From Desulfarculaceae bacterium (GTDB lineage Bacteria > Desulfobacterota > Desulfarculia > Desulfarculales > Desulfarculaceae), in contig JAIPDO010000001.1 of the NCBI GenBank assembly GCA_021737645.1, forward strand, positions 1-64,000: 64,000 nt of DNA. Direction: 5' to 3'. Both the position numbers and the translations under genes were made by a program. Every line of letters starts with the position of its first letter. Positions within the stretch are counted from its first letter, which is position 1. Positions 1 to 64,000 of the stretch are shown here, one piece after another. The notes under the pieces are model-generated. The model was not told the DNA's origin. It saw only the letters and a program-made list of their open reading frames with translations, and made no database searches.

Positions 1-302
1 TGATGACCGCCATCAGCTCGGTGAAAAAGCGCCAGCCCCAGATCATGGTGGGCAACGTGGTGGGGGCCGACGTGCTCAACTGCCTGTTCGTGGTGGGGGC
101 TGCGGCGGTGGCCCGGCCCCTGACCGTCCCCCCCAACTTCTACAGCTTCCACTTCCCGGCCATGCTTCTGATCCTCTACTCCTTCCGCCTTTTCATCCGC
201 ATGAACACCGACGGATGGTTCAAACGCTGGCAGGGAGCCTGGATCCTGGGCATATACCTGGTATACATCATTCTGCAATACGGATTTAATCTGGGGCAAT
301 GA
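1..302 (+). CDS. Sodium/calcium exchanger family protein, C-terminal part
   Basis: This is the last ~100 residues of an inner-membrane cation antiporter of the CaCA (YrbG-like) family; the reading frame is open at the window edge, so the true start lies outside. The motif GNVVGADVLNCLFVVG matches the second alpha-repeat (usually GNVxGSNxFNxLxVxG) that lines the ion path. Two further hydrophobic segments follow, FHFPAMLLILYSF and AWILGIYLVYIILQYG, as expected for the final helices. A charged loop (RMNTDGWFKRWQG) separates them. The conserved Ser-Asn of the repeat is replaced by Ala-Asp, which could alter ion choice. The family call is good; the transported ion cannot be judged from this fragment. 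Confidence 0.8.
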   Translation, partial: MTAISSVKKRQPQIMVGNVVGADVLNCLFVVGAAAVARPLTVPPNFYSFHFPAMLLILYSFRLFIRMNTDGWFKRWQGAWILGIYLVYIILQYGFNLGQ

Positions 303-356
303 GTTGCTATGATCTGAGGGCATCCAAGACCGCACGAACCTTACGAAGGGAAGGAT

Positions 357-1529
357 GTGCCCAACAATCAACACCATGCGCTGGAAGGCATCAAGGCGCT
401 GGAGCTTTCCGGAGAAACGGTAAGCTTCTGCGGCAAGCTTCTGACCGACCTAGGAGCGCAGGTCACCCTGGTGCAGCCGCCGGCTAGGCGCCAGAGCGGC
501 CCGAAACCATCCTTCCTCTATTTCCACGCGGGTAAAAACGGCATCACCCTGAATATAAGGCACCCCCGCGGGCGGGAAATTTTCCTGCGCCTTGTGCCCG
601 AAGTCGACGTGGTGTTGGAGGGTTTGCCGACCGGAGCGCTGAGCGATTTAGGACTGGGCTATGACACCCTGCGCCGGCACAACCCGCGCCTGATCATGGT
701 CTCAATCTCCGGTTTCGGGAGGAGCGGACCCCGCCGACATTGGCGCTCCGACTCGGTGGTGGCCGCGGCAACCGGAGGATGGTCCTTTATAAACGGTGCG
801 CCCGATGGCCCGCCATTGGCTCCCCCGGAGACGCAAGCCTATTACCTGGGCGGTCTGAACGGCGCCGTGGGGGTCTTGCTGGCCCTGCGCAAAAACCGTG
901 GCAGGGAGAACGGGGAGCACCTGGACATTTCCCTGCAAGAATGCGTGGCCTCCTCTTTGGATCATGTCTTGCCGCGTAACCTGTCAGAAGGCGTCGTCCC
1001 CACACGCCAAGGCGGCGCGCATTGGAACCACAGCTTTTTTGTGCTGCCCTGCCGGGATGGCCACATACACCTGAGCCCTTTTCAGCAGTGGGGAACCCTG
1101 GTGGAGTGGATGGGCGACGAAGGCATGGCCGCCGACCTGGGGGACGAAAAATACCTGGACGCCCAGTACCGGCTTGACCATCTGCCGCACGTCCTGGAAG
1201 TAATCGGCCGCTGGACCAAGACCCGCGGCAAACAGGAGTTGTTCGAAACCGCCCGTTTGATGCGGTTTCCCTGGGCCCCGGTTTGCGGCATGCCGGACGT
1301 TCTGGCCAGCCCGCAACTCGCGGCCAGGGGCTTTTGGGATACCCGTGCTGAAGCGAAGGCAGGCGCCTCATTGAAATTCCCCGGTTACGGCGTGCATCCA
1401 AACGACTCTCAGCCCACGGACACACGGCCGGCGCCGGAACCGGGGCAGGACAACCAGGCCGTGTTCATGCAACAGCTCGGTTTGTCCCAAGCGCAAATGG
1501 ATGAGTTGAGTGGGCTCGGAGTCATCTGA
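357..1529 (+). CDS. Family III CoA-transferase (CaiB/BaiF), probable non-catalytic partner
   Basis: A 390-residue member of the CaiB/BaiF family, which moves CoA between carboxylic acids through an aspartyl-CoA anhydride. The start is GTG at 357, a few bases after a GAAGGGAAGG ribosome site. The core runs through LGLGYDTLRRHNPRLI and VSISGFGRSGPRR. Where active members have Asp four residues before the conserved Gly of the GLYxAxG helix, this protein has Tyr (about residue 162, AYYLGGLNGAVG), so on its own it probably cannot form the anhydride. It is followed after 9 bases by a second family member that keeps the Asp. The pair therefore resembles heteromeric enzymes such as BbsEF. The acid substrate is unknown. 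Confidence 0.85.
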   Translation: MPNNQHHALEGIKALELSGETVSFCGKLLTDLGAQVTLVQPPARRQSGPKPSFLYFHAGKNGITLNIRHPRGREIFLRLVPEVDVVLEGLPTGALSDLGLGYDTLRRHNPRLIMVSISGFGRSGPRRHWRSDSVVAAATGGWSFINGAPDGPPLAPPETQAYYLGGLNGAVGVLLALRKNRGRENGEHLDISLQECVASSLDHVLPRNLSEGVVPTRQGGAHWNHSFFVLPCRDGHIHLSPFQQWGTLVEWMGDEGMAADLGDEKYLDAQYRLDHLPHVLEVIGRWTKTRGKQELFETARLMRFPWAPVCGMPDVLASPQLAARGFWDTRAEAKAGASLKFPGYGVHPNDSQPTDTRPAPEPGQDNQAVFMQQLGLSQAQMDELSGLGVI

Positions 1530-1538
1530 AGGAGGCAA

Positions 1539-2699
1539 GTGCAGGTCTTAAACGGCATACGAGTTCTGGACTTCACCCGGGTATTGGCCGGGCCCTACGC
1601 CACGCGCGTGCTGGCCGATTTCGGCGCGGAGGTGATCAAGGTACAGTGCCGCAAGACCGCCCTGGGAGCCGAGGCCAACCAAACGCCCTATTTCGACATG
1701 TACAACCGCAATAAGAAAAGCGTCACCCTTGACCTGGACCAGCCCCTGGCCCGCGAGCTTGTTTTGGCCCTGGTGCAAAAGTGCGACGTGGTGGCCGAGA
1801 ATTTCTCCCCACGCGTTCTGGAAAACTGGCGGCTGACCTACCCGGTTTTAAAGCAAGCCAAACCGGACATCATCTTGCTGCGCATGTCGGCTATGGGCCA
1901 AAACGGTCCCTGGCGCGACGCGGTGGCCTTCGGCCCCACCATCCAATCGCTCACCGGATTCACCCAACTCACCGCATATCCCGGCGGCCCTCCCTTGGGT
2001 TTGGGCTTTTCCCACGCCGATGTGGCTTCCGGCCTGTACGGGGCTCTGGCGGTTTTGGCCGCCCTGGAGGTGCGTGACCGACATGGCCTGGGGCAGTGCA
2101 TCGATTTGGCGGAATACGAGGCCGTTGCCGCTCTGCTGGGGCCGGAGTTGCTGGCTGCCCAAATGCCGCCTGGGCAGGCGCACTCCCAACCGGGTCCTTT
2201 CACCGAATGCCTTGCCTGCTCCGGGGAAGACCGGTGGTGCGCGGTAAGTTTGCAATCCGCTGGCCAGTGGAGCTTATTTTGCCGGGTGTTGGAGATACCA
2301 GGCATCGCCACAGAGCCGGATTTCCAATCGCTTGCCAGCACAAGCCATCGCGCTGAAGAAATTCGCCGGACCGTGGCGCAGGCCGCCGCCGGTTGGAAAG
2401 CCGAGGACCTTGCCCGGCGGCTGCAGGAGACGGGCATCGCCGCGGGCGTGGTGCAAAATGCCGAAGACCTGCGCCGTGATCCTCAGCTGGCAGCGCGAGG
2501 ATTTTTCAGGCCAATGCCCGGCTTCGCAGGCCAGGATGTGATCACCGACGAATCGCCGATCAGATTTGACGGCGGCAACGGCGACGAATGGCGCGCCGCT
2601 CCCCGCCTGGGCCAGCACAACCTGGAGGTGTTTTGCGAGCTGTTGGGTATGAGCGAGGCTCAAGTAAGGGAGTTAGAGCATCAGGGAGTAATCGCCTGA
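1539..2699 (+). CDS. Family III CoA-transferase (CaiB/BaiF), catalytic partner
   Basis: A 386-residue CaiB/BaiF protein with GTG start and GGAGG just upstream. The N-terminal signature GIRVLDFTRVLAGPYATRVL is typical, as is DFGAEVIKVQ. The expected catalytic aspartate is present at about residue 161 (HADVASGLYGAL), unlike in the preceding gene. The acceptor could be the acid brought in by the TRAP system encoded downstream on the other strand, but that link is inference. The gene ends two bases before the convergent amidohydrolase. A short GCCT/AGGC inverted repeat spans the junction and may serve as a weak bidirectional terminator. Confidence 0.9.
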   Translation: MQVLNGIRVLDFTRVLAGPYATRVLADFGAEVIKVQCRKTALGAEANQTPYFDMYNRNKKSVTLDLDQPLARELVLALVQKCDVVAENFSPRVLENWRLTYPVLKQAKPDIILLRMSAMGQNGPWRDAVAFGPTIQSLTGFTQLTAYPGGPPLGLGFSHADVASGLYGALAVLAALEVRDRHGLGQCIDLAEYEAVAALLGPELLAAQMPPGQAHSQPGPFTECLACSGEDRWCAVSLQSAGQWSLFCRVLEIPGIATEPDFQSLASTSHRAEEIRRTVAQAAAGWKAEDLARRLQETGIAAGVVQNAEDLRRDPQLAARGFFRPMPGFAGQDVITDESPIRFDGGNGDEWRAAPRLGQHNLEVFCELLGMSEAQVRELEHQGVIA

Positions 2700-2701
2700 G
2701 C

Positions 2702-4243
2702 TTAGGCTTGCCAAACCACCTCGCCCCCGATGATCGTCTTTTCTACCTTAATATCTTGTATTGCATCGGCGGGTACGGCAAAGGGGTCTTGATCCAGCAC
2801 CACAAGGTCGGCCAACACGCCGGGGGCGATGGCGCCACGGCTGGAGCTCTCGCCTATGGCTAGCGCCCCTGCCCCGGAGTAGAGGTTAAGGGCCTGGCGC
2901 AAGCTGATCTTCTCCCGGCTGTTCACGCTCTGCCCGTTCCGCTCCAAACGAGTGACCGCAGCTTGCACTCCTGCCAATGGCGCCAGGGGCGCCAGAGGCG
3001 CATCCGAGCTACCGGCCACTGCCACTCCGCTTTCCAGCAAGGTGCGCAAGGGATAAAGCCACCACCGATCCTCGCGGCCAAGGGTCTCCAGATAACGCTC
3101 GCCATGGGCCCACAAAAACGCCGGCTGGGTGACCACCATAACCCCAAGCCCGGCCAGGCGCCTGGCCAGGGCGGGAGGGCACTGAGAACAGTGTTCGATA
3201 CGGTGGCCATGGCTTGGCCGGGGGAACTCCGCCAGCGCCTTTTCCAGGGAGCCGCAGGCCGAGGCCACCGCCTCGGCTTCAACGGCATGAATGGCCACCG
3301 GCCACCCCGCCCGGTGCGCCTCCATGACCATGGCGTCAAGCTCGTCCTGGCCCGGGGAAAACCCTCCCCGGCTTTGATCCAGAATGATCTTCAGCCCCCT
3401 GAGTCGTGTTTGCCCGGACTTTTCCAAGGCATCGCGGCTCTCTCGCTTCAGCGCTTGAAAGCCTTCCCAGCCCACCATCACCGATACCCGCGATTGCACG
3501 ATCCCCTGGTCCCGCCACCTTTCCATGGCGCGCCACTGCTCCAGGCCATTGCCGGCGGTGGCGTCATGCAGCGAGGTTATGCCCGAGGAGAGCAACCGCT
3601 GGTTTGCCTGCATCGCTCCTCGCAGCAACGCCTGTTCTTCCGGCTCGGGAATGAGTCGAGCAAGGGTGGGGCCCATCTCGAATAGCAGGCCGCTGGGTTC
3701 CCCGCTGGGCAATTCCCGGTCGATAAGCCCGCCTGGAGGCTCTTCGCTGTGCAGGGATATGCCCACAAGTTCCAAGGCCCGGCTGTTGAGCACATGGGCG
3801 TGGCCCGAGCGGTGGGTGATTTTCACCGGGTGGCGCGGTGAGCCGGCATCCAGGTCCCGCCGGGTCGGGTGCCGCTTTTCCGCCAAATAGAATTCATTGT
3901 AGCCGTGGCCGCGGACCCAGGTGTCATCGGGCGTTTTGCGCGCCTGTTCCCGGATGCACCGCTGCAAATCGCCGAGGGAAAGCACACCAGCGCTAGGGCT
4001 GAGGTCCACGCCACCATGGTAGTGCGCCATGGCCGTCAAATGCAGGTGCGCATCTATAAAACCCGGCAACACCGCCCGGCCCCGGCAATCGATCACCTGA
4101 GAATAGGAGTGCTCCGCCTCAGCGTCGCGGCCTGCGGGTATGATCTCCTTTATGGTGTCGCCAACAACGACAATGGACCCGCTCCGTCCCGGAAGCGGAT
4201 CCACTGTGGGCAAAACAGCGTTTTTAAGGAGCAGGCTCCTCAT
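2702..4243 (-). CDS. Amidohydrolase family protein (YtcJ-like)
   Basis: A 513-residue metal-dependent hydrolase of the YtcJ/amidohydrolase_3 group. The first metal motif is VLPGFIDAHLHL (HxH). Further marks are VRGHGYN, ITHRSGHAHVLNSRAL, AIHAVEAEA, HRIEHCSQ and the late Asp motif GSSDAPLAPL. The N- and C-terminal beta-sandwich halves (SIVVVGDTIKEI; ADLVVLDQDPF) flank the barrel. No signal peptide is seen, so it is cytoplasmic. Members open cyclic or linear amides, and substrates cannot be predicted from sequence. It is the last gene of the minus-strand block that starts with the DUF35 gene, and could release an acid from an amide for the CoA pathway upstream. Confidence 0.85.
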   Translation of the reverse strand: MRSLLLKNAVLPTVDPLPGRSGSIVVVGDTIKEIIPAGRDAEAEHSYSQVIDCRGRAVLPGFIDAHLHLTAMAHYHGGVDLSPSAGVLSLGDLQRCIREQARKTPDDTWVRGHGYNEFYLAEKRHPTRRDLDAGSPRHPVKITHRSGHAHVLNSRALELVGISLHSEEPPGGLIDRELPSGEPSGLLFEMGPTLARLIPEPEEQALLRGAMQANQRLLSSGITSLHDATAGNGLEQWRAMERWRDQGIVQSRVSVMVGWEGFQALKRESRDALEKSGQTRLRGLKIILDQSRGGFSPGQDELDAMVMEAHRAGWPVAIHAVEAEAVASACGSLEKALAEFPRPSHGHRIEHCSQCPPALARRLAGLGVMVVTQPAFLWAHGERYLETLGREDRWWLYPLRTLLESGVAVAGSSDAPLAPLAPLAGVQAAVTRLERNGQSVNSREKISLRQALNLYSGAGALAIGESSSRGAIAPGVLADLVVLDQDPFAVPADAIQDIKVEKTIIGGEVVWQA

Positions 4244-4301
4244 GGCCGATATTTGCCTTTAAGCCGTGGCGCCTGGCTTTTGGCCAAGGTGCGCCAAGCC
4301 A

Positions 4302-4442
4302 CTAATCGGAGGAAGGCAGAGGTTTGGCCCCTTGCAACCCCATTTCCTTTTCGCAACAAATCATCGCACCTTCGCCGCCCTTGGTGCAAAGCACTTCGGT
4401 GCCGCATTCTTCACAGCGGTAACGCTTACCCAACTGGCTCAT
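4302..4442 (-). CDS. Desulforedoxin-like miniprotein, 46 aa
   Basis: A small ORF: start ATG at 4442 preceded by GAGGAGGGAG, stop TAG. The product begins MSQLGKRYRCEECGTEVLCT and has CxxC (Cys10, Cys13) and an adjacent pair Cys29-Cys30, the arrangement that binds one iron in desulforedoxin and in the N-terminal domain of desulfoferrodoxin. An extra Cys (19) lies between them. The tail of about 16 residues (from EKEMG) is longer than in classical 36-residue desulforedoxin. It lies 18 bases downstream of a sister gene, so the two form a tandem pair, possibly after duplication. Role: small redox or metal protein, partner unknown. Confidence 0.8.
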   Translation of the reverse strand: MSQLGKRYRCEECGTEVLCTKGGEGAMICCEKEMGLQGAKPLPSSD

Positions 4443-4460
4443 GGCAACAACTCCCTCCTC

Positions 4461-4577
4461 TTATTTCTTTTGCATGGGCTGGCCGCAGCATTTGAGCTCA
4501 CCCTTGCCCCCTTTGGTCACGATAAATTCTGAGCCGCACTTTTCGCACCGGTATTTTTCCCCAACTTTGGTGGCCAT
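4461..4577 (-). CDS. Desulforedoxin-like miniprotein, 38 aa
   Basis: A 38-residue protein beginning MATKVGEKYRCEKCGSEF, with Cys11, Cys14 and the vicinal pair Cys30-Cys31. Length, spacing and the GGKGEL segment before the Cys pair all match desulforedoxin, a rubredoxin-like FeCys4 protein known from sulfate reducers. The start ATG has GGAGGG upstream. It sits 52 bases after the acyl-CoA ligase stop and is followed by the related 46-residue gene, so all are probably co-transcribed. Its occurrence supports an anaerobic Desulfobacterota host. It may pass electrons to or from a pathway dehydrogenase, but nothing in the sequence names the partner. Confidence 0.85.
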   Translation of the reverse strand: MATKVGEKYRCEKCGSEFIVTKGGKGELKCCGQPMQKK

Positions 4578-4629
4578 GTCTTACCCTCCTAGATGTAACC
4601 CCAAAAAATAATTATTAGCCAATAGATGG

Positions 4630-6186
4630 TCAGTCCCCGTAAAGCCTGCGAAGCTCCCTCTTTAGCAGCTTGCCCACCGAATTGTGGGGCATGGACTCCA
4701 CCACGACGAAAGCGGCCGGAACCTTGTAGCTGGCTAGCTTGCCGCGCAGGAACCGCACGATCTCCTCCTCGCCGAACTCGGCCCCGTCTTTCATCACCAA
4801 CACCGCCCTGGCCTCCTGGCCCCAGTCCGGATGCGGTACGCCGATCACCGCTGCTTCATCTATCAGGGGGTGGGAGCAAAGCGCGTTTTCCACCTCCTGT
4901 GGGGAGATGTTTTCGCCGCCCCGAATGATCATGTCGTCGGCGCGCCCGGCCAGGAAGATGTAGCCGTCCTCGTCTATCCAGCCCATGTCCCCGGTGCGCA
5001 GCCATCCCTCGGGAGTGATGGCCTGTTTGGTTTTTTCCTCGTCGCCCCAATAGCCGCTCATCACCCTGCCCCCGCGAACCCATATTTCGCCCGGCATCGG
5101 GGACTCCAGCAGGTTGCCGTCTTCATCAGCAATCGCCACCTCCACATCGGGGAGCGGCTTGCCGATGGAAGAGGTCAGGCGATTCAACTTGCGCTCCCGC
5201 TCTTGTTCGCTGCCTTCCAGCACATGGTCTTCCGGGCCCAACATGGCGATGGTAGAGGCGGTCTCGGTCTGGCCGAACGCGTTGATAAAGCTGACTCCCG
5301 GGAAAAGGGCTATGGCCTTTTTTATGACCTCAAAGGGCATGGGCGCCGCTCCGTAGCTTATCACTTTCAGATGCGAAAGATCGAAGCTCGCGAAGCCGGG
5401 GTGGTCCACCACCCGCTTGAGCATGGTGGGCACCAGCATGGCCCGGCTGGCCTGGTATTTCTGGGCCATGTCCAGCCACAGGTCCACGTCGAATTGGCGC
5501 ATCATCAACAAGGTGCGCCCGCCGTACACCGCCGCTATCATGGCCTGAATGCCGGCCACGTGATACAGCGGCACCACCAAAAGGTTGCTTTCCTCCCGGT
5601 CAGGGTCCGCGGGTTCCACGTTTTCCAGGGCGTAGGAACTGAGGGCATTGAACTTCAAGGGCACCGCCTTGGGCCGTCCCGTGGTGCCGGCGGTGAACAT
5701 CAAAATGGATATGTCATCGTCGGTCACCTCGGCCATAACATCTTCGTCCGAGGCGAGCGCCAGGACATTTTCGTACTCATCCATTCCCGAGTGGGGCCCG
5801 TCCAAGGAAATGCAAGTTGCGGGAAGGGACAAGTTCGCCACCACCTCCTCAACCATTGGTATGTAGCGCTGGCCCACAAGAATGACCTTGGGGCGGGCGT
5901 GCCCGAGCTGAAATTCCAGTTCCGCCGGTTTTACCCGGAAATTGAGCGGCACGAACATGGCCCCAATTTTTGCCGTGGCGAAATAGGCCTCTATGTATTC
6001 GGGGCAGTTCACTTGAAATATTGCCACCCGGTCGGCGCGAGTCACGCCTCGCTCCGCCAGGGCGTTGGCCAGGCGATTGACCCTCTCGCTGAGTTGCGAA
6101 TAAGTGGTCCGGCGGTCCTCAAATATAACTGCATCGCGCTCTGGGACGATGGCGCATGCAATACTCAAAAAATCGGCTGTGTTCAC
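4630..6186 (-). CDS. AMP-forming acyl-CoA synthetase (class I adenylate-forming)
   Basis: An acyl-CoA ligase of about 518 residues that uses ATP to make acyl-AMP and then acyl-CoA. The phosphate loop is LMFTAGTTGRPKAVPL. NAFGQTETAS, LRTGDMGWIDEDGYIFLAGR and the C-terminal NSVGKLLKREL with the catalytic Lys are all present. I place the start at GTG 6186 (VNTADFLSIACAI), which has GAGGG six bases upstream; an upstream in-frame TTG at 6243 lacks a convincing site. Neighbours are crotonases, a MeaB GTPase and a B12 mutase, so it probably activates the pathway acid. In known 2-hydroxyisobutyrate operons an equivalent ligase accompanies the mutase. Confidence 0.92.
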   Translation of the reverse strand: MNTADFLSIACAIVPERDAVIFEDRRTTYSQLSERVNRLANALAERGVTRADRVAIFQVNCPEYIEAYFATAKIGAMFVPLNFRVKPAELEFQLGHARPKVILVGQRYIPMVEEVVANLSLPATCISLDGPHSGMDEYENVLALASDEDVMAEVTDDDISILMFTAGTTGRPKAVPLKFNALSSYALENVEPADPDREESNLLVVPLYHVAGIQAMIAAVYGGRTLLMMRQFDVDLWLDMAQKYQASRAMLVPTMLKRVVDHPGFASFDLSHLKVISYGAAPMPFEVIKKAIALFPGVSFINAFGQTETASTIAMLGPEDHVLEGSEQERERKLNRLTSSIGKPLPDVEVAIADEDGNLLESPMPGEIWVRGGRVMSGYWGDEEKTKQAITPEGWLRTGDMGWIDEDGYIFLAGRADDMIIRGGENISPQEVENALCSHPLIDEAAVIGVPHPDWGQEARAVLVMKDGAEFGEEEIVRFLRGKLASYKVPAAFVVVESMPHNSVGKLLKRELRRLYGD

Positions 6187-6287
6187 TTTTTCCCTCAAAA
6201 ATCTTAGATGGTTTTTTAGGCTCAGGCTGGGCCCATCATTCAACTACCCCCGGCCCGCCCAGCATCACACATTCCTGATGGCCGTCA

Positions 6288-7001
6288 TTAGATGGAACGG
6301 GCCAAGAGCTTTTCCAGGCGCAAGCCTTGGGATAAAGTCATGTCCTGCCCACGGCGCACCGCCTGCTTGGCTGCCCGCACCGCCTTGGGATTGTAGGAGG
6401 CGATCCGCTCGGCCATCTCACTGGCCGCCGGCAACAAGTCTTGCGGCTCCAACAGGCGGTTCACCAAGCTAATGCGCAAGGCTTCCGCCGCATCCAGCCA
6501 TTCATTGGTCAAGAGCATCTCCATGGCCTTGGCCGCGCCGATGGCGCGGGGCAAGGTCTGGGTGCCGCCTGCGGCCGGAATGATGCCCAGGCTCACCTCG
6601 GGCAGGCCGAAGCGGGCGTTGGTGGCTGCCAGCCTTATGTCGCAAAACAAGGCTATCTCGATCCCCGAGCCCAGAACGTAGCCGTTCAAGGCAGCGATCA
6701 AAGGCTGGGGTAGATTGGAAAAACGGTCCCAGATATCGCGCTGAAAACGAATCATGCGCGCCTGGGCGGGCGGCGGCGCGCTCAGGAATTCCTTGAGGTC
6801 GGCTCCGGCGCAAAAGGCCTTGTCCCCGCCTCCCTTGACCACCACCACCCGGACCTCAGGGTCGTCGGCAATGGCGCCCAACACCTCGTACAAATCGTCG
6901 CGCATCTGGATGTTGTAGGCGTTCAGGGCCTCGGGGCGGTTCAGGGTCACATAGGCCACCCCGCCGTCCTTTTCGTAGATTATGGTCTCAAACCCGCTCA
7001 T
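6288..7001 (-). CDS. Enoyl-CoA hydratase (crotonase family), C-terminus short
   Basis: A crotonase-fold protein with a full hydratase active site: FCAGADLKEF oxyanion loop, first Glu in GSGIEIALFCDI and second Glu in GLPEVSLGIIPAAGG. It should add water to a 2-enoyl-CoA. The ATG at 7001 (MSGFETII) is preferred over an in-frame TTG 12 bases earlier. The protein stops at LEKLLARSI, about 20 residues before the usual family end. Directly after the stop, the +1 frame reads SNDGHQE and stays open to the start region of the ligase gene, so a one-base frameshift or sequence error is possible. It lies 23 bases downstream of the next crotonase. Confidence 0.88.
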   Translation of the reverse strand: MSGFETIIYEKDGGVAYVTLNRPEALNAYNIQMRDDLYEVLGAIADDPEVRVVVVKGGGDKAFCAGADLKEFLSAPPPAQARMIRFQRDIWDRFSNLPQPLIAALNGYVLGSGIEIALFCDIRLAATNARFGLPEVSLGIIPAAGGTQTLPRAIGAAKAMEMLLTNEWLDAAEALRISLVNRLLEPQDLLPAASEMAERIASYNPKAVRAAKQAVRRGQDMTLSQGLRLEKLLARSI

Positions 7002-7024
7002 GGGCCTATCCAATCGAAGGGCTT

Positions 7025-7786
7025 TTACTCGCCCTTGAAGTCCGGCGACTTTTTGGCCAGAAAGGAGGTGATGCCCTCGGTGCGATCTTGGGTGGTGTGC
7101 AGCAGGAAATACAGGTCCGCCTCAAGGCGCAACCCCTGTTCCAGGCTCATGTCCAGGCCCTTGTTCATGGCCTCCTTGACAAAGCGCATGGCAAGGGGGC
7201 CGTTGGCTTGAGCCTTTTGGCCCCACTCCAGGGCGGTGCGCAGGCAGTCCCCAGGCGCCGCCACTTTGTTCAGCAGGCCTATTTCCATGGCCTGGGCCGC
7301 GCCGAGCACCTCCGCGCCCAGGATTATTTCCATGGCCTTTCCCAGTCCCACCAGCCGGGGCAGGCGTTGGCTGCCGCCATCAAAAGGCATCAGACCCGCC
7401 GCGACCTGCGGCATGGCCAGGCGGCTATCCTGCGCCGCGATCCTCACATCGCAGGCCAGGGCCATCTCCAAGCCCTGGGCGCAAACATCACCTTCCAGCA
7501 CCGCGATGACCGGTTTGTCGAACCTGGCGACCTGCTCGGCCAGGGCCCAATGCTCCTCGCCATCTTCCTCACGCCAGCTCGGAGTGCCCGGACCGAAACA
7601 AAATCCGCCGGGCTCGGAAGCGGTCAGCAGGATCACTCGCAGTTGTTGGTCCCAAGCCACCTCGTCTGCCAACTGGCCCAACTCGTAATGAAGGTTGGCG
7701 AGTTGCTCCGCTTGGCCGGAGTGAGCCTTCAGGGCGATCACCCCCTGGCCGTCCCGCCTTTCATAGCTTATGGCCGTGAATCTCAT
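7025..7786 (-). CDS. Crotonase-family protein with altered active site
   Basis: A 253-residue crotonase-fold protein. The first Glu is kept (QGLEMALACDVRIAA), but the position of the second hydratase Glu is Gln (LAMPQVAAGLMPFDGG), and the oxyanion loop reads GGFCFGPGTPSW instead of FCAGAD. The C-terminal segment EGITSFLAKKSPDFKGE is complete. Simple hydratase activity is therefore doubtful. Isomerase, thioester hydrolase or C-C bond activities, all known in the superfamily, are possible. It sits between the MeaB GTPase and the canonical hydratase in one transcript, and both crotonases probably act in sequence on pathway intermediates. The ATG start at 7786 has only a weak ribosome site. Confidence 0.8.
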   Translation of the reverse strand: MRFTAISYERRDGQGVIALKAHSGQAEQLANLHYELGQLADEVAWDQQLRVILLTASEPGGFCFGPGTPSWREEDGEEHWALAEQVARFDKPVIAVLEGDVCAQGLEMALACDVRIAAQDSRLAMPQVAAGLMPFDGGSQRLPRLVGLGKAMEIILGAEVLGAAQAMEIGLLNKVAAPGDCLRTALEWGQKAQANGPLAMRFVKEAMNKGLDMSLEQGLRLEADLYFLLHTTQDRTEGITSFLAKKSPDFKGE

Positions 7787-7865
7787 GGTGCGTTGCGCGC
7801 TCCCCTAACCGTGTGCCTGCACAGCGGCCCTCGTCCGCCTGAAACTTCCGCCCGTAGCCTGCAAA

Positions 7866-8849
7866 TTAGATTATTTTGGCCGACTTCATCAACTCTTCAC
7901 ACGCAGTGTAGGGGTCGGTTCGCATTGAGGCGACATCCTTGGCCACCGCCTCTATCCGCCCTCCGTTGCCCAAGCGAGCGAAAAACATTTGATTGATGCG
8001 CAACTGGAACAGGTCGAGTATTTCTTTTTCCGCCCGTTCTATGCGCCGCTTGGCCAGAAGCTTGCCGCCGTCCGCCGATAATGCATCGTAATGATCGTCC
8101 ATGGCCTGGAGCAATTCGTCCATGCCGCGGCCGTCCAGCGAGCAGCACGACACCACCGGGGGATACCAGGGCTGGGCTTGTTGGTCACACTCCGAACCGT
8201 GTGGGTGAAAAGTGAGCGACAGCATGGCCTTAAGGTGCCCGGCGGTGATTCCGGCCCCGTCCCGGTCCATCTTGTTCACCACGAAAACATCGCCAACTTC
8301 CAAAATGCCCGCCTTGATAGCCTGTACGTCGTCGCCCATGCCGGGCACGGTGACGATGACGGTGGTGTCGGCCATGCGCGCGATATCCACCTCGTCCTGG
8401 CCCACCCCCACCGTCTCCACCAGGACCACGTCCTTGCCCATGGCGTCCATAACCGCCACTACGCCGCGGGTGGAGCAGGTAAGCCCGCCGAAGTGCCCCC
8501 GCGTGGCCAGGGAACGGATGAACACGTCGTTATCGTTGGCGTGGCGCTGCATGCGGATGCGGTCCCCCAGGATGGCCCCACCGGAAAAGGGGCTGGTGGG
8601 GTCCACCGCCACCACCCCGACGGTGAGCCCTTTCCTGCGCAGCCTGGTGACCACCGCGTCGGTGAGGGTTGATTTGCCCACCCCCGGCGAACCGGTGATA
8701 CCTATAACCCGCGCTCTGCCCGTGTGGGGAAACAGCAGCTTGAGCGCACCCACCGCCTCCGGCTGCACATCGTCTATGGCCCGCATCAGACGGGCGGCCG
8801 CGGGAATGTCGCCGGAAACGATTCTTTGTGCGATTTCCTCGGGAGTCAT
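7866..8849 (-). CDS. meaB: MeaB/ArgK-type GTPase, chaperone of B12 acyl-CoA mutase
   Basis: A G3E-family GTPase that loads and protects adenosylcobalamin on acyl-CoA mutases. The P-loop is GITGSPGVGKSTL. VDPTSPFSGGAILGDRIRM, TRGHFGGL, the switch motif ETVGVGQDEVDI and NKMDRDG follow in the family order. The start is set at ATG 8849 (MTPEEIAQRIVSG), giving 327 residues as usual; an upstream ATG at 8891 would add 14 unconserved residues and overlaps the stop of a small ORF as TAATG. The mutase subunits lie 3.3 kb upstream on the same strand, so this is very probably their dedicated chaperone, as in the hcm and mcm operons. Confidence 0.93.
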   Translation of the reverse strand: MTPEEIAQRIVSGDIPAAARLMRAIDDVQPEAVGALKLLFPHTGRARVIGITGSPGVGKSTLTDAVVTRLRRKGLTVGVVAVDPTSPFSGGAILGDRIRMQRHANDNDVFIRSLATRGHFGGLTCSTRGVVAVMDAMGKDVVLVETVGVGQDEVDIARMADTTVIVTVPGMGDDVQAIKAGILEVGDVFVVNKMDRDGAGITAGHLKAMLSLTFHPHGSECDQQAQPWYPPVVSCCSLDGRGMDELLQAMDDHYDALSADGGKLLAKRRIERAEKEILDLFQLRINQMFFARLGNGGRIEAVAKDVASMRTDPYTACEELMKSAKII

Positions 8850-8890
8850 TGACTGATTTCCATTCCACGTTAGCGCCCGCGAAAGACGCA

Positions 8891-9028
8891 TTATAGGCCA
8901 GTGTCGGCGATTTGGGCGCCGAGGTCGAGACCGGTTTCCCTAGGAACGCCGGTTTGGGACAAAAGGTTCAAGCTCCCGGCTATGATGAGGTACCTGTTTC
9001 CGAAAAACTCAATGGCCCTGATTTTCAT
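8891..9028 (-). CDS. Hypothetical 45-aa ORF upstream of meaB
   Basis: A short frame starting MKIRAIEFFGNRYLIIAG and ending AQIADTGL. Its stop overlaps an upstream in-frame ATG of the meaB frame (TAATG), which would allow translational coupling. No known domain is recognised and the ribosome site is weak (GGTGG directly before the ATG). It occupies roughly half of the 329-base gap between meaB and the thiolase-like gene. It could be a real miniprotein, a leader peptide or a decayed remnant. Evidence is limited to frame, position and plausible amino-acid makeup. Confidence 0.3.
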   Translation of the reverse strand: MKIRAIEFFGNRYLIIAGSLNLLSQTGVPRETGLDLGAQIADTGL

Positions 9029-9095
9029 TCCACCGGCGCCGCCCATGCTTTGCCAAGCCGTGGCCGGTTCCGGGCCTCGAGGCGGATGCCTCGGT

Positions 9096-9128
9096 GAGTG
9101 GCCGCCCCTTACAATCGGGCGGCCACTC
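9096..9128 (-). terminator. Stem-loop after the thiolase-like gene
   Basis: GAGTGGCCGCCC and GGGCGGCCACTC form a perfect 12-base-pair stem around a nine-base loop, about 50 bases past the thiolase-like stop. No U-run follows on the minus strand, so it may be a weak terminator, a pause or a 3'-end stabiliser that lowers expression of the downstream meaB block. Confidence 0.5.
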
Positions 9129-9178
9129 CCTTGGCGCGGCAATAAATATTCAACCCAGGTCCCTTCATGAATGTTTCA

Positions 9179-10360
9179 CTACACTTCCAAAATCGTGGTG
9201 CCGCTATTGCCCATGAGCCCATAGGTCTGGGCCATGCCCACCCTGGCGTTTTCCACCTGGCGCGAGCCGCATTGGCCGCGCAGTTGGGTCACCACCTCCG
9301 CCACCTGCCAAATGGCTTGCGCGCCAATGGCCTCGCCAAAGGATGAGAAACCGCCGCTGGGGCACACCGCCACCTTGCCGCCGATTTCGGTATCACCCTT
9401 TGCCAGCATCTTTTCAGCCTCGCCCTCGCCGCAGAAACCGCAGGTTTCCAGGTATTGCAGATAGTGCCAAGAGCTGTTGTCCGGGAGCTCCAGAATGTCC
9501 ACATCCTCCGGCCCTATCCCGGCCATTTCATAGGCTTGGCGCGATGCGGAGTAGCTCTCGCTGAGCAAAGGCGCTTCGGCCTTGGCCGGAGCAGAGAGCG
9601 CGGAGATGCGCAGGGTTGGGTCTCCGTAGATGGAGCTGCCGATGGTGGTGGCGGCCACCTTGACCGGCTTGGATGCATACTCTTTAGCCTTGTCCGACGC
9701 GCACAAAATCAGAGCAGCGGCCCCGTCGCTGGTGGCGCAAATCTCGTAAAGCCGCAGGGGATCGCACACCATAACCGAATCGAGCACCTCATCGCGGGTG
9801 TATAGCTTCTTGTACCTGGCGTTGGGGTTCTGGGAGCCGTACTTGCTGAGCAGCACCTTCACGTCGGCCAGATCCTGCTCGGTGGTCCCGTACTTCTCCA
9901 TGCGCTTTTTGCACTCCAGGGCCCAGTAAGGGGGGTTGGACATTCCAACCATGCGCCAGCGCAACACGTCCATGTCTTGTTGGGGATTGTCGGATTTGGC
10001 GGTGAGCACGCCCTTGGGGGACATATCCACACCCAGGCACAAAGCCACATCCACCTGACCAGAGGCGATGCTCATGTAAGCGGTGCGCATGGCCGATGAG
10101 CCGGTGGCGCAGGCGGCGTACACGTTAACGATGGGCACGCCGGTTTCGCCGAACACGCTGGCGATGTACTGGCCGGACAGATGGCCCGCGTTGCCGCCCC
10201 AAATGAAGATGCCCGAGCAGATGGTTTGGATCTCCTCCCACTTCATGCCCGCGTCGGCCAGAGCCTTGGCAACGGCATCCACACCCAGATCGATAAAATT
10301 CTTGCCTTCGAACTTGCCCCAGGGATGCATTCCCACCCCTACTATCGCAACATCTCTCAT
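9179..10360 (-). CDS. Thiolase-like protein (SCP-x/Ltp2-like), non-canonical active site
   Basis: A 393-residue protein of the thiolase fold, closest in pattern to sterol-carrier-protein thiolases. The nucleophile loop is kept (YAACATGSSA, Cys84). The later catalytic motifs are changed: HDCF is ELPDNSSW (~291-298), and the GHPxGA His motif is GEAIGAQ with Glu343. The C-terminal QTYGLMGNSGTT aligns with QHNIGxGGA. Claisen cleavage as in normal thiolases is therefore uncertain. It is followed in family logic by a DUF35 partner, encoded 36 bases upstream. Thiolase-fold/DUF35 pairs include steroid side-chain retro-aldolases (Ltp2), so a C-C lyase role is a reasonable alternative. Confidence 0.85.
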   Translation of the reverse strand: MRDVAIVGVGMHPWGKFEGKNFIDLGVDAVAKALADAGMKWEEIQTICSGIFIWGGNAGHLSGQYIASVFGETGVPIVNVYAACATGSSAMRTAYMSIASGQVDVALCLGVDMSPKGVLTAKSDNPQQDMDVLRWRMVGMSNPPYWALECKKRMEKYGTTEQDLADVKVLLSKYGSQNPNARYKKLYTRDEVLDSVMVCDPLRLYEICATSDGAAALILCASDKAKEYASKPVKVAATTIGSSIYGDPTLRISALSAPAKAEAPLLSESYSASRQAYEMAGIGPEDVDILELPDNSSWHYLQYLETCGFCGEGEAEKMLAKGDTEIGGKVAVCPSGGFSSFGEAIGAQAIWQVAEVVTQLRGQCGSRQVENARVGMAQTYGLMGNSGTTILEV

Positions 10361-10396
10361 GACCTTTGGATCCTCTCTTGAAACCGCCGCCGGTGT

Positions 10397-10837
10397 CTAC
10401 TTGACCGGCCTGAAGCCCCAGGTCTGCACGCTTTGGCCGTCTTCATTGCGGTAAAGGGTGTAGGCCACCGTTTCCATTTCCATGCCCATCTTCAGGTCGT
10501 CCTGTGAGCAATCGGTGATGATGCCCACCACCTGGATACCCTCGGGGAATTCCACCATGCCCATTGGGAAAGGCGTGATGTCCTTTTCGGTCTTAAAGGG
10601 CTTAGGGGGCATATAGTGCAGGGTGGTGAAGCTGGCCAGCGTCCCTTTCCTGTGCAACAAGACCTCATCCACCGGCCCCCTGGAGCAGCCAGGCCGATGT
10701 TGCTGATGGTTTTTGGGGAAGAAATGGGTGCCACAGTCGCCGCAACGGGCGCTCATCAGATGAACCCCGTCCTGTGCCTCGGTGAAAAGCCCCGGATAGG
10801 CGGGAACGGCGTTGGCTACTTGCTCTTGCTGACTCAT
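10397..10837 (-). CDS. DUF35 OB-fold/zinc-ribbon protein, partner of thiolase-like enzyme
   Basis: A 146-residue protein with an N-terminal ribbon (CGDCGTHFFPKN) and a C-terminal OB fold (GTLASFTTLHY; VEFPEGIQVVGII; AYTLYRNEDG). DUF35 proteins bind acyl-CoA or bridge thiolase-family enzymes to a partner. The second half of the ribbon has only one Cys (HRPGCSRG) where two are usual, so metal may be bound by Cys3-His or not at all. It starts at ATG 10837 after AGAAGGAGG and is the first gene of its transcript, lying past the terminator of the SDR gene. The gap to the thiolase-like gene is 36 bases, consistent with a complex. Confidence 0.88.
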   Translation of the reverse strand: MSQQEQVANAVPAYPGLFTEAQDGVHLMSARCGDCGTHFFPKNHQQHRPGCSRGPVDEVLLHRKGTLASFTTLHYMPPKPFKTEKDITPFPMGMVEFPEGIQVVGIITDCSQDDLKMGMEMETVAYTLYRNEDGQSVQTWGFRPVK

Positions 10838-10918
10838 GTTATGAGCCTCCTTCTGCTTACGCCATTTTCAACAATCGTAAGTTTGTTGGTTTTAAACTTG
10901 CTCATTTTGGACGGTTTT

Positions 10919-10950
10919 AAAACCCGGCCGCCGGTTGCCCGGCGGCCGGG
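10919..10950 (-). terminator. Rho-independent terminator after SDR gene
   Basis: CCCGGCCGCCGG and CCGGCGGCCGGG make a perfect 12-base-pair stem with a four-base loop, three bases beyond the SDR stop, followed on the minus strand by TTTTAAAA. It separates the transport/mutase transcript from the DUF35-thiolase transcript. Confidence 0.8.
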
Positions 10951-10953
10951 CCT

Positions 10954-11715
10954 CTACCAGCCGCCGCCGTTGACGTAGATGGTCTGGCCGTTGATGTAGG
11001 AGCCTTTTTCAGATGCCAAAAAGGCCACCATCTCGCCTATGTCCTCGGGCTGCGCCAGGCGCTCAAAGGGCATCATGGGGTAGGCGTCCTTGACGTCTTC
11101 CACCTTGAAGCGAGCCTTGACCATGCGCACGCCCATCTCCGTTTCGGTGATGCCGGGCCCCACCACGTTCACCCGGATCTTATGCTTGCGCTCCTCCTTG
11201 GCCAGGATAATGGCCATGGCCTCCACAGCCGCCTTGGCCATGGTGTAGGGAGCGCCCAGGGGGCGGTATATCTGGGTGGCGTGTGAGGAGATATAGATCA
11301 CCGAGCCCCCGCCCTGCTCACGCATGATGGGGACCACCAGTTTGGTGAAGCGCATGCCGCCCAGGGCGTGCACCTCGTACAGGCGTCTGGCCTCATCTAT
11401 CTCGGTCTTGACCACCGTGTGGCCTCGGGAGGCCACCCCCGCGTTGGATACGAACACGTCTATGCGGCCGAAGGTCTCCATGGTTTTATCCACGGTGTTG
11501 GCCACCATGACGTCATCGGTTACATCGGCATCGACCAGGAGCGCCTTGGCCCCGGTCTTTTCCACCATGGCCGCGGTTTCCTGGGCCATTTCCAGAAAGC
11601 GAGACAAATGGCTGACTATCACGTTGGTGCCCTGGCTGGCCAAGGCCACGCAGATGGCACGGCCGATTCCCCGGTCCGCTCCGGTGACGATGGCTACAGG
11701 GTTGCTGCTTTTCAT
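10954..11715 (-). CDS. SDR-family dehydrogenase, probable 3-hydroxyacyl-CoA dehydrogenase
   Basis: A classical short-chain dehydrogenase/reductase of about 253 residues. The NAD(P) motif is TGADRGIGRAI, the catalytic Ser lies in VIYISSHA, and Tyr and Lys in PYTMAKAAVEAMA. The end, SYINGQTIYVNGGGW, is the usual FabG-like tail. The start is ATG 11715 (MKSSNPVAIV), preceded by GGGAGG; an upstream in-frame ATG adds eight residues without a better site. It is 16 bases downstream of the mutase small subunit and ends the operon at a terminator. By context it probably oxidises the hydroxyacyl-CoA made by the mutase or a hydratase. Substrate is not provable from sequence. Confidence 0.88.
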   Translation of the reverse strand: MKSSNPVAIVTGADRGIGRAICVALASQGTNVIVSHLSRFLEMAQETAAMVEKTGAKALLVDADVTDDVMVANTVDKTMETFGRIDVFVSNAGVASRGHTVVKTEIDEARRLYEVHALGGMRFTKLVVPIMREQGGGSVIYISSHATQIYRPLGAPYTMAKAAVEAMAIILAKEERKHKIRVNVVGPGITETEMGVRMVKARFKVEDVKDAYPMMPFERLAQPEDIGEMVAFLASEKGSYINGQTIYVNGGGW

Positions 11716-11731
11716 CTTCCAAGCCTCCCGA

Positions 11732-12139
11732 TCAGGCATTTACCTTGGCGTTGATGAACTCGATGGCTTCCGCTGCGCTGGAGCCGGCGCCAAAAACTCC
11801 GTCGATGTCCAGCTTTTTCAAGGCGGGGATGTCGTCGTCGGGAATGATGCCGCCCACGATTACCAGCTTTTCCCCGATGCCCTTTTCCTGCATGAGCTTT
11901 CTTAGCCTCTCGGAAGCGGCGACATGGCCACCCACGGAAAAGGACACGCCGATCACGTCCACGTCCTCTTGCAGGGCCGCGTTGGCCACCTCGTCGATGA
12001 GGCCGTGCCGGCTCAGAATCACTTCCATTCCCGACTCGAGCATGCAGCGGGCCAAATAGCGCACGCCGCGGTCGTGAACATCCATCCTGCTCTTGCTCAG
12101 GAGCACCTTTATCCTTTTAGGGCTTGCTTGCTTTTCCAT
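11732..12139 (-). CDS. B12-binding small subunit of acyl-CoA mutase
   Basis: A 135-residue stand-alone cobalamin-binding domain. It shows DVHDRG, the DxHxxG motif whose His ligates cobalt in the base-off form, then GVSFSVGGH and VIVGGIIPDDD, which hold the nucleotide tail. The length and separate gene match the small subunits of isobutyryl-CoA and 2-hydroxyisobutyryl-CoA mutases and of archaeal-type methylmalonyl-CoA mutase. Its ATG directly follows the large-subunit stop (TAAATG), which suggests coupled translation and a fixed ratio. Together the two proteins perform a radical carbon-skeleton rearrangement of an acyl-CoA. Confidence 0.93.
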   Translation of the reverse strand: MEKQASPKRIKVLLSKSRMDVHDRGVRYLARCMLESGMEVILSRHGLIDEVANAALQEDVDVIGVSFSVGGHVAASERLRKLMQEKGIGEKLVIVGGIIPDDDIPALKKLDIDGVFGAGSSAAEAIEFINAKVNA

Positions 12140-13828
12140 TTAGTACACCGTTCCCCAACCGAAAATGCTCTTCATCACGTCGCACATCTCCTGCACCGTG
12201 GAGCGGGCCCGGGCGCAGTCGATAAGAGCGGGCATAAAGTCGGCTTTGTGGTTATCCAACACGCCTTGACAGGCGACCTTGAGATCCGCGAGCGCTTGCT
12301 CACGCTCTTTTTCCTTCCCGCGGGTGGCCCGGTATTCCTTGATCCTGGCGATGCAGGTCTCCTTGACCTCGGGATCCACCTTGTAAATCTGGGTCTTGCG
12401 GTGCACCTCGGAGCGATGCTTGTTGAGGCCCACCACGACCTTTTCACCCTTGTCGATGCGCCGGCGCCACTCGTAGGAGGAGTTGGCCAGCTCTTCACGC
12501 AGCCAACCAGTCTCCCAGCACTTCTTGAAGCCGCCCAGCTTCTCGATCTTGTCGAGGTACTTGTCGGCTTCCTCGCAGATCTTCTCGGTGAGAGACTCCA
12601 CGTAGTAGGAACCAGCCAGGGGGTCGGTGACGTTGGGCACGCCGGTTTCGTACAGGGCCACCTGATGGGTGCGGATGGCCAACATCAGCGACTCGTCGGT
12701 GGGGATGCCCAAGGCTTCGTCGTAGGCGTTGATGGTCATGCCGTTGACCCCGGACAACACTCCCACCAGGGCGCCGTAGGCCGAACGGATGATGTTCACG
12801 TAGGGCTGCTGGGCGGTGAGCGAAACCGCGGAGGTCTGGGAGTGGCAGCGGATCTGCATGGAGTGCTTGTCTTTGGCGCCGAACCGCTCCTTGTTGATGG
12901 TGGCCCACATGCGCCGCATGGCCCGAATCTTGGAGACGTGCTCGAAGATGTCCATGCCCAGGGCGATCTGGAAGCCGAAGCGCGGCAGGAACTCATCGGG
13001 CTCCAGGCCCGCGTCCATACAGGCCTTGGTCAGCTCGATGCTGATGGCCATGGCCATGGCCGCCTCCTGCACCGGGGTGCCGCCCGCCTCCTCGGCGAAG
13101 TAGCTCACGATGTTGGTGGTGTTCCACTTAGGCATGTTGCGCGAACACCAGCGGATGAAGTTGGACATGATCATGAAGGCGGAGTCGGGGGGATACATCT
13201 CCAGGTCGCTCATCCACCCCTTGAACAGCCAGTTCATGGTGTTGCCCCGGAGCTTCTCCTTGGGCACGCCCTGCTCTTCGCCGTAGACGATATAGAAGGC
13301 CAGGGCGATCATGGAGTGGATGCCCTGGTTGAGCACCACCGAGGTCTTGGTGAGGTCCAGGCCGTTCAGCAGGCGGTCGTAGTCGTCCAGGGTGGACATG
13401 TTCACGCCCACCAAGCCGACCATGTCGCCGTTTTCCGGGTTGTCCGGGTCATAGCCGAACTTGCACACCTGGTCGAAAACCAGGTTGTAGGAGCGCATCT
13501 CCCCGTAACCGGTGAGGCCCAGTTGAGCCAGGTAGTCCATGCGCTCCCGGCAGTGCTCCGGGGTGCCGTGGCCGTGAATCTGTTGCATGACCCAGGGCTG
13601 GGCCTGGTACATGGTGGGGTAGATGCCCCGAGTGAAGGGGTATTGCCCCGGGTAGGCGATGTTCTTGAAATTCAGGTCCTGGACGTCATCCGGTCCGTAA
13701 ACCGGCTTTATGGGAATGCCGCCGTCCGTCTTTAGGTCGAACGGCTTGTCCCCATATCGCTTCTTCATCTGGGCATCAAAGCCCTTCTTCAACTCTTCGA
13801 CCTGTTCCATGGTTTTCTTGTCAAGCAT
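12140..13828 (-). CDS. Coenzyme-B12 acyl-CoA mutase large subunit, atypical
   Basis: A 562-residue TIM-barrel subunit of the methylmalonyl-CoA mutase family, without its own B12 domain. PGQYPFTRGIYPTMY, VPKEKLRG, PKWNTTNIVSYFAEEAG, SQTSAVSLTAQQPYVNI and VTDPLAGSYYVESLT are clear family blocks. In the substrate loop the usual RQYAGF becomes QQIHGH, so the carboxylate-binding Tyr is Ile84, as in HcmA, the 2-hydroxyisobutyryl-CoA mutase. The next segment, TGYGEMRSYNLVFDQVCKF, is about six residues longer than in known mutases and lacks the FDxPT motif. Start: ATG 13828 with GGGAG eight bases upstream. The substrate is probably not methylmalonyl-CoA; which acyl-CoA it rearranges is open. Confidence 0.9.
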   Translation of the reverse strand: MLDKKTMEQVEELKKGFDAQMKKRYGDKPFDLKTDGGIPIKPVYGPDDVQDLNFKNIAYPGQYPFTRGIYPTMYQAQPWVMQQIHGHGTPEHCRERMDYLAQLGLTGYGEMRSYNLVFDQVCKFGYDPDNPENGDMVGLVGVNMSTLDDYDRLLNGLDLTKTSVVLNQGIHSMIALAFYIVYGEEQGVPKEKLRGNTMNWLFKGWMSDLEMYPPDSAFMIMSNFIRWCSRNMPKWNTTNIVSYFAEEAGGTPVQEAAMAMAISIELTKACMDAGLEPDEFLPRFGFQIALGMDIFEHVSKIRAMRRMWATINKERFGAKDKHSMQIRCHSQTSAVSLTAQQPYVNIIRSAYGALVGVLSGVNGMTINAYDEALGIPTDESLMLAIRTHQVALYETGVPNVTDPLAGSYYVESLTEKICEEADKYLDKIEKLGGFKKCWETGWLREELANSSYEWRRRIDKGEKVVVGLNKHRSEVHRKTQIYKVDPEVKETCIARIKEYRATRGKEKEREQALADLKVACQGVLDNHKADFMPALIDCARARSTVQEMCDVMKSIFGWGTVY

Positions 13829-13867
13829 TATCCAAACTCCCAACTATTGCTGACTGCATAATGGCGT

Positions 13868-14668
13868 TTAGCGTCCCTTGAACTGGGGCGGCCTTTTCTC
13901 CATAAAGGAACTAACCCCCTCCTTGATGTCCTCTGAGTGGCGGCAAATCGCCTGGCCCCAGCTCTCAAATTCCAGCGCGCTGGTGAACTCGCTGGACCAG
14001 GCATGCTGGGCCGCCTTTTTTATGAACGCCAAGGACAGGGGCGCCTGCTTAAGGAGCTTGCCCGCCATGTCCTTTGCTTCGGATAACAGCTGATCGGGCT
14101 CGACGATCTTATTGACCATGCCTATGCGCTGGGCCTCCTGGGCATCGATGTTGTCGGAGGTCATCATCAGCTCCAGGGCCTTGGCATAGCCGACCACCAT
14201 CTGGAGGCTGCGGGTCATGCCGCCGTCGGGCACCATGCCCCGGCGGGCGAACACGGCGCAAAATTTGGCGCTGGGCACGGCGATGCGCAGGTCTGCCAGC
14301 AGGGCCAGGGAATACCCCACCCCCGCCGCCTGGCCGTTCACAGCCGCGATTACCGGCTTGCCCTGTTCGGCCAAACCCACGGTGAACTGGGTCACGCGTT
14401 CTGAAAAATATTTGAACCCAAGTTTGAGCTTGCCGCTTTGAATGCCTTGCAACCGCTCCTGGACGTCCGCGCCGGCGCAGAAGCCCCGCCCGGTCCCGGT
14501 GATAATCAACACCCTGATGTCGTCGTCCTCTTGGACCCGCCGAAACAGGTCCGGCAGGGTGTGGTCCAGCATCTGAGAAGTCAGGGCGTTTAGTTTCTCG
14601 GGGCGGTTGAGGGTGAGCAAGGCGATGCCTTGATCGTCAACCTCGAAAAGAACCTCATCGGTGGCCAT
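13868..14668 (-). CDS. Crotonase-family protein, isomerase-like active site
   Basis: A 266-residue crotonase-fold protein with FCAGADVQERL as oxyanion loop. Both hydratase glutamates are missing: the first position lies in GVGYSLALLADLRIA and the second in CAVFARRGMVPDGGMT. The Asp of VPDGG is kept, the position used in PaaG-type isomerases, so double-bond isomerisation or another proton-transfer reaction is more likely than hydration. The C-terminus is complete (EGVSSFMEKRPPQFKGR). It starts at ATG 14668 behind GAGGGAACGAT and lies immediately before the mutase large subunit in the transcript. It is a close relative of the crotonase encoded at 18106-18903. Confidence 0.85.
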   Translation of the reverse strand: MATDEVLFEVDDQGIALLTLNRPEKLNALTSQMLDHTLPDLFRRVQEDDDIRVLIITGTGRGFCAGADVQERLQGIQSGKLKLGFKYFSERVTQFTVGLAEQGKPVIAAVNGQAAGVGYSLALLADLRIAVPSAKFCAVFARRGMVPDGGMTRSLQMVVGYAKALELMMTSDNIDAQEAQRIGMVNKIVEPDQLLSEAKDMAGKLLKQAPLSLAFIKKAAQHAWSSEFTSALEFESWGQAICRHSEDIKEGVSSFMEKRPPQFKGR

Positions 14669-14731
14669 ATCGTTCCCTCTAGTTACCCATTTGCGTTGGG
14701 GTTAATTAACTTCGTTTTATTTCCGAGCTGG

Positions 14732-16636
14732 TCATGCGGGCGATCTCTGGGCTTCGCGCCCTGCCAAGAGATAGGCGACAAATGCCATGCCCAGCACTAC
14801 GCCGACCCCCACGATAGTGGTGTAGCCTTCCGGGAAGGCGGTGAGCAGACCGCCGCAGAAAAGGCCCGCGCGCACGAACCAATTTTTGATGATCCCCACG
14901 CCTATCAAGTAACCCTCAAGGGCCGAGCCCAGGCTGATGACCCCCACTGCGGCGAAAAACACGGTGTAGGTGACTTCCCAAGCTGTCCCGTGAGTCAACA
15001 GCGCCGGGTTGTAGGCGAAAAAGAAGGGGACGATGTATTTGACCGCGCCCAGGCGCATGGCGGTCCAGCCGGACTTCATGAAGTCCGAGCCCGCCAAGCC
15101 GGAAGCGGCGCTTACGCACAGGGCCACCGGCGGGGTGATCTCCGACAAAACGCCCCAGTAGAACACGAACAGATGGGCGGCCAGCGGGTCTATACCGAAC
15201 TCGACCAGCCCTGGCACCAGAACAATAGCCAAAAAAATGTAGCAAGCGGTGATGGTCATACCCAGGCCGAGGATGAAGCTGGCGATGGCCCCCACCACCA
15301 GCATGGGCAGGATGTGCCCCCCCACCATACGAACGATTTCCCCGGAAAAAGACAGGGCCACGCCGGTGAAGGAAAGCCCCCCGATTATCATGCCCGCCGC
15401 CGCTAAAATGGCGACCAGTTGCACCACCACCTTGCCGGTTTCCACAACCAATTCGACCATCTTGCGCAAATTCAGGCGGCTTCTTTTCTTGCAGGCGGCC
15501 AAGAAAATCAGAGTAGCACTGGCATAAAACGGAGCCCGCTCTTCCAACTTCAAGGTCAACAAGAGATAGACCAGCACCACGATGACAAACAGGTATTGCC
15601 AGCCTTCTTTGAGCGTTTGGGTGAAGGAAGGCAGTTCGGCACGGGAAAGGCCTTTGAGATCGGCTTTCACCGCATAGGCATCAACCTGAACATAAAGGCC
15701 CAGGTAGTAAAGCAGCGCGGGGATCAAGGCTCCAACCACCACAAAGGCGTAAGGCACGTTCAAAAAAGAAGCCATGATGAACGCGGCCGCGCCCATAACC
15801 GGGGGCATAATGGGCCCGCCGGTGGAGGCGCAAGCCTCGATGGCGGCCGCATAGTGGGGCGAGAAACCAGACCGCTTCATGGCGGGGATGGTCATGGCCC
15901 CGGTGGTGAGGGTGTTGGACACGGTAGAGCCGCTGATGGAGCCGAAAAAAGTGGAAGCCAGGATACTGATCTTGGCCGCTCCCCCCCGGCTGGTTCCGAG
16001 CATGGACTGGGCCAGCTTGAAAAAGAACTCGCCGCCACCGGTCTTCATCAGCACCACCCCGAAGAGCATAAAGCCGATGAGCAGGGTGGCCACGGTGTAC
16101 AGGGGGATGCCCAAGATGCCGCTCATGCCCATGGCGAACAAACGGGCGGCGGTCAGCGGATCATAAGACGGCCCCGCCAAAAAGCCCGGCATGTATTCTG
16201 CCACCATGGGAAAAATCGTCAGGATGATGCACATGATCAGCATGGCGATGTCGGTCACCCGCCTCACCGCCTCCAGCACCAGCAGGCACAGCAAAACACT
16301 GCACAGCGTGGGCAGCCAAGGCGCCACGTATTCCCAACCCGAATGCCGTATCTTCATCCCGTGGACTGCGAAATAGATGCAGATGGCGGCGCACATGGCG
16401 AACAGGCAGATGTCGTACCAGGGCACCCGGTCATGGGGGGCGGAACCCTTGGCGGGATAAAGGACGAACACCAACGAAAGATAGCCGGCCAGCATTATGT
16501 ACATGTAGGTGTTGTCGATGAACGTTATGCCAAGCCAAGTCATCTGGAAAATTTGGTAGATGGAAAGAAGAAGCGGAATCCCCGAAAAAATTATCAGCGC
16601 GACGTACCAAAGGGGTTTATTGTCAAGCCTTCTCAT
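14732..16636 (-). CDS. TRAP transporter fused permease (DctQM type)
   Basis: A 634-residue inner-membrane protein joining the small (4 TM) and large (12 TM) TRAP subunits, the arrangement that works with TAXI-type binding proteins. It is hydrophobic almost throughout. Characteristic blocks are GGGEFFFKLAQSMLGTSRGG, FFGSISGSTVSNTLTTGAM, ASTGGPIMPPVMGAAAFIM and GLGMTITACYIFLAIVLVP. It uses a sodium or proton gradient to bring in an organic acid delivered by the periplasmic TAXI protein encoded three genes upstream at 19041-20216. Being in one transcript with CoA-transferases and the mutase suggests that the imported acid is the pathway substrate. Confidence 0.93.
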   Translation of the reverse strand: MRRLDNKPLWYVALIIFSGIPLLLSIYQIFQMTWLGITFIDNTYMYIMLAGYLSLVFVLYPAKGSAPHDRVPWYDICLFAMCAAICIYFAVHGMKIRHSGWEYVAPWLPTLCSVLLCLLVLEAVRRVTDIAMLIMCIILTIFPMVAEYMPGFLAGPSYDPLTAARLFAMGMSGILGIPLYTVATLLIGFMLFGVVLMKTGGGEFFFKLAQSMLGTSRGGAAKISILASTFFGSISGSTVSNTLTTGAMTIPAMKRSGFSPHYAAAIEACASTGGPIMPPVMGAAAFIMASFLNVPYAFVVVGALIPALLYYLGLYVQVDAYAVKADLKGLSRAELPSFTQTLKEGWQYLFVIVVLVYLLLTLKLEERAPFYASATLIFLAACKKRSRLNLRKMVELVVETGKVVVQLVAILAAAGMIIGGLSFTGVALSFSGEIVRMVGGHILPMLVVGAIASFILGLGMTITACYIFLAIVLVPGLVEFGIDPLAAHLFVFYWGVLSEITPPVALCVSAASGLAGSDFMKSGWTAMRLGAVKYIVPFFFAYNPALLTHGTAWEVTYTVFFAAVGVISLGSALEGYLIGVGIIKNWFVRAGLFCGGLLTAFPEGYTTIVGVGVVLGMAFVAYLLAGREAQRSPA

Positions 16637-16691
16637 TTCACGACCTCACTAACCGAAAACAAAACGTTAACAATTTGGAGTTTCCAGATGG

Positions 16692-17357
16692 TCAAAACTC
16701 CATCTCCGACAAATCTTCGGATATGATGAGATCTGGTTCCGTGTTGGCTTGGACCTCTTCCGGCGTAATTCCCGGGGCAACTTCCTTTAAGACTAGACCG
16801 GCTCCTTCCAGCTCGATGTAGGCCAGGTTGGTGATGATGGTGTTAACGCACCTCCTGGCGGTCAGGGGCAGGGAGCACTGCTTGACGATACGGGGCTTGC
16901 CGTTTTTGTCGGTGTGCTCCATGGCCACCACTACTCTTTTGGCGCCCTGGGCCAATTCGATGGCCCCGCCGATTCCGCCGACGTGATAGCCCTGTAGCTG
17001 CCAATTGGCCAAGTCGCCTGTTTCCGAGACCTGATAGGCCCCCAAAACAGCCAGATCCAAGTGCCCGCCGCGGATCATGGTGAAGGACTCGTTGAGATCG
17101 AACACCGCCGCGCCGGGCAAAAGAGAGGTGGGTTGGCCAGAGGCGTTGATCAGGTCAGCATCGGCCTGGGTTTCATCGTCGATGACCCCGGCGTAGCGAA
17201 GCATCCCGTTCTCCGCGTGCAAAATGATGTCGATGTCCTCTGGGATGAACAGGCTGGTCAGGGTAGGCAAGCCAAAACCCAGGTTCACGTACATCCCGTC
17301 TTTGAGTTCCTTGGCAACCCTGAGGGCCACCAACTCCCTGCTTAATCCTTGTTCCAC
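16692..17357 (-). CDS. Family I CoA-transferase, subunit B
   Basis: A 221-residue beta subunit of the 3-oxoacid/acetate CoA-transferase family. The catalytic glutamate is in HAENGMLRYAG, the family SENG motif. GFGLPTLTSLF lies near the N-terminus and GGHLDLAVLGAYQVSETGD in the middle. Start GTG 17357 after AGGGGG. It follows subunit A by 19 bases. The reaction is transfer of CoA from a donor such as acetyl-, succinyl- or acetoacetyl-CoA to an acid. Together with the family III pair and the AMP ligase, the locus has three separate ways of making CoA thioesters, so each may serve a different step. Confidence 0.92.
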   Translation of the reverse strand: MEQGLSRELVALRVAKELKDGMYVNLGFGLPTLTSLFIPEDIDIILHAENGMLRYAGVIDDETQADADLINASGQPTSLLPGAAVFDLNESFTMIRGGHLDLAVLGAYQVSETGDLANWQLQGYHVGGIGGAIELAQGAKRVVVAMEHTDKNGKPRIVKQCSLPLTARRCVNTIITNLAYIELEGAGLVLKEVAPGITPEEVQANTEPDLIISEDLSEMEF

Positions 17358-17376
17358 CTATGACCCCCTAGCTCAC

Positions 17377-18072
17377 TCAAACGGCCTCGTGGCCGTCGAG
17401 CCACTTGACGATTTTCGGCGCTTTCACCACCCGCTGCACATAGATCCCCTGGATATCGACCCTCTCGGGATCGATATCCCCGACCTCCACGACCTCCTCC
17501 ACCTCGGCGATGGTCACCGTGGCCGCGCCGGCCATTTCCGTGTTGCGGTTGCGGGCCACGAACCGGCAGGTCAGGTTGCCCAAGCGGTCCCCGAAGTGCC
17601 CCCTGATCAGGGCGAAGTCGGCCTCGATGGCCCGCTCCAGCACGCACTCTTCGCCGTCGAACAGCTTGGTTTCCTTGCCTTCGCCGAACACGGTGCCCAC
17701 GCCGATGGGGGTGTAAAAGGCGGGGATGCCCGCCTTGCTGGCCCGGATGCGTTCCGAGAGGATGCCGTGGGGTACGGTTTCCACCTCCAGCAGGCCGGCC
17801 CGCACCTTGGTTTCGATCACCTCGGTTATCTCCGGACGCAGGGAATGGCTGGTAAATCCGGAGATGACCTTTTTGGCCCGATCGTTTTCAACAAAGGGCA
17901 TCCACTCCGGCGACCCGGTGCAGATGATGGTGAGGTCTTTAGTCCCCTTTTCGATAAGGGCCTGGACGAGGTTGTTGGCGCCCCCCGAGGCCGCGAATCC
18001 GCCGACCATAATTCGTGCGCCGTCCTCGATGTCCCTGATCGCCTCAGCAAGGTTTGCGACTACTTTGTTCAT
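17377..18072 (-). CDS. Family I CoA-transferase, subunit A
   Basis: A 231-residue alpha subunit of a two-subunit CoA-transferase. The glycine-rich motif IMVGGFAASGGANNLVQAL near the N-terminus binds CoA. RAKKVISGFTSH, GVGTVFGEGKE and FVARNRNTEMAGAA are further family segments. ATG start at 18072. It lies between a crotonase gene and subunit B in a tightly spaced operon. Acceptor specificity (acetoacetate, butyrate, glutaconate or other) cannot be read from the sequence. Confidence 0.92.
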   Translation of the reverse strand: MNKVVANLAEAIRDIEDGARIMVGGFAASGGANNLVQALIEKGTKDLTIICTGSPEWMPFVENDRAKKVISGFTSHSLRPEITEVIETKVRAGLLEVETVPHGILSERIRASKAGIPAFYTPIGVGTVFGEGKETKLFDGEECVLERAIEADFALIRGHFGDRLGNLTCRFVARNRNTEMAGAATVTIAEVEEVVEVGDIDPERVDIQGIYVQRVVKAPKIVKWLDGHEAV

Positions 18073-18105
18073 GCCTGTCCTTGCGCCTGAAAGGTGGCGG
18101 TTGAG

Positions 18106-18903
18106 CTACTCGCCCGTGAATTTGGGCTCGCGTTTTTCCATGAAAGCTTTGATGCCCTCTTGGTGGTCCGCGGTGGTGTACAGAACGTTTTGGCCCCAAC
18201 TCTCGTACAGCAGGCCTTCTTGGAAGCTCCTGCCCAGGTTGTGGCGAAGGGCGCGCTTGGTGAAGGACATGGCCAGGGGTGGATTGGCCGCCAGCTTGCC
18301 GGCGAAGGCCAGGGCCTCGTCCATCAGGGATTCAGGCGGCACCAGCTTGTTCACCAGGCCGATTCTGAGTGCCTCCTGGGCATCGATGACGTCGCCGGTG
18401 AGAGCCAGTTCCAGGGCCTTGGGCAGACCAACCACCAGAGGCAGGGTGTAGGTGCTGCCGCCGTCTGGCATGAGGCCCCGGCGTACGAAGATCACGCTGT
18501 ATTTGGATTGCTCCGAGGCGATGCGGAAGTCTGCCAGCAGGGCCATGGAAAGGCCCACCCCGGCGGCAGCCCCGTTGATCGCGGCTATGACCGGCTTGGA
18601 GATGGCGGCCAGGCCCTGGGTGAAGCCGCCCACCGGCTCTTCCTTTATCCGGCGTTGGTTCTTGATGGCCTTCAGGCCCGCCCCCAGGTTTGCCTGGACA
18701 TCCGCGCCGGTGCAGAAGCCTTTGCCCGCGCCGGTGATGACCAAGACCCTAATATCCGGGTCTTGCTGCACCCTGGCGAACAGCTCAGGCAAGACATTCA
18801 TGGTCATGTCCCGGGTCACCGCGTTGTATCTGTCGGGCCGGTTAAGGGTCAAAACAGATACGCCGCCCTCTTTAACCTCGAAAATAACTTCTTGTTCGCT
18901 CAT
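18106..18903 (-). CDS. Crotonase-family protein, isomerase-like active site
   Basis: A 265-residue crotonase-fold protein, closely similar to the one at 13868-14668. The oxyanion loop is GFCTGADVQANL. Hydratase glutamates are absent (GVGLSMALLADFRIA; IFVRRGLMPDGGSTYTL), while the Asp in PDGG is present, as in isomerase-type members. The C-terminus EGIKAFMEKREPKFTGE is complete. It precedes the CoA-transferase subunits in the transcript. Two near-identical active-site types within 5 kb suggest duplication and use on successive intermediates. Exact reaction unknown. Confidence 0.85.
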   Translation of the reverse strand: MSEQEVIFEVKEGGVSVLTLNRPDRYNAVTRDMTMNVLPELFARVQQDPDIRVLVITGAGKGFCTGADVQANLGAGLKAIKNQRRIKEEPVGGFTQGLAAISKPVIAAINGAAAGVGLSMALLADFRIASEQSKYSVIFVRRGLMPDGGSTYTLPLVVGLPKALELALTGDVIDAQEALRIGLVNKLVPPESLMDEALAFAGKLAANPPLAMSFTKRALRHNLGRSFQEGLLYESWGQNVLYTTADHQEGIKAFMEKREPKFTGE

Positions 18904-18971
18904 TTCGCCGCCTGCATAAGATGCCTAAAGGTTGTTCCGATGATTTTGCTCAAGCTCTTTGGAGTTTGGTT

Positions 18972-19013
18972 GCCACACTCCGGGCGGGGTGAATCCTTTT
19001 CCCGGAGTGTGGC
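18972..19013 (-). terminator. Long stem-loop between TAXI gene and rest of operon
   Basis: GCCACACTCCGGG and CCCGGAGTGTGGC form a perfect 13-base-pair stem enclosing 16 bases, starting 27 bases beyond the TAXI stop. No U-run follows on the minus strand. It probably stabilises or partly ends the binding-protein mRNA, the usual way to make more binding protein than permease. Confidence 0.6.
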
Positions 19014-19040
19014 GTGTTCATATTTTGTTAGGAGCCGCGT

Positions 19041-20216
19041 CTACCAAGCGTACTCAGGCCCGGCCTTGGTCCTGAACTCCTTCCAGTACTTGACCCAACC
19101 GTCGCCCTTGGCCTTCTTGCCGGCGCTGGTCAGGGCCTTGCGCCACAGTTCGACCAGAGCCTTTTTGTGGGCAACCAGCTCCTGGTTGCGCTTGTCCATG
19201 GCCGGGGTCCACTTGCCAACTTCTTTCCAGTAGCGGATGGCACCGGGATGCACCGGGATCGCGGTGTTCTGGATCAGGTCCAGGCACCACTGCACGGACC
19301 AGTTTTCCTTCATGACCGCGGACTTCTTGGCGTAGATGGGGTAGGACTCGGCCAGGTTCTTCACGTACCAGTAGATGAGGTCCGGGTCCTGGCTGGCCAT
19401 GGTGATGGCGATGGGGTTGGCGTAGGTGGCGCACATCAGGGGCTTTTCAACCGAGACGCCCGCGCCGTTGGTGGCCTTGTACTTGGCCCAGAATGGGTAG
19501 ACCTTGGCGGCCCTTTCCCAGCCCACCTTGTCGCTGAACGGAAGGGCGATGTAGCCGATGCCGTGGCTGCTGGCCTCCAAGCGGCGAGCAAAGCTGGAGG
19601 GGGGCACGGTAATGGCGGTGTCCACCAAACCGGAGATGACGCCCTCGCAGGCGGCGGCATAAGAGGGAACCTTCACCACCTGCACATCTTTCCAGGTGAG
19701 CCCGCCAAAGGCCAAGTGAGCTTCGGCTTGCACGTTGAGGCCGGGGGAGCCTTCCACAAAGGGAACCTTCTTGCCCTTGAGGTCGGCCGGAGTCTTCAGG
19801 CCGCTGCCGGCGCGCACCATCAGGGTGATACCGGTGATGGCAGGGCACCAAACGATGTTCACGTCCTGGGGCCCCCAACCCATCTCTGCGAATTCGGCTC
19901 GGCCCGCGCTGGCAAAGGTCGCCCCGCCACCGATGGTGAGGATGGGAACCGCGCCGGAGCGCAAAGCCGACATCCTGGCGGTGTCTGTGGATGCGGGCAA
20001 AAGCCTGAACTTCTGACCGCTGTGCTCGGTAATGGCCTCAGTGGCCATGGCCGTGGTTCGGTAGGCCGAAGACCCCACGTCATAGGTGGCGATGGGAATG
20101 AAAGGCGGCAGCTTGAATTCCTTGGCCGTTCCGGCCACCGGAAGGAGCAGCAAAACCGCCAAGAGTGCCACAGCCATGGGCATCAAAAACTTAGTGCCTT
20201 TAAACTTATCCTTCAT
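19041..20216 (-). CDS. TAXI-family TRAP solute-binding protein
   Basis: A periplasmic binding protein of the TAXI family, about 391 residues. I take ATG 20216 (MKDKFKGTKFLMPMAVALLA) as start because AAAGGGGAT lies eight bases upstream and a clean signal peptide follows, cleaved near VAGTAKEF. The mature domain shows YDVGSSAYRTTAMATEAI, then TIGGGATFASAGRAEFAEMG and GSPGLNVQAEAHLAFGG. It should deliver an organic acid to the fused permease encoded at 14732-16636. It is the first gene of the minus-strand transcript, and the 436 bases upstream hold two inverted repeats that could be operators. Substrate unknown. Confidence 0.92.
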   Translation of the reverse strand: MKDKFKGTKFLMPMAVALLAVLLLLPVAGTAKEFKLPPFIPIATYDVGSSAYRTTAMATEAITEHSGQKFRLLPASTDTARMSALRSGAVPILTIGGGATFASAGRAEFAEMGWGPQDVNIVWCPAITGITLMVRAGSGLKTPADLKGKKVPFVEGSPGLNVQAEAHLAFGGLTWKDVQVVKVPSYAAACEGVISGLVDTAITVPPSSFARRLEASSHGIGYIALPFSDKVGWERAAKVYPFWAKYKATNGAGVSVEKPLMCATYANPIAITMASQDPDLIYWYVKNLAESYPIYAKKSAVMKENWSVQWCLDLIQNTAIPVHPGAIRYWKEVGKWTPAMDKRNQELVAHKKALVELWRKALTSAGKKAKGDGWVKYWKEFRTKAGPEYAW

Positions 20217-20354
20217 TCGGAAGATCCCCTTTCTCGTGTACATGATCATTTTTTGCCTTGGAAGCTGACAGGCAAATGCCCTTGCCAATTCGCAGGCGGA
20301 AAATTTTTGTGCAAAATCTTTGATGCCGAATGATTATGTCGCGGGCTAATGGTG

Positions 20355-20374
20355 TCGAGATCCCTCTATCTCGA
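20355..20374. promoter_or_regulatory. Inverted repeat upstream of TAXI operon
   Basis: TCGAGAT-CCCTCT-ATCTCGA is a perfect 7-base-pair inverted repeat with a six-base centre, 139 bases upstream of the TAXI start in the lower-GC gap 20217-20652. It could be an operator or a small hairpin in the leader. No coding frame is evident in this gap. Confidence 0.4.
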
Positions 20375-20480
20375 TGCTTAAAGAAGTTGCTTTCAGCCAA
20401 ATAACTACTGAACTCATTGAAGCCAACGTGCGAACACTATTGCATATGGCAATCACCGCGTTAATATCAGTTTAAGCTAG

Positions 20481-20509
20481 GCAATGTATATAGTATTTAT
20501 ATACATTGC
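20481..20509. promoter_or_regulatory. Perfect 12-bp palindrome in AT-rich intergenic region
   Basis: GCAATGTATATA-GTATT-TATATACATTGC is a flawless 12-base-pair inverted repeat with a five-base centre. It is strikingly AT-rich against the GC-rich surroundings. It lies 265 bases upstream of the TAXI operon start and 144 bases before the IS relic. A dimeric regulator site is the simplest reading. A mobile-element end or attachment site is an alternative, since IS debris follows. Confidence 0.55.
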
Positions 20510-20652
20510 GACTGCGCGCTTTTGGCCTTGCCCATCATATGTTTTTGGAACATAAATATCTTAATTTATTTGGTATTATAGCCATTGGGACAGATTTGAT
20601 CCTTCAGCTGATGGATACTCCGGGGTAATCTCGACCCCCAAAGGGATGAATC

Positions 20653-21102
20653 ATGAGCCAAAGTGAAGCCGCTGAAGGGAAAGTCCGGGCGATCAGGCGA
20701 AAGACCCGCGGGAAGTACTCGGTTGATGTGAGGATCCGCGTTGTCTTGGAGGGGCTCAGGGGCGAGGATAGCATTGCCGAGCTCTACCGCCGGGAGAGGA
20801 TAGCCCCCAATTTGTATTACAGATGGAGCAAGGAGTTTCTTGGGACGTGCAAACGGCGGATGACGGGCGACACCAAACCCCAGGCCACCAGCGGCGAGGT
20901 GCGGACCCCGCTTCTGCAAATCAGCAGATCGCGGGTTGATGATGTTAAGAACACCATGGGCCTGGCCATCACCAAGACCGGGGTTGCCGGGGTCAAGGCA
21001 AGGCACCGGCCGCAGCTGCTATCGGACCATGGCCCCTGCTACCTGGCTGGGCACCTGAAGGTGATGACCCAATCTATAAGCTTTGATCAATATAGTAGCT
21101 AG
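20653..21102 (+). pseudogene. IS3-family transposase relic with internal deletion
   Basis: The first ~80 residues match an IS3-type OrfA with its helix-turn-helix (KYSVDVRIRVVLEGLRG; IAELYRRERIAPNLYYRWSK). The frame then jumps into OrfB-like sequence: RVDDVKNTMGLAITKTGV followed by HRPQLLSDHGPCYLAGHL, which holds only the middle acidic residue of the DDE core. The first Asp region and the final Glu region are missing, so the protein cannot transpose. The deletion left the frame open, which makes it look like a 149-residue gene. It marks past insertion between the catabolic island and the signalling genes. Confidence 0.75.
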
Positions 21103-21185
21103 CTGATTCCCAGGTCCCGGGAAGCCCGGGCCGCTGCCTCCAACTTGGACTCCCCGCTCAAACGTGCCGCTTGCTTGCCGCGCAA
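21099..21185 (-). pseudogene. Small second IS OrfA-like relic
   Basis: On the minus strand a short frame reads SGESKLEAAARASRDLGIS and stops, resembling the helix-turn-helix start of IS3-type OrfA proteins. It abuts the end of the plus-strand relic and has no start or remainder. This is a weak call from one short similarity pattern. Confidence 0.3.
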
Positions 21186-21256
21186 CACCATCCCGCCAAG
21201 TTATGGGTGCGCACGGCAAATCAAGAAAAATTCACACGGGTTGCAACTCAACCATG

Positions 21257-21285
21257 TTGATTTATTGGAACGATTAACCGATAGT
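21257..21285 (+). promoter_or_regulatory. Candidate sigma-70 promoter for the diguanylate cyclase
   Basis: TTGATT and GATAGT are separated by 17 bases, 46 bases upstream of the ATG at 21331. A small inverted repeat TCAAC-CAT-GTTGA overlaps the -35 box and could be an operator. The call rests on consensus match only. Confidence 0.4.
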
Positions 21286-21330
21286 AAAAAGTCACTGTTG
21301 GGGGAGAAATAGAAATCACCCGAGGTCGTC

Positions 21331-23025
21331 ATGTCCCATGCGTTGTCTACACTACTAATAATCCTAGTGTTGTTAGTAGGCCCCGCCTGCGATCGGAATC
21401 CAGGCCCCCGCATGCAGCCGCCTCCCACGGAGGTCGGTTTCCTGAAGGACACTTCGGGCAGCATGGACATCACCCAGGCCACATCCGCCCAAACCGCCCC
21501 CCTCTACCAAATCAAGCACACCAATCGCATGTCCCTGGGCTTTTGCCGTTCCCCGCTTTGGGTGCGCATCCCCCTGGACCAAGCCCCGGCCAAAGGCAGG
21601 TGGGTGCTGGAAATCGCCGCGCCCTGGATGGACCGGGTGGACCTATACCTGCCCGACCCCCAAGGCGGCTGGCAAAAGCAATCCACCGGCCTGGAGCAGC
21701 CCCTGGCCGGCAATCGCCAAGGTGTGTTCGCCCTGAAGGCCCCTGCCGACTCTCCCCGCAGTGGTTATGCCTATTTGCGCCTGCAATCGGTGTTGTCGCT
21801 CAACGCTGGGCTGCGCATATGGTCGGAAGACGACTTTGAAATAAACAACTCCACCGACATCTTCCTGTACGGTTTGCTCTACGGGGTAATGGGAGCCATG
21901 GTTTTGATAAACCTCTTGGTGCTCCTAACCACCCGCGACCAAGCCTACCTGATGTACGTCCTTTACCTGCTCAGCATCATGGCCCACCAATTCTGCCTGC
22001 AGGGCCAGATCCTTTTCCTGCCCACCTGGGTGTGGCACCTGGTGCCGTACATCAGCCTGGTGGTCTCCGCCCTGGCGCTGTTCTTCGGCGCGGCGTTTTG
22101 CCGGGTGTTTCTCAACACCAAAAAGAACGCCCCCTTTGCGGACTACCTTGTGTTGGGATTCATGGCGGCCTCGCTGGTCCTGTTGGTCCTGGGCGTGGCC
22201 GGGCAAATCTGGTGGGGCACTTGGCTGGTGCACAGCCTGGCCCTGGTGGGCCCGCTGATCGGGATATATGCCGGGTTCATGGCCTTGTCTCGGGGGTTCC
22301 GGCCCGCCCGCTTCTATCTGGTGGCCTGGGTGGTGCTGCTGTTGGGAGCCATGAGCTGGGGCGCCTGGAGCATGGGCTGGAACTTCCTGGTGCCGCTGCC
22401 CCGCTCGCTGATAACCATCGCCGCGGCCCTGGAAAGCGTGCTCTTGTCCCTGGCCCTGGCCGACCGCATCGGGGTCATACAGCGGGAGCGCAACGTGCTG
22501 GCCCAGCGCGAACGCCGCTACCGCCAGTTGAGCACCATCGACGAGCTTACCGGATTGTTCAACTCACGCTATTTTAGAAGCAAAATGGCCAGCGAAATAG
22601 TGCACTCTCACGAAATGGGCCATCCCTTGGGCCTGGTGCTCTTGGATGTAGACGACTTCAAGCGCTTCAACGACACCTATGGGCACACCGAAGGCGACAA
22701 GGTTCTGGAAACTCTGGGCAGGCTCCTGCGCTCGGCGGTGCGCCCGGCGGATTCCCCCTGCCGCTATGGCGGCGACGAGTTCGCCATTCTGCTGCCCGGA
22801 GCCGACGCCGAAGCCTCGCGCGTCGTGTGCCGGCGCATCAGCGAGGCCCTCGCCCGTTGTGTGTTCCTGCCCGGAGACGGAGCCCGCGAGGTGGTCACCG
22901 CCAGCCTGGGCGCCACTCAAGTTCAGCCGGGCGACGACGCCTACTCTTTGCTCAAACGGGCGGACCGGGCGCTGTACCAAGCCAAGGATATGGGCAAAAA
23001 CCAAACCGTGGAACTCTCGGGATAG
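21331..23025 (+). CDS. 7TM-DISM diguanylate cyclase
   Basis: A 564-residue membrane enzyme that makes the second messenger cyclic di-GMP. A short N-terminal hydrophobic leader (ALSTLLIILVLLVG) is followed by a periplasmic 7TMR-DISMED2-like beta domain (LWVRIPLDQAPAKGRWVLEI). Seven transmembrane helices cover about residues 175-385. The C-terminal GGDEF domain carries YGGDEF at 479-484 and DVDDFKRFNDTYGH. RPAD lies exactly five residues before GGDEF, an intact inhibitory I-site, so product feedback is expected. The ATG has GAGG six bases upstream. The periplasmic domain probably senses a carbohydrate-like or other small ligand. The neighbouring TAXI protein could supply the signal, which is speculation. 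Confidence 0.93.
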   Translation: MSHALSTLLIILVLLVGPACDRNPGPRMQPPPTEVGFLKDTSGSMDITQATSAQTAPLYQIKHTNRMSLGFCRSPLWVRIPLDQAPAKGRWVLEIAAPWMDRVDLYLPDPQGGWQKQSTGLEQPLAGNRQGVFALKAPADSPRSGYAYLRLQSVLSLNAGLRIWSEDDFEINNSTDIFLYGLLYGVMGAMVLINLLVLLTTRDQAYLMYVLYLLSIMAHQFCLQGQILFLPTWVWHLVPYISLVVSALALFFGAAFCRVFLNTKKNAPFADYLVLGFMAASLVLLVLGVAGQIWWGTWLVHSLALVGPLIGIYAGFMALSRGFRPARFYLVAWVVLLLGAMSWGAWSMGWNFLVPLPRSLITIAAALESVLLSLALADRIGVIQRERNVLAQRERRYRQLSTIDELTGLFNSRYFRSKMASEIVHSHEMGHPLGLVLLDVDDFKRFNDTYGHTEGDKVLETLGRLLRSAVRPADSPCRYGGDEFAILLPGADAEASRVVCRRISEALARCVFLPGDGAREVVTASLGATQVQPGDDAYSLLKRADRALYQAKDMGKNQTVELSG

Positions 23026-23279
23026 CTGCCTCTCATACACAAGCCAGACTTGTCACCGCGTGGTCATGATGCGCCAAGGCCAAACTATCTCAGGCCATGG
23101 GTCCAAAGCGCCAAATCTTCCCCAAGGCATCGGCCACATCTATTTTAACGGTGCGCATTGAGTGGGCTGGGCTATAACACTCTATGTTCCTTAATCAATC
23201 ACACTCTTTGTCATATATTTTTCACGCGGCACTTTGTTATAATTCGTCCTAATCATACTCTTTTGGTGGGGGCATCAAT

Positions 23280-24278
23280 ATGTATCATAAATTAACTACC
23301 GTTACCTCCGTTTTCTTATTGGTCGCCCTGTCCATAATCTCCTGGGGCTATTCGGCCCAGGCGGAAACAACTCTTATCATGGGAACCGGACTGCCGGGGG
23401 GCAACTATTACAAATTGGGCCAGTTGCTGGCCGATGCGGTCAACAAATACACCGCACAAACCGGCATTCGCATCAAACCCAGGCCCACCGATGGCTCGTT
23501 TAGCAATCTCAAGGGTCTGCAAGACGGCGAGTTTCAACTGGGCATCACCCAGGCGGATGCGGAATATATGGCCTGGAACGGCAAGGGCCACTGGGCAAAA
23601 AACGGCAAGTTCAAAGGCCTGCGCACCGTATATGAGCTTTACACCGAAGCGGTGACCTGCGTGGCCACCGTGGAGTCGGGCATAAAAACCTGCGCGGACT
23701 TCCGCGGAAAGCGGGTGGCCTTGGGCACCGAAGGCTCGGGCACCCATATCAATGCGTTGGAGGCCCTGTCCACCTGTTGGCTCAAGCCCTCGGACCTTGG
23801 CCAAGCCTTGTCAGTCAACCCGCCCCAGGCCGTGAAACTCATGACCCAGGGCAAACTGGACGCCTTCTTCTACACCGTTGGCCACCCCAACAACCAATTG
23901 CGCAAGTTCATCGCCAACTACGGCCGGGCCAGCATGGTGCCTTTTATGCCAACCAAGGCAATGAGCTCCCAGGCGCCCTATTACCAAAAGTACTTCATCT
24001 GGGCCAGCGATTATCCCGGCCTGCGCAATCACGGAATGAAGGTTGATACTTTTGGGATACCGAGCTTTTTGGTCACCACCGACAAGGTGCCTGCCAAGAT
24101 AATTTACGAAATCGGCAGAATCTTTCTTAGCCAGCTGGAATATTTCAAAAGAAATTTGCCTCCCATGCGGGAGGTTGATCCGCCTGAGCGCCAAAGCAAA
24201 CGGGACTTGCACTGGGGGGTCAGCGCCCCGTTCCACGAAGGTATAAAAAAACTCTCCAAGGAAAGAGGGATCAGGTAG
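23280..24278 (+). CDS. Orphan TAXI-family solute-binding protein
   Basis: A 332-residue periplasmic protein: a signal peptide (VFLLVALSIISWGYSAQA, cleaved before ETTL), then the TAXI opening LIMGTGLPGGNYYKLGQLLA. GIKTCADFRGKRVALGTEGS and MTQGKLDAFFYTVGHPNNQL are further family blocks. No TRAP permease gene lies nearby, so it either shares the permease at 14732-16636 or acts as a sensor partner. It lies downstream of the diguanylate cyclase on the same strand after 254 bases with no evident gene. A TATAAT at 23238-23243 suggests its own promoter, although no well-spaced -35 box is clear. Confidence 0.9.
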   Translation: MYHKLTTVTSVFLLVALSIISWGYSAQAETTLIMGTGLPGGNYYKLGQLLADAVNKYTAQTGIRIKPRPTDGSFSNLKGLQDGEFQLGITQADAEYMAWNGKGHWAKNGKFKGLRTVYELYTEAVTCVATVESGIKTCADFRGKRVALGTEGSGTHINALEALSTCWLKPSDLGQALSVNPPQAVKLMTQGKLDAFFYTVGHPNNQLRKFIANYGRASMVPFMPTKAMSSQAPYYQKYFIWASDYPGLRNHGMKVDTFGIPSFLVTTDKVPAKIIYEIGRIFLSQLEYFKRNLPPMREVDPPERQSKRDLHWGVSAPFHEGIKKLSKERGIR

Positions 24279-24385
24279 CAATCGGCGGGGCTTTTGATCC
24301 GCAACGGGGCATAGCGCTCTCTGCGGTCCAGCAGCCTTGAAATCCAAGGGAATGAATTTTCGCTCCGCCCGAGGCCTATTCGGTC

Positions 24386-24409
24386 CCGGGCGGCGCTTTG
24401 TGCGCCCGG
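24386..24409. terminator. GC-rich stem-loop between convergent genes
   Basis: CCGGGCG and CGCCCGG pair around a ten-base loop in the gap between the TAXI gene and the convergent VWA gene. There is no U-run on either side. It may act as a weak bidirectional terminator. Confidence 0.35.
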
Positions 24410-24465
24410 AGCCATGGCAGTCGCCTTACATCCTTAATATCTTTGGAAAGCCCGCGACGGGCTGA

Positions 24466-25638
24466 TTAGTGGCGCACCATGAGCGCCCGCACCGCCTCGT
24501 CCAGGCCATCCAGGGTCAGGGGAAACATGGGGAAAACCTTGGCGATGGTGGAGATGGTGGGATGCATCCAGGCACGCTCAGGCATGGGGTTTAGCCATAC
24601 GCAGTAGCGGAAATGGTCGGCGATGCGCTGCAACCAATCCAGCCCGGCTATCTCGTTGTGATAGTAGTAGTCGATGGCCCCGCCCACGCTCACCAGTTCC
24701 GAAGGCGACATGAAAGCGTCGCCCACGATTATCACCTTGTAGTCGGCCCCCAAATTGCGGATCAGGCTCCCGGTGGGCTCGCTCTCCGAGGTGTAGATGT
24801 CGGTGAAAATGTCCTGGTAGATGCAGTTGTGGAAGTAATAGGCCTTCAGGTCGCGGAAGTGGGTCATCTGGTGGGCGGCGGAAAACAGGCGGTCGGCCAG
24901 GCGGGCGTAGGGATTCATGGACCCGCCCGAGTCCATGAGCAGAAGCACCCGCACCGTGTTCTTGCGCTCACGGGTGAAGACCAGCTCGATCTCGCCCGCC
25001 TCCTTGCAGGTCTTGTCGATGGTGGCCTCTATGTCCAAAAAGTCCTCCGGGCCCTCCTTGGCAAAGCGCCGCAATTTCTTTAGGGCCAGCTTCACCTGGC
25101 GCACGTCCAGGGTCACATCGGTGCGGTAGTTCTTAAAACGCCGCGCTGCGGCGATCTGCACCGCCCGGCCTCCCCCGCCCGGCCCGCCGATGCGGATGCC
25201 CGCCGGGTTGGCCCCGGAGTGGCCAAAGGGGCTGGTACCGCCGGTGCCGATCCAGCGCCCTCCCCCGTCGTGGCGCTCGTCCTGCTCCTCCAGGCGCTTT
25301 TCCAGCTCCCGGAGCAGCTCCTCCAAATCCATCTGGCGTATCTTGGCCAGCTCCTCCTCGTCAAGCTCCAGGCGGTTCAGGGGATCGTCCAGCCAGTCCA
25401 AAATTTCCTGGCGGATGTCCGCCGGAAGCTCGGCGTCCTTGAACACATGGGCGAAGGCCTGGTCGTATTGGTCGTAAAAAGCCTCGGACTTGATGAGGAT
25501 GGCCCGGGCCATATTGTAGAAATCCACCAGACTTTCCTGGGCGTGGCCCTTGTCCAGGGCCTCCATGAGGGTCATCCACTCGGTGACCGACACCGGCACC
25601 TTGAGAGCGCGCAGGGAATAGAACAGGTTCAGGAACAT
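24466..25638 (-). CDS. VWA domain protein (CoxE-like), MoxR partner
   Basis: A 390-residue protein of the CoxE/VWA family. The N-terminal helical half (LRALKVPVSVTEWMTLMEAL) leads to an acidic central linker, and the C-terminal von Willebrand A domain carries the metal site LLLMDSGGSMNPYARLAD. VIIVGDAFMSPSEL is a later VWA strand. The family works with MoxR AAA+ ATPases in metal insertion or complex assembly, and such an ATPase is encoded 600 bases upstream. Between the two lies a DNA repair gene, so the pair has been split or the three genes are simply co-expressed. The target enzyme is unknown. Confidence 0.9.
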   Translation of the reverse strand: MFLNLFYSLRALKVPVSVTEWMTLMEALDKGHAQESLVDFYNMARAILIKSEAFYDQYDQAFAHVFKDAELPADIRQEILDWLDDPLNRLELDEEELAKIRQMDLEELLRELEKRLEEQDERHDGGGRWIGTGGTSPFGHSGANPAGIRIGGPGGGGRAVQIAAARRFKNYRTDVTLDVRQVKLALKKLRRFAKEGPEDFLDIEATIDKTCKEAGEIELVFTRERKNTVRVLLLMDSGGSMNPYARLADRLFSAAHQMTHFRDLKAYYFHNCIYQDIFTDIYTSESEPTGSLIRNLGADYKVIIVGDAFMSPSELVSVGGAIDYYYHNEIAGLDWLQRIADHFRYCVWLNPMPERAWMHPTISTIAKVFPMFPLTLDGLDEAVRALMVRH

Positions 25639-25641
25639 CGG

Positions 25642-26241
25642 CTATCCCTTGGCGGTGGCGTGGCCGCCGGTCAATTGCCCGTATCTAAAGCATCCGGTGA
25701 GGTGGTCGTTGACCATGCCCACCGACTGCATCAAGGCGTACATGGTGGTGGGCCCCACGAAACCCATGCCCCGCTTCTTTAGGTCCTTGCTCATCGCCCG
25801 CGAGGTCTCGTCCTCGGCCGGTATCTGAGCCAGCTCGGAATAGGCGTGTTGCACCGGGTGGTGACCCACGAAGGCCCACAGGTAGCGCTCAAAGGAGCCG
25901 AACTCTTTTTGCAGTTCCAGAAACACCCCGGCATTGTTGATCACCGCCTTGATCTTGGCCCGGTTGCGCACAATGCCCGCGTCGCTCATCAGGGCCTCTA
26001 TCTTTCCGTCCCCGTAGGCCGCCACCTTGACCGGGTCAAAGCCGTCAAAGGCGGCCCGGAAGTTCTCCCGCTTGCGCAGGATGGTCAGCCAACTCAGCCC
26101 GGCCTGGAAGCTCTCCAGCAAAAGCATCTCGAACAAGCGCCGGTCGTCGTGCAGGGGCACGCCCCATTCTCGGTCGTGGTAATCGCGGTAAAGCGGGTCC
26201 TCGCCGCACCAGGGGCAGCGGGCAACAGAAGCTTGCCCCAC
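25642..26241 (-). CDS. tag: DNA-3-methyladenine glycosylase I
   Basis: A 199-residue Tag protein that removes 3-methyladenine from alkylated DNA. CPWCGEDPLYRDYHDREWG provides the first zinc ligands and the conserved DREWG. FEMLLLESFQAGLSW holds the catalytic Glu, and the C-terminal NDHLTGCFRY supplies the remaining His and Cys of the zinc snap. Start GTG 26241, one base after the moxR stop. Length is normal. It is inserted between moxR and the VWA gene, three bases before the latter, so the three are probably one transcript. Confidence 0.95.
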   Translation of the reverse strand: MGQASVARCPWCGEDPLYRDYHDREWGVPLHDDRRLFEMLLLESFQAGLSWLTILRKRENFRAAFDGFDPVKVAAYGDGKIEALMSDAGIVRNRAKIKAVINNAGVFLELQKEFGSFERYLWAFVGHHPVQHAYSELAQIPAEDETSRAMSKDLKKRGMGFVGPTTMYALMQSVGMVNDHLTGCFRYGQLTGGHATAKG

Positions 26242-26242
26242 C

Positions 26243-27109
26243 CTAGAACCGGCCGCGCAGGCCCATGCGGTTGGCGGGGCCGCCGGCCCGGCTCAGGGCC
26301 GCGTCCAATACCTCCAGGTCTTGTTCCTTCTTGATCAGCGCCCCGGCGAAAGGCAGCTCCTTGGCCACCTGGTTCGGGTCCATGCCCCCGGCCACCAGAG
26401 CCTGAATCCAATCCAACAGCTCGCTGGTGGAAGGCTTCTTGCGGAAGCCCTCGATCTGGCGCAGCCAGTAGAAGCGCTTGAGCACCTCCTTCAAGAGTTT
26501 CTCGGCCAGGTCCGGGAAGTGCACCCCCACGATGCGGCGCATCAACTCCTCCTCGGGGAACTCGATGTAGTGGAACACGCAGCGCCGCAAAAAGGCGTCG
26601 GGCAGCTCCTTCTCGGAGTTGGAGGTGATAACCACGATGGGCCGGGTGGCCGCGCTTATGGTCTCGTCGGTCTCGGGGATGTGGAAGCTCATCTCGTCGA
26701 GCTCGTTGAGCAGATCGTTGGGGAACTCGATGTCCGCCTTGTCCACCTCGTCAATGAGCAGCACCACATCGTGAGCTTCAGAAAAGGCCCGTCCCAACTG
26801 GCCCAGGTGTATGTAACGGGCGATGTCGCTGACCTCGCCGGTGCCGAAGCGCGAGTCGTTGAGCCGCTGCACCGTGTCGTAGACGTACATGCCGTCCTTG
26901 GCCTTGGTGGTGGACTTTACGTTCCACACGATGAGCTTCTTGCCCAGGCCCCGGGCGATGTTGTGGGCCAGCAGGGTCTTGCCGGTGCCCGGCTCTCCCT
27001 TGACCAAAAGGGGCCGTCCCAGGGCGATGGACACGTTTACCACGTCCTTTAGTTCCGGGGAGACGATGTATTTGTCGGTGCCGGTGAAGCGATCGAAGTC
27101 GGCGGACAT
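26243..27109 (-). CDS. MoxR-family AAA+ ATPase
   Basis: A 288-residue AAA+ ATPase: Walker A GEPGTGKTLLAHNIA, Walker B VVLLIDEVDKADIEF, sensor-1 region PIVVITSNSEKELP and arginine segment DAFLRRCVFHYIEFPEEEL. I take ATG 27109 (MSADFDRFTGTDKYIV), since AAGGAG lies six bases upstream. A frame continuing 76 residues upstream has no family similarity and covers the control region. It should act as a chaperone with the VWA protein two genes downstream. Two copies of CTACAwTGTAG lie between it and the divergent symporter genes. Confidence 0.93.
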   Translation of the reverse strand: MSADFDRFTGTDKYIVSPELKDVVNVSIALGRPLLVKGEPGTGKTLLAHNIARGLGKKLIVWNVKSTTKAKDGMYVYDTVQRLNDSRFGTGEVSDIARYIHLGQLGRAFSEAHDVVLLIDEVDKADIEFPNDLLNELDEMSFHIPETDETISAATRPIVVITSNSEKELPDAFLRRCVFHYIEFPEEELMRRIVGVHFPDLAEKLLKEVLKRFYWLRQIEGFRKKPSTSELLDWIQALVAGGMDPNQVAKELPFAGALIKKEQDLEVLDAALSRAGGPANRMGLRGRF

Positions 27110-27189
27110 CTGGACTCCTTGTCCTTGGCGCGGGCGGTTTGTGGCAGGGCCGCTCCCTCTTGCCCTTTGGCGGGGGAACTGCTGCAAGT

Positions 27190-27316
27190 AGCTACAATGT
27201 AACACGTTTGGAGCCATAATCAAGGGGCGGCTGATCCAGGCTCCCAGCGGGCGGACGCCGCCTTGTTCCTTGACTTTGCGCGACCCGCCTTCGTATAGTG
27301 TGACTACATTGTAGCT
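27190..27316. promoter_or_regulatory. Paired CTACAwTGTAG operator-like sites in divergent control region
   Basis: AGCTACAATGTA at 27190-27201 and its exact inverse TACATTGTAGCT at 27305-27316 lie 103 bases apart in the 311-base gap between moxR (leftward) and the symporter genes (rightward). Each copy is itself a near-perfect palindrome with one central base. Such paired dyads suggest a dimeric repressor bridging a divergent promoter. No other structure was seen in the gap. Confidence 0.55.
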
Positions 27317-27420
27317 GGTAGCGAGGTCGCCAACCACTCAATCAAGCACGAAAGTTTGGACGGCGACCGCAGACACCATTCCGGGGGGTTCCTCTCCCCC
27401 CACCGAGCTGGAGGAATCCT

Positions 27421-27585
27421 TTGCTAGGCATCGCGAGTCCAGAGCTGGCCCTGGCTTACGTGTTGTGCATAGCCGCCTCGGTGCTGTGCATAATCTACGG
27501 CATTATCAAGTGGAACGACAGCGGCCCACTAACCGAGGAACTCAGGGACCTGAACCAATGGGCCCCCGAGGGCGAAGGCAAGTAA
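27421..27585 (+). CDS. Symporter small accessory protein, 54 aa
   Basis: A 54-residue single-helix membrane protein starting MLGIASPELALAYVLCIAA and continuing through a hydrophobic stretch to KWNDSG, with a hydrophilic tail rich in Glu. Start is TTG 27421 with GGAGG six bases upstream. Its position 57 bases before a sodium/solute symporter, and its sequence type, match the small accessory proteins found with that transporter family. It probably assists the stability or activity of the symporter. Confidence 0.8.
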   Translation: MLGIASPELALAYVLCIAASVLCIIYGIIKWNDSGPLTEELRDLNQWAPEGEGK

Positions 27586-27642
27586 CCCCGGCTGCGCCGC
27601 CGGTCCCGGACGGCGCATCACCATAGCGGACGAGGAGGCAGG

Positions 27643-29241
27643 ATGACCGTCAAGATCATTTTGGCGTTGGCGTATCTGGCCGTGGTTTTCTACCTGGGCT
27701 ACAAGGGTTGGCGCGAAACCCGCCAAGCCAGCGACTACATGTTGGCCGGGCGCCAGATGAACCCCTATGTCATGGCCATGAGCTACGGGGCAACCTTCAT
27801 CTCCACCTCGGCCATCATCGGTTTTGGCGGAGCGGCGGCCCTGTTCGGCTTCCCCTTGCTGTGGCTCACCTTCCTCAACATATTCGTGGGCATCTTCATC
27901 GCCATGGTGTTTTTCGGCAAACGCACCCGGCGCATGGGGGTGGCCCTGGACTCCCACACCTTCCCCGAGCTATTGGGCCAGCGCTATCAGTCGCGCTTTA
28001 TCCAGGGCTTTTCCGGGGTGGTGGTGTTTTTGTTCATCCCGGTCTACGCCGCGGCGGTGCTCATCGGCATCAGCCGCATGCTGGAGGTTAGCCTGGGCAT
28101 CAACTACTACGTGGTGCTCCTGGGCTTCGTGGCCATCTTGGCCTTCTACGTAATCACCGGAGGGCTCAAGGCGGTGATGTACACCGACGCCTTCCAGGGC
28201 AGCCTCATGCTGGTGATGATGGTGATCCTGATCATCTTCACCTACTCCACCCTGGGCGGGGTCACCGAGGCCCACCAGGCGCTCACCGACCTGGCTCCCC
28301 AAATGCCCGCCAGCCTCAAGGCCGGGGGCATGCTGGGCTGGACCCAGGGGGCCAAGCCCTTCACTCCCCTGTGGCTGGTGATCTACACCACCATCATCTA
28401 CGGCGTGGGCATCGGGGTCTTGGCCCAGCCCCAGCTGGCGGTGCGCTACATGACCGTGGCCAGCGACCGTCAGCTAAACCGGGCGGTGCTCTTCGGCGGC
28501 ATCTTCATCGTGTTGATGACCGGCGTGGCCTTTGTGGTGGGCGCTCTGAGCAACGTGGTGTTCTTCCGCGATTTGGGCAAGATATCGGTGGCCGTGGCCG
28601 GGGGCAACATAGACAAGATCATTCCCCTGTACGTCACCAAAATAATGCCCGACTGGTTCGAGATACTCTTCCTGCTGGCCATGCTGGCCGCGGCCATGAG
28701 CACCCTGTCAAGCCAGTTCCACGTGGGCGGCACCAGCCTGGGCCGCGACTTCTATGAAAAAGGCCTGGCCTCCGGCGGGCGCGGCGAGCTGCGCATGACC
28801 CGCCTGGGGGTGGGGGTCACCATCCTGGTCACCCTGGTGTGGGGGCTGTTTTTGCCGCCTTCCATCATCGCCCTGGCCACCGCCTTTTTCTTCGGCCTGT
28901 GCGCGGCCAGCTTTTTGCCCGCCTACTTCCTGGGCCTGTACTGGAAAGGCATGACCAAGCTGGGGGCCGTGGTCTCCATGGTGGGCGGTTTCGCCACCAG
29001 CTTCTTCTTCCTGCTTTTCGTGCACACCAAGGAATCCGCGGCCATCGGCCTGTGCAAGGCGGTGTTCGGGGTGGACAGCCTGGCCCAGAGCGCGACCCAA
29101 GGCTCGGGAGCCTGGCTGCTGCAATTCACCGACCCCAACATCATCGCCCTGCCGGTTTCGCTCATCCTGGCGGTGGTGGTCAGTCTGGCATCCCCAAAGA
29201 TGGATCAGAAGCACTTGCAGCTTTGCTGGCGGAACTTATAG
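27643..29241 (+). CDS. Sodium:solute symporter (SSS family)
   Basis: A 532-residue inner-membrane transporter with about 13 helices. YLGYKGWRETRQASDYMLAG followed by SYGATFISTSAIIGFGGAAA is the typical opening, with Ser/Thr residues that bind sodium. VFLFIPVYAAAVLIGISRML and LAAAMSTLSSQFHVGG are further family blocks. ATG 27643 follows AGGAGGCAGG. It takes up an organic solute with sodium. Acetate/pantothenate-type members look similar, but the substrate is not predictable. It works with the 54-residue protein encoded just upstream. Confidence 0.93.
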   Translation: MTVKIILALAYLAVVFYLGYKGWRETRQASDYMLAGRQMNPYVMAMSYGATFISTSAIIGFGGAAALFGFPLLWLTFLNIFVGIFIAMVFFGKRTRRMGVALDSHTFPELLGQRYQSRFIQGFSGVVVFLFIPVYAAAVLIGISRMLEVSLGINYYVVLLGFVAILAFYVITGGLKAVMYTDAFQGSLMLVMMVILIIFTYSTLGGVTEAHQALTDLAPQMPASLKAGGMLGWTQGAKPFTPLWLVIYTTIIYGVGIGVLAQPQLAVRYMTVASDRQLNRAVLFGGIFIVLMTGVAFVVGALSNVVFFRDLGKISVAVAGGNIDKIIPLYVTKIMPDWFEILFLLAMLAAAMSTLSSQFHVGGTSLGRDFYEKGLASGGRGELRMTRLGVGVTILVTLVWGLFLPPSIIALATAFFFGLCAASFLPAYFLGLYWKGMTKLGAVVSMVGGFATSFFFLLFVHTKESAAIGLCKAVFGVDSLAQSATQGSGAWLLQFTDPNIIALPVSLILAVVVSLASPKMDQKHLQLCWRNL

Positions 29242-29318
29242 AATGCCCCAGATATCCCGCCGGGCATCGGTTGGGCCGGTGTCCGGCTATTTTCTTCCAC
29301 ACCCGGGGGTGAAAATTC

Positions 29319-30206
29319 ATGAGTGATCAGACCAACCAATCCGGCGTCAAGCTGGATATCGGACAGACATCCTCTCCCCAAAGCCCCCCCCCGGGTTCCT
29401 CACGCTGGCCTTGGCTTTTGGCCCTGGTGGTGATCCTGGCCGTCGTGGCGGCCTTGTGGGTCTATTGGGGCGGCGATTCCAGCCAGGGAACCAAAAAGGC
29501 CAAACCCTCCAACGCCACCGGGCAAAGCGCCGGACAAAATCAGGCCAACGGGGTTCCCGGCCCCAGCCAACACGGCAACACCATCAAGGTGGACGGCAAC
29601 CAGCAAAGCGAGCAGGACCAGCGCAAAAAACCCTTTGGACTGGACAAGTCGGTGGACGCGGTGGCCCGCAGCGACGAGAGCATCCAGGTAGGCGACAAGA
29701 AGGTCCCAGTTGAGGAGTTGGAGCGCAAGCTGGTGGTTGAGCAGCGGGGCGAGGTCCGCGAAAAATCACTCCAAGGCGGCAAGGTCAGCGCCTGGGGGGT
29801 TCACATGGTTCGCCCCGGCGACAACCTGTGGCAAATCCACTACCAACTGTTGCGCGAATACCTAGCCGGCCGTGGGGTCAACCTGCCGCCACGGGCCGAC
29901 CAGCCCCAGCCTCGTGGCTATTCCACCGGCGTGGGCAAAATACTCAAGTTCGCCGAGCACATGGTGGGCGTGTACAACCTGCGCACCGGCCAGATGACCA
30001 AGGATCTCAACCTGCTGGAGCCGGGCCGAAAAGTGGTGATATTCAACCTGAGCGAGATATTCGCCCAGTTGGACAAGGTGGACCCCAAAGAGATCAACGG
30101 GGTGCTCTACGACGGCCGGGTGCTGTTCTTTCCCAAGCCTGATCAGGTGGAGGTGACCACCAAGGAAATGGAGTCACCCGCCAAGACCACGCCGGGGCAA
30201 AAATAG
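29319..30206 (+). CDS. Membrane-anchored LysM-like protein
   Basis: A 295-residue protein with one transmembrane segment near the N-terminus (WPWLLALVVILAVVAALWVY), then a long low-complexity Gln/Asn/Gly/Lys linker of about 80 residues. A C-terminal domain opens with HMVRPGDNLWQIHYQLLREY, which resembles a LysM peptidoglycan-binding motif but is interrupted by a longer insert before FAEHMVGVYNLRTG. The topology predicts a cytoplasmic N-terminus and a periplasmic cell-wall domain. It lies two bases before the deacetylase gene and may be co-transcribed with it. Function unknown beyond probable wall binding. Confidence 0.6.
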   Translation: MSDQTNQSGVKLDIGQTSSPQSPPPGSSRWPWLLALVVILAVVAALWVYWGGDSSQGTKKAKPSNATGQSAGQNQANGVPGPSQHGNTIKVDGNQQSEQDQRKKPFGLDKSVDAVARSDESIQVGDKKVPVEELERKLVVEQRGEVREKSLQGGKVSAWGVHMVRPGDNLWQIHYQLLREYLAGRGVNLPPRADQPQPRGYSTGVGKILKFAEHMVGVYNLRTGQMTKDLNLLEPGRKVVIFNLSEIFAQLDKVDPKEINGVLYDGRVLFFPKPDQVEVTTKEMESPAKTTPGQK

Positions 30207-30208
30207 CC

Positions 30209-31243
30209 ATGCCCGTGGGGGTGGTGAGCGACCCGATCTTCCGGGAGCATGACACCGGTCCCTACCACTGCGAGGTGGGAGAGCGCCTGGCGGCCATAGA
30301 CCAGGCCATCTCCCGCTGGGACGGGCGGGAGGCCCTGGAATTCATGCCCCTGCGTCCGGCCCGCGAACAAGAGCTGGCCACGGTGCACCACGCCAGCCAG
30401 TTGCGCCGGGTGGCGGGCACCGCCGGGCGAAGCGTCAGCCTGGACCCGGACACGGTGTGTTCGCCCCGCTCCTGCGAGGTGGCCCTCCTGGCCGCCGGAA
30501 GCCTAATCGACCTGTGCGACGCGGCGCTGTCCGGCGAGGTGGACAACGGCTTCGCCTTGGTGCGCCCGCCGGGCCACCACGCCACTTCCACCCGATCCAT
30601 GGGTTTTTGCCTTTTCAACAACGTGGCCGCCGCCGCCGCCCATTTGATGCTCAATCGTGGCCTGGAGCGCATCCTGGTGGTGGACTGGGACGTGCACCAC
30701 GGCAACGGCACCGAAGACATTTTCTACCCCGAGTCGCGGGTGCTCTATTTCTCCACCCACCAGTCTCCCATGTACCCCGGCACCGGCCAGGTGAGCGCGG
30801 TGGGACAGGCCTCGGCCAAGGGCCGCACTATCAATGTGCCCATGCCCCCAGGCCTGGGCGACCGGGAACACTTACAGGCCTTTGAGCGCCTCTTGTTGCC
30901 GGTGGCCCGCCAGTTCAGGCCCCAATTCATCTTGGTCTCCGCCGGTTTCGACGGTCACCGGGAAGACCCCCTGGGGGGCATGATGGTCAGCTCAGCGGGT
31001 TTCGCGGCCATGGCCCAGCGGCTGACCGAGATCAGCCAGGAGTTCTGTCCCGGCCGAGTGGTGGCTTCCCTGGAGGGCGGCTACAACCAGGCCGCCCTGG
31101 GCCGTTCGGTGGTGGCGGTGTTGGAGGCCCTGGCCGGGCGGCGCCGGGAGGACGAACTAATCGCCCAAGCGGCCCAGACCGATCCCAGCACCTGGGTGGA
31201 CCGGGCCATGGAAGCGGCCAAGCACTACTGGGAGCTGCCCTAG
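30209..31243 (+). CDS. Histone-deacetylase-fold hydrolase (AcuC/HDAC family)
   Basis: A 344-residue class II-type deacetylase. RPPGHHATSTRSMGFCLFNN carries the paired catalytic His, DWDVHHGNGTEDIFY the zinc Asp and His, and SAGFDGHREDPLGG the second zinc Asp. The active site is therefore complete. Bacterial members remove acetyl groups from proteins or polyamines or act as acetylpolyamine amidohydrolases. No signal peptide. It follows the LysM-like gene by two bases and precedes gatC by 109 bases. The natural substrate is unknown. Confidence 0.93.
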   Translation: MPVGVVSDPIFREHDTGPYHCEVGERLAAIDQAISRWDGREALEFMPLRPAREQELATVHHASQLRRVAGTAGRSVSLDPDTVCSPRSCEVALLAAGSLIDLCDAALSGEVDNGFALVRPPGHHATSTRSMGFCLFNNVAAAAAHLMLNRGLERILVVDWDVHHGNGTEDIFYPESRVLYFSTHQSPMYPGTGQVSAVGQASAKGRTINVPMPPGLGDREHLQAFERLLLPVARQFRPQFILVSAGFDGHREDPLGGMMVSSAGFAAMAQRLTEISQEFCPGRVVASLEGGYNQAALGRSVVAVLEALAGRRREDELIAQAAQTDPSTWVDRAMEAAKHYWELP

Positions 31244-31352
31244 CTAAAAACCCGCGTTGCGCCGCACAATCGGATCGCAATGGCCGCCCCCGCCTTGTCC
31301 CCACCGCCCGCCCGTGATAAAAACCACCTAGCTCAATTTGTGGAGACAGGTG

Positions 31353-31637
31353 ATGAAAATCAGTCCTTCCGAGGTGGCCCACGTGGCCGCCCTTGCCCGG
31401 CTCAGACTAAGCGACGAGATGAGCGCCAAGCTCACCGTGCAGCTCAACGATATCCTCACGGCCATGGACAAGTTGGCCCAGTTGGACACCAGCGGAGTGC
31501 CCTCCACCAACCACGCCCTGGATCTGAGCGGAGCCATGCGCCCCGACCAGGCCCGGGACAGCCTGGACCACGAACAGGCCCTGGCCAACGCGCCCGACAG
31601 CGACGGCCGGAGCTTCATCGTGCCCAAGGTCATATAA
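31353..31637 (+). CDS. gatC: Asp-tRNA(Asn)/Glu-tRNA(Gln) amidotransferase subunit C
   Basis: A 94-residue Gat[21 protein letters not shown] is the family opening, and [19 protein letters not shown] the middle block. It wraps around GatA and GatB in the complex that converts misacylated Glu-tRNA(Gln) or Asp-tRNA(Asn). Start ATG 31353 with GGAGACAGGTG upstream; a frame five codons longer lacks a site. gatA follows after 11 bases. gatB is not in this window. Confidence 0.93.
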
Positions 31638-31648
31638 GGAGGCGGGCG

Positions 31649-33109
<1,461 letters not shown>

Positions 33110-33118
33110 AGGCCTAAA

Positions 33119-33814
33119 GTGGAACCCCTGGACAGCCGAGCGTTTTACGACCGGGTGGCCGGGGTCTACGACCAACGCTACGCCTATCCCCCGGCCCTGG
33201 GCCTACGCCAGGCCCTGTGGCTGGCCCGGATCTTCGCGCCGGGCACGGTGCTGGATTTGGGCTGCGGCACCGGCCGCATGCTGGGCCCCCTGGCTCAGGC
33301 CGGTTTCCGGCCGGTGGGCCTGGACTGCTCCCGAGCCATGCTGCGCCGGGCGCATCGCAAAACCGCGGCCCACTTGGTGCTGGCCGACGCCCGCCAGGGG
33401 CTGCCCTTCAGCGACGCCTCCCTGGATCTGGTCATCAGCCTGCACGCCACCCTGATCCATTTCACCAAATCCCAGGAATTGGAAAACCTGTTCGGCGAAC
33501 TCCGGCGGGTGCTGACTCCGGGCGGGGCCCTGGTGGTGGAGCTGCCCCACCCGGCGACCTACCCGGCCGAACCGGTGCCCGGAGCCTGGCGGGAATACCA
33601 ACCAGGCATGCGCTGCCGCACCGCCGGACCTGGCCTGGAGGAGATGAGCCTGGTTGAGGAAGGCGGTCTTTGCACCCTCATCCGGGTGCTCAGGGTAGCC
33701 GACGTAAAGAGGCTGTTCAGCGGATGGCGGCGGGTGGAGCTGCACCCCGGCTTTCGAGGAGGGAGCTTCCGGCCCGACCAGGGCGAGGTGATGGTGGTTG
33801 CGGCCTGGACCTAG
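33119..33814 (+). CDS. Class I SAM-dependent methyltransferase
   Basis: A 231-residue methyltransferase of the UbiE/Methyltransf_11 type. Motif I is VLDLGCGTGRMLGPLA, motif II FRPVGLDCSRAML and post-motif LPFSDASLDLVISLHATL. ELRRVLTPGGALVVE completes the core. GTG start overlapping no other gene. It is last in the gat transcript and ends four bases inside the convergent response-regulator gene. Acceptor molecule unknown. Confidence 0.88.
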   Translation: MEPLDSRAFYDRVAGVYDQRYAYPPALGLRQALWLARIFAPGTVLDLGCGTGRMLGPLAQAGFRPVGLDCSRAMLRRAHRKTAAHLVLADARQGLPFSDASLDLVISLHATLIHFTKSQELENLFGELRRVLTPGGALVVELPHPATYPAEPVPGAWREYQPGMRCRTAGPGLEEMSLVEEGGLCTLIRVLRVADVKRLFSGWRRVELHPGFRGGSFRPDQGEVMVVAAWT

Positions 33815-35157
33815 CCTATCTCATACTTCTTTAATTTGTAGGCCAGATTTGATTTGGTGAGCCCAAGTGCCTCGGCGGCATGGGAGGCCACGCCCCCCGC
33901 CTCGGACAAGGCCCTGACGATCATGCGCCGCTCCAGGTCTTCCAGGGCGTTGTTGAGGCTCATGTCCCGGGGTAGCTCGGTGGCCGAGGCGGCCTCTTGA
34001 CCGGGCCGTATCTCCAGGGGCAGATCGCCGGGAGTGATGCTGTCGCCGGCCAGGATCACCGCCCGCTCGATGGCGTTCTCCAACTCACGCACGTTGCCCG
34101 GCCAGGAGTGGCTGTAGATCAGCTCCATGGCCTGCTTGTCCACCTGAGGGGCCGGACGCCCCACCTCGGCGGCATACTTCTTTACAAAATGGGCCACCAG
34201 CACCGGCAAATCCTCGCGCCGCTGTGACAGGGGAGGCACGTCGATGCGCACCACGTTGAGGCGGTAAAAAAGGTCCTCGCGAAAATCGCCGGACTCCACC
34301 GCTTGGGTCAGGTCGCGGTTGGTGGCGGCCACGATGCGCACGTCCACGCTGAGCTGCAGATTGCCGCCCACCCGCTCGAAGGTGCGCTCTTGCAGCACCC
34401 TGAGAAGCTTCACCTGCAAGGAGAGGCTCATCTCCCCTACCTCGTCCAAAAAAAGGGTTCCGCCGTGGGCCATCTCAAAGCGTCCCTTGCGGCGGGAGGT
34501 GGCCCCGGTGAAGGCCCCCTTCTCGTGGCCGAAAAGCTCGCTCTCCAGCAGGGTCTCGGTCAGCGCCATGCAGTTCACCGCCACGAAGGGCTCTTCGGCC
34601 CGCGGCGAACGGGCGTGGATGGCCCGGGCGATAAGCTCCTTGCCCGTGCCGCTCTCGCCGGTGAGAAGCACTGTGGCCTTGGTGGCGGCCACCTTGTCGA
34701 TGAGCCCGTACACCTGGCGCATGGCCTTGCTGTCGCCGATGATCTCCCCGTAGCCCTGGAGCTCTTCCTTGAGCAGGCGGTTCTGGAAAAGCAGACGGCG
34801 CATCTTCAGCGCCTTTTGCACCGTTAAGAGCAGCTCGGTGTTTTCAAAAGGCTTGGAAATATAATCGGTGGCCCCGGACTTCATGGCCTCCACCGCGTTT
34901 TCCACGGTGCCATAGGCGGTCATTACGATGATCGGCATTTCATTGAAGCGGGCCTTGAGCCGCTGGATGAGGTCCAGGCCGCTCATCTGGGGCATGCGCA
35001 TGTCGGTGATTACCAGGTCCGGCTCTTCCTCGGCGGCCAGGGCCAGGGCCTGAGAGCCGTTCTGGGCGGTAAGCATCTCGTAGCCGTTGTCAGCCAAAAG
35101 GGCCTGCAACACCACCAGGTAGTTTTTTTCGTCATCGACTATGAGGATGCGTTCCAC
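33811..35157 (-). CDS. NtrC-family sigma-54-dependent response regulator
   Basis: A 448-residue regulator in three parts. The receiver domain has Asp in PDLVITDMRMPQMSG. The AAA+ domain has GESGTGKELIARAIH, the sigma-54 contact loop HEKGAFTGATSRRKG and the Walker B LFLDEVGEMS. A Fis-type helix-turn-helix lies at the C-terminus (ASHAAEALGLTKSNLAYKL). Start GTG 35157. It follows the histidine kinase gene by 22 bases and should be phosphorylated by it, then activate sigma-54 promoters elsewhere. Target genes are unknown; no convincing sigma-54 promoter was found in the window. Confidence 0.95.
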   Translation of the reverse strand: MERILIVDDEKNYLVVLQALLADNGYEMLTAQNGSQALALAAEEEPDLVITDMRMPQMSGLDLIQRLKARFNEMPIIVMTAYGTVENAVEAMKSGATDYISKPFENTELLLTVQKALKMRRLLFQNRLLKEELQGYGEIIGDSKAMRQVYGLIDKVAATKATVLLTGESGTGKELIARAIHARSPRAEEPFVAVNCMALTETLLESELFGHEKGAFTGATSRRKGRFEMAHGGTLFLDEVGEMSLSLQVKLLRVLQERTFERVGGNLQLSVDVRIVAATNRDLTQAVESGDFREDLFYRLNVVRIDVPPLSQRREDLPVLVAHFVKKYAAEVGRPAPQVDKQAMELIYSHSWPGNVRELENAIERAVILAGDSITPGDLPLEIRPGQEAASATELPRDMSLNNALEDLERRMIVRALSEAGGVASHAAEALGLTKSNLAYKLKKYEIG

Positions 35158-35179
35158 GCCATTAGCCTCTTTTAAATTT

Positions 35180-36631
35180 TCAGTGGCCGGCGGCCTGGGG
35201 CAGCAGCACCACCACCTTGGCCCCTCCCTGGGGGGTGTTGTCCAACTCGACCATGCCCCGGTGGCTGGCCATGATATTGCTCACGATGGACAAACCCAGG
35301 CCGGTGCCTTTTTCTTTGGTGGTGAAGAAGGGGTCCAGCAGGCTGCCCTTGGCCTCGGGGTCGAAACCGGGGCCGGTGTCGCTGACCACGATCTGTACGT
35401 AGGACCGTTCGCCCCGCTCCACCTGTTCGGTGGACACGCCCAGCACTCCGCCATGCTCCATGGCCTGCAAGGCGTTGTTGAAGATATTGAGGAAGGCCCG
35501 GTAGAGCAGGTCCTGATCGCCCAGCACCAGGACCGGCGCCCGCGGGTAGCGGGTCTCCACGCGCACCCCCAGGCGGTGGGCCTCCGGGGCCAGGAACTTG
35601 AGGTTGCGCTCCAGAACTTCCTCTATCTTCAGGGCTTCCAGACGGGGTTTTTGGGGACGGGCGAAATCCAAAAACTCGGTGACGATTTGGTTCAGGCGGC
35701 TGCTCTCTTCCACGATGACCCCGGCCAGGGGCTTGCTGCTCTCGTCCACCCGGCTGCCCAAAAGCTCGGCGGTGGAGCGCACGATGCCCAGGGGGTTGCG
35801 TATCTCGTGGGCCACGCCCGCCACCATGCGCCCCAGAGAGGCCAGGCGCTCGGCCTGGTTGAGCTGCTCCTCCAGGCGGGTCTGCAAGGCCGCCCGGCGT
35901 CCCATGATACGCTGGCCCCGGATGACGATGGAGCGCAGGATCACGAACAGCAAGGCCATCATCACCAACATGGTGGCCAGGATCAAAAGCTGGTTGATCC
36001 ACACCTCGCGGAACTCCTGGGACAGATCCAGAGTGATCTCGAACACTGCCCGGGGCGGGCCCAGCTCGGCGGTGCGGCGGCGCTCGTCGCGCAGGGGAAT
36101 GAAGGTCTTGAGCACTCTCTGCTCGCCGCCCGCCTGGAAGAAGTTGGGCGGCGGCTCGATAACGCTGACCGGCCTGCCGGATATGGCGCCCTGAAAGGCC
36201 TGACTCTCATCGCTCACCCGTCCGATGTAATCGGCCTGGGTGCTGTAAATGATGTTGCCTTCCAGGTCCAGGATGTTGACCTTTAACACGTGCAGGGAGT
36301 GAATGGTGTTCTTGACCACCGCGTCCAAAAGGGTGAACTGCTCGGGCTGGCCCACGTTGATGCCGCCGTGCTCGGTGATCGAGGGCACCACAAAGCGAGT
36401 CATCACCTGGTGGTTCAGGTTCTCGGCCAACAAAAGAGCGTACTGCTCCCGCTTACTGAGAAACAGCTCCGAGGCCCGGCGGCTCACCGCGGTGGAGATA
36501 AGCAGGCTGAACAACAGGATAATGATCAAGCTGGTCACCGAGAAATACTTGACCAGCTTGAAAGGCTTGGCAGCCTCGCTCTGGCTGAACTCCCCTGGCG
36601 GGGGCAGCGTGGCGGCAGCTTCTGTGCTCAA
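35180..36631 (-). CDS. Membrane histidine kinase, partner of the NtrC-type regulator
   Basis: A 483-residue sensor kinase. TM1 is near VTSLIIILLFSLLISTAV, then an extracytoplasmic sensor of about 150 residues (LDLEGNIIYSTQADYIG) and TM2 near LLILATMLVMMALLFVIL. HisKA has the phospho-His in GVAHEIRNPLGIV. The ATPase domain has NIFNNALQAM, VSDTGPGFDP and GTGLGLSIV. Start TTG 36631 after AGGAG. It lies nine bases downstream of glucose-6-phosphate isomerase and 22 bases before the regulator, so the three are co-transcribed. The sensed signal is unknown. Confidence 0.95.
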   Translation of the reverse strand: MSTEAAATLPPPGEFSQSEAAKPFKLVKYFSVTSLIIILLFSLLISTAVSRRASELFLSKREQYALLLAENLNHQVMTRFVVPSITEHGGINVGQPEQFTLLDAVVKNTIHSLHVLKVNILDLEGNIIYSTQADYIGRVSDESQAFQGAISGRPVSVIEPPPNFFQAGGEQRVLKTFIPLRDERRRTAELGPPRAVFEITLDLSQEFREVWINQLLILATMLVMMALLFVILRSIVIRGQRIMGRRAALQTRLEEQLNQAERLASLGRMVAGVAHEIRNPLGIVRSTAELLGSRVDESSKPLAGVIVEESSRLNQIVTEFLDFARPQKPRLEALKIEEVLERNLKFLAPEAHRLGVRVETRYPRAPVLVLGDQDLLYRAFLNIFNNALQAMEHGGVLGVSTEQVERGERSYVQIVVSDTGPGFDPEAKGSLLDPFFTTKEKGTGLGLSIVSNIMASHRGMVELDNTPQGGAKVVVLLPQAAGH

Positions 36632-36640
36632 GCCGTTCTC

Positions 36641-38041
36641 CTAAACAAGGTACTGATCGCCGGCGTCCAGGGATTGCATCTGCTTGGCTTCGGCCTCAAA
36701 GCCTTTGCGCCCCATGAGGCCGTAGGAGAGCTTCTTGCTTAGCTCCACCCCTGGCTGGTCCAGAGGGTTGATGTTCATCAGCCCTCCGGTCATCACCGTG
36801 GCCAACTCCAGCAGGTATAGCACCTCGCCCAACACCTCGGGGCCGATGCCCGGCAGGCGCAGGCTGTAGCTGGGCCGTCCCTGGCTGGCCAAGGCGGCGG
36901 CGGTGGCCTGGGCCTCGGCCTGGACCAGCTCGGCCAGGGAGCGTCCGCCCAGGTAAGACAAGGCGTCTATGCGGGGATAAAGGTCGGGGATGGACAGGTC
37001 GCGGCCGTAGTTGCCCAGAGTGAGGAACATGATCAGCTTGTCCTGGGGCCCCTCCATGTAGAGCTGTAGCTGGCTGTGTTGGTCCGTTGCCCCGATGGCC
37101 GCCACCGGGGTCTGGCCCAGGTTTACCATGGAGCCGTCAAGGGCCTGGGCCTTGCCCAGGGACTCGGCCCAAAGCTGGGCGAACCACTGCGCCAGGCCGA
37201 ACAGGTCGGTGGCATAGGGCATCATCACCAGAATGTTGCGCTCCCGCTGGTAAAAGCCGAAGTTCAAAGCGGCCAGCATGTAGGCCGGGTTCTTGGTGGT
37301 CTCCGGGCTCTTGCAAGCCTCGGCCATGGCCCCGGCGCCTGCCAGCAGGGCTTGGATGTCGTGACCGGCGCAGGCCAGGGGGAAAAGGCCCACCGGGCTG
37401 AGCACCGAATAGCGCCCGCCAACGTTGGGCGGCACGCTGAGGATCGGCACCGGCTCGTCCTTGGCGATAAGCCTGAGGTTGCCCTTTTCCGGGTCAGTGA
37501 TGAACACCAAACGCCTGAGGGCCTCTTCCTTACCCAGGCGGCGCTCCAACAGCTCCTTGACCACCAGAAACTGGCTCATGGTCTCCGCCGTGGAGCCGCT
37601 CTTGCTGATCACCGCGAAGGCGGTGCGCTCCAAGTCCACGCGGTCCAGCATGGCCCCGAAAAAACGGGGGTCGCTGTTGTCGGCCACGAACAGGCGCATG
37701 CCTCCGGGTCCGGCGGGCTGGGCATAGCGCAGGGCCCCCTTGAGGGCCATGTCCACAGCGGTGGCCCCCAGGGCGCTTCCCCCGATGCCCAACACCACCA
37801 GGTCGTCGGCAATGGAACTCAGCCGCGCAGCTTGTTCCAGTATGGTTTCGAGCAACTCAGGGGACTGATCCGGCAGGTCCATGAAACCCAGCTCGCCTGC
37901 TTGGCGCTGTTCGCCCAGGTGTTGGTGCACCTGAGCCACCTTGGCGGAAAGTTCGCCCAGTTCCTTGTCGCCAAGTCCCTGGGCCCCTATCACTTTGCCG
38001 AGGCAATAGGCATAGTCGAGCTTAACCCCTCGTTTGGCCAT
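36641..38041 (-). CDS. pgi: Glucose-6-phosphate isomerase
   Basis: A 466-residue PGI of the shorter bacterial type, which interconverts glucose-6-phosphate and fructose-6-phosphate. VLGIGGSALGATAVDMAL binds phosphate, AVISKSGSTAETMSQFLV is the second phosphate loop, GGRYSVLSPVG the PGI signature, and the C-terminal KKLSYGLMGRKGFE region carries the catalytic Lys. The catalytic Glu region is QLWAESLGK. ATG 38041. It heads a transcript with the two-component system, an unusual coupling for a central metabolic gene. Confidence 0.95.
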   Translation of the reverse strand: MAKRGVKLDYAYCLGKVIGAQGLGDKELGELSAKVAQVHQHLGEQRQAGELGFMDLPDQSPELLETILEQAARLSSIADDLVVLGIGGSALGATAVDMALKGALRYAQPAGPGGMRLFVADNSDPRFFGAMLDRVDLERTAFAVISKSGSTAETMSQFLVVKELLERRLGKEEALRRLVFITDPEKGNLRLIAKDEPVPILSVPPNVGGRYSVLSPVGLFPLACAGHDIQALLAGAGAMAEACKSPETTKNPAYMLAALNFGFYQRERNILVMMPYATDLFGLAQWFAQLWAESLGKAQALDGSMVNLGQTPVAAIGATDQHSQLQLYMEGPQDKLIMFLTLGNYGRDLSIPDLYPRIDALSYLGGRSLAELVQAEAQATAAALASQGRPSYSLRLPGIGPEVLGEVLYLLELATVMTGGLMNINPLDQPGVELSKKLSYGLMGRKGFEAEAKQMQSLDAGDQYLV

Positions 38042-38173
38042 AACCGCTTATCCTTTCGAGCTTGTTCCCGCCCATCGGCCGCGGGTCTTGAGCTGTCTAC
38101 AGCTGATTACTGGTCGAGTTGATTATACGTTGCCGGCCGGGCCCTCTCAAGGCTAAGGATAGTATCAATAAAT

Positions 38174-38202
38174 TTGACAAAAAATCCCAAAAGCGCTATT
38201 AG
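38174..38202 (+). promoter_or_regulatory. Sigma-70 promoter
   Basis: TTGACA (38174-38179), a 17-base spacer and TATTAG (38197-38202) form a near-consensus promoter in an AT-rich patch. It drives the 81-residue gene downstream. An apparent TTG start in frame at 38174 is actually the -35 box and should not be used as a start codon. Confidence 0.75.
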
Positions 38203-38266
38203 AATGAAATTAAATTCATTTAGCCTTATCGATGTAGCTGTAGTCAATCTTACCATGGAGGTAAGC

Positions 38267-38512
38267 GTGCGGGAGATGGTGGATCATCTAGCGGACCAGA
38301 TATTGGATCTGGACGCCGACGAACTCAACGAACTTCTGCCCGAAATGCAGCACCGCATGGAACACTGTGATAACTCTCAAGAATGGGAGCGTTCGGTTAT
38401 CACTTTCTTCCTGATCAACGCGGTGCGCTTCAAGTGTTCCCTGGCCAGTAAACATGCCCAGAAAAACTGTCCCCAGATCGAGGAACACCCCAAACTAAGG
38501 CTGGTCAAGTAG
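38267..38512 (+). CDS. Hypothetical small helical protein, 81 aa
   Basis: A small acidic, largely helical protein beginning MREMVDHLADQILDLDADEL (GTG start) and ending HPKLRLVK. Start GTG 38267 is chosen because GGAGG lies five bases upstream and a good promoter sits further up. Three Cys (EHCDN, FKCSL, KNCPQ) are spaced too far apart for a classical zinc finger. No family recognised. The gene overlaps the end of the convergent rarA by eight bases. Its strong promoter suggests real expression. Function unknown. Confidence 0.6.
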   Translation: MREMVDHLADQILDLDADELNELLPEMQHRMEHCDNSQEWERSVITFFLINAVRFKCSLASKHAQKNCPQIEEHPKLRLVK

Positions 38513-39866
38513 ACGGGTCTTTTTTCTTGTCCTGGGCCAGCCGGGCCTTTGCCTGCCTGAGCTTCTCCAGACGCTCTGCTAAAAATTTTTCTCTGCCCCG
38601 TTGGCTGGGCCGGTAATAGCGCCGGCCCTTGAGGCGTTCGGGCATGAACTCCTGGGCCACCACCGCGTCGGCGAAGTCGTGCGGGTACTGGTAGTCCTTG
38701 CCGTAGCCCAGGCCCTTCATGAGCTTGGTGGAAGGGTTGCGAATGTGCAGCGGCACTTCCAGGGGACCCAACTCCTTGGCGTCCTTCTTGGCCGCCAGAA
38801 AGGCCATGTACACCGCGTTGGTCTTGGGAGCCAGGGCCAGATATACCACCGCCTGGGCGATGGGCAGCTCCCCCTCGGGCCGCCCCATGAGGTCATAGGC
38901 CTTCAGGGCGGCCATGACCTGGTTCAGGGCGTAGGGATCGGCCAGGCCCACGTCCTCGCAGGCGAAGTTGGTCAGGCGCCGCAAGATGTAGTGGGGATCT
39001 TCCCCGGCGGCCAGCATGCGCGAAAGCCAGTACAGGGCCGCGTCCGGGTCCGAACCCCTGAGGGACTTGTGCAGGGCGCTGATGAGGTTGTAATGCTCTT
39101 CCCCGGCCTTGTCGTAGCGCAGGGCCTTTTGCCCCACCGCCTCCTCGGCCAAGGTTAGGTCGATAAGCTTGCCCCCGCCCTTGCCCAGGGGGGCCGCCGC
39201 CGCGGCCACCTCCAGGGCCACCAGCAAGCGGCGGGCGTCGCCAAAGGCTGCGTTTACCAGATGCTCGGCCGCCTCGGGAGTTAGCTCCACCCCCAAGCCG
39301 CCCAGCCCCTGTTCCGAATCGTTGAGCGCACGATCCAAAATGGGCCGCAGCTCCTCCGGCCCCAGAGGGTGCAGCACCATGACCCTGAGCCGCGACAGCA
39401 AGGCCGGGATGATTTCGAAGCTGGGGTTCTCGGTGGTGGCCCCCAGCAAGGTGATGACCCCTGACTCCACGTGGGGCAAAAAGGCGTCCTGCTGGGCCTT
39501 GTTGAAGCGGTGGATCTCATCCACGAACAACACGGTGCGCCGGCCGCTCTTGAGCATCACCCGGGCCTCTTCCACCACCCGGCGCACCTCGCCCACCCCG
39601 GACAGCACCGCCGAGAACTCCACGAAGCGGTAATCCCAGGAGCGGGCCAAGATGCGGGCCAGGGTGGTCTTGCCCGTGCCCGGCGGGCCCCAGAAAATCA
39701 GGGAGGCCGAGCGCCCCGGCCCCATGAGCTTTTGCAGCGGCTTGTCCGAGCCCAGCAAGTGCTCCTGGCCCGAGTACTCCTCCAAATTCTTGGGGCGCAT
39801 GCGCTCGGCCAGTGGCACGGCCATGGCCGCGGCTTGAGACTCCTGGGTATCGTCGAACAAACTCAA
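38505..39866 (-). CDS. rarA: Replication-associated recombination protein A (AAA+ ATPase)
   Basis: A 453-residue RarA/MgsA, related to clamp-loader ATPases, acting at stalled replication forks. Walker A is FWGPPGTGKTTLARILA, Walker B LFVDEIHRFNKAQQDAFL and sensor-1 LLGATTENPSFEI. The C-terminal tetramer domain has SALHKSLRGSDPDAALYWL and GLGYGKDYQYPHDF. Start TTG 39866, preceded by AAGGAG and overlapping the patatin stop as TTGA, which supports coupled translation. A frame 14 codons longer is inside the patatin gene and has no site. Confidence 0.96.
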   Translation of the reverse strand: MSLFDDTQESQAAAMAVPLAERMRPKNLEEYSGQEHLLGSDKPLQKLMGPGRSASLIFWGPPGTGKTTLARILARSWDYRFVEFSAVLSGVGEVRRVVEEARVMLKSGRRTVLFVDEIHRFNKAQQDAFLPHVESGVITLLGATTENPSFEIIPALLSRLRVMVLHPLGPEELRPILDRALNDSEQGLGGLGVELTPEAAEHLVNAAFGDARRLLVALEVAAAAAPLGKGGGKLIDLTLAEEAVGQKALRYDKAGEEHYNLISALHKSLRGSDPDAALYWLSRMLAAGEDPHYILRRLTNFACEDVGLADPYALNQVMAALKAYDLMGRPEGELPIAQAVVYLALAPKTNAVYMAFLAAKKDAKELGPLEVPLHIRNPSTKLMKGLGYGKDYQYPHDFADAVVAQEFMPERLKGRRYYRPSQRGREKFLAERLEKLRQAKARLAQDKKKDPST

Positions 39867-40792
39867 GACGATCTCCTTGCGCCTCGGCCCAAAGCCCGGC
39901 GCCACCACGGTGCCTGGGGCTTGAGTATAGCCTCAATCTTATCCCAGGCCTGCTCCGCGGCTTTGGCCCCCTGCTCCATGATCCAGGCGGACTGGCTGAA
40001 ATCAGCCCAGTGCACGTCTTCCAAGGCGGGGCGCAGCACCAGCTCAGCCAGGTTGCACAGCATCTCGGCCAAATGATAGCCCTGTATCTCGGTGGCCCGG
40101 AGATAATACTCCAGTGACTGACCCGGCAGATCCTGGGTGCCGATCTGCCGGTCCACGTTGATCGCCATCACCGGGACGGGAGCCAGGCGGCGGGCAACAG
40201 GGGTGGGGACCAGGCAGGAAGCCCCGCCGTCCACCAAATAGCGTCCGTTTATCCTCACCGGGGCAGCCACTCCGGGCACCGAGCAACTGGCCAGCACCGC
40301 CCGGCGCATGTCGCCTTTATCCAGAACCACCACCTGGCCGCTTTTTACGTCCGTGGTCACGGCGGCGAAAGGAATATAGGTGTCCTCCAGACGAACCGAT
40401 GGCAGGAAAAAGTCCACCATCTCCCGAAAAAAATCACCACCCATCAAGGAATCGTCCAAAAAAATGGACTTTACCAAAAGGCCTTGGCAATAAAGGCGGG
40501 CCAGCTTGTCGGTCAGGCCCAGGCAGGCCTCCTCACCGCCGCCGCCCAGGGCCTTGAGGCGGGGATGACGGGCCAGTGGGCTGCCCGCGAATTCCATTAC
40601 CCGCTGGCGCATTTCCTCGTAGGTGAAACCCAGGGCAATACCCGCCCCGGCCACCGCGCCGGAACTGGTGCCCGCTATGCCCCGGATGGGAACTCCCCGA
40701 TCTTGCAGGACATGGAAAACGCCCACATGGGCGAAGCCCCGCGCCCCGCCGCCACCCAGGGCCAAAGTAAAACCGGTGTCCGAGTTTTTCAT
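39863..40792 (-). CDS. Patatin-like phospholipase (RssA-type)
   Basis: A 309-residue serine hydrolase of the patatin family. The glycine-rich oxyanion loop is LALGGGGARGFAHVG, the nucleophile elbow GIAGTSSGAVAG, and the catalytic Asp is in LVDGGAS, so the Ser-Asp dyad is complete. It should cleave acyl chains from membrane lipids. ATG 40792 is preferred over a start 21 codons upstream. It is followed by rarA with overlapping stop and start. No signal peptide; cytoplasmic or membrane-associated. Confidence 0.92.
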   Translation of the reverse strand: MKNSDTGFTLALGGGGARGFAHVGVFHVLQDRGVPIRGIAGTSSGAVAGAGIALGFTYEEMRQRVMEFAGSPLARHPRLKALGGGGEEACLGLTDKLARLYCQGLLVKSIFLDDSLMGGDFFREMVDFFLPSVRLEDTYIPFAAVTTDVKSGQVVVLDKGDMRRAVLASCSVPGVAAPVRINGRYLVDGGASCLVPTPVARRLAPVPVMAINVDRQIGTQDLPGQSLEYYLRATEIQGYHLAEMLCNLAELVLRPALEDVHWADFSQSAWIMEQGAKAAEQAWDKIEAILKPQAPWWRRALGRGARRSS

Positions 40793-40909
40793 AAAAAAAT
40801 GATACACCCCAATTAATCGCTTTACAGCTTGTAACTGTATGGCTATATTTACCAACTGCTTCCACTGTGAAGCGGCGGACAGCTAAGATGTCAAACTATG
40901 CTATAGAGG

Positions 40910-41128
40910 GTGGTGATTACTGTGCAAGTCCATGTAGTGGACAACAATGTCGAGAAGGCCATCAAGGTTCTCAAGCGCAAGCTTACCAAGGAGGGCGTTT
41001 TCCGTCAGCTAAAGGAAAAACGTTGGCATGAAAAGCCCTCTGATATGCGCCGACGCAAAGAGCGTCAAGCGCGCCGTCGCCTGCGCCGCCAGATGGCCAG
41101 GGCTCGAGCCCGCACTCCTCGCGGTTAA
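40910..41128 (+). CDS. rpsU: Ribosomal protein S21
   Basis: A small, very basic ribosomal protein of up to 72 residues. DNNVEKAIKVLKRKLTKEG and FRQLKEKRWHEKPSDMRRR match bS21, ending in an Arg-rich tail (ARRRLRRQMARARA). The start could be any of the GTG codons at 40910, 40913 or 40922; GAGGGTGG lies best for the last. It is monocistronic, divergent from the patatin gene and followed by a GC-rich hairpin. Confidence 0.93.
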   Translation: MVITVQVHVVDNNVEKAIKVLKRKLTKEGVFRQLKEKRWHEKPSDMRRRKERQARRRLRRQMARARARTPRG

Positions 41129-41149
41129 AAGCCAGCTCGCATACGAATC

Positions 41150-41178
41150 AGCGGCCGCTCCCGCGTGGGGCGGCCGCT
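41150..41178 (+). terminator. Stem-loop after rpsU
   Basis: AGCGGCCGC and GCGGCCGCT form a 9-base-pair stem with an 11-base loop, 21 bases past the rpsU stop. The flank TTCGTC is poor in U, so termination may be incomplete. Confidence 0.5.
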
Positions 41179-41255
41179 TCGTCATGTCCAAATACTGGCG
41201 TCCGGGCCCTGAGGGCTCCATACTATCGTGAACCCGCATGGAAAATGGAGCGGGC

Positions 41256-41651
41256 ATGATATCAGACAGGTACCTAACCGGCTGGAAAATGCTGGCTGAA
41301 ATCGACGGCGAGCAGGGAGAAAAAGTCGTTGAGGCCCTCAAAGACATTTCTCCCGATTTTGCGGACCTGTTGATCGAATTTCCCTTCGGCGATGTCTATT
41401 CCCGGCCGGGCCTGGATCTAAAATCCCGCGAGGTTGCCACGGTGGCGGCCTTGACTGCCATGGGCACCGCCGCGCCGCAGTTGAAAGTGCACATTCACGG
41501 CGCTCTCAATGTTGGCTGCTCCCGCCGGGAAATCATCGAAATTATGATTCAGATGTCAATTTATGCGGGATTCCCCGCCGCCTTGAACGGCCTGTTCGCG
41601 GCCAAAGAGGTCTTTGACCAGCGGGACGCCCAAGCAAGTCAATCCGAATAA
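41256..41651 (+). CDS. Carboxymuconolactone decarboxylase / AhpD-like protein
   Basis: A 131-residue all-helical protein of the CMD family. LDLKSREVATVAALTAMG, VHIHGALNVGCSRREIIEIM and YAGFPAALNGLFAAKEVF fit the core. Only one Cys is found (GCSRRE), without the CxxC of peroxidase-type AhpD, so the decarboxylase-like branch is more likely. Start ATG 41256 with GGAGCGGGC upstream; the preceding in-frame ATG at 41238 forms part of that ribosome site. Reaction unknown. Confidence 0.85.
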   Translation: MISDRYLTGWKMLAEIDGEQGEKVVEALKDISPDFADLLIEFPFGDVYSRPGLDLKSREVATVAALTAMGTAAPQLKVHIHGALNVGCSRREIIEIMIQMSIYAGFPAALNGLFAAKEVFDQRDAQASQSE

Positions 41652-41667
41652 CGAGTTGACTCCCTAA

Positions 41668-42336
41668 TTAAGCAGCGCCCAACTGATCCCAAGCGAACCA
41701 GGCGAAGTACACCGCGAAAACAACCAAAAAACCGGCGCAGCACCCCACCAGCCAGCGGTATGCCTTATCGTTGATAAAGCGCCGCCCCTTGGCTACCACC
41801 AGGGCCACGAACCAGAACCAAACCAGATCAGAGCTGATGTGCCCCACGTAGAACACCCCCAGGCCCCACCAGCCCAACGGGGTCTCCAGGGCCATGGTGG
41901 TAAGCGATAGGCCCACCGTGGCCCACCAAAGGGACCAGTAGGGGTTGGCCAGGCTCAGCAGAAAACCGTCGCGCACCGGCCCGGATGCCCGCATGGCCCC
42001 CGGCTCCACGGCCAGAGTGAGCCTGGGCAGGGAGCGCAGCATGCCCCAGGCCAACCACACCAATATCAAGGCCCCTGCCCCGCCTATGACCCCGGCCACC
42101 GAGGCGCGGGTCAGTAGTGGCCCCAGGCCCAGCACCAGGGCGGTGAGCAGCGCCGCTTCCAAAATGGCGTGGCCCAGCACTATCAGCGGACCGGCGGCCA
42201 CGCCTTGCCGGGCGGCGTGGCTCACGGTCGCCGCCAGCACCGGGCCGGGCATCACCGCGCCGGACAGGCCGATTACGAACGAAGTAAATAGAAGCCCCCA
42301 GGCTCCGAGGCTGCCTGGGTCGGGCAAGGCGGTCAT
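41668..42336 (-). CDS. LysE/RhtB-family exporter
   Basis: A 222-residue protein with six hydrophobic segments. FVIGLSGAVMPGPVLAATVS is the family opening with the PGP motif, and GFLLSLANPYWSLWWATVG the central loop with conserved Asn-Pro. The family exports amino acids or other small molecules. ATG 42336. It is last in a minus-strand group that starts with the M18 aminopeptidase, and export of amino acids released by peptidase activity is conceivable. Confidence 0.88.
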   Translation of the reverse strand: MTALPDPGSLGAWGLLFTSFVIGLSGAVMPGPVLAATVSHAARQGVAAGPLIVLGHAILEAALLTALVLGLGPLLTRASVAGVIGGAGALILVWLAWGMLRSLPRLTLAVEPGAMRASGPVRDGFLLSLANPYWSLWWATVGLSLTTMALETPLGWWGLGVFYVGHISSDLVWFWFVALVVAKGRRFINDKAYRWLVGCCAGFLVVFAVYFAWFAWDQLGAA

Positions 42337-42345
42337 GGGGCTGTC

Positions 42346-42555
42346 CTAGAAGTATTTACATCCCGGCAAATGGAACTTGGCGTAGCCGATGATGGGGCAG
42401 TCGCAATCGGGCATGGCCGGAGTGCAATCCTGCCACTGGGGTTGGCCCTGGCCGCCCTCCTTGGCCTGACGGCACATGGGGCAAGGCCCCTCCTCTTCCA
42501 CCGGCTGCCCGCAAACCGGGCAGTGGTGGGTGAATATGCCTATGGGGCCGCTCAT
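42346..42555 (-). CDS. Small cysteine-rich zinc-ribbon protein, 69 aa
   Basis: A 69-residue protein with CPVCGQP and CPMCRQ, a zinc-ribbon-like double CxxC, followed by a second Cys cluster DCTPAMPDCDCPIIGYAKF and LPGCKYF. Eight Cys in all suggest two metal sites. The start ATG overlaps the stop of the aminopeptidase gene (ATGA), implying coupled translation, and the LysE-type gene follows nine bases later. No named family recognised. It might be a metal carrier for the zinc peptidase, which is guesswork from position. Confidence 0.65.
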   Translation of the reverse strand: MSGPIGIFTHHCPVCGQPVEEEGPCPMCRQAKEGGQGQPQWQDCTPAMPDCDCPIIGYAKFHLPGCKYF

Positions 42556-44000
42556 GGCATGCGCCCGGCGCGGCTCTTCATATCCGGGGCCTCATAAAAG
42601 GCTTGGTAGGCCATCAGCGAGCTGTAGATGTCGGCCTTGGCGCTGATTTCAAAGGGCGAGTGCATGGCCAGCATGGCCGGGCCCACGTCGATGATGTCCA
42701 TGCCGTAGACGGCCATGTGCTTGGCGATGGTGCCGCCGCCGCCCTCGTCAATCTTACCCATGCCCGCCGCCTGCCACACCACTCCGGCGTCGTCCCATAC
42801 CTTGCGCAGCCAAGCCACGTATTCCGCGTCCGCGTCGCTTGCCCCGTATTTTCCACCGTGGCCGGTGTATTTGGTCAGGCACACCCCGTAGCCAATGAAA
42901 GCGGCGTTGCGCTTTTCATGCACCTCGGGGTAATCGGGGTCATAGGCCGCGTTCACGTCGGCGCTGAGCATTTGGCTTTCGGCCAGGCAACCCAGGACTT
43001 GGCGGTAGGAGGCGCTTTCCCCGGCAACTTCCAGCAGGGATGCGGCCAGGTGCTCCAAAAAGCGGCTCTGGGCCCCGGTGGCTCCCTCGGAGCCGATTTC
43101 TTCCTTGTCCAGGAACACCGCCACCGAAGTAATGGCCGGGTTCTTAAGCGCCAGAATGGCCTCCAGGGAGGCAAAGGCGCTGGATCGGTCGTCCTGGCCA
43201 TAAGCTCCCACCAGAGCCCGGTCCAGTCCCACGTCCCGGGCCTTGCCCGCGGGCACCAGCTCCAGCTCGGCGCTGATGAGGTCGGCCTCGGTGATACCGT
43301 AGCGCTCGTTCAAAAGCTGCAACACGGCCAGCTTGGCCTTGTCCTTGCCGCCATCGGCGTCCAACGGAGTGGCCCCGATGAGCAGGTTCATGCGCTCGGC
43401 CTCCACCGCGTCGACCAGCTTTTTCTGCTCCTGGCCCCGGCGGCTGAGGTGGGGTAAAAGGTCCAGCACCGTGAACACCGGGTCCCCCGGCTCGTCGCCC
43501 AGGTGGATCTCCACGTTCTTGCCCGCGCTGGTGCACACCACGCCGTGGATGGCCAGGGGCCGGGCCAGCCACTGATATTTCTTGATGCCTCCGTAGTAGT
43601 GGGTCTTGAGGAACACCATCTCCTGATCCTCGTACAACGGCTGCATCTTCAGGTCCAGGCGAGGGGCGTCGATGTGGGCCCCCAGCAGGCGCATGCCCTG
43701 GGCCGGGGAGCGCTTGCCCAAAACCGCCAGAGCCACCACCTTGCCTTTGTAGTCAAAGTACAGCCGCTTGGCCTTGGTGCCCTGCTTGTAGGGCTTGAAG
43801 CCCTTGGCCTTGGCCCTGGCGATGATGGTGCCCACGGCCATGCGCTCGGTCTTGGCCTGGTCCAAAAATTCCTTGTAGCTCTCGCCCAACTCCATGATTT
43901 TTTTGCGCTGGGCCGGTTTGGCCTGGTCCCACACGCTTTTCTTGGTGATGGAGAGCTTTTCGCTCAGGTCCTTGAATTGCTTCTTGCTCAGCTTGGCCAT
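42552..44000 (-). CDS. M18-family aminopeptidase
   Basis: A 482-residue zinc aminopeptidase of family M18 (aspartyl aminopeptidase-like). The metal and catalytic residues are in LLGAHIDAPRLDLK, FLDKEEIGSEGATG, and the late His in KYTGHGGKYGASDADAEYV. The N-terminal region is Lys-rich (KLSKKQFKDLSEKLSITKK). It is cytoplasmic and dodecameric in known members, trimming N-terminal residues from peptides. Start ATG 44000. Its stop overlaps the start of the Cys-rich miniprotein. Confidence 0.94.
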   Translation of the reverse strand: MAKLSKKQFKDLSEKLSITKKSVWDQAKPAQRKKIMELGESYKEFLDQAKTERMAVGTIIARAKAKGFKPYKQGTKAKRLYFDYKGKVVALAVLGKRSPAQGMRLLGAHIDAPRLDLKMQPLYEDQEMVFLKTHYYGGIKKYQWLARPLAIHGVVCTSAGKNVEIHLGDEPGDPVFTVLDLLPHLSRRGQEQKKLVDAVEAERMNLLIGATPLDADGGKDKAKLAVLQLLNERYGITEADLISAELELVPAGKARDVGLDRALVGAYGQDDRSSAFASLEAILALKNPAITSVAVFLDKEEIGSEGATGAQSRFLEHLAASLLEVAGESASYRQVLGCLAESQMLSADVNAAYDPDYPEVHEKRNAAFIGYGVCLTKYTGHGGKYGASDADAEYVAWLRKVWDDAGVVWQAAGMGKIDEGGGGTIAKHMAVYGMDIIDVGPAMLAMHSPFEISAKADIYSSLMAYQAFYEAPDMKSRAGRMP

Positions 44001-44109
44001 GACCGCTCCAGCCGGATTTGCATAATTTTAGTTTCAACCGGCAGGACGCTTTGGCCCTCGCACCGGTCGAGTGCTTAATTCTAATGTGCCGGACGCCCGG
44101 CGTAAACCG

Positions 44110-44868
44110 CTAAGCCCCTGCCCCGTCCGCCTTCGGCTTGCCGGCCAGGATAAAAAACTCCTGGTTGCCCTTGGGCCCCAGGATGGAGCTGGCCGCGCTG
44201 CCCAGCACGGAGAGTCCCAGGCTCTGCAAACAATCAGCCACCTTGTCCACCGCCGCCTGGCGCAGGGCCGGGTCGCGCACCACCCCACCGGGCCCGACTG
44301 CCTCGCGTCCCGCCTCGAACTGGGGCTTGACCATGGGCAGCAGATGCCCCCCTGGCTCCAGGCGGGCAACCAGGGGCGGTAAAACTAAAGTAAGGCTTAT
44401 AAAGGAAACGTCCACCACTATGAGGCCAAAAGGCCCGGGGGCCATCTCCGGCGGCAGGTTGCGGGCGTTGGTGCGCTCGAAAAGAGTGACGCGCGGGTCT
44501 TGCCTGAGTTTCCAGGCCAGTTGTCCGTAGCCAACATCCACGCAGGTTGCCGACACGGCGCCCCGTTGCAGCAGGCAATCGGTAAAGCCGCCGGTGCTGG
44601 CTCCCACGTCCAGGCAGGCGAGGCCGTCCACCGCCAAGCCGAAATGGTCCAGAGCCCCGGCCAGCTTGACCCCGCCTCGAGAGACGTAGGGATGCTCCGG
44701 GCCATCCACTTGTACTTGAGCTTGGTCTGTAATTAGTTGGCCCGCTTTGGCCGCCGGTCGGCCGTCCACCTTTACCAGACCGGCCAGGATCATGGCCTGG
44801 GCCTTGGCCCGGCTGGGGGCCAGGCCCCGAGCAACCAGTTCCAGGTCTAGCCGTTGGCCCTTGGCCAC
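44110..44868 (-). CDS. tlyA: TlyA-family rRNA 2'-O-methyltransferase
   Basis: A 252-residue protein with an N-terminal S4 RNA-binding domain (RLDLELVARGLAPSRAKAQA) and an FtsJ-type methyltransferase. The SAM site is CLDVGASTGGFTDCLLQRG, and the catalytic K-D-K residues are in YVSRGGVKLAGAL, VVDVSFISLTL and PMVKPQFEAG. It methylates ribose in rRNA. GTG 44868, four bases after the dxs stop. It closes the xseA-to-tlyA transcript, a common order in Desulfobacterota. Confidence 0.93.
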   Translation of the reverse strand: MAKGQRLDLELVARGLAPSRAKAQAMILAGLVKVDGRPAAKAGQLITDQAQVQVDGPEHPYVSRGGVKLAGALDHFGLAVDGLACLDVGASTGGFTDCLLQRGAVSATCVDVGYGQLAWKLRQDPRVTLFERTNARNLPPEMAPGPFGLIVVDVSFISLTLVLPPLVARLEPGGHLLPMVKPQFEAGREAVGPGGVVRDPALRQAAVDKVADCLQSLGLSVLGSAASSILGPKGNQEFFILAGKPKADGAGA

Positions 44869-44871
44869 AGC

Positions 44872-46761
44872 CTAACTCAACAGTTCGCGGGCGGCGGCGG
44901 CCACCGCCTCGGCATCCACCCCATAGAGGCGGCGCAGCTCGGCCTGGCTGCCGTGCTCCACAAAGGTGTTGTCCAGGGCCACCACCTTGAGTTTGATATC
45001 GTACAATCCCCGCTTGGCCAGAAGCTCCAGCACCGCCGAGCCGAAGCCGCCGGCGGCCTCGTTTTCCTCCACGGTGACCACCCGACCGCAGGTCCGTGCC
45101 AGCTCGCAGATAAGCTCTTCGTCCAGGGGCTTGGCAAAGCGGGCGTTTACCACCGCCGCATCCACGCCCTCTTTAGCCAAGACCTGGGCTGCCTGGGAGG
45201 CGGCCCCCACTCCGACCCCTATACCGATAAGGGCCACGTCCTTACCCTTGCGGCGCAGTTCGCCCTTGCCCCAATCCAAGGCGTGCAGCGGCTCATCCAG
45301 GGACACCCCCTGGCCCTTGCCCCGGGGATAGCGCAGGGCCACCGGGCCATCGTGCTGCAAGGCGGTCAGCAGCATGTGCCTTAGCTCGTCCTCGTCGGCC
45401 GGGCTCATCAGGGTTAGGTTGGGCACGCAGCGCAAAAAGGACATATCCAGCAGGCCCTGGTGGGTGGCTCCGTCCTCGCCCACGATACCCCCCCGGTCCA
45501 TGGCCAGCACCACCGGCAGGTTGGTGAGGCAAACGTCATGCACGATCTGATCAAAGGCCCGTTGCATGAAGGTGGAGTAGATGGCCACCACCGGCCGGAA
45601 GCCCTGCACGGCCAAACCTCCGGCAAAGGTCACCGCGTGCTGCTCGGCGATGCCCACGTCCACGAAGCGTTCCGGGAACTCCTCGGCAAAGGCCGTGAGG
45701 CCGGTGCCTTCGGGCATGGCCGCGGTGATGGCCATGATCTCCGGGCGCTCGCGGGCCAACTCCACCATGGTGTGGCCGAAGACCTCGGTGTAGCTCTGGG
45801 GCGGCGGGGGGGCGTCAGGGGCACGCAACGGCGGCCTGGCCCCCACCCCGTGGTAATGGGAGGGGTTCTCCTCGGCCGGGGCGTAGCCTCTTCCCTTGGT
45901 GGTGATCACATGCACCAACTGGGGGCCTTGCAGGGGCTTGACGTTCTTGAGAGTCTCGATGAGCCGCTCTATGTTGTGGCCCTCGATGGGCCCCACATAG
46001 TTGAACTTGAAGGCCTCGAAGAGCATCCCCGGAGTGTAGAAGGCCTTGAATGACTCTTCCGAGCGCCGGGCTATGTCCAAAAGTTCCTCGCCCATGGAGC
46101 CCATGGCCTTGAGGCGGCGCTCCATGGCCTTGCGGAAGGTCTGGTAGGCCTTGCCCGACAGGGCTCGGGACATGAACTTGCTCAGCGCGCCCACGTTGGG
46201 GGCGATGGACATGCCGTTGTCGTTGAAGATGACGATGAGGTCTTCGTCCAGGTCGCCCGCCTGATTCAGGCCCTCGAAGGCCATGCCCGCGGTGAGCGAT
46301 CCGTCGCCGATCACCGCCACCACCCTGCCCTTGCCCTTTTTCAGGCGCTCGCCCACGGCCAAGCCCAGGGCGGCGGAGATGCTGGTGGAGGAGTGGCCGG
46401 TGTCAAAAGCGTCGTAGGGGCTCTCGGCCCGCTTGGGGAAGCCGGAAAGGCCGCCCAACTGGCGCAGGGTGCCAAACTGCTTGCGCCGCCCGGTCAAGAG
46501 CTTGTGGGCATAGGTCTGGTGGCCCACGTCCCATACGATCTTGTCCTGGGGCATGTCGAACACGTAATGCAGAGCCAGGGTCAACTCCACCACCCCCAGA
46601 CTGGGGGCCAGGTGGCCACCCACCTTTTCCACCGTGTCGATGATGCGTTGGCGCAACTCGGCGGCCAGGCTCTCCAACTGGCGCAGGTTCAGATCCTGCA
46701 GGTCAGCCGGTGAGTTTATCTGGTCCAGCAGAGGAACCGGTAGTTGCTTAACGGCGCACAC
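44872..46761 (-). CDS. dxs: 1-Deoxy-D-xylulose-5-phosphate synthase
   Basis: A 629-residue thiamine-diphosphate enzyme that makes DXP from pyruvate and glyceraldehyde-3-phosphate, the first step of the MEP isoprenoid route. WDVGHQTYAHKLLTGR, the ThDP motif GDGSLTAGMAFEGLNQAGD with FNDNGMSI, and the transketolase centre DVGIAEQHAVTFAGGLA are present. Start GTG 46761 with GAGG upstream gives normal length. A frame extending 27 codons further lies inside ispA and is not conserved. It directly follows ispA. Confidence 0.96.
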   Translation of the reverse strand: MCAVKQLPVPLLDQINSPADLQDLNLRQLESLAAELRQRIIDTVEKVGGHLAPSLGVVELTLALHYVFDMPQDKIVWDVGHQTYAHKLLTGRRKQFGTLRQLGGLSGFPKRAESPYDAFDTGHSSTSISAALGLAVGERLKKGKGRVVAVIGDGSLTAGMAFEGLNQAGDLDEDLIVIFNDNGMSIAPNVGALSKFMSRALSGKAYQTFRKAMERRLKAMGSMGEELLDIARRSEESFKAFYTPGMLFEAFKFNYVGPIEGHNIERLIETLKNVKPLQGPQLVHVITTKGRGYAPAEENPSHYHGVGARPPLRAPDAPPPPQSYTEVFGHTMVELARERPEIMAITAAMPEGTGLTAFAEEFPERFVDVGIAEQHAVTFAGGLAVQGFRPVVAIYSTFMQRAFDQIVHDVCLTNLPVVLAMDRGGIVGEDGATHQGLLDMSFLRCVPNLTLMSPADEDELRHMLLTALQHDGPVALRYPRGKGQGVSLDEPLHALDWGKGELRRKGKDVALIGIGVGVGAASQAAQVLAKEGVDAAVVNARFAKPLDEELICELARTCGRVVTVEENEAAGGFGSAVLELLAKRGLYDIKLKVVALDNTFVEHGSQAELRRLYGVDAEAVAAAARELLS

Positions 46762-46774
46762 TATCTCTATATCC

Positions 46775-47662
46775 TCAATGGGTGCGGGCCATGATGTAGC
46801 GGGCCAACTCGGCCAGAGGGGCCGCCTGTGGCCCCAGCCCATCGGCGATGGCTGCGGCCTGGTCCACCAACTCCTGGCCCATGTTGCGGGCCTGGGCCGG
46901 TCCCACCACCGCGGGATAGGTCATCTTACCCCTGGCCTGGTCCGCGCCCACGGTCTTGCCCAGGGCATCGAAATCCCCTTCCAGGTCCAAGAGATCGTCG
47001 GCGATCTGAAAGGCCAGCCCGATGCGCCTCCCGTAGCGAACCAACTTACGGACCTGCTCTGGGTCGCCACCGGCCAGGATGGCCCCGGACTGCACCGAGG
47101 CGGTGATCAGCGCCCCGGTTTTCATGGCGTGCATGTACTGCACCGTGGCCAGGTCTGGCCTAAGGTTCTCGCTGGCCAGGTCAACCGCCTGGCCACCCAC
47201 CATGCCCAGGTATCCGGCGGCCTTCATCACCACCTGGGAGGCCTCCAGCACCCGGCTGGGGTCCAGCCCGGCGGTTTCGCCTGGGTCCGATAGCAACACC
47301 ATGGCCTGGGTCAAGAGGCCGTCCCCGGCCAGCACGGCCATGCCCTCGCCGTAGACCATGTGGCTGGTGGGCACGCCCCGGCGAAACTCGTCATCGTCCA
47401 TGGCCGGAAGATCGTCGTGGATAAGGGAGTAGGTGTGCACCATTTCCATGGCGCAGGCGCAGAACATGACCTTGGCCGGGTCGCCACCCACCGCCTCTGC
47501 CCCGGCCAGGCACAGGATGGGCCTGAGGCGCTTGCCTCCGGCGAAGATGCTGTAGCGCATGGCTTCCAGAATACGGCCGCCCGACTCATCGGCGGGAAGC
47601 AGGCGCTCCAAGGCCGCGTCCACCATTTCCCGGCGGCTGTTCAGATAGGCCTTGAGGTCCAA
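46775..47662 (-). CDS. ispA: Short-chain polyprenyl diphosphate synthase (farnesyl type)
   Basis: A 295-residue trans-prenyl synthase. The first Asp-rich motif is [18 protein letters not shown] (DDxxxxD, bacterial FPP type) and the second is [31 protein letters not shown] is the usual lead block. It joins IPP units to DMAPP to give farnesyl or geranylgeranyl diphosphate for quinones and undecaprenyl carriers. It lies between xseB and dxs, the classical arrangement. Confidence 0.95.
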
Positions 47663-47665
47663 GCC

Positions 47666-47911
47666 CTACTCCTCTTCGTCCTGGTCAAAGGGAGCTTCCA
47701 CCAGGGCGCCCTCGTTGTTTTTGAGCAACAAGGTCACCTTTTTCTCAGCCTCGTCCAGGCGCTGGTTGCAGGCAGTGGCCAGCTTGACCCCCTCTTCGAA
47801 AAGGGCCAGGGACTGCTCCAACTCCAGGTCGTCGTCCTCCAGACGCTCCACGATCTCTTCCAAGCGCTGCAAGGACTCCTCGAAACCGGGATCTTTTTTC
47901 GCTTTGGCCAT
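47666..47911 (-). CDS. xseB: Exodeoxyribonuclease VII small subunit
   Basis: An 81-residue Xse[21 protein letters not shown], then [20 protein letters not shown], and an acidic end. The ATG at 47911 follows GGGAG and lies two bases after the M23 gene stop. It coats the long XseA subunit in the single-strand exonuclease. Three bases separate it from ispA. Confidence 0.95.
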
Positions 47912-47913
47912 GC

Positions 47914-48786
47914 TCACTCTCCCAAGCGCTGGGCTAACACCTGGCTCAGGGCAACCCAATCCTGGGGGTCCACCCGCGCTCCGGCCAGTTTGACCCCGAA
48001 ATCCAGATGAGGCCCGGTGACCCGGCCGGTTGACCCTACTTTACCTATAATCTCGCCCTTTTTCACCTTTTGCCCCGATTTAACCAGGGCTTGCGACATA
48101 TGCAGGTAACGAGTCACCACCCCCTGACCGTGGTCGATAAGCACGGTGTTGCCGCTGAAATAGGCGTCGATGACCAAGGCCACGGTGCCGTCGGCCGCCG
48201 CCGGGACCGGGGTGCCGGTGGAGCCGCGCAGATCCACCCCGCCGTGGGGGCTGCGTTCCACCCCGTTTACAAAGCTGCGCCTTCCGAACAGGCTGACCAC
48301 CTTGCTGTCCAGAGGCAACATGAAACCGCCGCGCCACTGGTGCGAGGGGGTGAAGGATCCGAACACCGCCTGCATCTGCTTGCGCTCCCTTTTGTAGCGC
48401 TTCAGGGCCTCGGGGCTAAGGGTGAGGTATTTGGGGTTCACCTTGAGCTTGCGGGCTCCCCGGTCGCGGCGATAGAGCTTAATGCGCGCCGCGGCAACCT
48501 GCTTACCGTCGGCCTTGGCCCTGACCACCGCCTTGCCGGTCTTGTCTTGCAGGTCCGGAGCCACCGCCCCATACCAGCAGCCGTCGGCGCCTTTGGCCAG
48601 GGCAGTCTCTCTGCCGTTAAGCTCGGCCCGCACCCTGGCGGGGTTGCCCGGCAAACACAGCCGCACCAGGGCCGGTTGGCCCAGTGCCAGGCTCTTGGGC
48701 TCCACCTGCAAACTCGCCGCCCAGGCGGGCGCGGCCAAAATAAGCATCATCATGGCGCAAAAACCGGCCTGCCAGAACCGCCTCAC
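47914..48786 (-). CDS. M23-family peptidoglycan endopeptidase
   Basis: A 290-residue secreted LytM-type protein. The N-terminal signal ([20 protein letters not shown]) is cleaved near AWA-AS. A beta domain follows ([15 protein letters not shown]), then the peptidase with [40 protein letters not shown] and [10 protein letters not shown], supplying the zinc His/Asp and HxH residues. It cuts peptide cross-links of the cell wall or activates amidases. GTG start overlaps the xseA stop (GTGA). Its position inside the xse operon is conserved in related bacteria. Confidence 0.93.
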
Positions 48787-50129
48787 TGCTCTATCTCCTC
48801 AACCTTGGCCCGCAGTCTTCCATGAGCCAAACGCACGCTAATTTTTTGTCCTTTGCCGGCCTGATCGGCCCGGCGCAGCACTTGGCCTTGCTCGTCGCTG
48901 ACCAGGGCGTAACCTCGTCCCAAGACCGCCAAGGGGCTCAAGGCCCTGAGGCGCGACTCCAGGGCCTGCACCCTGGAGCGCCGCAGGGTTATGCCAGAGG
49001 CCCCGGCCTGGGCCAGGCGTCGGGCCATTTCGCGTTGCCGCCCCAAGGCCAAGGCCAAGCGGCGCTCCGGCCTGGCGGTAAGGGCACGCTCCCGCAAGCG
49101 ACCCACTTGGCGGGCTCGGCGGTGCAGGCCACCCTCCAGGGCGTGGGCCGCCCGGGAGAGCAGATCGTCCACTCTGAGGCGCTTGTCGGCCAAGCGGCGG
49201 CTGGGATCACCCAGGGCTCGAGTCAGGGACTGCACCCCACCCCGCCTGGCTTTGACCAGCCTGGCTCCGGAGCGGCCCAAGCGCCCGGACAGGGCCTTCA
49301 GCCGCCGAATGAGATCGTCGCGGTTGGCCACCAAAAGCTCGGCCGCCGCCGAGGGAGTGGGCGCGCGCAGATCAGCCACCAGGTCGCTGATACTCACGTC
49401 CACCTCATGGCCCACCGCCGAGACCACCGGTATGGGACAGGCGGCGATGGCCCGGGCCAGGGCCTCGTCGTTGAAGGCCCACAGATCTTCCGGCGAACCA
49501 CCGCCCCTGGTAAGCACGATCACCTGGGGCCAACCCCAGACGGCCAGGTCCTGCAGGGCCTCAACCATCTGGGGCGCGGCAGACTCGCCCTGCACCCGCA
49601 CCGGATACACGGCCACGGCCACGTTTTGGTCGCGGCGGTGCAACACGTTTAGAAAGTCGCGGATGGCCGCACCCGTGGGACTGGTGACCACGGCCACCCT
49701 GGCGGGCACCTCGGGCAGTTCCTGCTTGCGCTCCGGGTCGAAGAGCCCTTCGGCCTCCAGGCGCTTGCGAAGCTGTTCAAAGGCCAGGGCCAAGGCCCCG
49801 GCCCCGCGCGGCTCCACCGCGTCCACCACCAGCTGCACTTCGCCCCGGGCCTGATACACGCTCACCCGTCCTTGGCAAAGCACCTGCAAGCCCTCCTCCA
49901 AGGCGAAACGCAGCAAGGAGGCCTGGCGCTTGAACAGCACCGCCCTAAGGGTGGCGTCGCGGTCTTTCAGGGCAAAGTAGACATGGCCACTGGGAGGGGT
50001 GCGCAGGCCGCTGATCTCGCCTTCCACCCACACGAAATCAAAGGTCTCCTCGGTCAAGCGCTTGAGGCGTCCCACCAACTCGCTGACCGTGAGGATTTCC
50101 CGCCGGGTGAAAAGCTCCAGGGGCTCCAA
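48783..50129 (-). CDS. xseA: Exodeoxyribonuclease VII large subunit
   Basis: A 448-residue XseA. An N-terminal OB fold (FDFVWVEGEISGLRTPPSGH) binds ssDNA. The catalytic core shows VVTSPTGAAIRDFLNVLHRR, LTRGGGSPEDLWAFNDEAL and SAVGHEVDVSISDLVADLRA. A long Arg-rich coiled-coil follows. TTG start 50129 with GGGAG upstream. It is the first gene of the xseA-M23-xseB-ispA-dxs-tlyA transcript. Confidence 0.96.
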   Translation of the reverse strand: MEPLELFTRREILTVSELVGRLKRLTEETFDFVWVEGEISGLRTPPSGHVYFALKDRDATLRAVLFKRQASLLRFALEEGLQVLCQGRVSVYQARGEVQLVVDAVEPRGAGALALAFEQLRKRLEAEGLFDPERKQELPEVPARVAVVTSPTGAAIRDFLNVLHRRDQNVAVAVYPVRVQGESAAPQMVEALQDLAVWGWPQVIVLTRGGGSPEDLWAFNDEALARAIAACPIPVVSAVGHEVDVSISDLVADLRAPTPSAAAELLVANRDDLIRRLKALSGRLGRSGARLVKARRGGVQSLTRALGDPSRRLADKRLRVDDLLSRAAHALEGGLHRRARQVGRLRERALTARPERRLALALGRQREMARRLAQAGASGITLRRSRVQALESRLRALSPLAVLGRGYALVSDEQGQVLRRADQAGKGQKISVRLAHGRLRAKVEEIEQ

Positions 50130-50214
50130 AATCTTGCTCCCATCAACCCGCAGCCCCCAAGAAAGGGGCTAATTGATCAAAACTAACACACGCTCCAGAG
50201 GGCCACAAGGAGGC

Positions 50215-51186
50215 CTACTCGGTTGCGGGCAGGGAATCCAGCCAGCGCTTGGCCTGTTTGCACGCCTCGCAGTCGCCTGCCTCGCAAAGCGGGTCCGCGT
50301 CCAGGCTGCCCTCAGGCCACGGCCCCCCGGCCAGGGCCTGGTTCAGGTCGCCGGCGGTAAGCTCCATGGCCGAGAGCAGGCCGTGCTGGTCCTGGGGCGA
50401 AGGCCACCGGGCGGTCAGCACCCCGCGCACGTCCAGGTCCTTGTCCCGCCAGCCAAGCCAGGCCACGTACAGGGGCCGGGCGCTGTGCCCCAAGGCCCAG
50501 CCCAGGGCGTTGCCCGCCCAATGGTCCGGGCGTTTTAGGCGTCCGGAGAGCCAAAACACGTAAGGCAGGCGGCGCACCTCTTTCTGATGAGCCTGCATGG
50601 CCTGCTCCAGCACCTCCAACGCCACGCGGCGGCCGTATACCTTGGCCAATACCCGCTGCCACAGCCCCAGGCCCGGCTGCCAGTCCAGGGGCGCCAGCCA
50701 CAGCCACCCGCCCTGGCTACGCGAGAGCAGCCAGCAGTCCAGGCCCCACTCGAACTGCTTGTGGGCCAGCATGGTCTGGGAATAGGGCCCGCCGGTAAAG
50801 GCGTTGACCAGATCGCGGTGAGTGCGGATATCCAAAAGAGCGTGGGAGAGCCAGCCCAGGGCAAAGGCCCACTCGCCGGGATTTTGGGCCAGGGCCAGCA
50901 TGGCCTGGGTCACCTGCCAGGGCTTGACCAGATGCACCGCGTAGGCCAACGAGCTTTGCGCGCCGGGATAGTATCCCGCGTCGTGGGCTATGGCCCCGGC
51001 CAGAAACACCGGCCACAGCCGGTCCCGCTGGGCCTGGGTGTGCCCCAGGCGGACGGACAGGGTGGGCCACAGCTTTTGGCAAAAAGTGAAGTGGCTGAAA
51101 GGCCCCACCGCCCCAGCCGGGGCAGCTGGAGCCAACAGGGCCAAGAGCAACAGCAGAGCGGGTAGCCTACGCACGATCCAGGACAA
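50215..51186 (-). CDS. Zinc-dependent phospholipase C family protein
   Basis: A 323-residue protein with a signal peptide (ALLLLLALLAPAAPAGA-VG) and the all-helical Zn_dep_PLPC fold. GPFSHFTFCQKLWP, AGAIAHDAGYYPGA and ALGWLSHALLDIRTH provide the His/Asp zinc ligands. It is exported and may hydrolyse phospholipids; many bacterial members are uncharacterised. TTG start 51186 with GGAGG, overlapping the end of the methyltransferase gene by 20 bases. A Cys-rich tail (DPLCEAGDCEACKQAKRW) is unusual and might bind metal. Confidence 0.85.
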   Translation of the reverse strand: MSWIVRRLPALLLLLALLAPAAPAGAVGPFSHFTFCQKLWPTLSVRLGHTQAQRDRLWPVFLAGAIAHDAGYYPGAQSSLAYAVHLVKPWQVTQAMLALAQNPGEWAFALGWLSHALLDIRTHRDLVNAFTGGPYSQTMLAHKQFEWGLDCWLLSRSQGGWLWLAPLDWQPGLGLWQRVLAKVYGRRVALEVLEQAMQAHQKEVRRLPYVFWLSGRLKRPDHWAGNALGWALGHSARPLYVAWLGWRDKDLDVRGVLTARWPSPQDQHGLLSAMELTAGDLNQALAGGPWPEGSLDADPLCEAGDCEACKQAKRWLDSLPATE

Positions 51187-52471
51187 GTACGGCCTCCGTG
51201 TGGCCGGTGTGGGGGAACATGTCCACCACGGCCAGGCTGTGCATGCGATACCCTGCCTCCAGCAGCACGGCCGCGTCCCGGGCCAGGGCCGCCGGATGGC
51301 AGGAAATGTAGATGATCCTCTTGGGGGCCAGGGATGCCAGGGAGGCCATCACCTCCTTGGCCCCGGCGCGGGGCGGGTCCAACAGGGCCAAGGCGAAGCC
51401 CCGACCCTGGGCGGCCAGCCCGGCGGCGGTTCCAGCCACCTCGGAATGACGCAGCTCAACACTGCCGGACAGGCCTTCGCGCTGGGCCAGGGCCTTGGCG
51501 CTGGCGTGGCTTTCCGGATCGCCCTCCACGGCCAACACCGCGCGGCCCTGCTTAGCCAGAGGCATGGTGAAATTGCCCCCGCCCGAGTACAACTCCAGCA
51601 CCCCGCCCTCCGGGGCCGAGGCCGCGGCGGAAAGCACCAGGCGGATCAACTCGCGGTTGGCCCCGAAGTTGGCCTGCACAAACTCGCAGGGATAGGCGCT
51701 CAGAGTGAGGCCGTCTTCCTTCCAATAGTCCACCCCGGTTTCCGGCAGACGTTCCCAAGGCTCCACCCGGCCGCCCTGCTCCAGGCGGGTGGCCGCTGCT
51801 CCGGCGCCTCGGCACAGGCGGCGCAGCTCACCCCGCCAGCGGTTGGACAGAGGCCGCTTGGGGTCCAGGCCCATGGTGACCAGGGAGCGATCCTCGCCGC
51901 CCAGTATCTCCAAGTAGGCTATGCGGGTGGTGTCCATCTCGGCCAAGCCCTGGGCCAAACCAGGCAAAAGACGGTTCACTCCCGGCGCGGCCACGGGGCA
52001 GTGACTCACCGGCACCACCCGGTTGGTGGCCGTGGCCAAAAAGCCCAGGCCTTGTTCGCCCACGGTGAGGCGCACCCGATGCCGCCATTCCCAGACCTGG
52101 GGCGAGGGCACCTTTACCAGAGGCGGCAGATCTCCCAGACGAGACAGGGCCCGGCGCACCCAGGCCGCCTTGGCCTGAACCTGGGCCGAGTATTCCAAAT
52201 GCTGCATCTGGCAGCCGCCGCACTCCCCGAACAGGGGGCAGGCAGGCTCCACCCGCGCGGGCGAAGCTTCCTGAACGCCAAGCAGTTCGGCCCGCCCAAA
52301 GTCGCGCTTGGCCTGGACCAGCTTGGCCCGCACCTTTTCGCCGGGCAGGGCTCCGGGCACGAAGACCACCCGGCCCGAGGCTTCACGGGCCAGGCCGTCG
52401 CCGCCGGAGGCCAGCTCTTCGATGGTCAGTTGCATTTCTTGGCCGGGTTGGGCAGGAGTTTCCAAGCTCAA
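51167..52471 (-). CDS. 23S rRNA (uracil-5-)-methyltransferase, RumA/RlmD family
   Basis: A 434-residue RNA m5U methyltransferase. It has an N-terminal TRAM domain (MQLTIEELASGGDGLAREAS) and an iron-sulfur Cys set (CPLFGECGGCQMQHLEY plus an upstream or downstream Cys). The SAM site is VLELYSGGGNFTMPLA, followed by LDPPRAGAKEVM and the catalytic Cys in YISCHPAALARDA. TTG start 52471 after GGAGAATCGC. Which uracil (1939 or 747) is modified cannot be decided here. Confidence 0.92.
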   Translation of the reverse strand: MSLETPAQPGQEMQLTIEELASGGDGLAREASGRVVFVPGALPGEKVRAKLVQAKRDFGRAELLGVQEASPARVEPACPLFGECGGCQMQHLEYSAQVQAKAAWVRRALSRLGDLPPLVKVPSPQVWEWRHRVRLTVGEQGLGFLATATNRVVPVSHCPVAAPGVNRLLPGLAQGLAEMDTTRIAYLEILGGEDRSLVTMGLDPKRPLSNRWRGELRRLCRGAGAAATRLEQGGRVEPWERLPETGVDYWKEDGLTLSAYPCEFVQANFGANRELIRLVLSAAASAPEGGVLELYSGGGNFTMPLAKQGRAVLAVEGDPESHASAKALAQREGLSGSVELRHSEVAGTAAGLAAQGRGFALALLDPPRAGAKEVMASLASLAPKRIIYISCHPAALARDAAVLLEAGYRMHSLAVVDMFPHTGHTEAVLVLDRA

Positions 52472-52558
52472 GCGATTCTCCAGGGTATGGGTTCCATAAG
52501 GGCTTACATGCTATCTTACCGCATGAAATATTCTTACCCAGCCCCAGGGAGGTAAAGC

Positions 52559-52999
52559 GTGAGCCAAGAGGCGGTGGACAAACTTTTCAAGCGTTGTAAA
52601 GACGAGCCTTACCCCAAGCTATTGGACATAGAAGTGCTGGAGATCGAGCCCGGCCGGGCTCGCACGGCCATGACTGTTAGGCCGGACATGCAAAACATCT
52701 TCGGCAAGCTGCACGGCGGCGCGATCTTCTCGCTGCTGGACGAGGCCTTTCAACTGGCCTGCAACGCCCACGGCCAGGTGGCGGTGGCCCTGTCGCTGAG
52801 CATCTACTATCTGGCTCCGCCCGACGAGGGCGCGCGGCTGTTTGCCGAGGCCAAGGAAGTCAACGCCACCCGCAAGACCGCCCTGTACGACGCCGAGGTG
52901 TGGCAGGAGGACGGCAAGAAGATAGCCACCGGCCAGGCCCAGGCCTACCGGTTGGGTCACCCCCTGCCCATAGACGAAAACGGCAAGCTCACAACTTAA
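52559..52999 (+). CDS. PaaI-family hotdog thioesterase
   Basis: A 146-residue hotdog protein. NIFGKLHGGAIFSLLDEAFQ is the family active-site block (HGG and Asp/Glu on the central helix), and ALSLSIYYLAPPDEGARLFA the beta strands. PaaI-type enzymes hydrolyse phenylacetyl-CoA and other dead-end acyl-CoAs. GTG 52559 behind GGGAGGTAAAGC. Single gene. In a host rich in acyl-CoA pathways it may recover CoA. Confidence 0.9.
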   Translation: MSQEAVDKLFKRCKDEPYPKLLDIEVLEIEPGRARTAMTVRPDMQNIFGKLHGGAIFSLLDEAFQLACNAHGQVAVALSLSIYYLAPPDEGARLFAEAKEVNATRKTALYDAEVWQEDGKKIATGQAQAYRLGHPLPIDENGKLTT

Positions 53000-53038
53000 A
53001 GCAATTTATCAAATAAATGGTGGTAAGTATTGTTTTTA

Positions 53039-53800
53039 CTAATTATTTAATACAGCATCCGCCAGGGTGGCCAGGGCTTCCCCAGCGGGCCGCCTAAAGA
53101 GCAGAGTGGCCTTGGGGTCCATGTGGGTCAGGTCGCGGTTGATGATCACCAGGTCCCCGCCTCCAGCCAGGGTGTAGCGGGGCAGCTCTGACGCCGGGCT
53201 GACCACCAGGCTGGAGCCCACCACCACCAGGGGCCTGGCCTCGCCGCACATGTGCCGGGCCAACTCCAGATCGCGCAAATTCAAACCCTGGCCAAAGGAT
53301 ATGGTGCCGGGCTTTAGCCGCCCGCCGCAGGAGGGACAGGTGGGGTCTTGTTGCTTCTTTTTAAAGCGTCTTAGCACCTCGGCGGTGGGTTCGCTGAAGC
53401 GGCCGCAATCCAGGCACCGGGTCTCGAACACGTTGCCGTGCAGTTCCACCACCGCGCCAGAGGGCACCCCGCCCGCCTGGTGCAGGCCATCCACGTTCTG
53501 AGTGATCACCCCGGTGAGCTGCCCCGCCGCCCACAGCCGCCCCAGGGCCTTGTGCCCCTGGTTGGGGTAAGCCTTGGTAAAGCCGGGATACCACTCCTGG
53601 TAAAAACGCCAGTAATCGCAACGAGACTCGGGGCTCTCCAGAAACTCGGCAAACTGCACCGGCTTGTGGCGGCTCCAGATGCCTCCGGGCGAACGATAAT
53701 CAGGGATGCCGCTCTCGGTGGACATGCCCGCCCCGGTAAACACCACCAAACCACCGCCCTTGGTCACCAGTTCCGCTAATTTTTCTATTTTTTGGTCCAT
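53039..53800 (-). CDS. cobB: NAD-dependent protein deacylase (sirtuin)
   Basis: A 253-residue Sir2 protein. NAD binding: FTGAGMSTESGIPDYRSPGG and GVITQNVDGLHQAGG. Catalytic His is in ELHGNVFE. Four zinc Cys occur in CLDCGRF and CPSCGGRLKPGTISFGQ. GSSLVVSPASELP is the later Rossmann block. Start ATG 53800 with GGTGAGG upstream. It removes acyl groups from Lys, for example on acyl-CoA synthetases, which would suit this genome, but its targets are unknown. Confidence 0.94.
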   Translation of the reverse strand: MDQKIEKLAELVTKGGGLVVFTGAGMSTESGIPDYRSPGGIWSRHKPVQFAEFLESPESRCDYWRFYQEWYPGFTKAYPNQGHKALGRLWAAGQLTGVITQNVDGLHQAGGVPSGAVVELHGNVFETRCLDCGRFSEPTAEVLRRFKKKQQDPTCPSCGGRLKPGTISFGQGLNLRDLELARHMCGEARPLVVVGSSLVVSPASELPRYTLAGGGDLVIINRDLTHMDPKATLLFRRPAGEALATLADAVLNN

Positions 53801-53850
53801 GAACCTCACCTGGGTTGACAGCAGCATGGCCCTAGTCTAGAGATGTGCCC

Positions 53851-54720
53851 ATGACTAATCAAGAAAATGCCGTAGACCTGAGGGACCTGCCCAGGCCGGT
53901 GGTGGCGGTGATGTCCTCGGGATTTTTCGGGTTTTTCGCCCACGCCGGTTTTTTGCAGGGCCTGGCCGACCTGGGACTGAGCCCGGACGCCTACGCCGGA
54001 AGCTCGTCGGGAGCCCTGGTGGCAGCCTTTGCCGCGGGCGGAGCCTCTCCCGGGCGCATGCTGGAGCTGTTTAGCCAACTGGGCCGTGGCGACTTCTGGG
54101 ACCCGCCCTCCCCGGCCGACACCATCCGCTGGCTCCTGGGGGGCCTCAAAGGGCGCAGCGGTTATCTGGCGGGCGAGGCCTTTGAGCGCCTGCTGGGCGA
54201 GTATCTGCCGGTCACCCGCTTCGAGGACTGTCCCAAGCCCTGCCTGATGAGCGCCCTGGACCTGACCAGCGCACGCCGGGTGGTCTTGACCAGCGGCTCC
54301 CTGCCCCTGGCGGTGCGAGCCTCGGGCGCGGTGCCCGCCCTGTTTGCGGCGGTGCCCCATGAAGGCGGCCTGCTGGTGGACGGCGGGCTAATCGACAAGG
54401 CCCCGCTCACCGCCTGCGCCAAGCATTTAGGCGCGGCCAGCCTGGTGGTGCACATGCTGCCCAGTTCCAGCCTGGAGCGCACCCCGGCCCAGACCCTGGC
54501 CCGCACCATGGCCCTCTTGCGCATCCAATCCCGATCGGTGGACGCAGCCCGCTGGCAGATGTATCTGGATCAAAAAGAAGCGGTGTTGGAGCGCGGCCTG
54601 GCCTTGCGCGAGGTCATGGCCAGGGACCTGCCCCGCTGCGGGCCCAAGCGCATGCACCACGGCCCGGCTGCATTTGCCGCGGCCCGTCAGAACGCCAAGA
54701 ATGTCCTCGGGGCCTACTAA
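53851..54720 (+). CDS. Patatin-like protein with atypical oxyanion loop
   Basis: A patatin-fold protein of about 290 residues. The nucleophile elbow is intact (YAGSSSGALVAAFAAGG) and the Asp lies in LLVDGGLIDKAPLTA. The usual Gly-rich oxyanion loop (GGGxRG) is replaced by MSSGFFGFFAHAGFLQG, so activity may be weak or altered. Start ATG 53851 or the GTG six bases earlier; the ribosome site is poor. It is convergent with the DUF116 gene, whose stop directly abuts. It differs clearly from the canonical patatin at 39863-40792. Confidence 0.85.
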   Translation: MTNQENAVDLRDLPRPVVAVMSSGFFGFFAHAGFLQGLADLGLSPDAYAGSSSGALVAAFAAGGASPGRMLELFSQLGRGDFWDPPSPADTIRWLLGGLKGRSGYLAGEAFERLLGEYLPVTRFEDCPKPCLMSALDLTSARRVVLTSGSLPLAVRASGAVPALFAAVPHEGGLLVDGGLIDKAPLTACAKHLGAASLVVHMLPSSSLERTPAQTLARTMALLRIQSRSVDAARWQMYLDQKEAVLERGLALREVMARDLPRCGPKRMHHGPAAFAAARQNAKNVLGAY

Positions 54721-55476
54721 CTAGGTCTTTTCAGCGATTATAGGCAACCCGATACTGGGGGCCTTGGTTGGTCCCAAAGTCATGCAGGAGCGCACCCGCT
54801 CCCAGTTCACCGTGCCCTGGCGGCAGTTCTGCCGGTCCATGAGCACCCCTTGCAGGGGAGCGACTGTCTTTTCCCTGGGCTCGTCGCTGGCCACGGAGGT
54901 GTAGTTGCCGCCGCGCAGGGTGTACTTGGCCAACAGACGGTTGCGCAGATGCCAGGGGCAGGTCACCCCCAGGGCCGCGCCCGGCGCGTGGGCCTTGATC
55001 TTTTTCTTGATGAACTGGTCGCTGGGCAACAGTCCCCGGCCCCTTAGGATGCGCGAGCTGGGCACCACGTAGACCGCGGCGTAGCCCAGGGCCAAGGCCT
55101 CGGCCCGCACCTGGCCCACCTGGCAACCGGGGCAGCCGCCGGTGCACAGCAGGCCATTGTCCGGGTCCACCTCGGCGGCGCAGTCCAAAGGTTTCAGGCA
55201 GAAGGGCAAAAACAGAACCCGGCGGGAAAAAGGGGTGGCTGCGAAGGCCTTGCGGAAATAGCGGTTGCCCGCCCGCACCATGAGGCGCAGGTCCAGACCA
55301 GGGCTGATGCGGTCCAACAGGCCTTGCAACAGCCAGCTAAAGCGGCGGAAAAGCGCCAGGGTGAGGCGGGGGCACAACAGGCGGCCCAAAAGCAAGGGGC
55401 CCAGCACCGCCACCGTGAGGCCCACCAGGCCCAGAGCGATCCAGGCCAGCCAAATCCATGTGCCGCTTTCATTCAT
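54721..55476 (-). CDS. DUF116 domain membrane protein
   Basis: A 251-residue protein with an N-terminal transmembrane segment (WLAWIALGLVGLTVAVLGPL) and a DUF116 domain. The Cys motifs are LPFCLKPLDCAAEVD and CTGGCPGCQVGQ, spaced as in this family and likely to bind an iron-sulfur cluster or zinc, with TCPWHL later. Start ATG 55476 is preferred; an in-frame TTG 12 codons earlier is possible. DUF116 proteins occur in anaerobes next to lipoate or formate metabolism genes, but no function has been settled. Confidence 0.82.
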   Translation of the reverse strand: MNESGTWIWLAWIALGLVGLTVAVLGPLLLGRLLCPRLTLALFRRFSWLLQGLLDRISPGLDLRLMVRAGNRYFRKAFAATPFSRRVLFLPFCLKPLDCAAEVDPDNGLLCTGGCPGCQVGQVRAEALALGYAAVYVVPSSRILRGRGLLPSDQFIKKKIKAHAPGAALGVTCPWHLRNRLLAKYTLRGGNYTSVASDEPREKTVAPLQGVLMDRQNCRQGTVNWERVRSCMTLGPTKAPSIGLPIIAEKT

Positions 55477-55557
55477 GGGATGAAGTTTGCCAGAGGAACC
55501 ACCCGCGGACAAGGGACAGTATGGTTAATTTGCCGGGACACGCTTATACTCGCCGCC

Positions 55558-56016
55558 CTACTCTCCTTGGCCCAACTCATAGCCCCGCATGGCCAAAAGA
55601 TAATCTTCCGGCAAATCACAGGCCCGGCCGGTGGCCGGATTGAAGCAGGACACCCTGGTGGTTCCCTCGGCGGCCAGAAGGTCCTCCTCGGGCAGCCACA
55701 GGGCGTAGTGGAAGCTGAAAGAGCGCCGTCCCCAGTCGGCGGTGCGCAAAAACACCTGCACCAGATGGTGATGCTGCACCGGCAACTGGTAGCGGCAGGT
55801 GTCCCGCTGCACCAGCAGGCACAGCCCCGAACCAACGGGCGCCAACAGGCCCAAGTGGGACAGGTAGGCCACGCGCGCTTCTTCGAAATAGGTAAAAAAG
55901 CGCGAATTGCTCACCCGGCCCAGCGGGTCCAGGTCTGAAAACCGGGGACGAAACTCCAGGTTGAACCTGAAGGACTGCAGGGGATGGGGGCGCTGTTTGC
56001 TTGCTCGCGGGCTCAT
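55558..56016 (-). CDS. Acyl-CoA thioesterase (4HBT hotdog family)
   Basis: A 152-residue hotdog protein. RFSDLDPLGRVSNSRFFTYF is the 4-hydroxybenzoyl-CoA thioesterase-type motif (Asp-x-x-Gly...Asn) with the acid nucleophile, followed by EEARVAYLSHLGLL. It should hydrolyse an acyl-CoA or acyl-ACP. ATG 56016 after AGGGAGCC. It and the short downstream-facing genes form a loose minus-strand group. Substrate unknown. Confidence 0.88.
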   Translation of the reverse strand: MSPRASKQRPHPLQSFRFNLEFRPRFSDLDPLGRVSNSRFFTYFEEARVAYLSHLGLLAPVGSGLCLLVQRDTCRYQLPVQHHHLVQVFLRTADWGRRSFSFHYALWLPEEDLLAAEGTTRVSCFNPATGRACDLPEDYLLAMRGYELGQGE

Positions 56017-56041
56017 GGCTCCCTATTGTTTCTAGGCCTTA

Positions 56042-56389
56042 TCAGCGTTTGTTGCGGCGGCGGGACAGGCTAACCACCTTGCCGCCGCCCTTGTCTTCCG
56101 GTGCGGTGCCGTCCGGCTCTGGCTCCGGCTCCTCGGCCGCCGGTTCGGCGGGCTGGGGCGGGGCCAGACGCTCCAGGCGCACCGGTTCTCCGCCCATGGT
56201 GAAATCTCCGCCGTCGATGTATTCCTCCCGCAGTATCCAGGTGGCTTCCTGGGCCGGAGGATGCAAAACCAGCAGGCGGATTTGCCACCAGCCTGGTTTG
56301 CGGTCGGCCAGAATCTCCTCCACCCGGGCGTAGGCCACCGGCTCTTTTTTGCGATAGATCAAGACAATGTCGCCGGACTGCGTCTCCAC
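56042..56389 (-). CDS. Hypothetical protein, 115 aa
   Basis: The first 75 residues form a compact beta-rich domain: GDIVLIYRKKEPVAYARVEE, then GWWQIRLLVLHPPAQEATWI and GGDFTMGGEPVRLERL. The remainder is an acidic Pro/Glu linker and a basic end (SLSRRRNKR). GTG start 56389 with AAAGGAG. The pattern recalls small barrel domains, but no family is recognised. It lies between the PfkB kinase gene and the thioesterase gene on the same strand. Function unknown. Confidence 0.65.
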   Translation of the reverse strand: METQSGDIVLIYRKKEPVAYARVEEILADRKPGWWQIRLLVLHPPAQEATWILREEYIDGGDFTMGGEPVRLERLAPPQPAEPAAEEPEPEPDGTAPEDKGGGKVVSLSRRRNKR

Positions 56390-56442
56390 GGGCGCGGCTC
56401 CTTTCCTGTTCGTCTAGTATGCTGTCTACGGGCCGCCCGCTG

Positions 56443-57381
56443 TCAAGCCGCCGCGCCACCGCCCAGAGCCTCAAGACGCTGGGCGAACTGGGCCTGGTCC
56501 ACCTCGTACTCCTGGGTGCCGTAGCAAGCCACGGCATAGGAGGCCAACACCGCACCCCACAGGCAGGCCTGGGACAGATCCTTGCCCAGGGCCAATGCCT
56601 TGAGCAGGCCGGAGCGATAGGCATCGCCCGCGCCGGTGGGGTCCAATACCTGGCTGGCCGGGCTGGCGGGAATGTCGGTGCGGTCCTGGCCGCGCCAGAG
56701 CACCGAGCCCTCCTCGCCCTTGGTGGTGATAAGAGCTTCCACCTTACTTAGTATCTGGCTCAGCTTGAGCCCGGTCATGCGCTGGATCAACTCCAGCTCG
56801 TAGTCGTTGCTGATGAGAATTTTGGCTCCGGTGAAGGCCTTGGTCAACGCAGGGCCCTTCCAGATGTTGAGCGACTGACCTGGGTCGAAAATAAAGGGAA
56901 TGCCCCGGCGCCGGAACTGGGCGGGCAGTTCGGTCATGTCTTCCAGGTTGCCGGGAGCCACAATGGCCAGGGAGGCGTCGGGCTTCATATCTTCCACCGA
57001 GCACTGGCAGGGAAAGTTCATGGCTCCGGGGTTGAAACCGGTGATCTGGTTGTCCGACTTGTCGGTGGTGATGAAGGCCCCGGCGGTGAACTCTTCGGCG
57101 ATATGGCGCACCTGGCGGGTGTCCACCCCATGGCTGTCCATCCATTCCAGGTAGCGGTCGCCGTCGCGCCCCAGGCAGGCCAGCAGCACCGGGCACTCGC
57201 CCAGCTGGGCCAGGCCGTAGGCTATGTTGCCCGCGGTGCCGCCCAGCTTTTCCTGCAGGCCGTTGACGTTGAAGCATACGTTGAGCACGTGGATCTTGTC
57301 GGGCAGGATGTGGTCGGCAAAGCGCCCTTCAAAATTCATGATGCGGTCGTAGGCCAAGGAGCCCGACACGTAGATGCGCAC
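56443..57381 (-). CDS. PfkB-family carbohydrate/nucleoside kinase
   Basis: A 312-residue ribokinase-fold enzyme. The substrate end is MNFEGRFADHILPDK and KLGGTAGNIAYGLAQLG (the PfkB-1 signature region); the ATP/catalytic site is VLDPTGAGDAYRSGLLKAL with the anion-hole GAGD. Adenosine-kinase-like members show the same opening SGSLAYDRIM. GTG 57381 after AAGGAG. It probably phosphorylates adenosine or a sugar; the exact substrate is not certain. It is co-directional with the B12-regulated gene upstream, but a hairpin lies between them. Confidence 0.9.
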   Translation of the reverse strand: MRIYVSGSLAYDRIMNFEGRFADHILPDKIHVLNVCFNVNGLQEKLGGTAGNIAYGLAQLGECPVLLACLGRDGDRYLEWMDSHGVDTRQVRHIAEEFTAGAFITTDKSDNQITGFNPGAMNFPCQCSVEDMKPDASLAIVAPGNLEDMTELPAQFRRRGIPFIFDPGQSLNIWKGPALTKAFTGAKILISNDYELELIQRMTGLKLSQILSKVEALITTKGEEGSVLWRGQDRTDIPASPASQVLDPTGAGDAYRSGLLKALALGKDLSQACLWGAVLASYAVACYGTQEYEVDQAQFAQRLEALGGGAAA

Positions 57382-57393
57382 TGAGTTGTCTCC

Positions 57394-57753
57394 TTATGCT
57401 CGCGAAAAAACGCTGGGTTTGTCCAAAGCGGCCAACAGGCGCTCCACCCAGGCCCTGGCTTCATCCAAGGCTTGGGGGGATGAGGGCTCGGGGCAGGCCT
57501 CCTCGCTGAGGTCCAGGCTGAAACACTCGGCCCGAGCCACCCGGCACACGGTCCAGCCAGGCATTCCCGGCGGCACGTGGGGGCGTTCGTTGATCCGGTA
57601 CAGGCTGAAGCACTCAGTGTCGCAACGCGCGCTGTAGGTGCGCCCGTATACCTCCACCCGGATTACCTGGCCCAGCAGGCCGCGCCTAGTGAACTCACGG
57701 TGCACCAAGTCGAACAGGTCTTGCCCTCGCTCAGTATCCCTGTGTACGGCCAT
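57394..57753 (-). CDS. Hypothetical protein, 119 aa
   Basis: A soluble protein with a repeated CFSL element: RCDTECFSLYRINERPHVPP and RAECFSLDLSEE. The first half, EVYGRTYSARCDT, is beta-rich, and the C-terminal third is helical (ARAWVERLLAALDKPS). ATG 57753 behind GGGAGG. It lies 12 bases upstream of the PfkB kinase gene and is likely co-transcribed with it. No family recognised, function unknown. Confidence 0.65.
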   Translation of the reverse strand: MAVHRDTERGQDLFDLVHREFTRRGLLGQVIRVEVYGRTYSARCDTECFSLYRINERPHVPPGMPGWTVCRVARAECFSLDLSEEACPEPSSPQALDEARAWVERLLAALDKPSVFSRA

Positions 57754-57813
57754 AAGCCCTCCCAGCGGTGATGGGCTGAAATGCCGCGTAGTTATGCAAT
57801 ATTAGAACTCCCG

Positions 57814-57842
57814 GCCCCGCCTGTCAAGGCGAGGCGCGGGGC
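57814..57842 (-). terminator. GC-rich stem-loop after the ThiC-family gene
   Basis: GCCCCGC and GCGGGGC pair with a 15-base loop, 22 bases past the stop. The flank is not U-rich (CGGGAGTTCT), so termination would be partial. Confidence 0.4.
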
Positions 57843-57864
57843 TCTGGGTAGCTTATGGAATGCC

Positions 57865-59172
57865 TTAACGCTTTTTACTATCGGCCAGCATGTGGCCCAG
57901 GGCTTGGTTGGCTCCCTTGTTGGCGCAGAACTCTCCGCACATGGTGCACACGTGGGTGTCGCTGGGCGAGCGCTCGCCCCGGATGCGCCGGGCGTCGTCC
58001 GGGAACAGGGCCAGCTTGAACTGGGCCTCCCAGTCCAGGTCGCGGCGGGCCTTGCTCATGGCCAGGTCTCGGTCACGGCGTTCCGGGTATTTGGCCATAT
58101 CGCCGATGTGGGCGGCCAGGCGGGCCACCTTGACCCCTTCCACCACGTCGCCCAGGTTGGGCAGGGCCAAGTGCTCGGCCGGGGTGATGTAGCAGATCAG
58201 GTCCGCGCCGTAGCGGGCCGACTGGGCCGCGCCGATAGCCGCCACCACGTGGTCGTAGCCAGCGCCCAGATCGGTGGGCAAAGGCCCCAGCATGTAGTAA
58301 GGCGCGCCGCCGCTCATGCGCTTTTCCAAAATGATGTTGGCCTCCACCTCGTCCAAGGGCACGTGGCCCGGCCCTTCCACCATCATCTGGCAACCCATGT
58401 CCCGGCCCAGTTCGGCCAGTTCGCAGTTGATCAGAAGCTCCTGCACCATGACCCGGTCGCTGGAGTCGGCTATGGACCCGGCCCGGAAACCGTTGCCCAG
58501 GCTGAGCACCGCATCGTACTTCTTTAAGATGCCCGCCACCCGGTCAAACTGCTCGTACAGGGGGTTCTCGCGCTGGTTGGCCTGCATCCAGGCCACCATG
58601 GAGGCCCCGCCCTTGCTCACCAAACCGCCGTAGCGGTAGCCCTGGCGCTCCAGGCGTTCCAGGGTGAACAGGTTGATGCCGCAGTGTATGGCCATGAAGG
58701 AGATGCCGTCGGCGCACTGGCGCTCGATGAGCTCGAACAGCTCCTCCGGGTCCAGCTTGTTGGGATCGCCGTGGCGCTTGGTGGCCTCGCTGAAGGCCTG
58801 GTACAGGGGCACGTTGCCCACCGGCAACTCCACCGCGGCCAAGACCTCGCGGCGCACCAGGTCCAGATCGCCGCCCACCGACAGCTCCATCAGGGTGTCC
58901 GCGCCCGCCTCCTGGGCGGCCAGAGCCTTGGCCACTTCCTCGGCCACGTCGGCCAGGTCGGTGCTGGTGCCGATGGAGGCGTTGATCTTGGTGCGCATGC
59001 CCCGGCCGATGCCCGTCACCCGGCAATCATGGCTGGGGTTTTGGGGCACCACCAGGTGGCCCAAGGCGATCTCTTGGCGCACCGCCTCGGGGCTCAGGCC
59101 CTCCTGAGCCGCGATGGTTTCCATGACAGGGGTGATTCGGCCCGCCTGGGCAGCTTGTAGGGTATTCTCCAT
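57865..59172 (-). CDS. bzaF: ThiC-family radical SAM enzyme, probable 5-hydroxybenzimidazole synthase
   Basis: A 435-residue ThiC paralogue acting on aminoimidazole ribotide. GIGRGMRTKINASIGTS, VGGDLDLVRREVLAAVELPV, MAIHCGINLFTLERL and MVEGPGHVPLDEVEANI are family blocks. The C-terminal cluster motif is CTMCGEFC (CX2CX3C, Cys409/412/416), one residue shorter than the CX2CX4C of classical ThiC. The leader holds a cobalamin riboswitch and terminator and no TPP element, so synthesis responds to B12. That context is the known mark of bza genes, which make the lower ligand of B12 anaerobically. Start ATG 59172 with GGAGG. A true thiC with odd control is the alternative. Confidence 0.75.
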   Translation of the reverse strand: MENTLQAAQAGRITPVMETIAAQEGLSPEAVRQEIALGHLVVPQNPSHDCRVTGIGRGMRTKINASIGTSTDLADVAEEVAKALAAQEAGADTLMELSVGGDLDLVRREVLAAVELPVGNVPLYQAFSEATKRHGDPNKLDPEELFELIERQCADGISFMAIHCGINLFTLERLERQGYRYGGLVSKGGASMVAWMQANQRENPLYEQFDRVAGILKKYDAVLSLGNGFRAGSIADSSDRVMVQELLINCELAELGRDMGCQMMVEGPGHVPLDEVEANIILEKRMSGGAPYYMLGPLPTDLGAGYDHVVAAIGAAQSARYGADLICYITPAEHLALPNLGDVVEGVKVARLAAHIGDMAKYPERRDRDLAMSKARRDLDWEAQFKLALFPDDARRIRGERSPSDTHVCTMCGEFCANKGANQALGHMLADSKKR

Positions 59173-59215
59173 GTCCGGTCCTCCAGAGAGATGGGGAGCA
59201 ACTACCGTGCTCCAC

Positions 59216-59252
59216 AAAAAAGCCCCGTCCCGCATGAATTACGGGATCGGGG
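59216..59252 (-). terminator. Riboswitch expression-platform terminator
   Basis: CCCCG/CGGGG and TCCCG/CGGGA pair with a single bulged base and a nine-base loop, followed on the minus strand by six Ts. It lies between the cobalamin aptamer and the gene, 44 bases before the ATG, and should stop transcription when B12 is bound. A second hairpin (GGAGCA/TGCTCC, 59195-59213) follows. Confidence 0.85.
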
Positions 59253-59283
59253 ATTTACCATCTCCCACGACCGGGGCGTTCAT

Positions 59284-59460
59284 GGTGTGGCCGGTCTTCT
59301 GGCTCGTGGATCAACCTACTCCCCGCGCCTTCCCGGCCCGCGCCTCTCTGAGAGGCTGGGCCAGTGGCTTTCTGCGGGTTTAGTCCCCACTCACAGCGGC
59401 GGGTCCGCGCCGGATTCGCACCGGCTTCCCATGCCCTTTTCAGGGCGCCACACCACATGG
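59284..59460 (-). promoter_or_regulatory. Cobalamin riboswitch
   Basis: Read on the minus strand, the leader contains the conserved core: GGGAAGCCGGTGCGAATCCGG, then CCCGCCGCTGTGAGTGGGGA, then GCCACTGG and GGGAAGGCGCGGGGAG, in the order and spacing of the B12 aptamer. A closing P1 helix is formed by GGTGTGGC (59447-59454) and GCCACACC (59284-59291). It precedes a terminator and the ThiC-family gene, so high adenosylcobalamin should switch that gene off. Confidence 0.93.
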
Positions 59461-59602
59461 CTTTGGCACTTAGTTATCATCGCCATGGCCACCGGTCAAG
59501 CCCCGGGGTTATCCTTGGCATTGACCTGGGGCGGCAAAAAGGCTATCCCAAGAACAGGCAAACAAGGCTTGGTTCCTACCGGCCCCTAACATGGAGAGGC
59601 GC

Positions 59603-60346
59603 ATGGATTTCACGGGCGAAGTGGCCCTGATCACCGGAGCGGGCCGGGGCATCGGCCTGGCCGTGGCCGAAAAGCTGGGCAACCTGGGGGCGGCGGTGTT
59701 GCTGGCCGACCAGGACCTTTCCAGCGCCGAGGCCGGGGCTTTGGCCATAGAGGGAGCCGGAGGCCGGGCCATGGCCCTGGCCATGGACGTGCGCCGGGCC
59801 GATGACTGGCAACGGGTGGTTGACGAGGCGGTGCGCCGCTACGGTCCGCTAACCGTGCTGGTGAACAACGCGGGTTTCGACCGCCCCGGCGGGGTGGCCG
59901 GGCTGGGGCGGGACGACTTCGAGGCGGTGTTGGAGGTGCATCTCACCGCTTGCCTGCTGGGCATGCAGACCGTGCTACCGGTGTTCGCCCAAGCGGGGGC
60001 GGGCTCCATCGTCAATGTGTCCAGCGTGTACGCCAAGATCGGCGGCCAGGGCGAGGCGGCCTACAGCGCGGCCAAGGCGGGCATGGTGGGGCTTACCAAA
60101 TCGGCCGCCAGGGAAATGGCCCGCCAGGGGGTGCGGGTCAACTGCGTGTTACCCGGCCTCACCGACACCCCGGCCATCCGGGCGCTGATGTCGGAGAAAA
60201 TCAAGGCCAAGCTTTTGGCCGAGACCCCGCTGCGGCGCATGGCCCAGCCCGGCGAGATCGCCAACGTGATCGCCTTTTTGGCCAGCAGCGAGGCCAGTTT
60301 CGTCACCGGCGCGGCGTGGGAGGTGTCCGGCGGCTGGAACATGTAA
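59603..60346 (+). CDS. SDR-family oxidoreductase (FabG-like)
   Basis: A 247-residue short-chain dehydrogenase. TGAGRGIGLAVAEKLG binds NAD(P), NNAGFDRPGG is the NNAG motif, Ser lies in VNVSSVYAKIGGQGE and Tyr/Lys in AYSAAKAGMVGLTK. The tail FVTGAAWEVSGGWNM is typical. Start ATG 59603, since GGAGAGG lies just upstream; the ATG at 59591 is part of that site. It is alone on the plus strand, divergent from the riboswitch. It could be a 3-oxoacyl-ACP or 3-hydroxyacyl-CoA reductase. Confidence 0.88.
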   Translation: MDFTGEVALITGAGRGIGLAVAEKLGNLGAAVLLADQDLSSAEAGALAIEGAGGRAMALAMDVRRADDWQRVVDEAVRRYGPLTVLVNNAGFDRPGGVAGLGRDDFEAVLEVHLTACLLGMQTVLPVFAQAGAGSIVNVSSVYAKIGGQGEAAYSAAKAGMVGLTKSAAREMARQGVRVNCVLPGLTDTPAIRALMSEKIKAKLLAETPLRRMAQPGEIANVIAFLASSEASFVTGAAWEVSGGWNM

Positions 60347-60498
60347 TTAGGCGGCTTCGCCAGAAACCAGCATACCGCGTTGCCGACGTCGCTCGTCTCC
60401 TCGGCGTATGGATCAATACGCCTGCGGGCCTCGCTAGCCCGACGCCTTGCCTGGTCGCCTCTGGCTGTGCCGCAGCGACGCCTTACCAAATAAAGAAT
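60347..60498. repeat. Intergenic element with several hairpins
   Basis: The 152-base gap between the SDR gene and the convergent methyltransferase holds GGCG-GCTT-CGCC right after the SDR stop and a perfect GCGTAT-GGATCA-ATACGC dyad (60404-60421), with GACGTCGC and GCGACGC arms around it. The layout looks like a small interspersed palindromic element rather than a gene. Only one copy is in the window. Confidence 0.35.
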
Positions 60499-61683
60499 TT
60501 ACTTCTGCGGGACCGTGCCAGAGAGCAGGGTGACGTGCAGGCCGCCAAAGGGCGCGGTGATGAGGGACGGATTCATTAGCCCCAGCAGCTCCACCCACTC
60601 CGGCAGATAGAGCACCACCCCGCAGCGCCAGCCTGGGTAGGCCTGGGCCAAACGCTCTCCCAGGCGACCGGCCAAGTCCTGGGCCTGGCGCACGCTGCCC
60701 ATGCGCTTGCCGTAGGGCGGGTTCATCACCACCAGCCCCGCCCCGTCCGGTGGCTCAGCCGCGAAAAAGTCGGCCGTTTCCAAGACAAGCCCCTGCCCCA
60801 ACCCGGCCAGGTCGGCGTTACCCCGGGCCAGTTCCACGACCTCACCGTTGCTGTCCCGGCCCACTATGGGCGCGGGCGGCGCCGGCAAGGCCTGCTCCTG
60901 GGCCTGGCGCTTCATATAATTCCAGGCCGCCTCGCGGTGGCAGGGCCACTGCTCAAAGGCAAACGCGCGTCCCAGGCCGGGCGGCAGGTGCCGGGCCATG
61001 GCCGCCGCCTCGATGACCAAGGTGCCGCTGCCGCACATGGGGTCCAGCAGGGGAAGCGAGCCGTCATAGCCGCAGTGCAACAGCAGGGCGGCGGCCAAAT
61101 CCTCACGTAGGGGGGCGGCCCCGCCTTGGGCCCGCCAGCCCCGCTTGTGCAGGTGGGCTCCGCTCATGTCCAGGCTAAGGGAGGCGCGGCGGTCGGAGCC
61201 GCGAATTTGCAGGCGCTGGGCGGTCTCGTCGCCGGGTTTGGCGGGCATCGGCGCGGCCAGGCCCATCTCCCGCAAACGGTTGGCCGCCGCCTGGCCCACC
61301 ACCTCGCCGATGCGCCCGGTGTGCTTGAGGTTGCTGCCGCTGAGCGCCACCTGGATGTTCAGCGGCGCGCCGGGGGTGATGAACACCTCCCAGGGAACCG
61401 AACCGGCCTGGCGCAGCAGGTCTTCCCAGAGGCGCACCCGGAAGTCCTTGAGCCGCAGCCACACCCGCCCGGCGGTGGCCAGCCACAGGTTGGCCTTTAT
61501 GGCTGTCTCCAGTTTGGCGCTGAAGTTGACCCCGCCCGGCTCGGGCTGGATGTCCAAGGCCCCCAGGGCGGCCAGTTCGCCCGCGCAAAGGGGCTCCAAC
61601 CCAGGGGCGGTCACCGCGAAAAAGCGGTGCTCCGGGGCCCAGGCATGACGTTTGATGCGGCGTTCTAAATTAATCTCAGGCAT
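60499..61683 (-). CDS. THUMP-domain RNA methyltransferase (RlmL N-terminal-like)
   Basis: A 394-residue class I methyltransferase. The N-terminal ferredoxin-like/THUMP part (HRFFAVTAPGLEPLCAGELA; GGVNFSAKLETAIKANLW) binds RNA. The catalytic part has LLDPMCGSGTLVIEAAAM for SAM and the NPPYGKRMG motif for a base amino group. This matches the m2G-forming family (RlmL, previously YcbY). ATG 61683. It is convergent with the SDR gene across a hairpin-rich gap. Target: probably G2445 of 23S rRNA or a similar site. Confidence 0.9.
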   Translation of the reverse strand: MPEINLERRIKRHAWAPEHRFFAVTAPGLEPLCAGELAALGALDIQPEPGGVNFSAKLETAIKANLWLATAGRVWLRLKDFRVRLWEDLLRQAGSVPWEVFITPGAPLNIQVALSGSNLKHTGRIGEVVGQAAANRLREMGLAAPMPAKPGDETAQRLQIRGSDRRASLSLDMSGAHLHKRGWRAQGGAAPLREDLAAALLLHCGYDGSLPLLDPMCGSGTLVIEAAAMARHLPPGLGRAFAFEQWPCHREAAWNYMKRQAQEQALPAPPAPIVGRDSNGEVVELARGNADLAGLGQGLVLETADFFAAEPPDGAGLVVMNPPYGKRMGSVRQAQDLAGRLGERLAQAYPGWRCGVVLYLPEWVELLGLMNPSLITAPFGGLHVTLLSGTVPQK

Positions 61684-61770
61684 GGCCGAGGTTTACCACG
61701 CCGGAGGCGCGGGGGCCATGGCTTAGTAAAAAGCCAGGCCAACAAAGCCCCCGGCTTCCAGGCTGCGCCG

Positions 61771-62937
61771 TCACACCATCGAATCGGCCAGCTCGTTCAG
61801 CAGATCGTCGGCGTCCTGCCCCGACGCTTCTATCTTCGCCAGGTTGGCCTCCAGGTCGCCCCGCAGGCCCATGCGGTCGATGTCCCGAGGCTCGCGGCAG
61901 CGGCCCATGCGGCGGCACATGCGATAAAGCAGGCGCTCATGATCCGGCAAGGCCAGGTACTTGTCCATGATGGCCAGCATCTTGGGCTTGTCCTCGGGCA
62001 GCTTGCCGCCCACCGTCTCGATAAGATTCATGATGTGGTCGCTGGTGATGGTGGAGGTGATGCCGTCCAGGGTGGCGATGAACAGGCGAATCTCCTCCAC
62101 CGTCTCGTCGTCGGAGCGCTTGACGAAGTCGCCCGCCACCAAGTCCTTGTGCAGCTCGATGCGCTCGGGCACCCGGAGGGTGCGCAGGCGGATGAAGTCC
62201 GGGTTGATCTGGTTGAGCACCTCGGCGGTGGCCGTGGCGTGCTCGCGCCACCAGCGCTGACCGCCCAATCCGGGCATCACGTACTCGCTAAGCTCCATGC
62301 CCGCGGCCTTGATGTTCTGCCCGCCCTTGATTTGCTTGGCCGCAGTCACACCCTTGTTCATGAACTTGAGCAGCGGGTCGTAGCCGGTCTCCAGGCCGAT
62401 GTGCACCCGGTTCAGGCCCGCCTCCCGGATCATGGTCAACTCTTCCACGCTGCGCTGGGCAGCGGTGGAGGAACGGGCGTAGGTGGTTACCCGCTTGGCC
62501 TCGGGCAGCTTTTCTCGCAAATAGTGCAGGGCCTCGGTGAGCACCGCCGGTTTCATCACCAGGTTGTTGGCGTCCTGCAAAAACACGTTGCCCGTGCCGT
62601 AGTAGAGCCAGGCGGCAACGTTGCGGAAGGCGTCGCTGACCGTGGGGGTGGAGAAGACCCGGTTGACCACCTCCGCGTTGAACTGCCCCCCCTGACCCAT
62701 GGCCTGGGACAGTTCCACGATCTCCCGGCGCATCTCCGCCGCCGTGTCGATGTCGGCCTTGATCTCTTCCAAAGAGCGGCGGCTGAAGGTGCGGCGCTTG
62801 TACACCGGGCAAAACTTGCACTTGTTCCAAGGGCAGTTGCGGGTGAAGCGGAGCAGCAGGCTCTGGGCCTCGCTGGGCGGGCGGATGGGGCCTTGCTCAA
62901 AGGTCAGGCTGGGGTCCAGGGCGGGAAGCGCGGTCAC
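61771..62937 (-). CDS. Radical SAM protein of unknown reaction
   Basis: A 388-residue radical SAM enzyme. The cluster motif is RNCPWNKCKFCPVYK, CX4CX2C instead of the standard CX3CX2C, a spacing shared by a set of uncharacterised proteins. RVHIGLETGYDPLLKFMNKG is the SAM-binding middle strand pattern of the Elp3/HemN type, and ELSEYVMPGLGGQRW a later barrel strand. GTG 62937 behind CGAGGAGAG. No second Cys-rich domain is seen. It stands alone before the lower-GC segment at the window edge. Confidence 0.85.
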   Translation of the reverse strand: MTALPALDPSLTFEQGPIRPPSEAQSLLLRFTRNCPWNKCKFCPVYKRRTFSRRSLEEIKADIDTAAEMRREIVELSQAMGQGGQFNAEVVNRVFSTPTVSDAFRNVAAWLYYGTGNVFLQDANNLVMKPAVLTEALHYLREKLPEAKRVTTYARSSTAAQRSVEELTMIREAGLNRVHIGLETGYDPLLKFMNKGVTAAKQIKGGQNIKAAGMELSEYVMPGLGGQRWWREHATATAEVLNQINPDFIRLRTLRVPERIELHKDLVAGDFVKRSDDETVEEIRLFIATLDGITSTITSDHIMNLIETVGGKLPEDKPKMLAIMDKYLALPDHERLLYRMCRRMGRCREPRDIDRMGLRGDLEANLAKIEASGQDADDLLNELADSMV

Positions 62938-63095
62938 GTTCTCTCCTCGGCTGGGTTGGTCGTTAGGTAATAAGTAAGGGGAGCGGGGGGCGGTGTCAAG
63001 GATAGTCGGTTGGGGAGGTGGTGGGTTATGATGGGCGGGCGGCTGATGTGGGGCGTGGGGAGAAGAAAGAGTTGGTAAGGAAAAGGGGGAGCGGC

Positions 63096-64000
63096 GTGGC
63101 TAATCCGGAACATGTGGAAATTTTGAAGCAGGGGGTGGAGGTTTGGAATGAGTGGAGAGAGGAAAATCCAAACGTCAGGCCGGATTTGGCTGGCGTAGGT
63201 GTCACCGGCAAGAGACTTGACAGAGTAAATTTCAGAAACGCCTCACTAATCAATGCTAATTTTAACTCATCTGAACTTTTTCAGGCAGATTTTCGCAGAG
63301 CCAATCTTGCCAGGACAAACCTGAGTTGGACATTTCTTAACGAGGCAGACTTAAGAGGCGCCGATCTAATTAAAACTGATTTAAGCTGGTCTTTGGTGTC
63401 CGATGCAAGATTCGAGTTCGCCCGTATCGCGTACACAACCCTCGCGGCCATGGACTTAAGCAAGGTCCGTGGGCTTAACTCAACGGTACACGACGGACCT
63501 TCGGCTATTGATTTACTGACCATTTATAAATCCAAAGGCAAAATCCCCGAATCTTTCCTGCGCGGCTGTGGCGTACCGGAAGATTTCATCAATCTCATCC
63601 CTTCCCTAACTTTCCAAACAGACCAATATTCATCCTGCTTTATAAGTCACAGTTCTCATAACCAGCTTTTCTGCAAACAGCTGTGCACTGATTTAAGGTC
63701 CAGGGGGGTTGATTGCTGGTATTTCCCTGAGGACGCCAAGTGGGGGAGATCACTTTGGGGAGAAATCGACAAGCCTATTAAAATCTATGACAAGCTGCTT
63801 CTTGTTTGTTCAAAACAGTCTTTAAATAGCCCCGCAGTCCTGCGGGAACTTGAGCGTGCCTTGCAACGCGAGGACGCCGAGGGAAAGCACATCCTCTTTC
63901 CCATCCGCATAGACAATTACCTTCTAGGTAAGAACGGGTGGGAACACCCACGCAAGGCCGATGTCGTAGCCAAGGTGGCTGGTGATTTCCGCAACTGGAA
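63096..64000 (+). CDS. Pentapeptide-repeat/TIR-domain protein, N-terminal part
   Basis: An open frame of 301 codons cut by the window end. Start GTG 63096 with GGGGGAG five bases upstream. Residues ~30-125 are pentapeptide repeats of the A(D/N)Lxx type (VNFRNASLINANF; ADLRGADLIKTDL). From ~179 a TIR domain follows: SSCFISHSSHNQLFCKQL, then VDCWYFPED, YDKLLLVCSK and SPAVLRELERAL, where Glu251 is placed like the catalytic Glu of NADase TIRs. Codon and base makeup is lower in GC than the neighbours, a sign of transfer. A role in phage defence or signalling is inferred. Confidence 0.85.
   Translation, partial: MANPEHVEILKQGVEVWNEWREENPNVRPDLAGVGVTGKRLDRVNFRNASLINANFNSSELFQADFRRANLARTNLSWTFLNEADLRGADLIKTDLSWSLVSDARFEFARIAYTTLAAMDLSKVRGLNSTVHDGPSAIDLLTIYKSKGKIPESFLRGCGVPEDFINLIPSLTFQTDQYSSCFISHSSHNQLFCKQLCTDLRSRGVDCWYFPEDAKWGRSLWGEIDKPIKIYDKLLLVCSKQSLNSPAVLRELERALQREDAEGKHILFPIRIDNYLLGKNGWEHPRKADVVAKVAGDFRNW

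Follow-up and report, generated by a model that had tools for sequence, protein, structure and literature searches.

A predicted catabolic operon built on a divergent two-subunit B12-dependent acyl-CoA mutase in a Desulfarculaceae bacterium

Background

B12-dependent acyl-CoA mutases have few known reactions, and automatic annotation groups divergent proteins together as methylmalonyl-CoA mutase (MCM). MCM itself (PDB 1req) shares its fold and B12-binding part with the mutase reported here, as IcmF (PDB 4xc6) shares the superfamily fold, although IcmF is one 1113-residue chain whereas our locus encodes mutase, B12 subunit and MeaB separately. We take Tyr89, Arg207 and His244 to be functional positions of MCM, and Phe89 with Gln207, Ile90 with Asp117, and Ile90 with Val117 to be the residue pairs of ICM, HcmA and Kyrpidia RcmA, respectively.

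HcmAB (PDB 4r3u) is described in PMC7176365 as encoded in an operon with hcl and meaH. Our locus has in common with it a two-subunit mutase, a MeaB-type chaperone, a ligase and Ile at position 90, but the mutases are only 35% identical, Asp117, Gln208 and His are not retained, and there is no sister relation. The other close comparison is the ketone module of sulfate reducers (Desulfosarcina cetonica, Desulfococcus biacutus, Desulfotomaculum). PMC7888143, PMC4103992 and PMC8084838 describe the SDR, MeaB-type gene and mutase subunits of D. cetonica as lying together in a cluster that includes a thiolase and a ligase, crotonases in the Desulfotomaculum acetone clusters, and a TDP-dependent acetone-activating enzyme in these ketone clusters. 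Clustered mutase subunits, MeaB and SDR are common to that module and our locus (the mutases being compared by published description only); our locus differs in having no TDP-dependent enzyme and in its additional TAXI-TRAP, CoA-transferase and DUF35 genes. Among the literature matches listed, whose titles and abstract openings cover subscription journals thinly, none treats the divergent mutase class described below; the Novosphingobium steroid literature describes a propionyl/methylmalonyl route.

Results

The window, i.e. the whole 64,000-nucleotide stretch of DNA analysed, belongs to an uncultured, probably anaerobic bacterium. An earlier note, made from the letters alone, had placed a one-strand set of uptake, CoA-activation, crotonase, dehydrogenase, thiolase-like/DUF35, MeaB and mutase genes at 4302-20216. 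Every gene it named was found on the minus strand, and the set stands with its limits corrected to about 4630-20288. It comprises 15 genes, all on the minus strand:

19041..20288, minus strand, TAXI-family TRAP solute-binding protein (TIGR02122, 152 bits, cut-off 84; NMT1_3)
18106..18903, minus strand, crotonase a, PaaG/isomerase-like (PF00378, 2.3e-55)
17377..18072, minus strand, family I CoA-transferase subunit A (TIGR02429, 210 bits, cut-off 128.5)
16692..17357, minus strand, family I CoA-transferase subunit B (TIGR02428, 275 bits, cut-off 243.6)
14732..16636, minus strand, TRAP transporter fused permease (TIGR02123, 586 bits, cut-off 321)
13868..14668, minus strand, crotonase b, PaaG/isomerase-like (PF00378, 4.4e-57; alignment)
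12140..13843, minus strand, B12-dependent acyl-CoA mutase large subunit, divergent class (PF01642, 1.3e-153; TIGR00641, 489 bits, cut-off 304)
11732..12139, minus strand, B12-binding small subunit with DxHxxG motif, DVHDRG (TIGR00640, 95 bits, cut-off 57)
10954..11739, minus strand, short-chain dehydrogenase (SDR), overlapping the small-subunit gene by 8 bases (PF13561, 1.1e-54)
10397..10837, minus strand, DUF35/OB-fold partner of the thiolase (PF01796, 9.4e-13; closest solved chain 6esq_E, DUF35)
9179..10360, minus strand, thiolase-like protein (NF004715, 438 bits, cut-off 424)
7866..8891, minus strand, MeaB G-protein chaperone (TIGR00750, 331 bits, cut-off 241)
7025..7786, minus strand, crotonase d (PF00378, 1.1e-40)
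6288..7013, minus strand, crotonase c (PF00378, 2.6e-62)
4630..6243, minus strand, AMP-forming acyl-CoA ligase (PF00501, 1.1e-83; NF004837, 479 bits, cut-off 476)

From the TAXI gene onward the intergenic gaps are 137, 33, 19, 55, 63, 24, 0, -8, 116, 36, 287, 79, 11 and 44 bases, with the two mutase subunits and the SDR forming a contiguous trio (gaps 0 and -8). The 15 genes appear to be a single catabolic operon with predicted co-transcription; scans of the operon for promoters (1 match versus 5.8 in shuffles) and terminators (18 versus 18.2) gave nothing above shuffles. None of the 15 genes gave a Pfam-type domain match to an acyl-CoA dehydrogenase, a biotin-dependent carboxylase or a TDP-dependent enzyme. 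Crotonases a and b are 53% identical; in alignments crotonase a carries Phe in place of the first catalytic Glu, along with an MPDGG motif, crotonase d has Gln in the first Glu position, and crotonase c retains the hydratase Glu at both. The thiolase-like protein retains Cys84 and has Pro293 and Glu343 in place of the two usual catalytic His, which makes plain thiolysis doubtful. Together with its DUF35 partner it resembles the BbsAB, SCP2-thiolase/DUF35 and Ltp2-ChsH2 pairs, but both His replacements set it apart from them, and the pair scores far below the NCBIfam cut-offs for BbsA and BbsB (37 of 250 and 185 of 750 bits).

A DxHxxG small subunit, a mutase fold and an accompanying MeaB identify the central enzyme as an AdoCbl-dependent carbon-skeleton mutase in which fold and B12 motif are intact. 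The best match to the predicted large-subunit fold is 4r3u (HcmAB; TM 0.83/0.85, 35% identity). The model has a mean pLDDT of 77, which falls below 50 over residues 64-71 and 73-85, a stretch forming part of the pocket. At the positions of Tyr89, Arg207 and His244 the window mutase has Ile, an alignment gap next to Asp, and Phe, and it differs from MCM at R82, T85, R87, Y89, S114, T195, Q197, R207, H244 and F287 alike. It has neither the Phe89 and Gln207 of ICM nor the fused chain of IcmF, and it carries Ile at HcmA position Ile90 (I89) and Val at Asp117 (V122), with HcmA Asp117, Gln208 and His unconserved. R82/K, R87, Y/F89, S114, T195/S and H244 are kept in none of 26 divergent-class mutases versus 79-81 of 81 ordinary ones, in an alignment of 124 rows. 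Besides these two groups the alignment contains 11 duplicates, 4 uncertain rows and 2 references; HcmA, which has Ile at 89, is one of the references and is not counted in the 81. An insert of 5-10 residues occurs in 26/26 versus 0/81, and Glu247 and Glu370 are present in all 26. In 26/26, His244 and an Arg that we take to contact CoA are lost, which may point to a very different substrate or to slow turnover.

Phylogenetic trees recovered the divergent clade three times: 12 of 41 rows (support 100/99), 38 of 128 rows (support 100, SH-aLRT only) and 14 of 30 rows (100/100). Placement firmly among methylmalonyl-CoA mutases was what the earlier note held would count against its proposal; trees and residues put the window mutase outside them. 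A topology making it sister to HcmA was rejected (p-AU 3e-10); a milder one, placing it on the ordinary side apart from the other divergent rows, was not (p-AU 0.084). Members of the class come from MAGs of deltaproteobacteria and Chloroflexi, from sphingomonads (some of these hosts are isolates) and from Amycolatopsis, in long reading frames with a TAG inside the match in 1 of the ten rows listed. Judged by residues and trees, the window mutase is no ordinary MCM; it belongs to a distinct, apparently uncharacterised branch of acyl-CoA mutases in which the CoA/substrate pocket is rebuilt. Four further mutase genes are present in this genome, one of them, with ordinary residues, in a carboxyltransferase cluster. 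Searching with the HcmA sequence added 29 loci, of which the 25 that aligned at key positions are all of Tyr/Arg or Phe/Gln type (L189 and L190 aligned badly there, and L199 and L212 gave no row). A DNA pattern for the HcmA-like motif WT[M/I]RQI, which had no positive control and cannot match the window either, matched none of 395 genomes from the phylum, and scanning genome contigs with the single protein confirmed no relatives.

An SDR neighbourhood recurs in part of the class. An SDR lies on the same strand within 5 kb in 10 of 27 divergent-class loci versus 0 of 73 other mutase loci (Fisher p 5e-7, ignoring relatedness between loci), these loci being mutually related, mostly fetched by likeness to the window mutase and some with short flanks; where 3 kb is available on both sides (18 of 27 and 49 of 73), SDRs number 8 and 0. 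For these counts the duplicates L039 and L157 were dropped, loci before L036 left out, and three long-branch mutases of uncertain placement assigned to the 73; the SDR profile was built partly on divergent-locus SDRs, and the counts did not change at a looser cut-off. The ten loci represent four settings (the window, L046, L119 and an alphaproteobacterial/Amycolatopsis group), and the SDRs of divergent loci, about 30% alike, need not be orthologues. Within the Amycolatopsis locus L075 a single 522-residue protein combines MeaB and SDR domains. On the Sphingobium WTD-1 plasmid the genes for mutase, B12 protein and MeaB stand in one row with that for a dehydrogenase of 256 residues, which carries the annotation glucose 1-dehydrogenase, and in Sphingobium and Sphingopyxis this module follows an acyl-CoA dehydrogenase (annotated on the Sphingobium plasmid as isovaleryl-CoA dehydrogenase), a carboxylase and AtuA. 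Of the nine distinct loci closest to that of the window mutase (L036, L037, L045, L046, L047, L154, L155, L156 and L158), L046 alone has an SDR at a distance of up to 5 kb.

The L046 mutase (50% identity) is surrounded by HGD-D pairs, an HMGL-like lyase, an amidohydrolase and hydratases; L157, with an identical mutase, and L155 (52%) resemble it as judged by gene lengths, without a Pfam scan. Conservation of neighbours, on which the earlier note had also staked its proposal, did not bear it out: the closest homologues examined (45-52% identity) are flanked by genes other than the window's, and the whole set occurs in none of the loci listed gene by gene. The thiolase/DUF35 pair has a counterpart (77%/61%) in a genome of the same genus, with no mutase match in the 35 kb around it.

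Discussion

Our best reading is that a radical rearrangement makes or consumes a hydroxyacyl-CoA and is coupled to SDR oxidation, along the lines published for acetone catabolism in sulfate reducers. An organic acid, possibly branched or with a quaternary carbon, would be imported via TAXI-TRAP and converted to its CoA ester by the CoA-transferase or AMP ligase; crotonases would add water or shift a double bond; the mutase, supplied by MeaB with adenosylcobalamin, would turn a branched hydroxyacyl ester into an oxidisable one by 1,2-radical rearrangement; the SDR encoded beside it would oxidise the hydroxyl; and the atypical thiolase/DUF35 pair would cleave the product. The hydroxyacyl chemistry and the order of reactions are what we infer, and the full scheme, from uptake to cleavage, falls a little short of what we would call probable; the absence of an SDR from 8 of the 9 nearest loci weakens it.

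Alternatively, the mutase may act on a non-hydroxylated branched acyl-CoA of isobutyryl/butyryl or pivalyl/isovaleryl type, with hydratase and SDR serving later beta-oxidation. Arg207 is lost as in HcmA and ICM, and the genes preceding the Sphingobium and Sphingopyxis module fit such a substrate; yet our operon has no acyl-CoA dehydrogenase, so that it could not process a saturated acyl-CoA alone, and the Phe89 and Gln207 pair is absent, leaving this unlikely. Rearrangement of a CoA ester that is cyclic or derived from a ring, as part of anaerobic ring degradation, with PaaG-like crotonases and the atypical thiolase handling ring carbon, would suit the two PaaG-like crotonases of the window and the HGD-D pairs (benzoyl-CoA reductase/2-hydroxyacyl-CoA dehydratase type) around the L046 mutase, echoed in the gene lengths of L157 and L155. 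The window operon, however, has no HGD-D gene, and HGD-D proteins and an HMG-CoA lyase are, according to PMC7888143 and PMC8084838, also acetone-induced in ketone degraders, and thus do not point to rings alone; we consider this option decidedly unlikely.

The earlier note had likened the gene set to the ligase-mutase-MeaB operon for 2-hydroxyisobutyrate. Gene content, residues and trees support that general plan, a catabolic operon with a non-methylmalonyl mutase, and to this extent its interpretation stands, conservation as a block being the part that fell. That the enzyme itself functions as a 2-hydroxyisobutyryl-CoA mutase, whether through convergence or because it is RcmAB-like, is nevertheless very improbable: an AMP ligase and MeaB are at hand, Ile and Val occupy the HcmA Ile90 and Asp117 positions as in Kyrpidia RcmA, and D. 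biacutus reportedly uses an RcmAB-like mutase (PMC7176365), but the rejected HcmA sister relation and the lost Asp117, Gln208 and His argue against it, and four crotonases and a CoA-transferase would be superfluous for 2-hydroxyisobutyrate. An ordinary MCM disposing of propionyl-CoA has in its favour the generic family name, Pfam MM_CoA_mutase; pocket residues (no Tyr89, Arg207 or His244), trees, the lack of a carboxylase in the operon and the four other mutase genes, one ordinary and in a carboxyltransferase cluster, led us to reject it as barely conceivable. Hardly more credible is a catalytically dead relic, despite the loss of nearly the entire substrate shell, given the long reading frames, the spread of the class across its hosts and Glu247 and Glu370 in 26/26.

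A class whose members, in all cases examined, are without the textbook pocket residues, yet which retains its B12 subunit and frequently has a chaperone or dehydrogenase as a neighbour, marks unknown chemistry. A broader proposal could as easily hold as fail: these proteins would be a second class of two-subunit AdoCbl mutases, with a rebuilt pocket, a new rearrangement and coupling to a dedicated SDR in several lineages (RcmA and the D. biacutus mutase being compared by description only), and the window operon would be an uptake and degradation pathway for an acid with no such route known. Propionate metabolism should not be inferred from such genes in metagenomes. Within the same genus, a second TAXI-TRAP/crotonase cluster is built on an ordinary mutase.

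Operon genes and class of the mutase

An earlier note had described uptake, CoA-activation, crotonase, thiolase-like and B12-mutase genes on a single strand. Every gene it named was found, and the protein families and their order can be read directly from the DNA:

4630-20288 (-): operon of fifteen genes encoding TAXI-TRAP uptake, CoA-transferase, four crotonases, ligase, SDR, thiolase-like/DUF35 pair, MeaB and a two-subunit B12 mutase

Alignment of mutase large subunits in the residue numbering of 1req, a methylmalonyl-CoA mutase (MCM) structure, separates a divergent class that includes the window's protein from ordinary MCM-type mutases. R82, T85 and R87, which we take to be contacts to the CoA phosphates, are almost entirely lost from the divergent rows. 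Tyr89 and His244 are important sites in MCM, as the mutant structures 5req (Y89F) and 1e1c (H244A) among the structure matches also suggest.

Pocket residues in divergent and ordinary mutases (26 and 81 rows unless another denominator is given)
R82 or K: 0/26; 80/81
T85: 1/26; 80/81
R87: 0/26; 81/81
Y/F89: 0/26; 81/81
Length of segment 104-116: 18-23 residues in 26/26; 13 in 81/81
S114: 0/26; 79/81
T166: 0/25; 79 ordinary rows
T195 or S: 0/26; 81/81
Q197: 7/26; 81/81
R/Q207: 6/24; 81 ordinary rows
H244: 0/26; 81/81
E247: 26/26; 81/81
F287-like: 0/26; 81/81
E370: 26/26; 81/81

In the rows examined the class is cleanly delimited and, by sequence, the window mutase is neither an ordinary MCM nor a sister to HcmA, the 2-hydroxyisobutyryl-CoA mutase large subunit. 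Its best match among solved chains is HcmA (364 bits, vs 338 for human MCM), and its predicted fold is that of the family. Its nearest kin, however, are encoded at 45-52% identity in metagenome-assembled genomes, among them those of Syntrophaceae CG2_30_49_12, Chloroflexi DBS2-1.bin62 and Deltaproteobacteria CSMAG_2901, and matches at E 1e-140 or better occur in 7 of the 395 genomes of the phylum sample, its own included.

The proposal of a non-methylmalonyl mutase also held in phylogeny, where three trees place the divergent group apart from the ordinary mutases, HcmA and 1req with support of 99-100: 12 of 41 rows (100/99); 38 of 128 rows including duplicates (100, SH-aLRT alone); and 14 of 30 rows (100/100). 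Grouping the window mutase with HcmA was rejected (p-AU 3e-10); forcing it to the ordinary side, apart from the other divergent rows, was not (p-AU 0.084). The residues mark the class more plainly than do the trees. Separately, five genomes of 1.9-3.1 Mb (G135, G238, G245, G267, G288) each yielded 15-32 first-look mutase candidates, part of them unconfirmed, a striking expansion if real.

Gene neighbourhoods of the divergent class

Among mutase loci fetched mostly for likeness to the window mutase, a same-strand SDR lies within 5 kb in 10 of 27 divergent loci vs 0 of 73 others, and is absent from that distance in 8 of the 9 loci closest to the window's mutase. MeaB is near the mutase in 8/27 vs 17/73, and is therefore not by itself special to the class. 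The order mutase, B12 subunit, MeaB, SDR recurs in L048, L053, L056, L068 and a Sphingobium WTD-1 plasmid; the scan alone gives the same four genes in L052 and L055, and showed neither MeaB nor SDR in L070, of the same group. An Amycolatopsis locus (L075) encodes a single protein combining MeaB and SDR. In L053 and on the Sphingobium WTD-1 plasmid (L217), the four are preceded at a short distance by genes for a carboxyltransferase, a biotin carboxylase and AtuA.

Other settings differ in content. The L119 locus (Desulfobacteraceae UBA5623) encodes proteins like hydantoinase/acetone carboxylase together with a thiolase, B12 subunit, divergent mutase and SDR; the hydantoinase/acetone-carboxylase-like genes (L119:1911-6718) adjoin the mutase and SDR, and one ends in an acetone carboxylase gamma domain. 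L046 is surrounded by HGD-D pairs (benzoyl-CoA reductase/2-hydroxyacyl-CoA dehydratase type), acyl-CoA dehydrogenases, hydratases and SDRs; L157, with an identical mutase, may come from the same organism. Genome G137 has mutase, B12 subunit and crotonase, then farther off thiolase-like proteins, by likeness to the window proteins.

Comparison with acetone modules and possible pathway

According to published accounts, acetone induces an SDR (105214) and mutase subunits (105216, 105217) in Desulfosarcina cetonica, 105215 being a MeaB-type gene (PMC7888143); Desulfococcus biacutus has an SDR (04571) and mutase subunits 04573 and 04574 (PMC4103992); and Desulfotomaculum species have similar sets plus crotonases, thiolases and ligase, that of D. 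geothermicum additionally with HGD-D proteins (PMC8084838). Compared with these sets, the window operon shares the core of SDR, MeaB and mutase subunits, but adds uptake and activation and is without the TDP (acetone-activating) enzyme, so that its starting compound would be an acid rather than a ketone. The acetone mutases of sulfate reducers could themselves belong to the divergent class, which is the main doubt on novelty.

A pathway from such an acid would begin with its activation to a CoA ester, continue with isomerisation or hydration and then a radical shift, and end in oxidation and cleavage. In alignment, one of the four crotonases retains both of the Glu that we take to be catalytic in hydratases; the first is Phe in two and Gln in one. 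The thiolase-like protein keeps its Cys and has Pro and Glu in place of the two His, a pattern found among 25 other proteins compared only in its 77% counterpart in genome G002 (the other 24: 17 Cys-His-His, 4 Cys-Tyr-His, 3 Cys-Gln-Glu); this protein may instead be a different type of lyase.

Setting, origin and a second cluster in the genus

The 64 kb of the window open a 169.6-kb contig (assembly 4.05 Mb, 114 contigs, 94% complete). A 3216-base contig of G065, a genome assigned to the same phylum, is identical in reverse complement to one of the Deltaproteobacteria MAG CSMAG_3040, which makes the host a deltaproteobacterium (old sense) and, given that affiliation, probably anaerobic. G+C is 0.601 in the operon vs 0.641 in window 24466-64000. 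The gene to its right (24466-25638) is 74-98% identical in 8/8 genomes of genus and family. Synteny was compared on this right-hand side, over ~20 kb left of that gene in two genomes, the left border lying 4.6 kb from the contig end. DNA similarity extends to 21463 in G005 and just to 24467 in G004, and operon DNA has no match in the stretches compared. Best matches to the window mutase in seven same-genus genomes are 38-39% identical. The operon therefore looks to have been gained in this lineage. Other features in the window are:

357-2699 (+): two adjoining genes resembling class III (CaiB-type) CoA-transferases, with scores under the NCBIfam cut-offs, close to the operon 3' end
2702-4243 (-): amidohydrolase family 3 gene past the operon, with 35% and 32% matches in just 2/8 related genomes
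23280-24278 (+): second TAXI-type binding protein (NMT1_3), outside the operon
59272-59467 (-): cobalamin riboswitch, 107.7 bits vs gathering score 31.5, distant from the operon

A second, genus-level cluster is found in what is apparently the window's own genome (G000) and in others:

G000:C66:11055-27208: TAXI-TRAP, crotonases, carboxyltransferase, ordinary mutase and thiolase-like protein; also in G002, G004, G005 and G007

In G000, G002 and G005 it comprises TAXI protein, TRAP permease, crotonases, B12 subunit, mutase and thiolase-like protein, at 35-37% (TAXI), 48-49% (permease) and 36-37% (mutase) identity to the window proteins. The G000 mutase has ordinary residues and adjoins a Pfam-confirmed carboxyltransferase, which in G002 and G005 was judged from size and sequence start alone. 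TAXI, crotonase and mutase matches lie within ~20 kb on one contig also in G004 and G007, and TAXI and mutase matches in G003. The window operon varies this local theme of uptake, crotonases and mutase: its mutase is of the other class, and it has no carboxylase. G000 has five mutase genes (contigs C100, C21, C66, C64, C61), one in a 1119-residue frame resembling the fused isobutyryl-CoA mutase IcmF.
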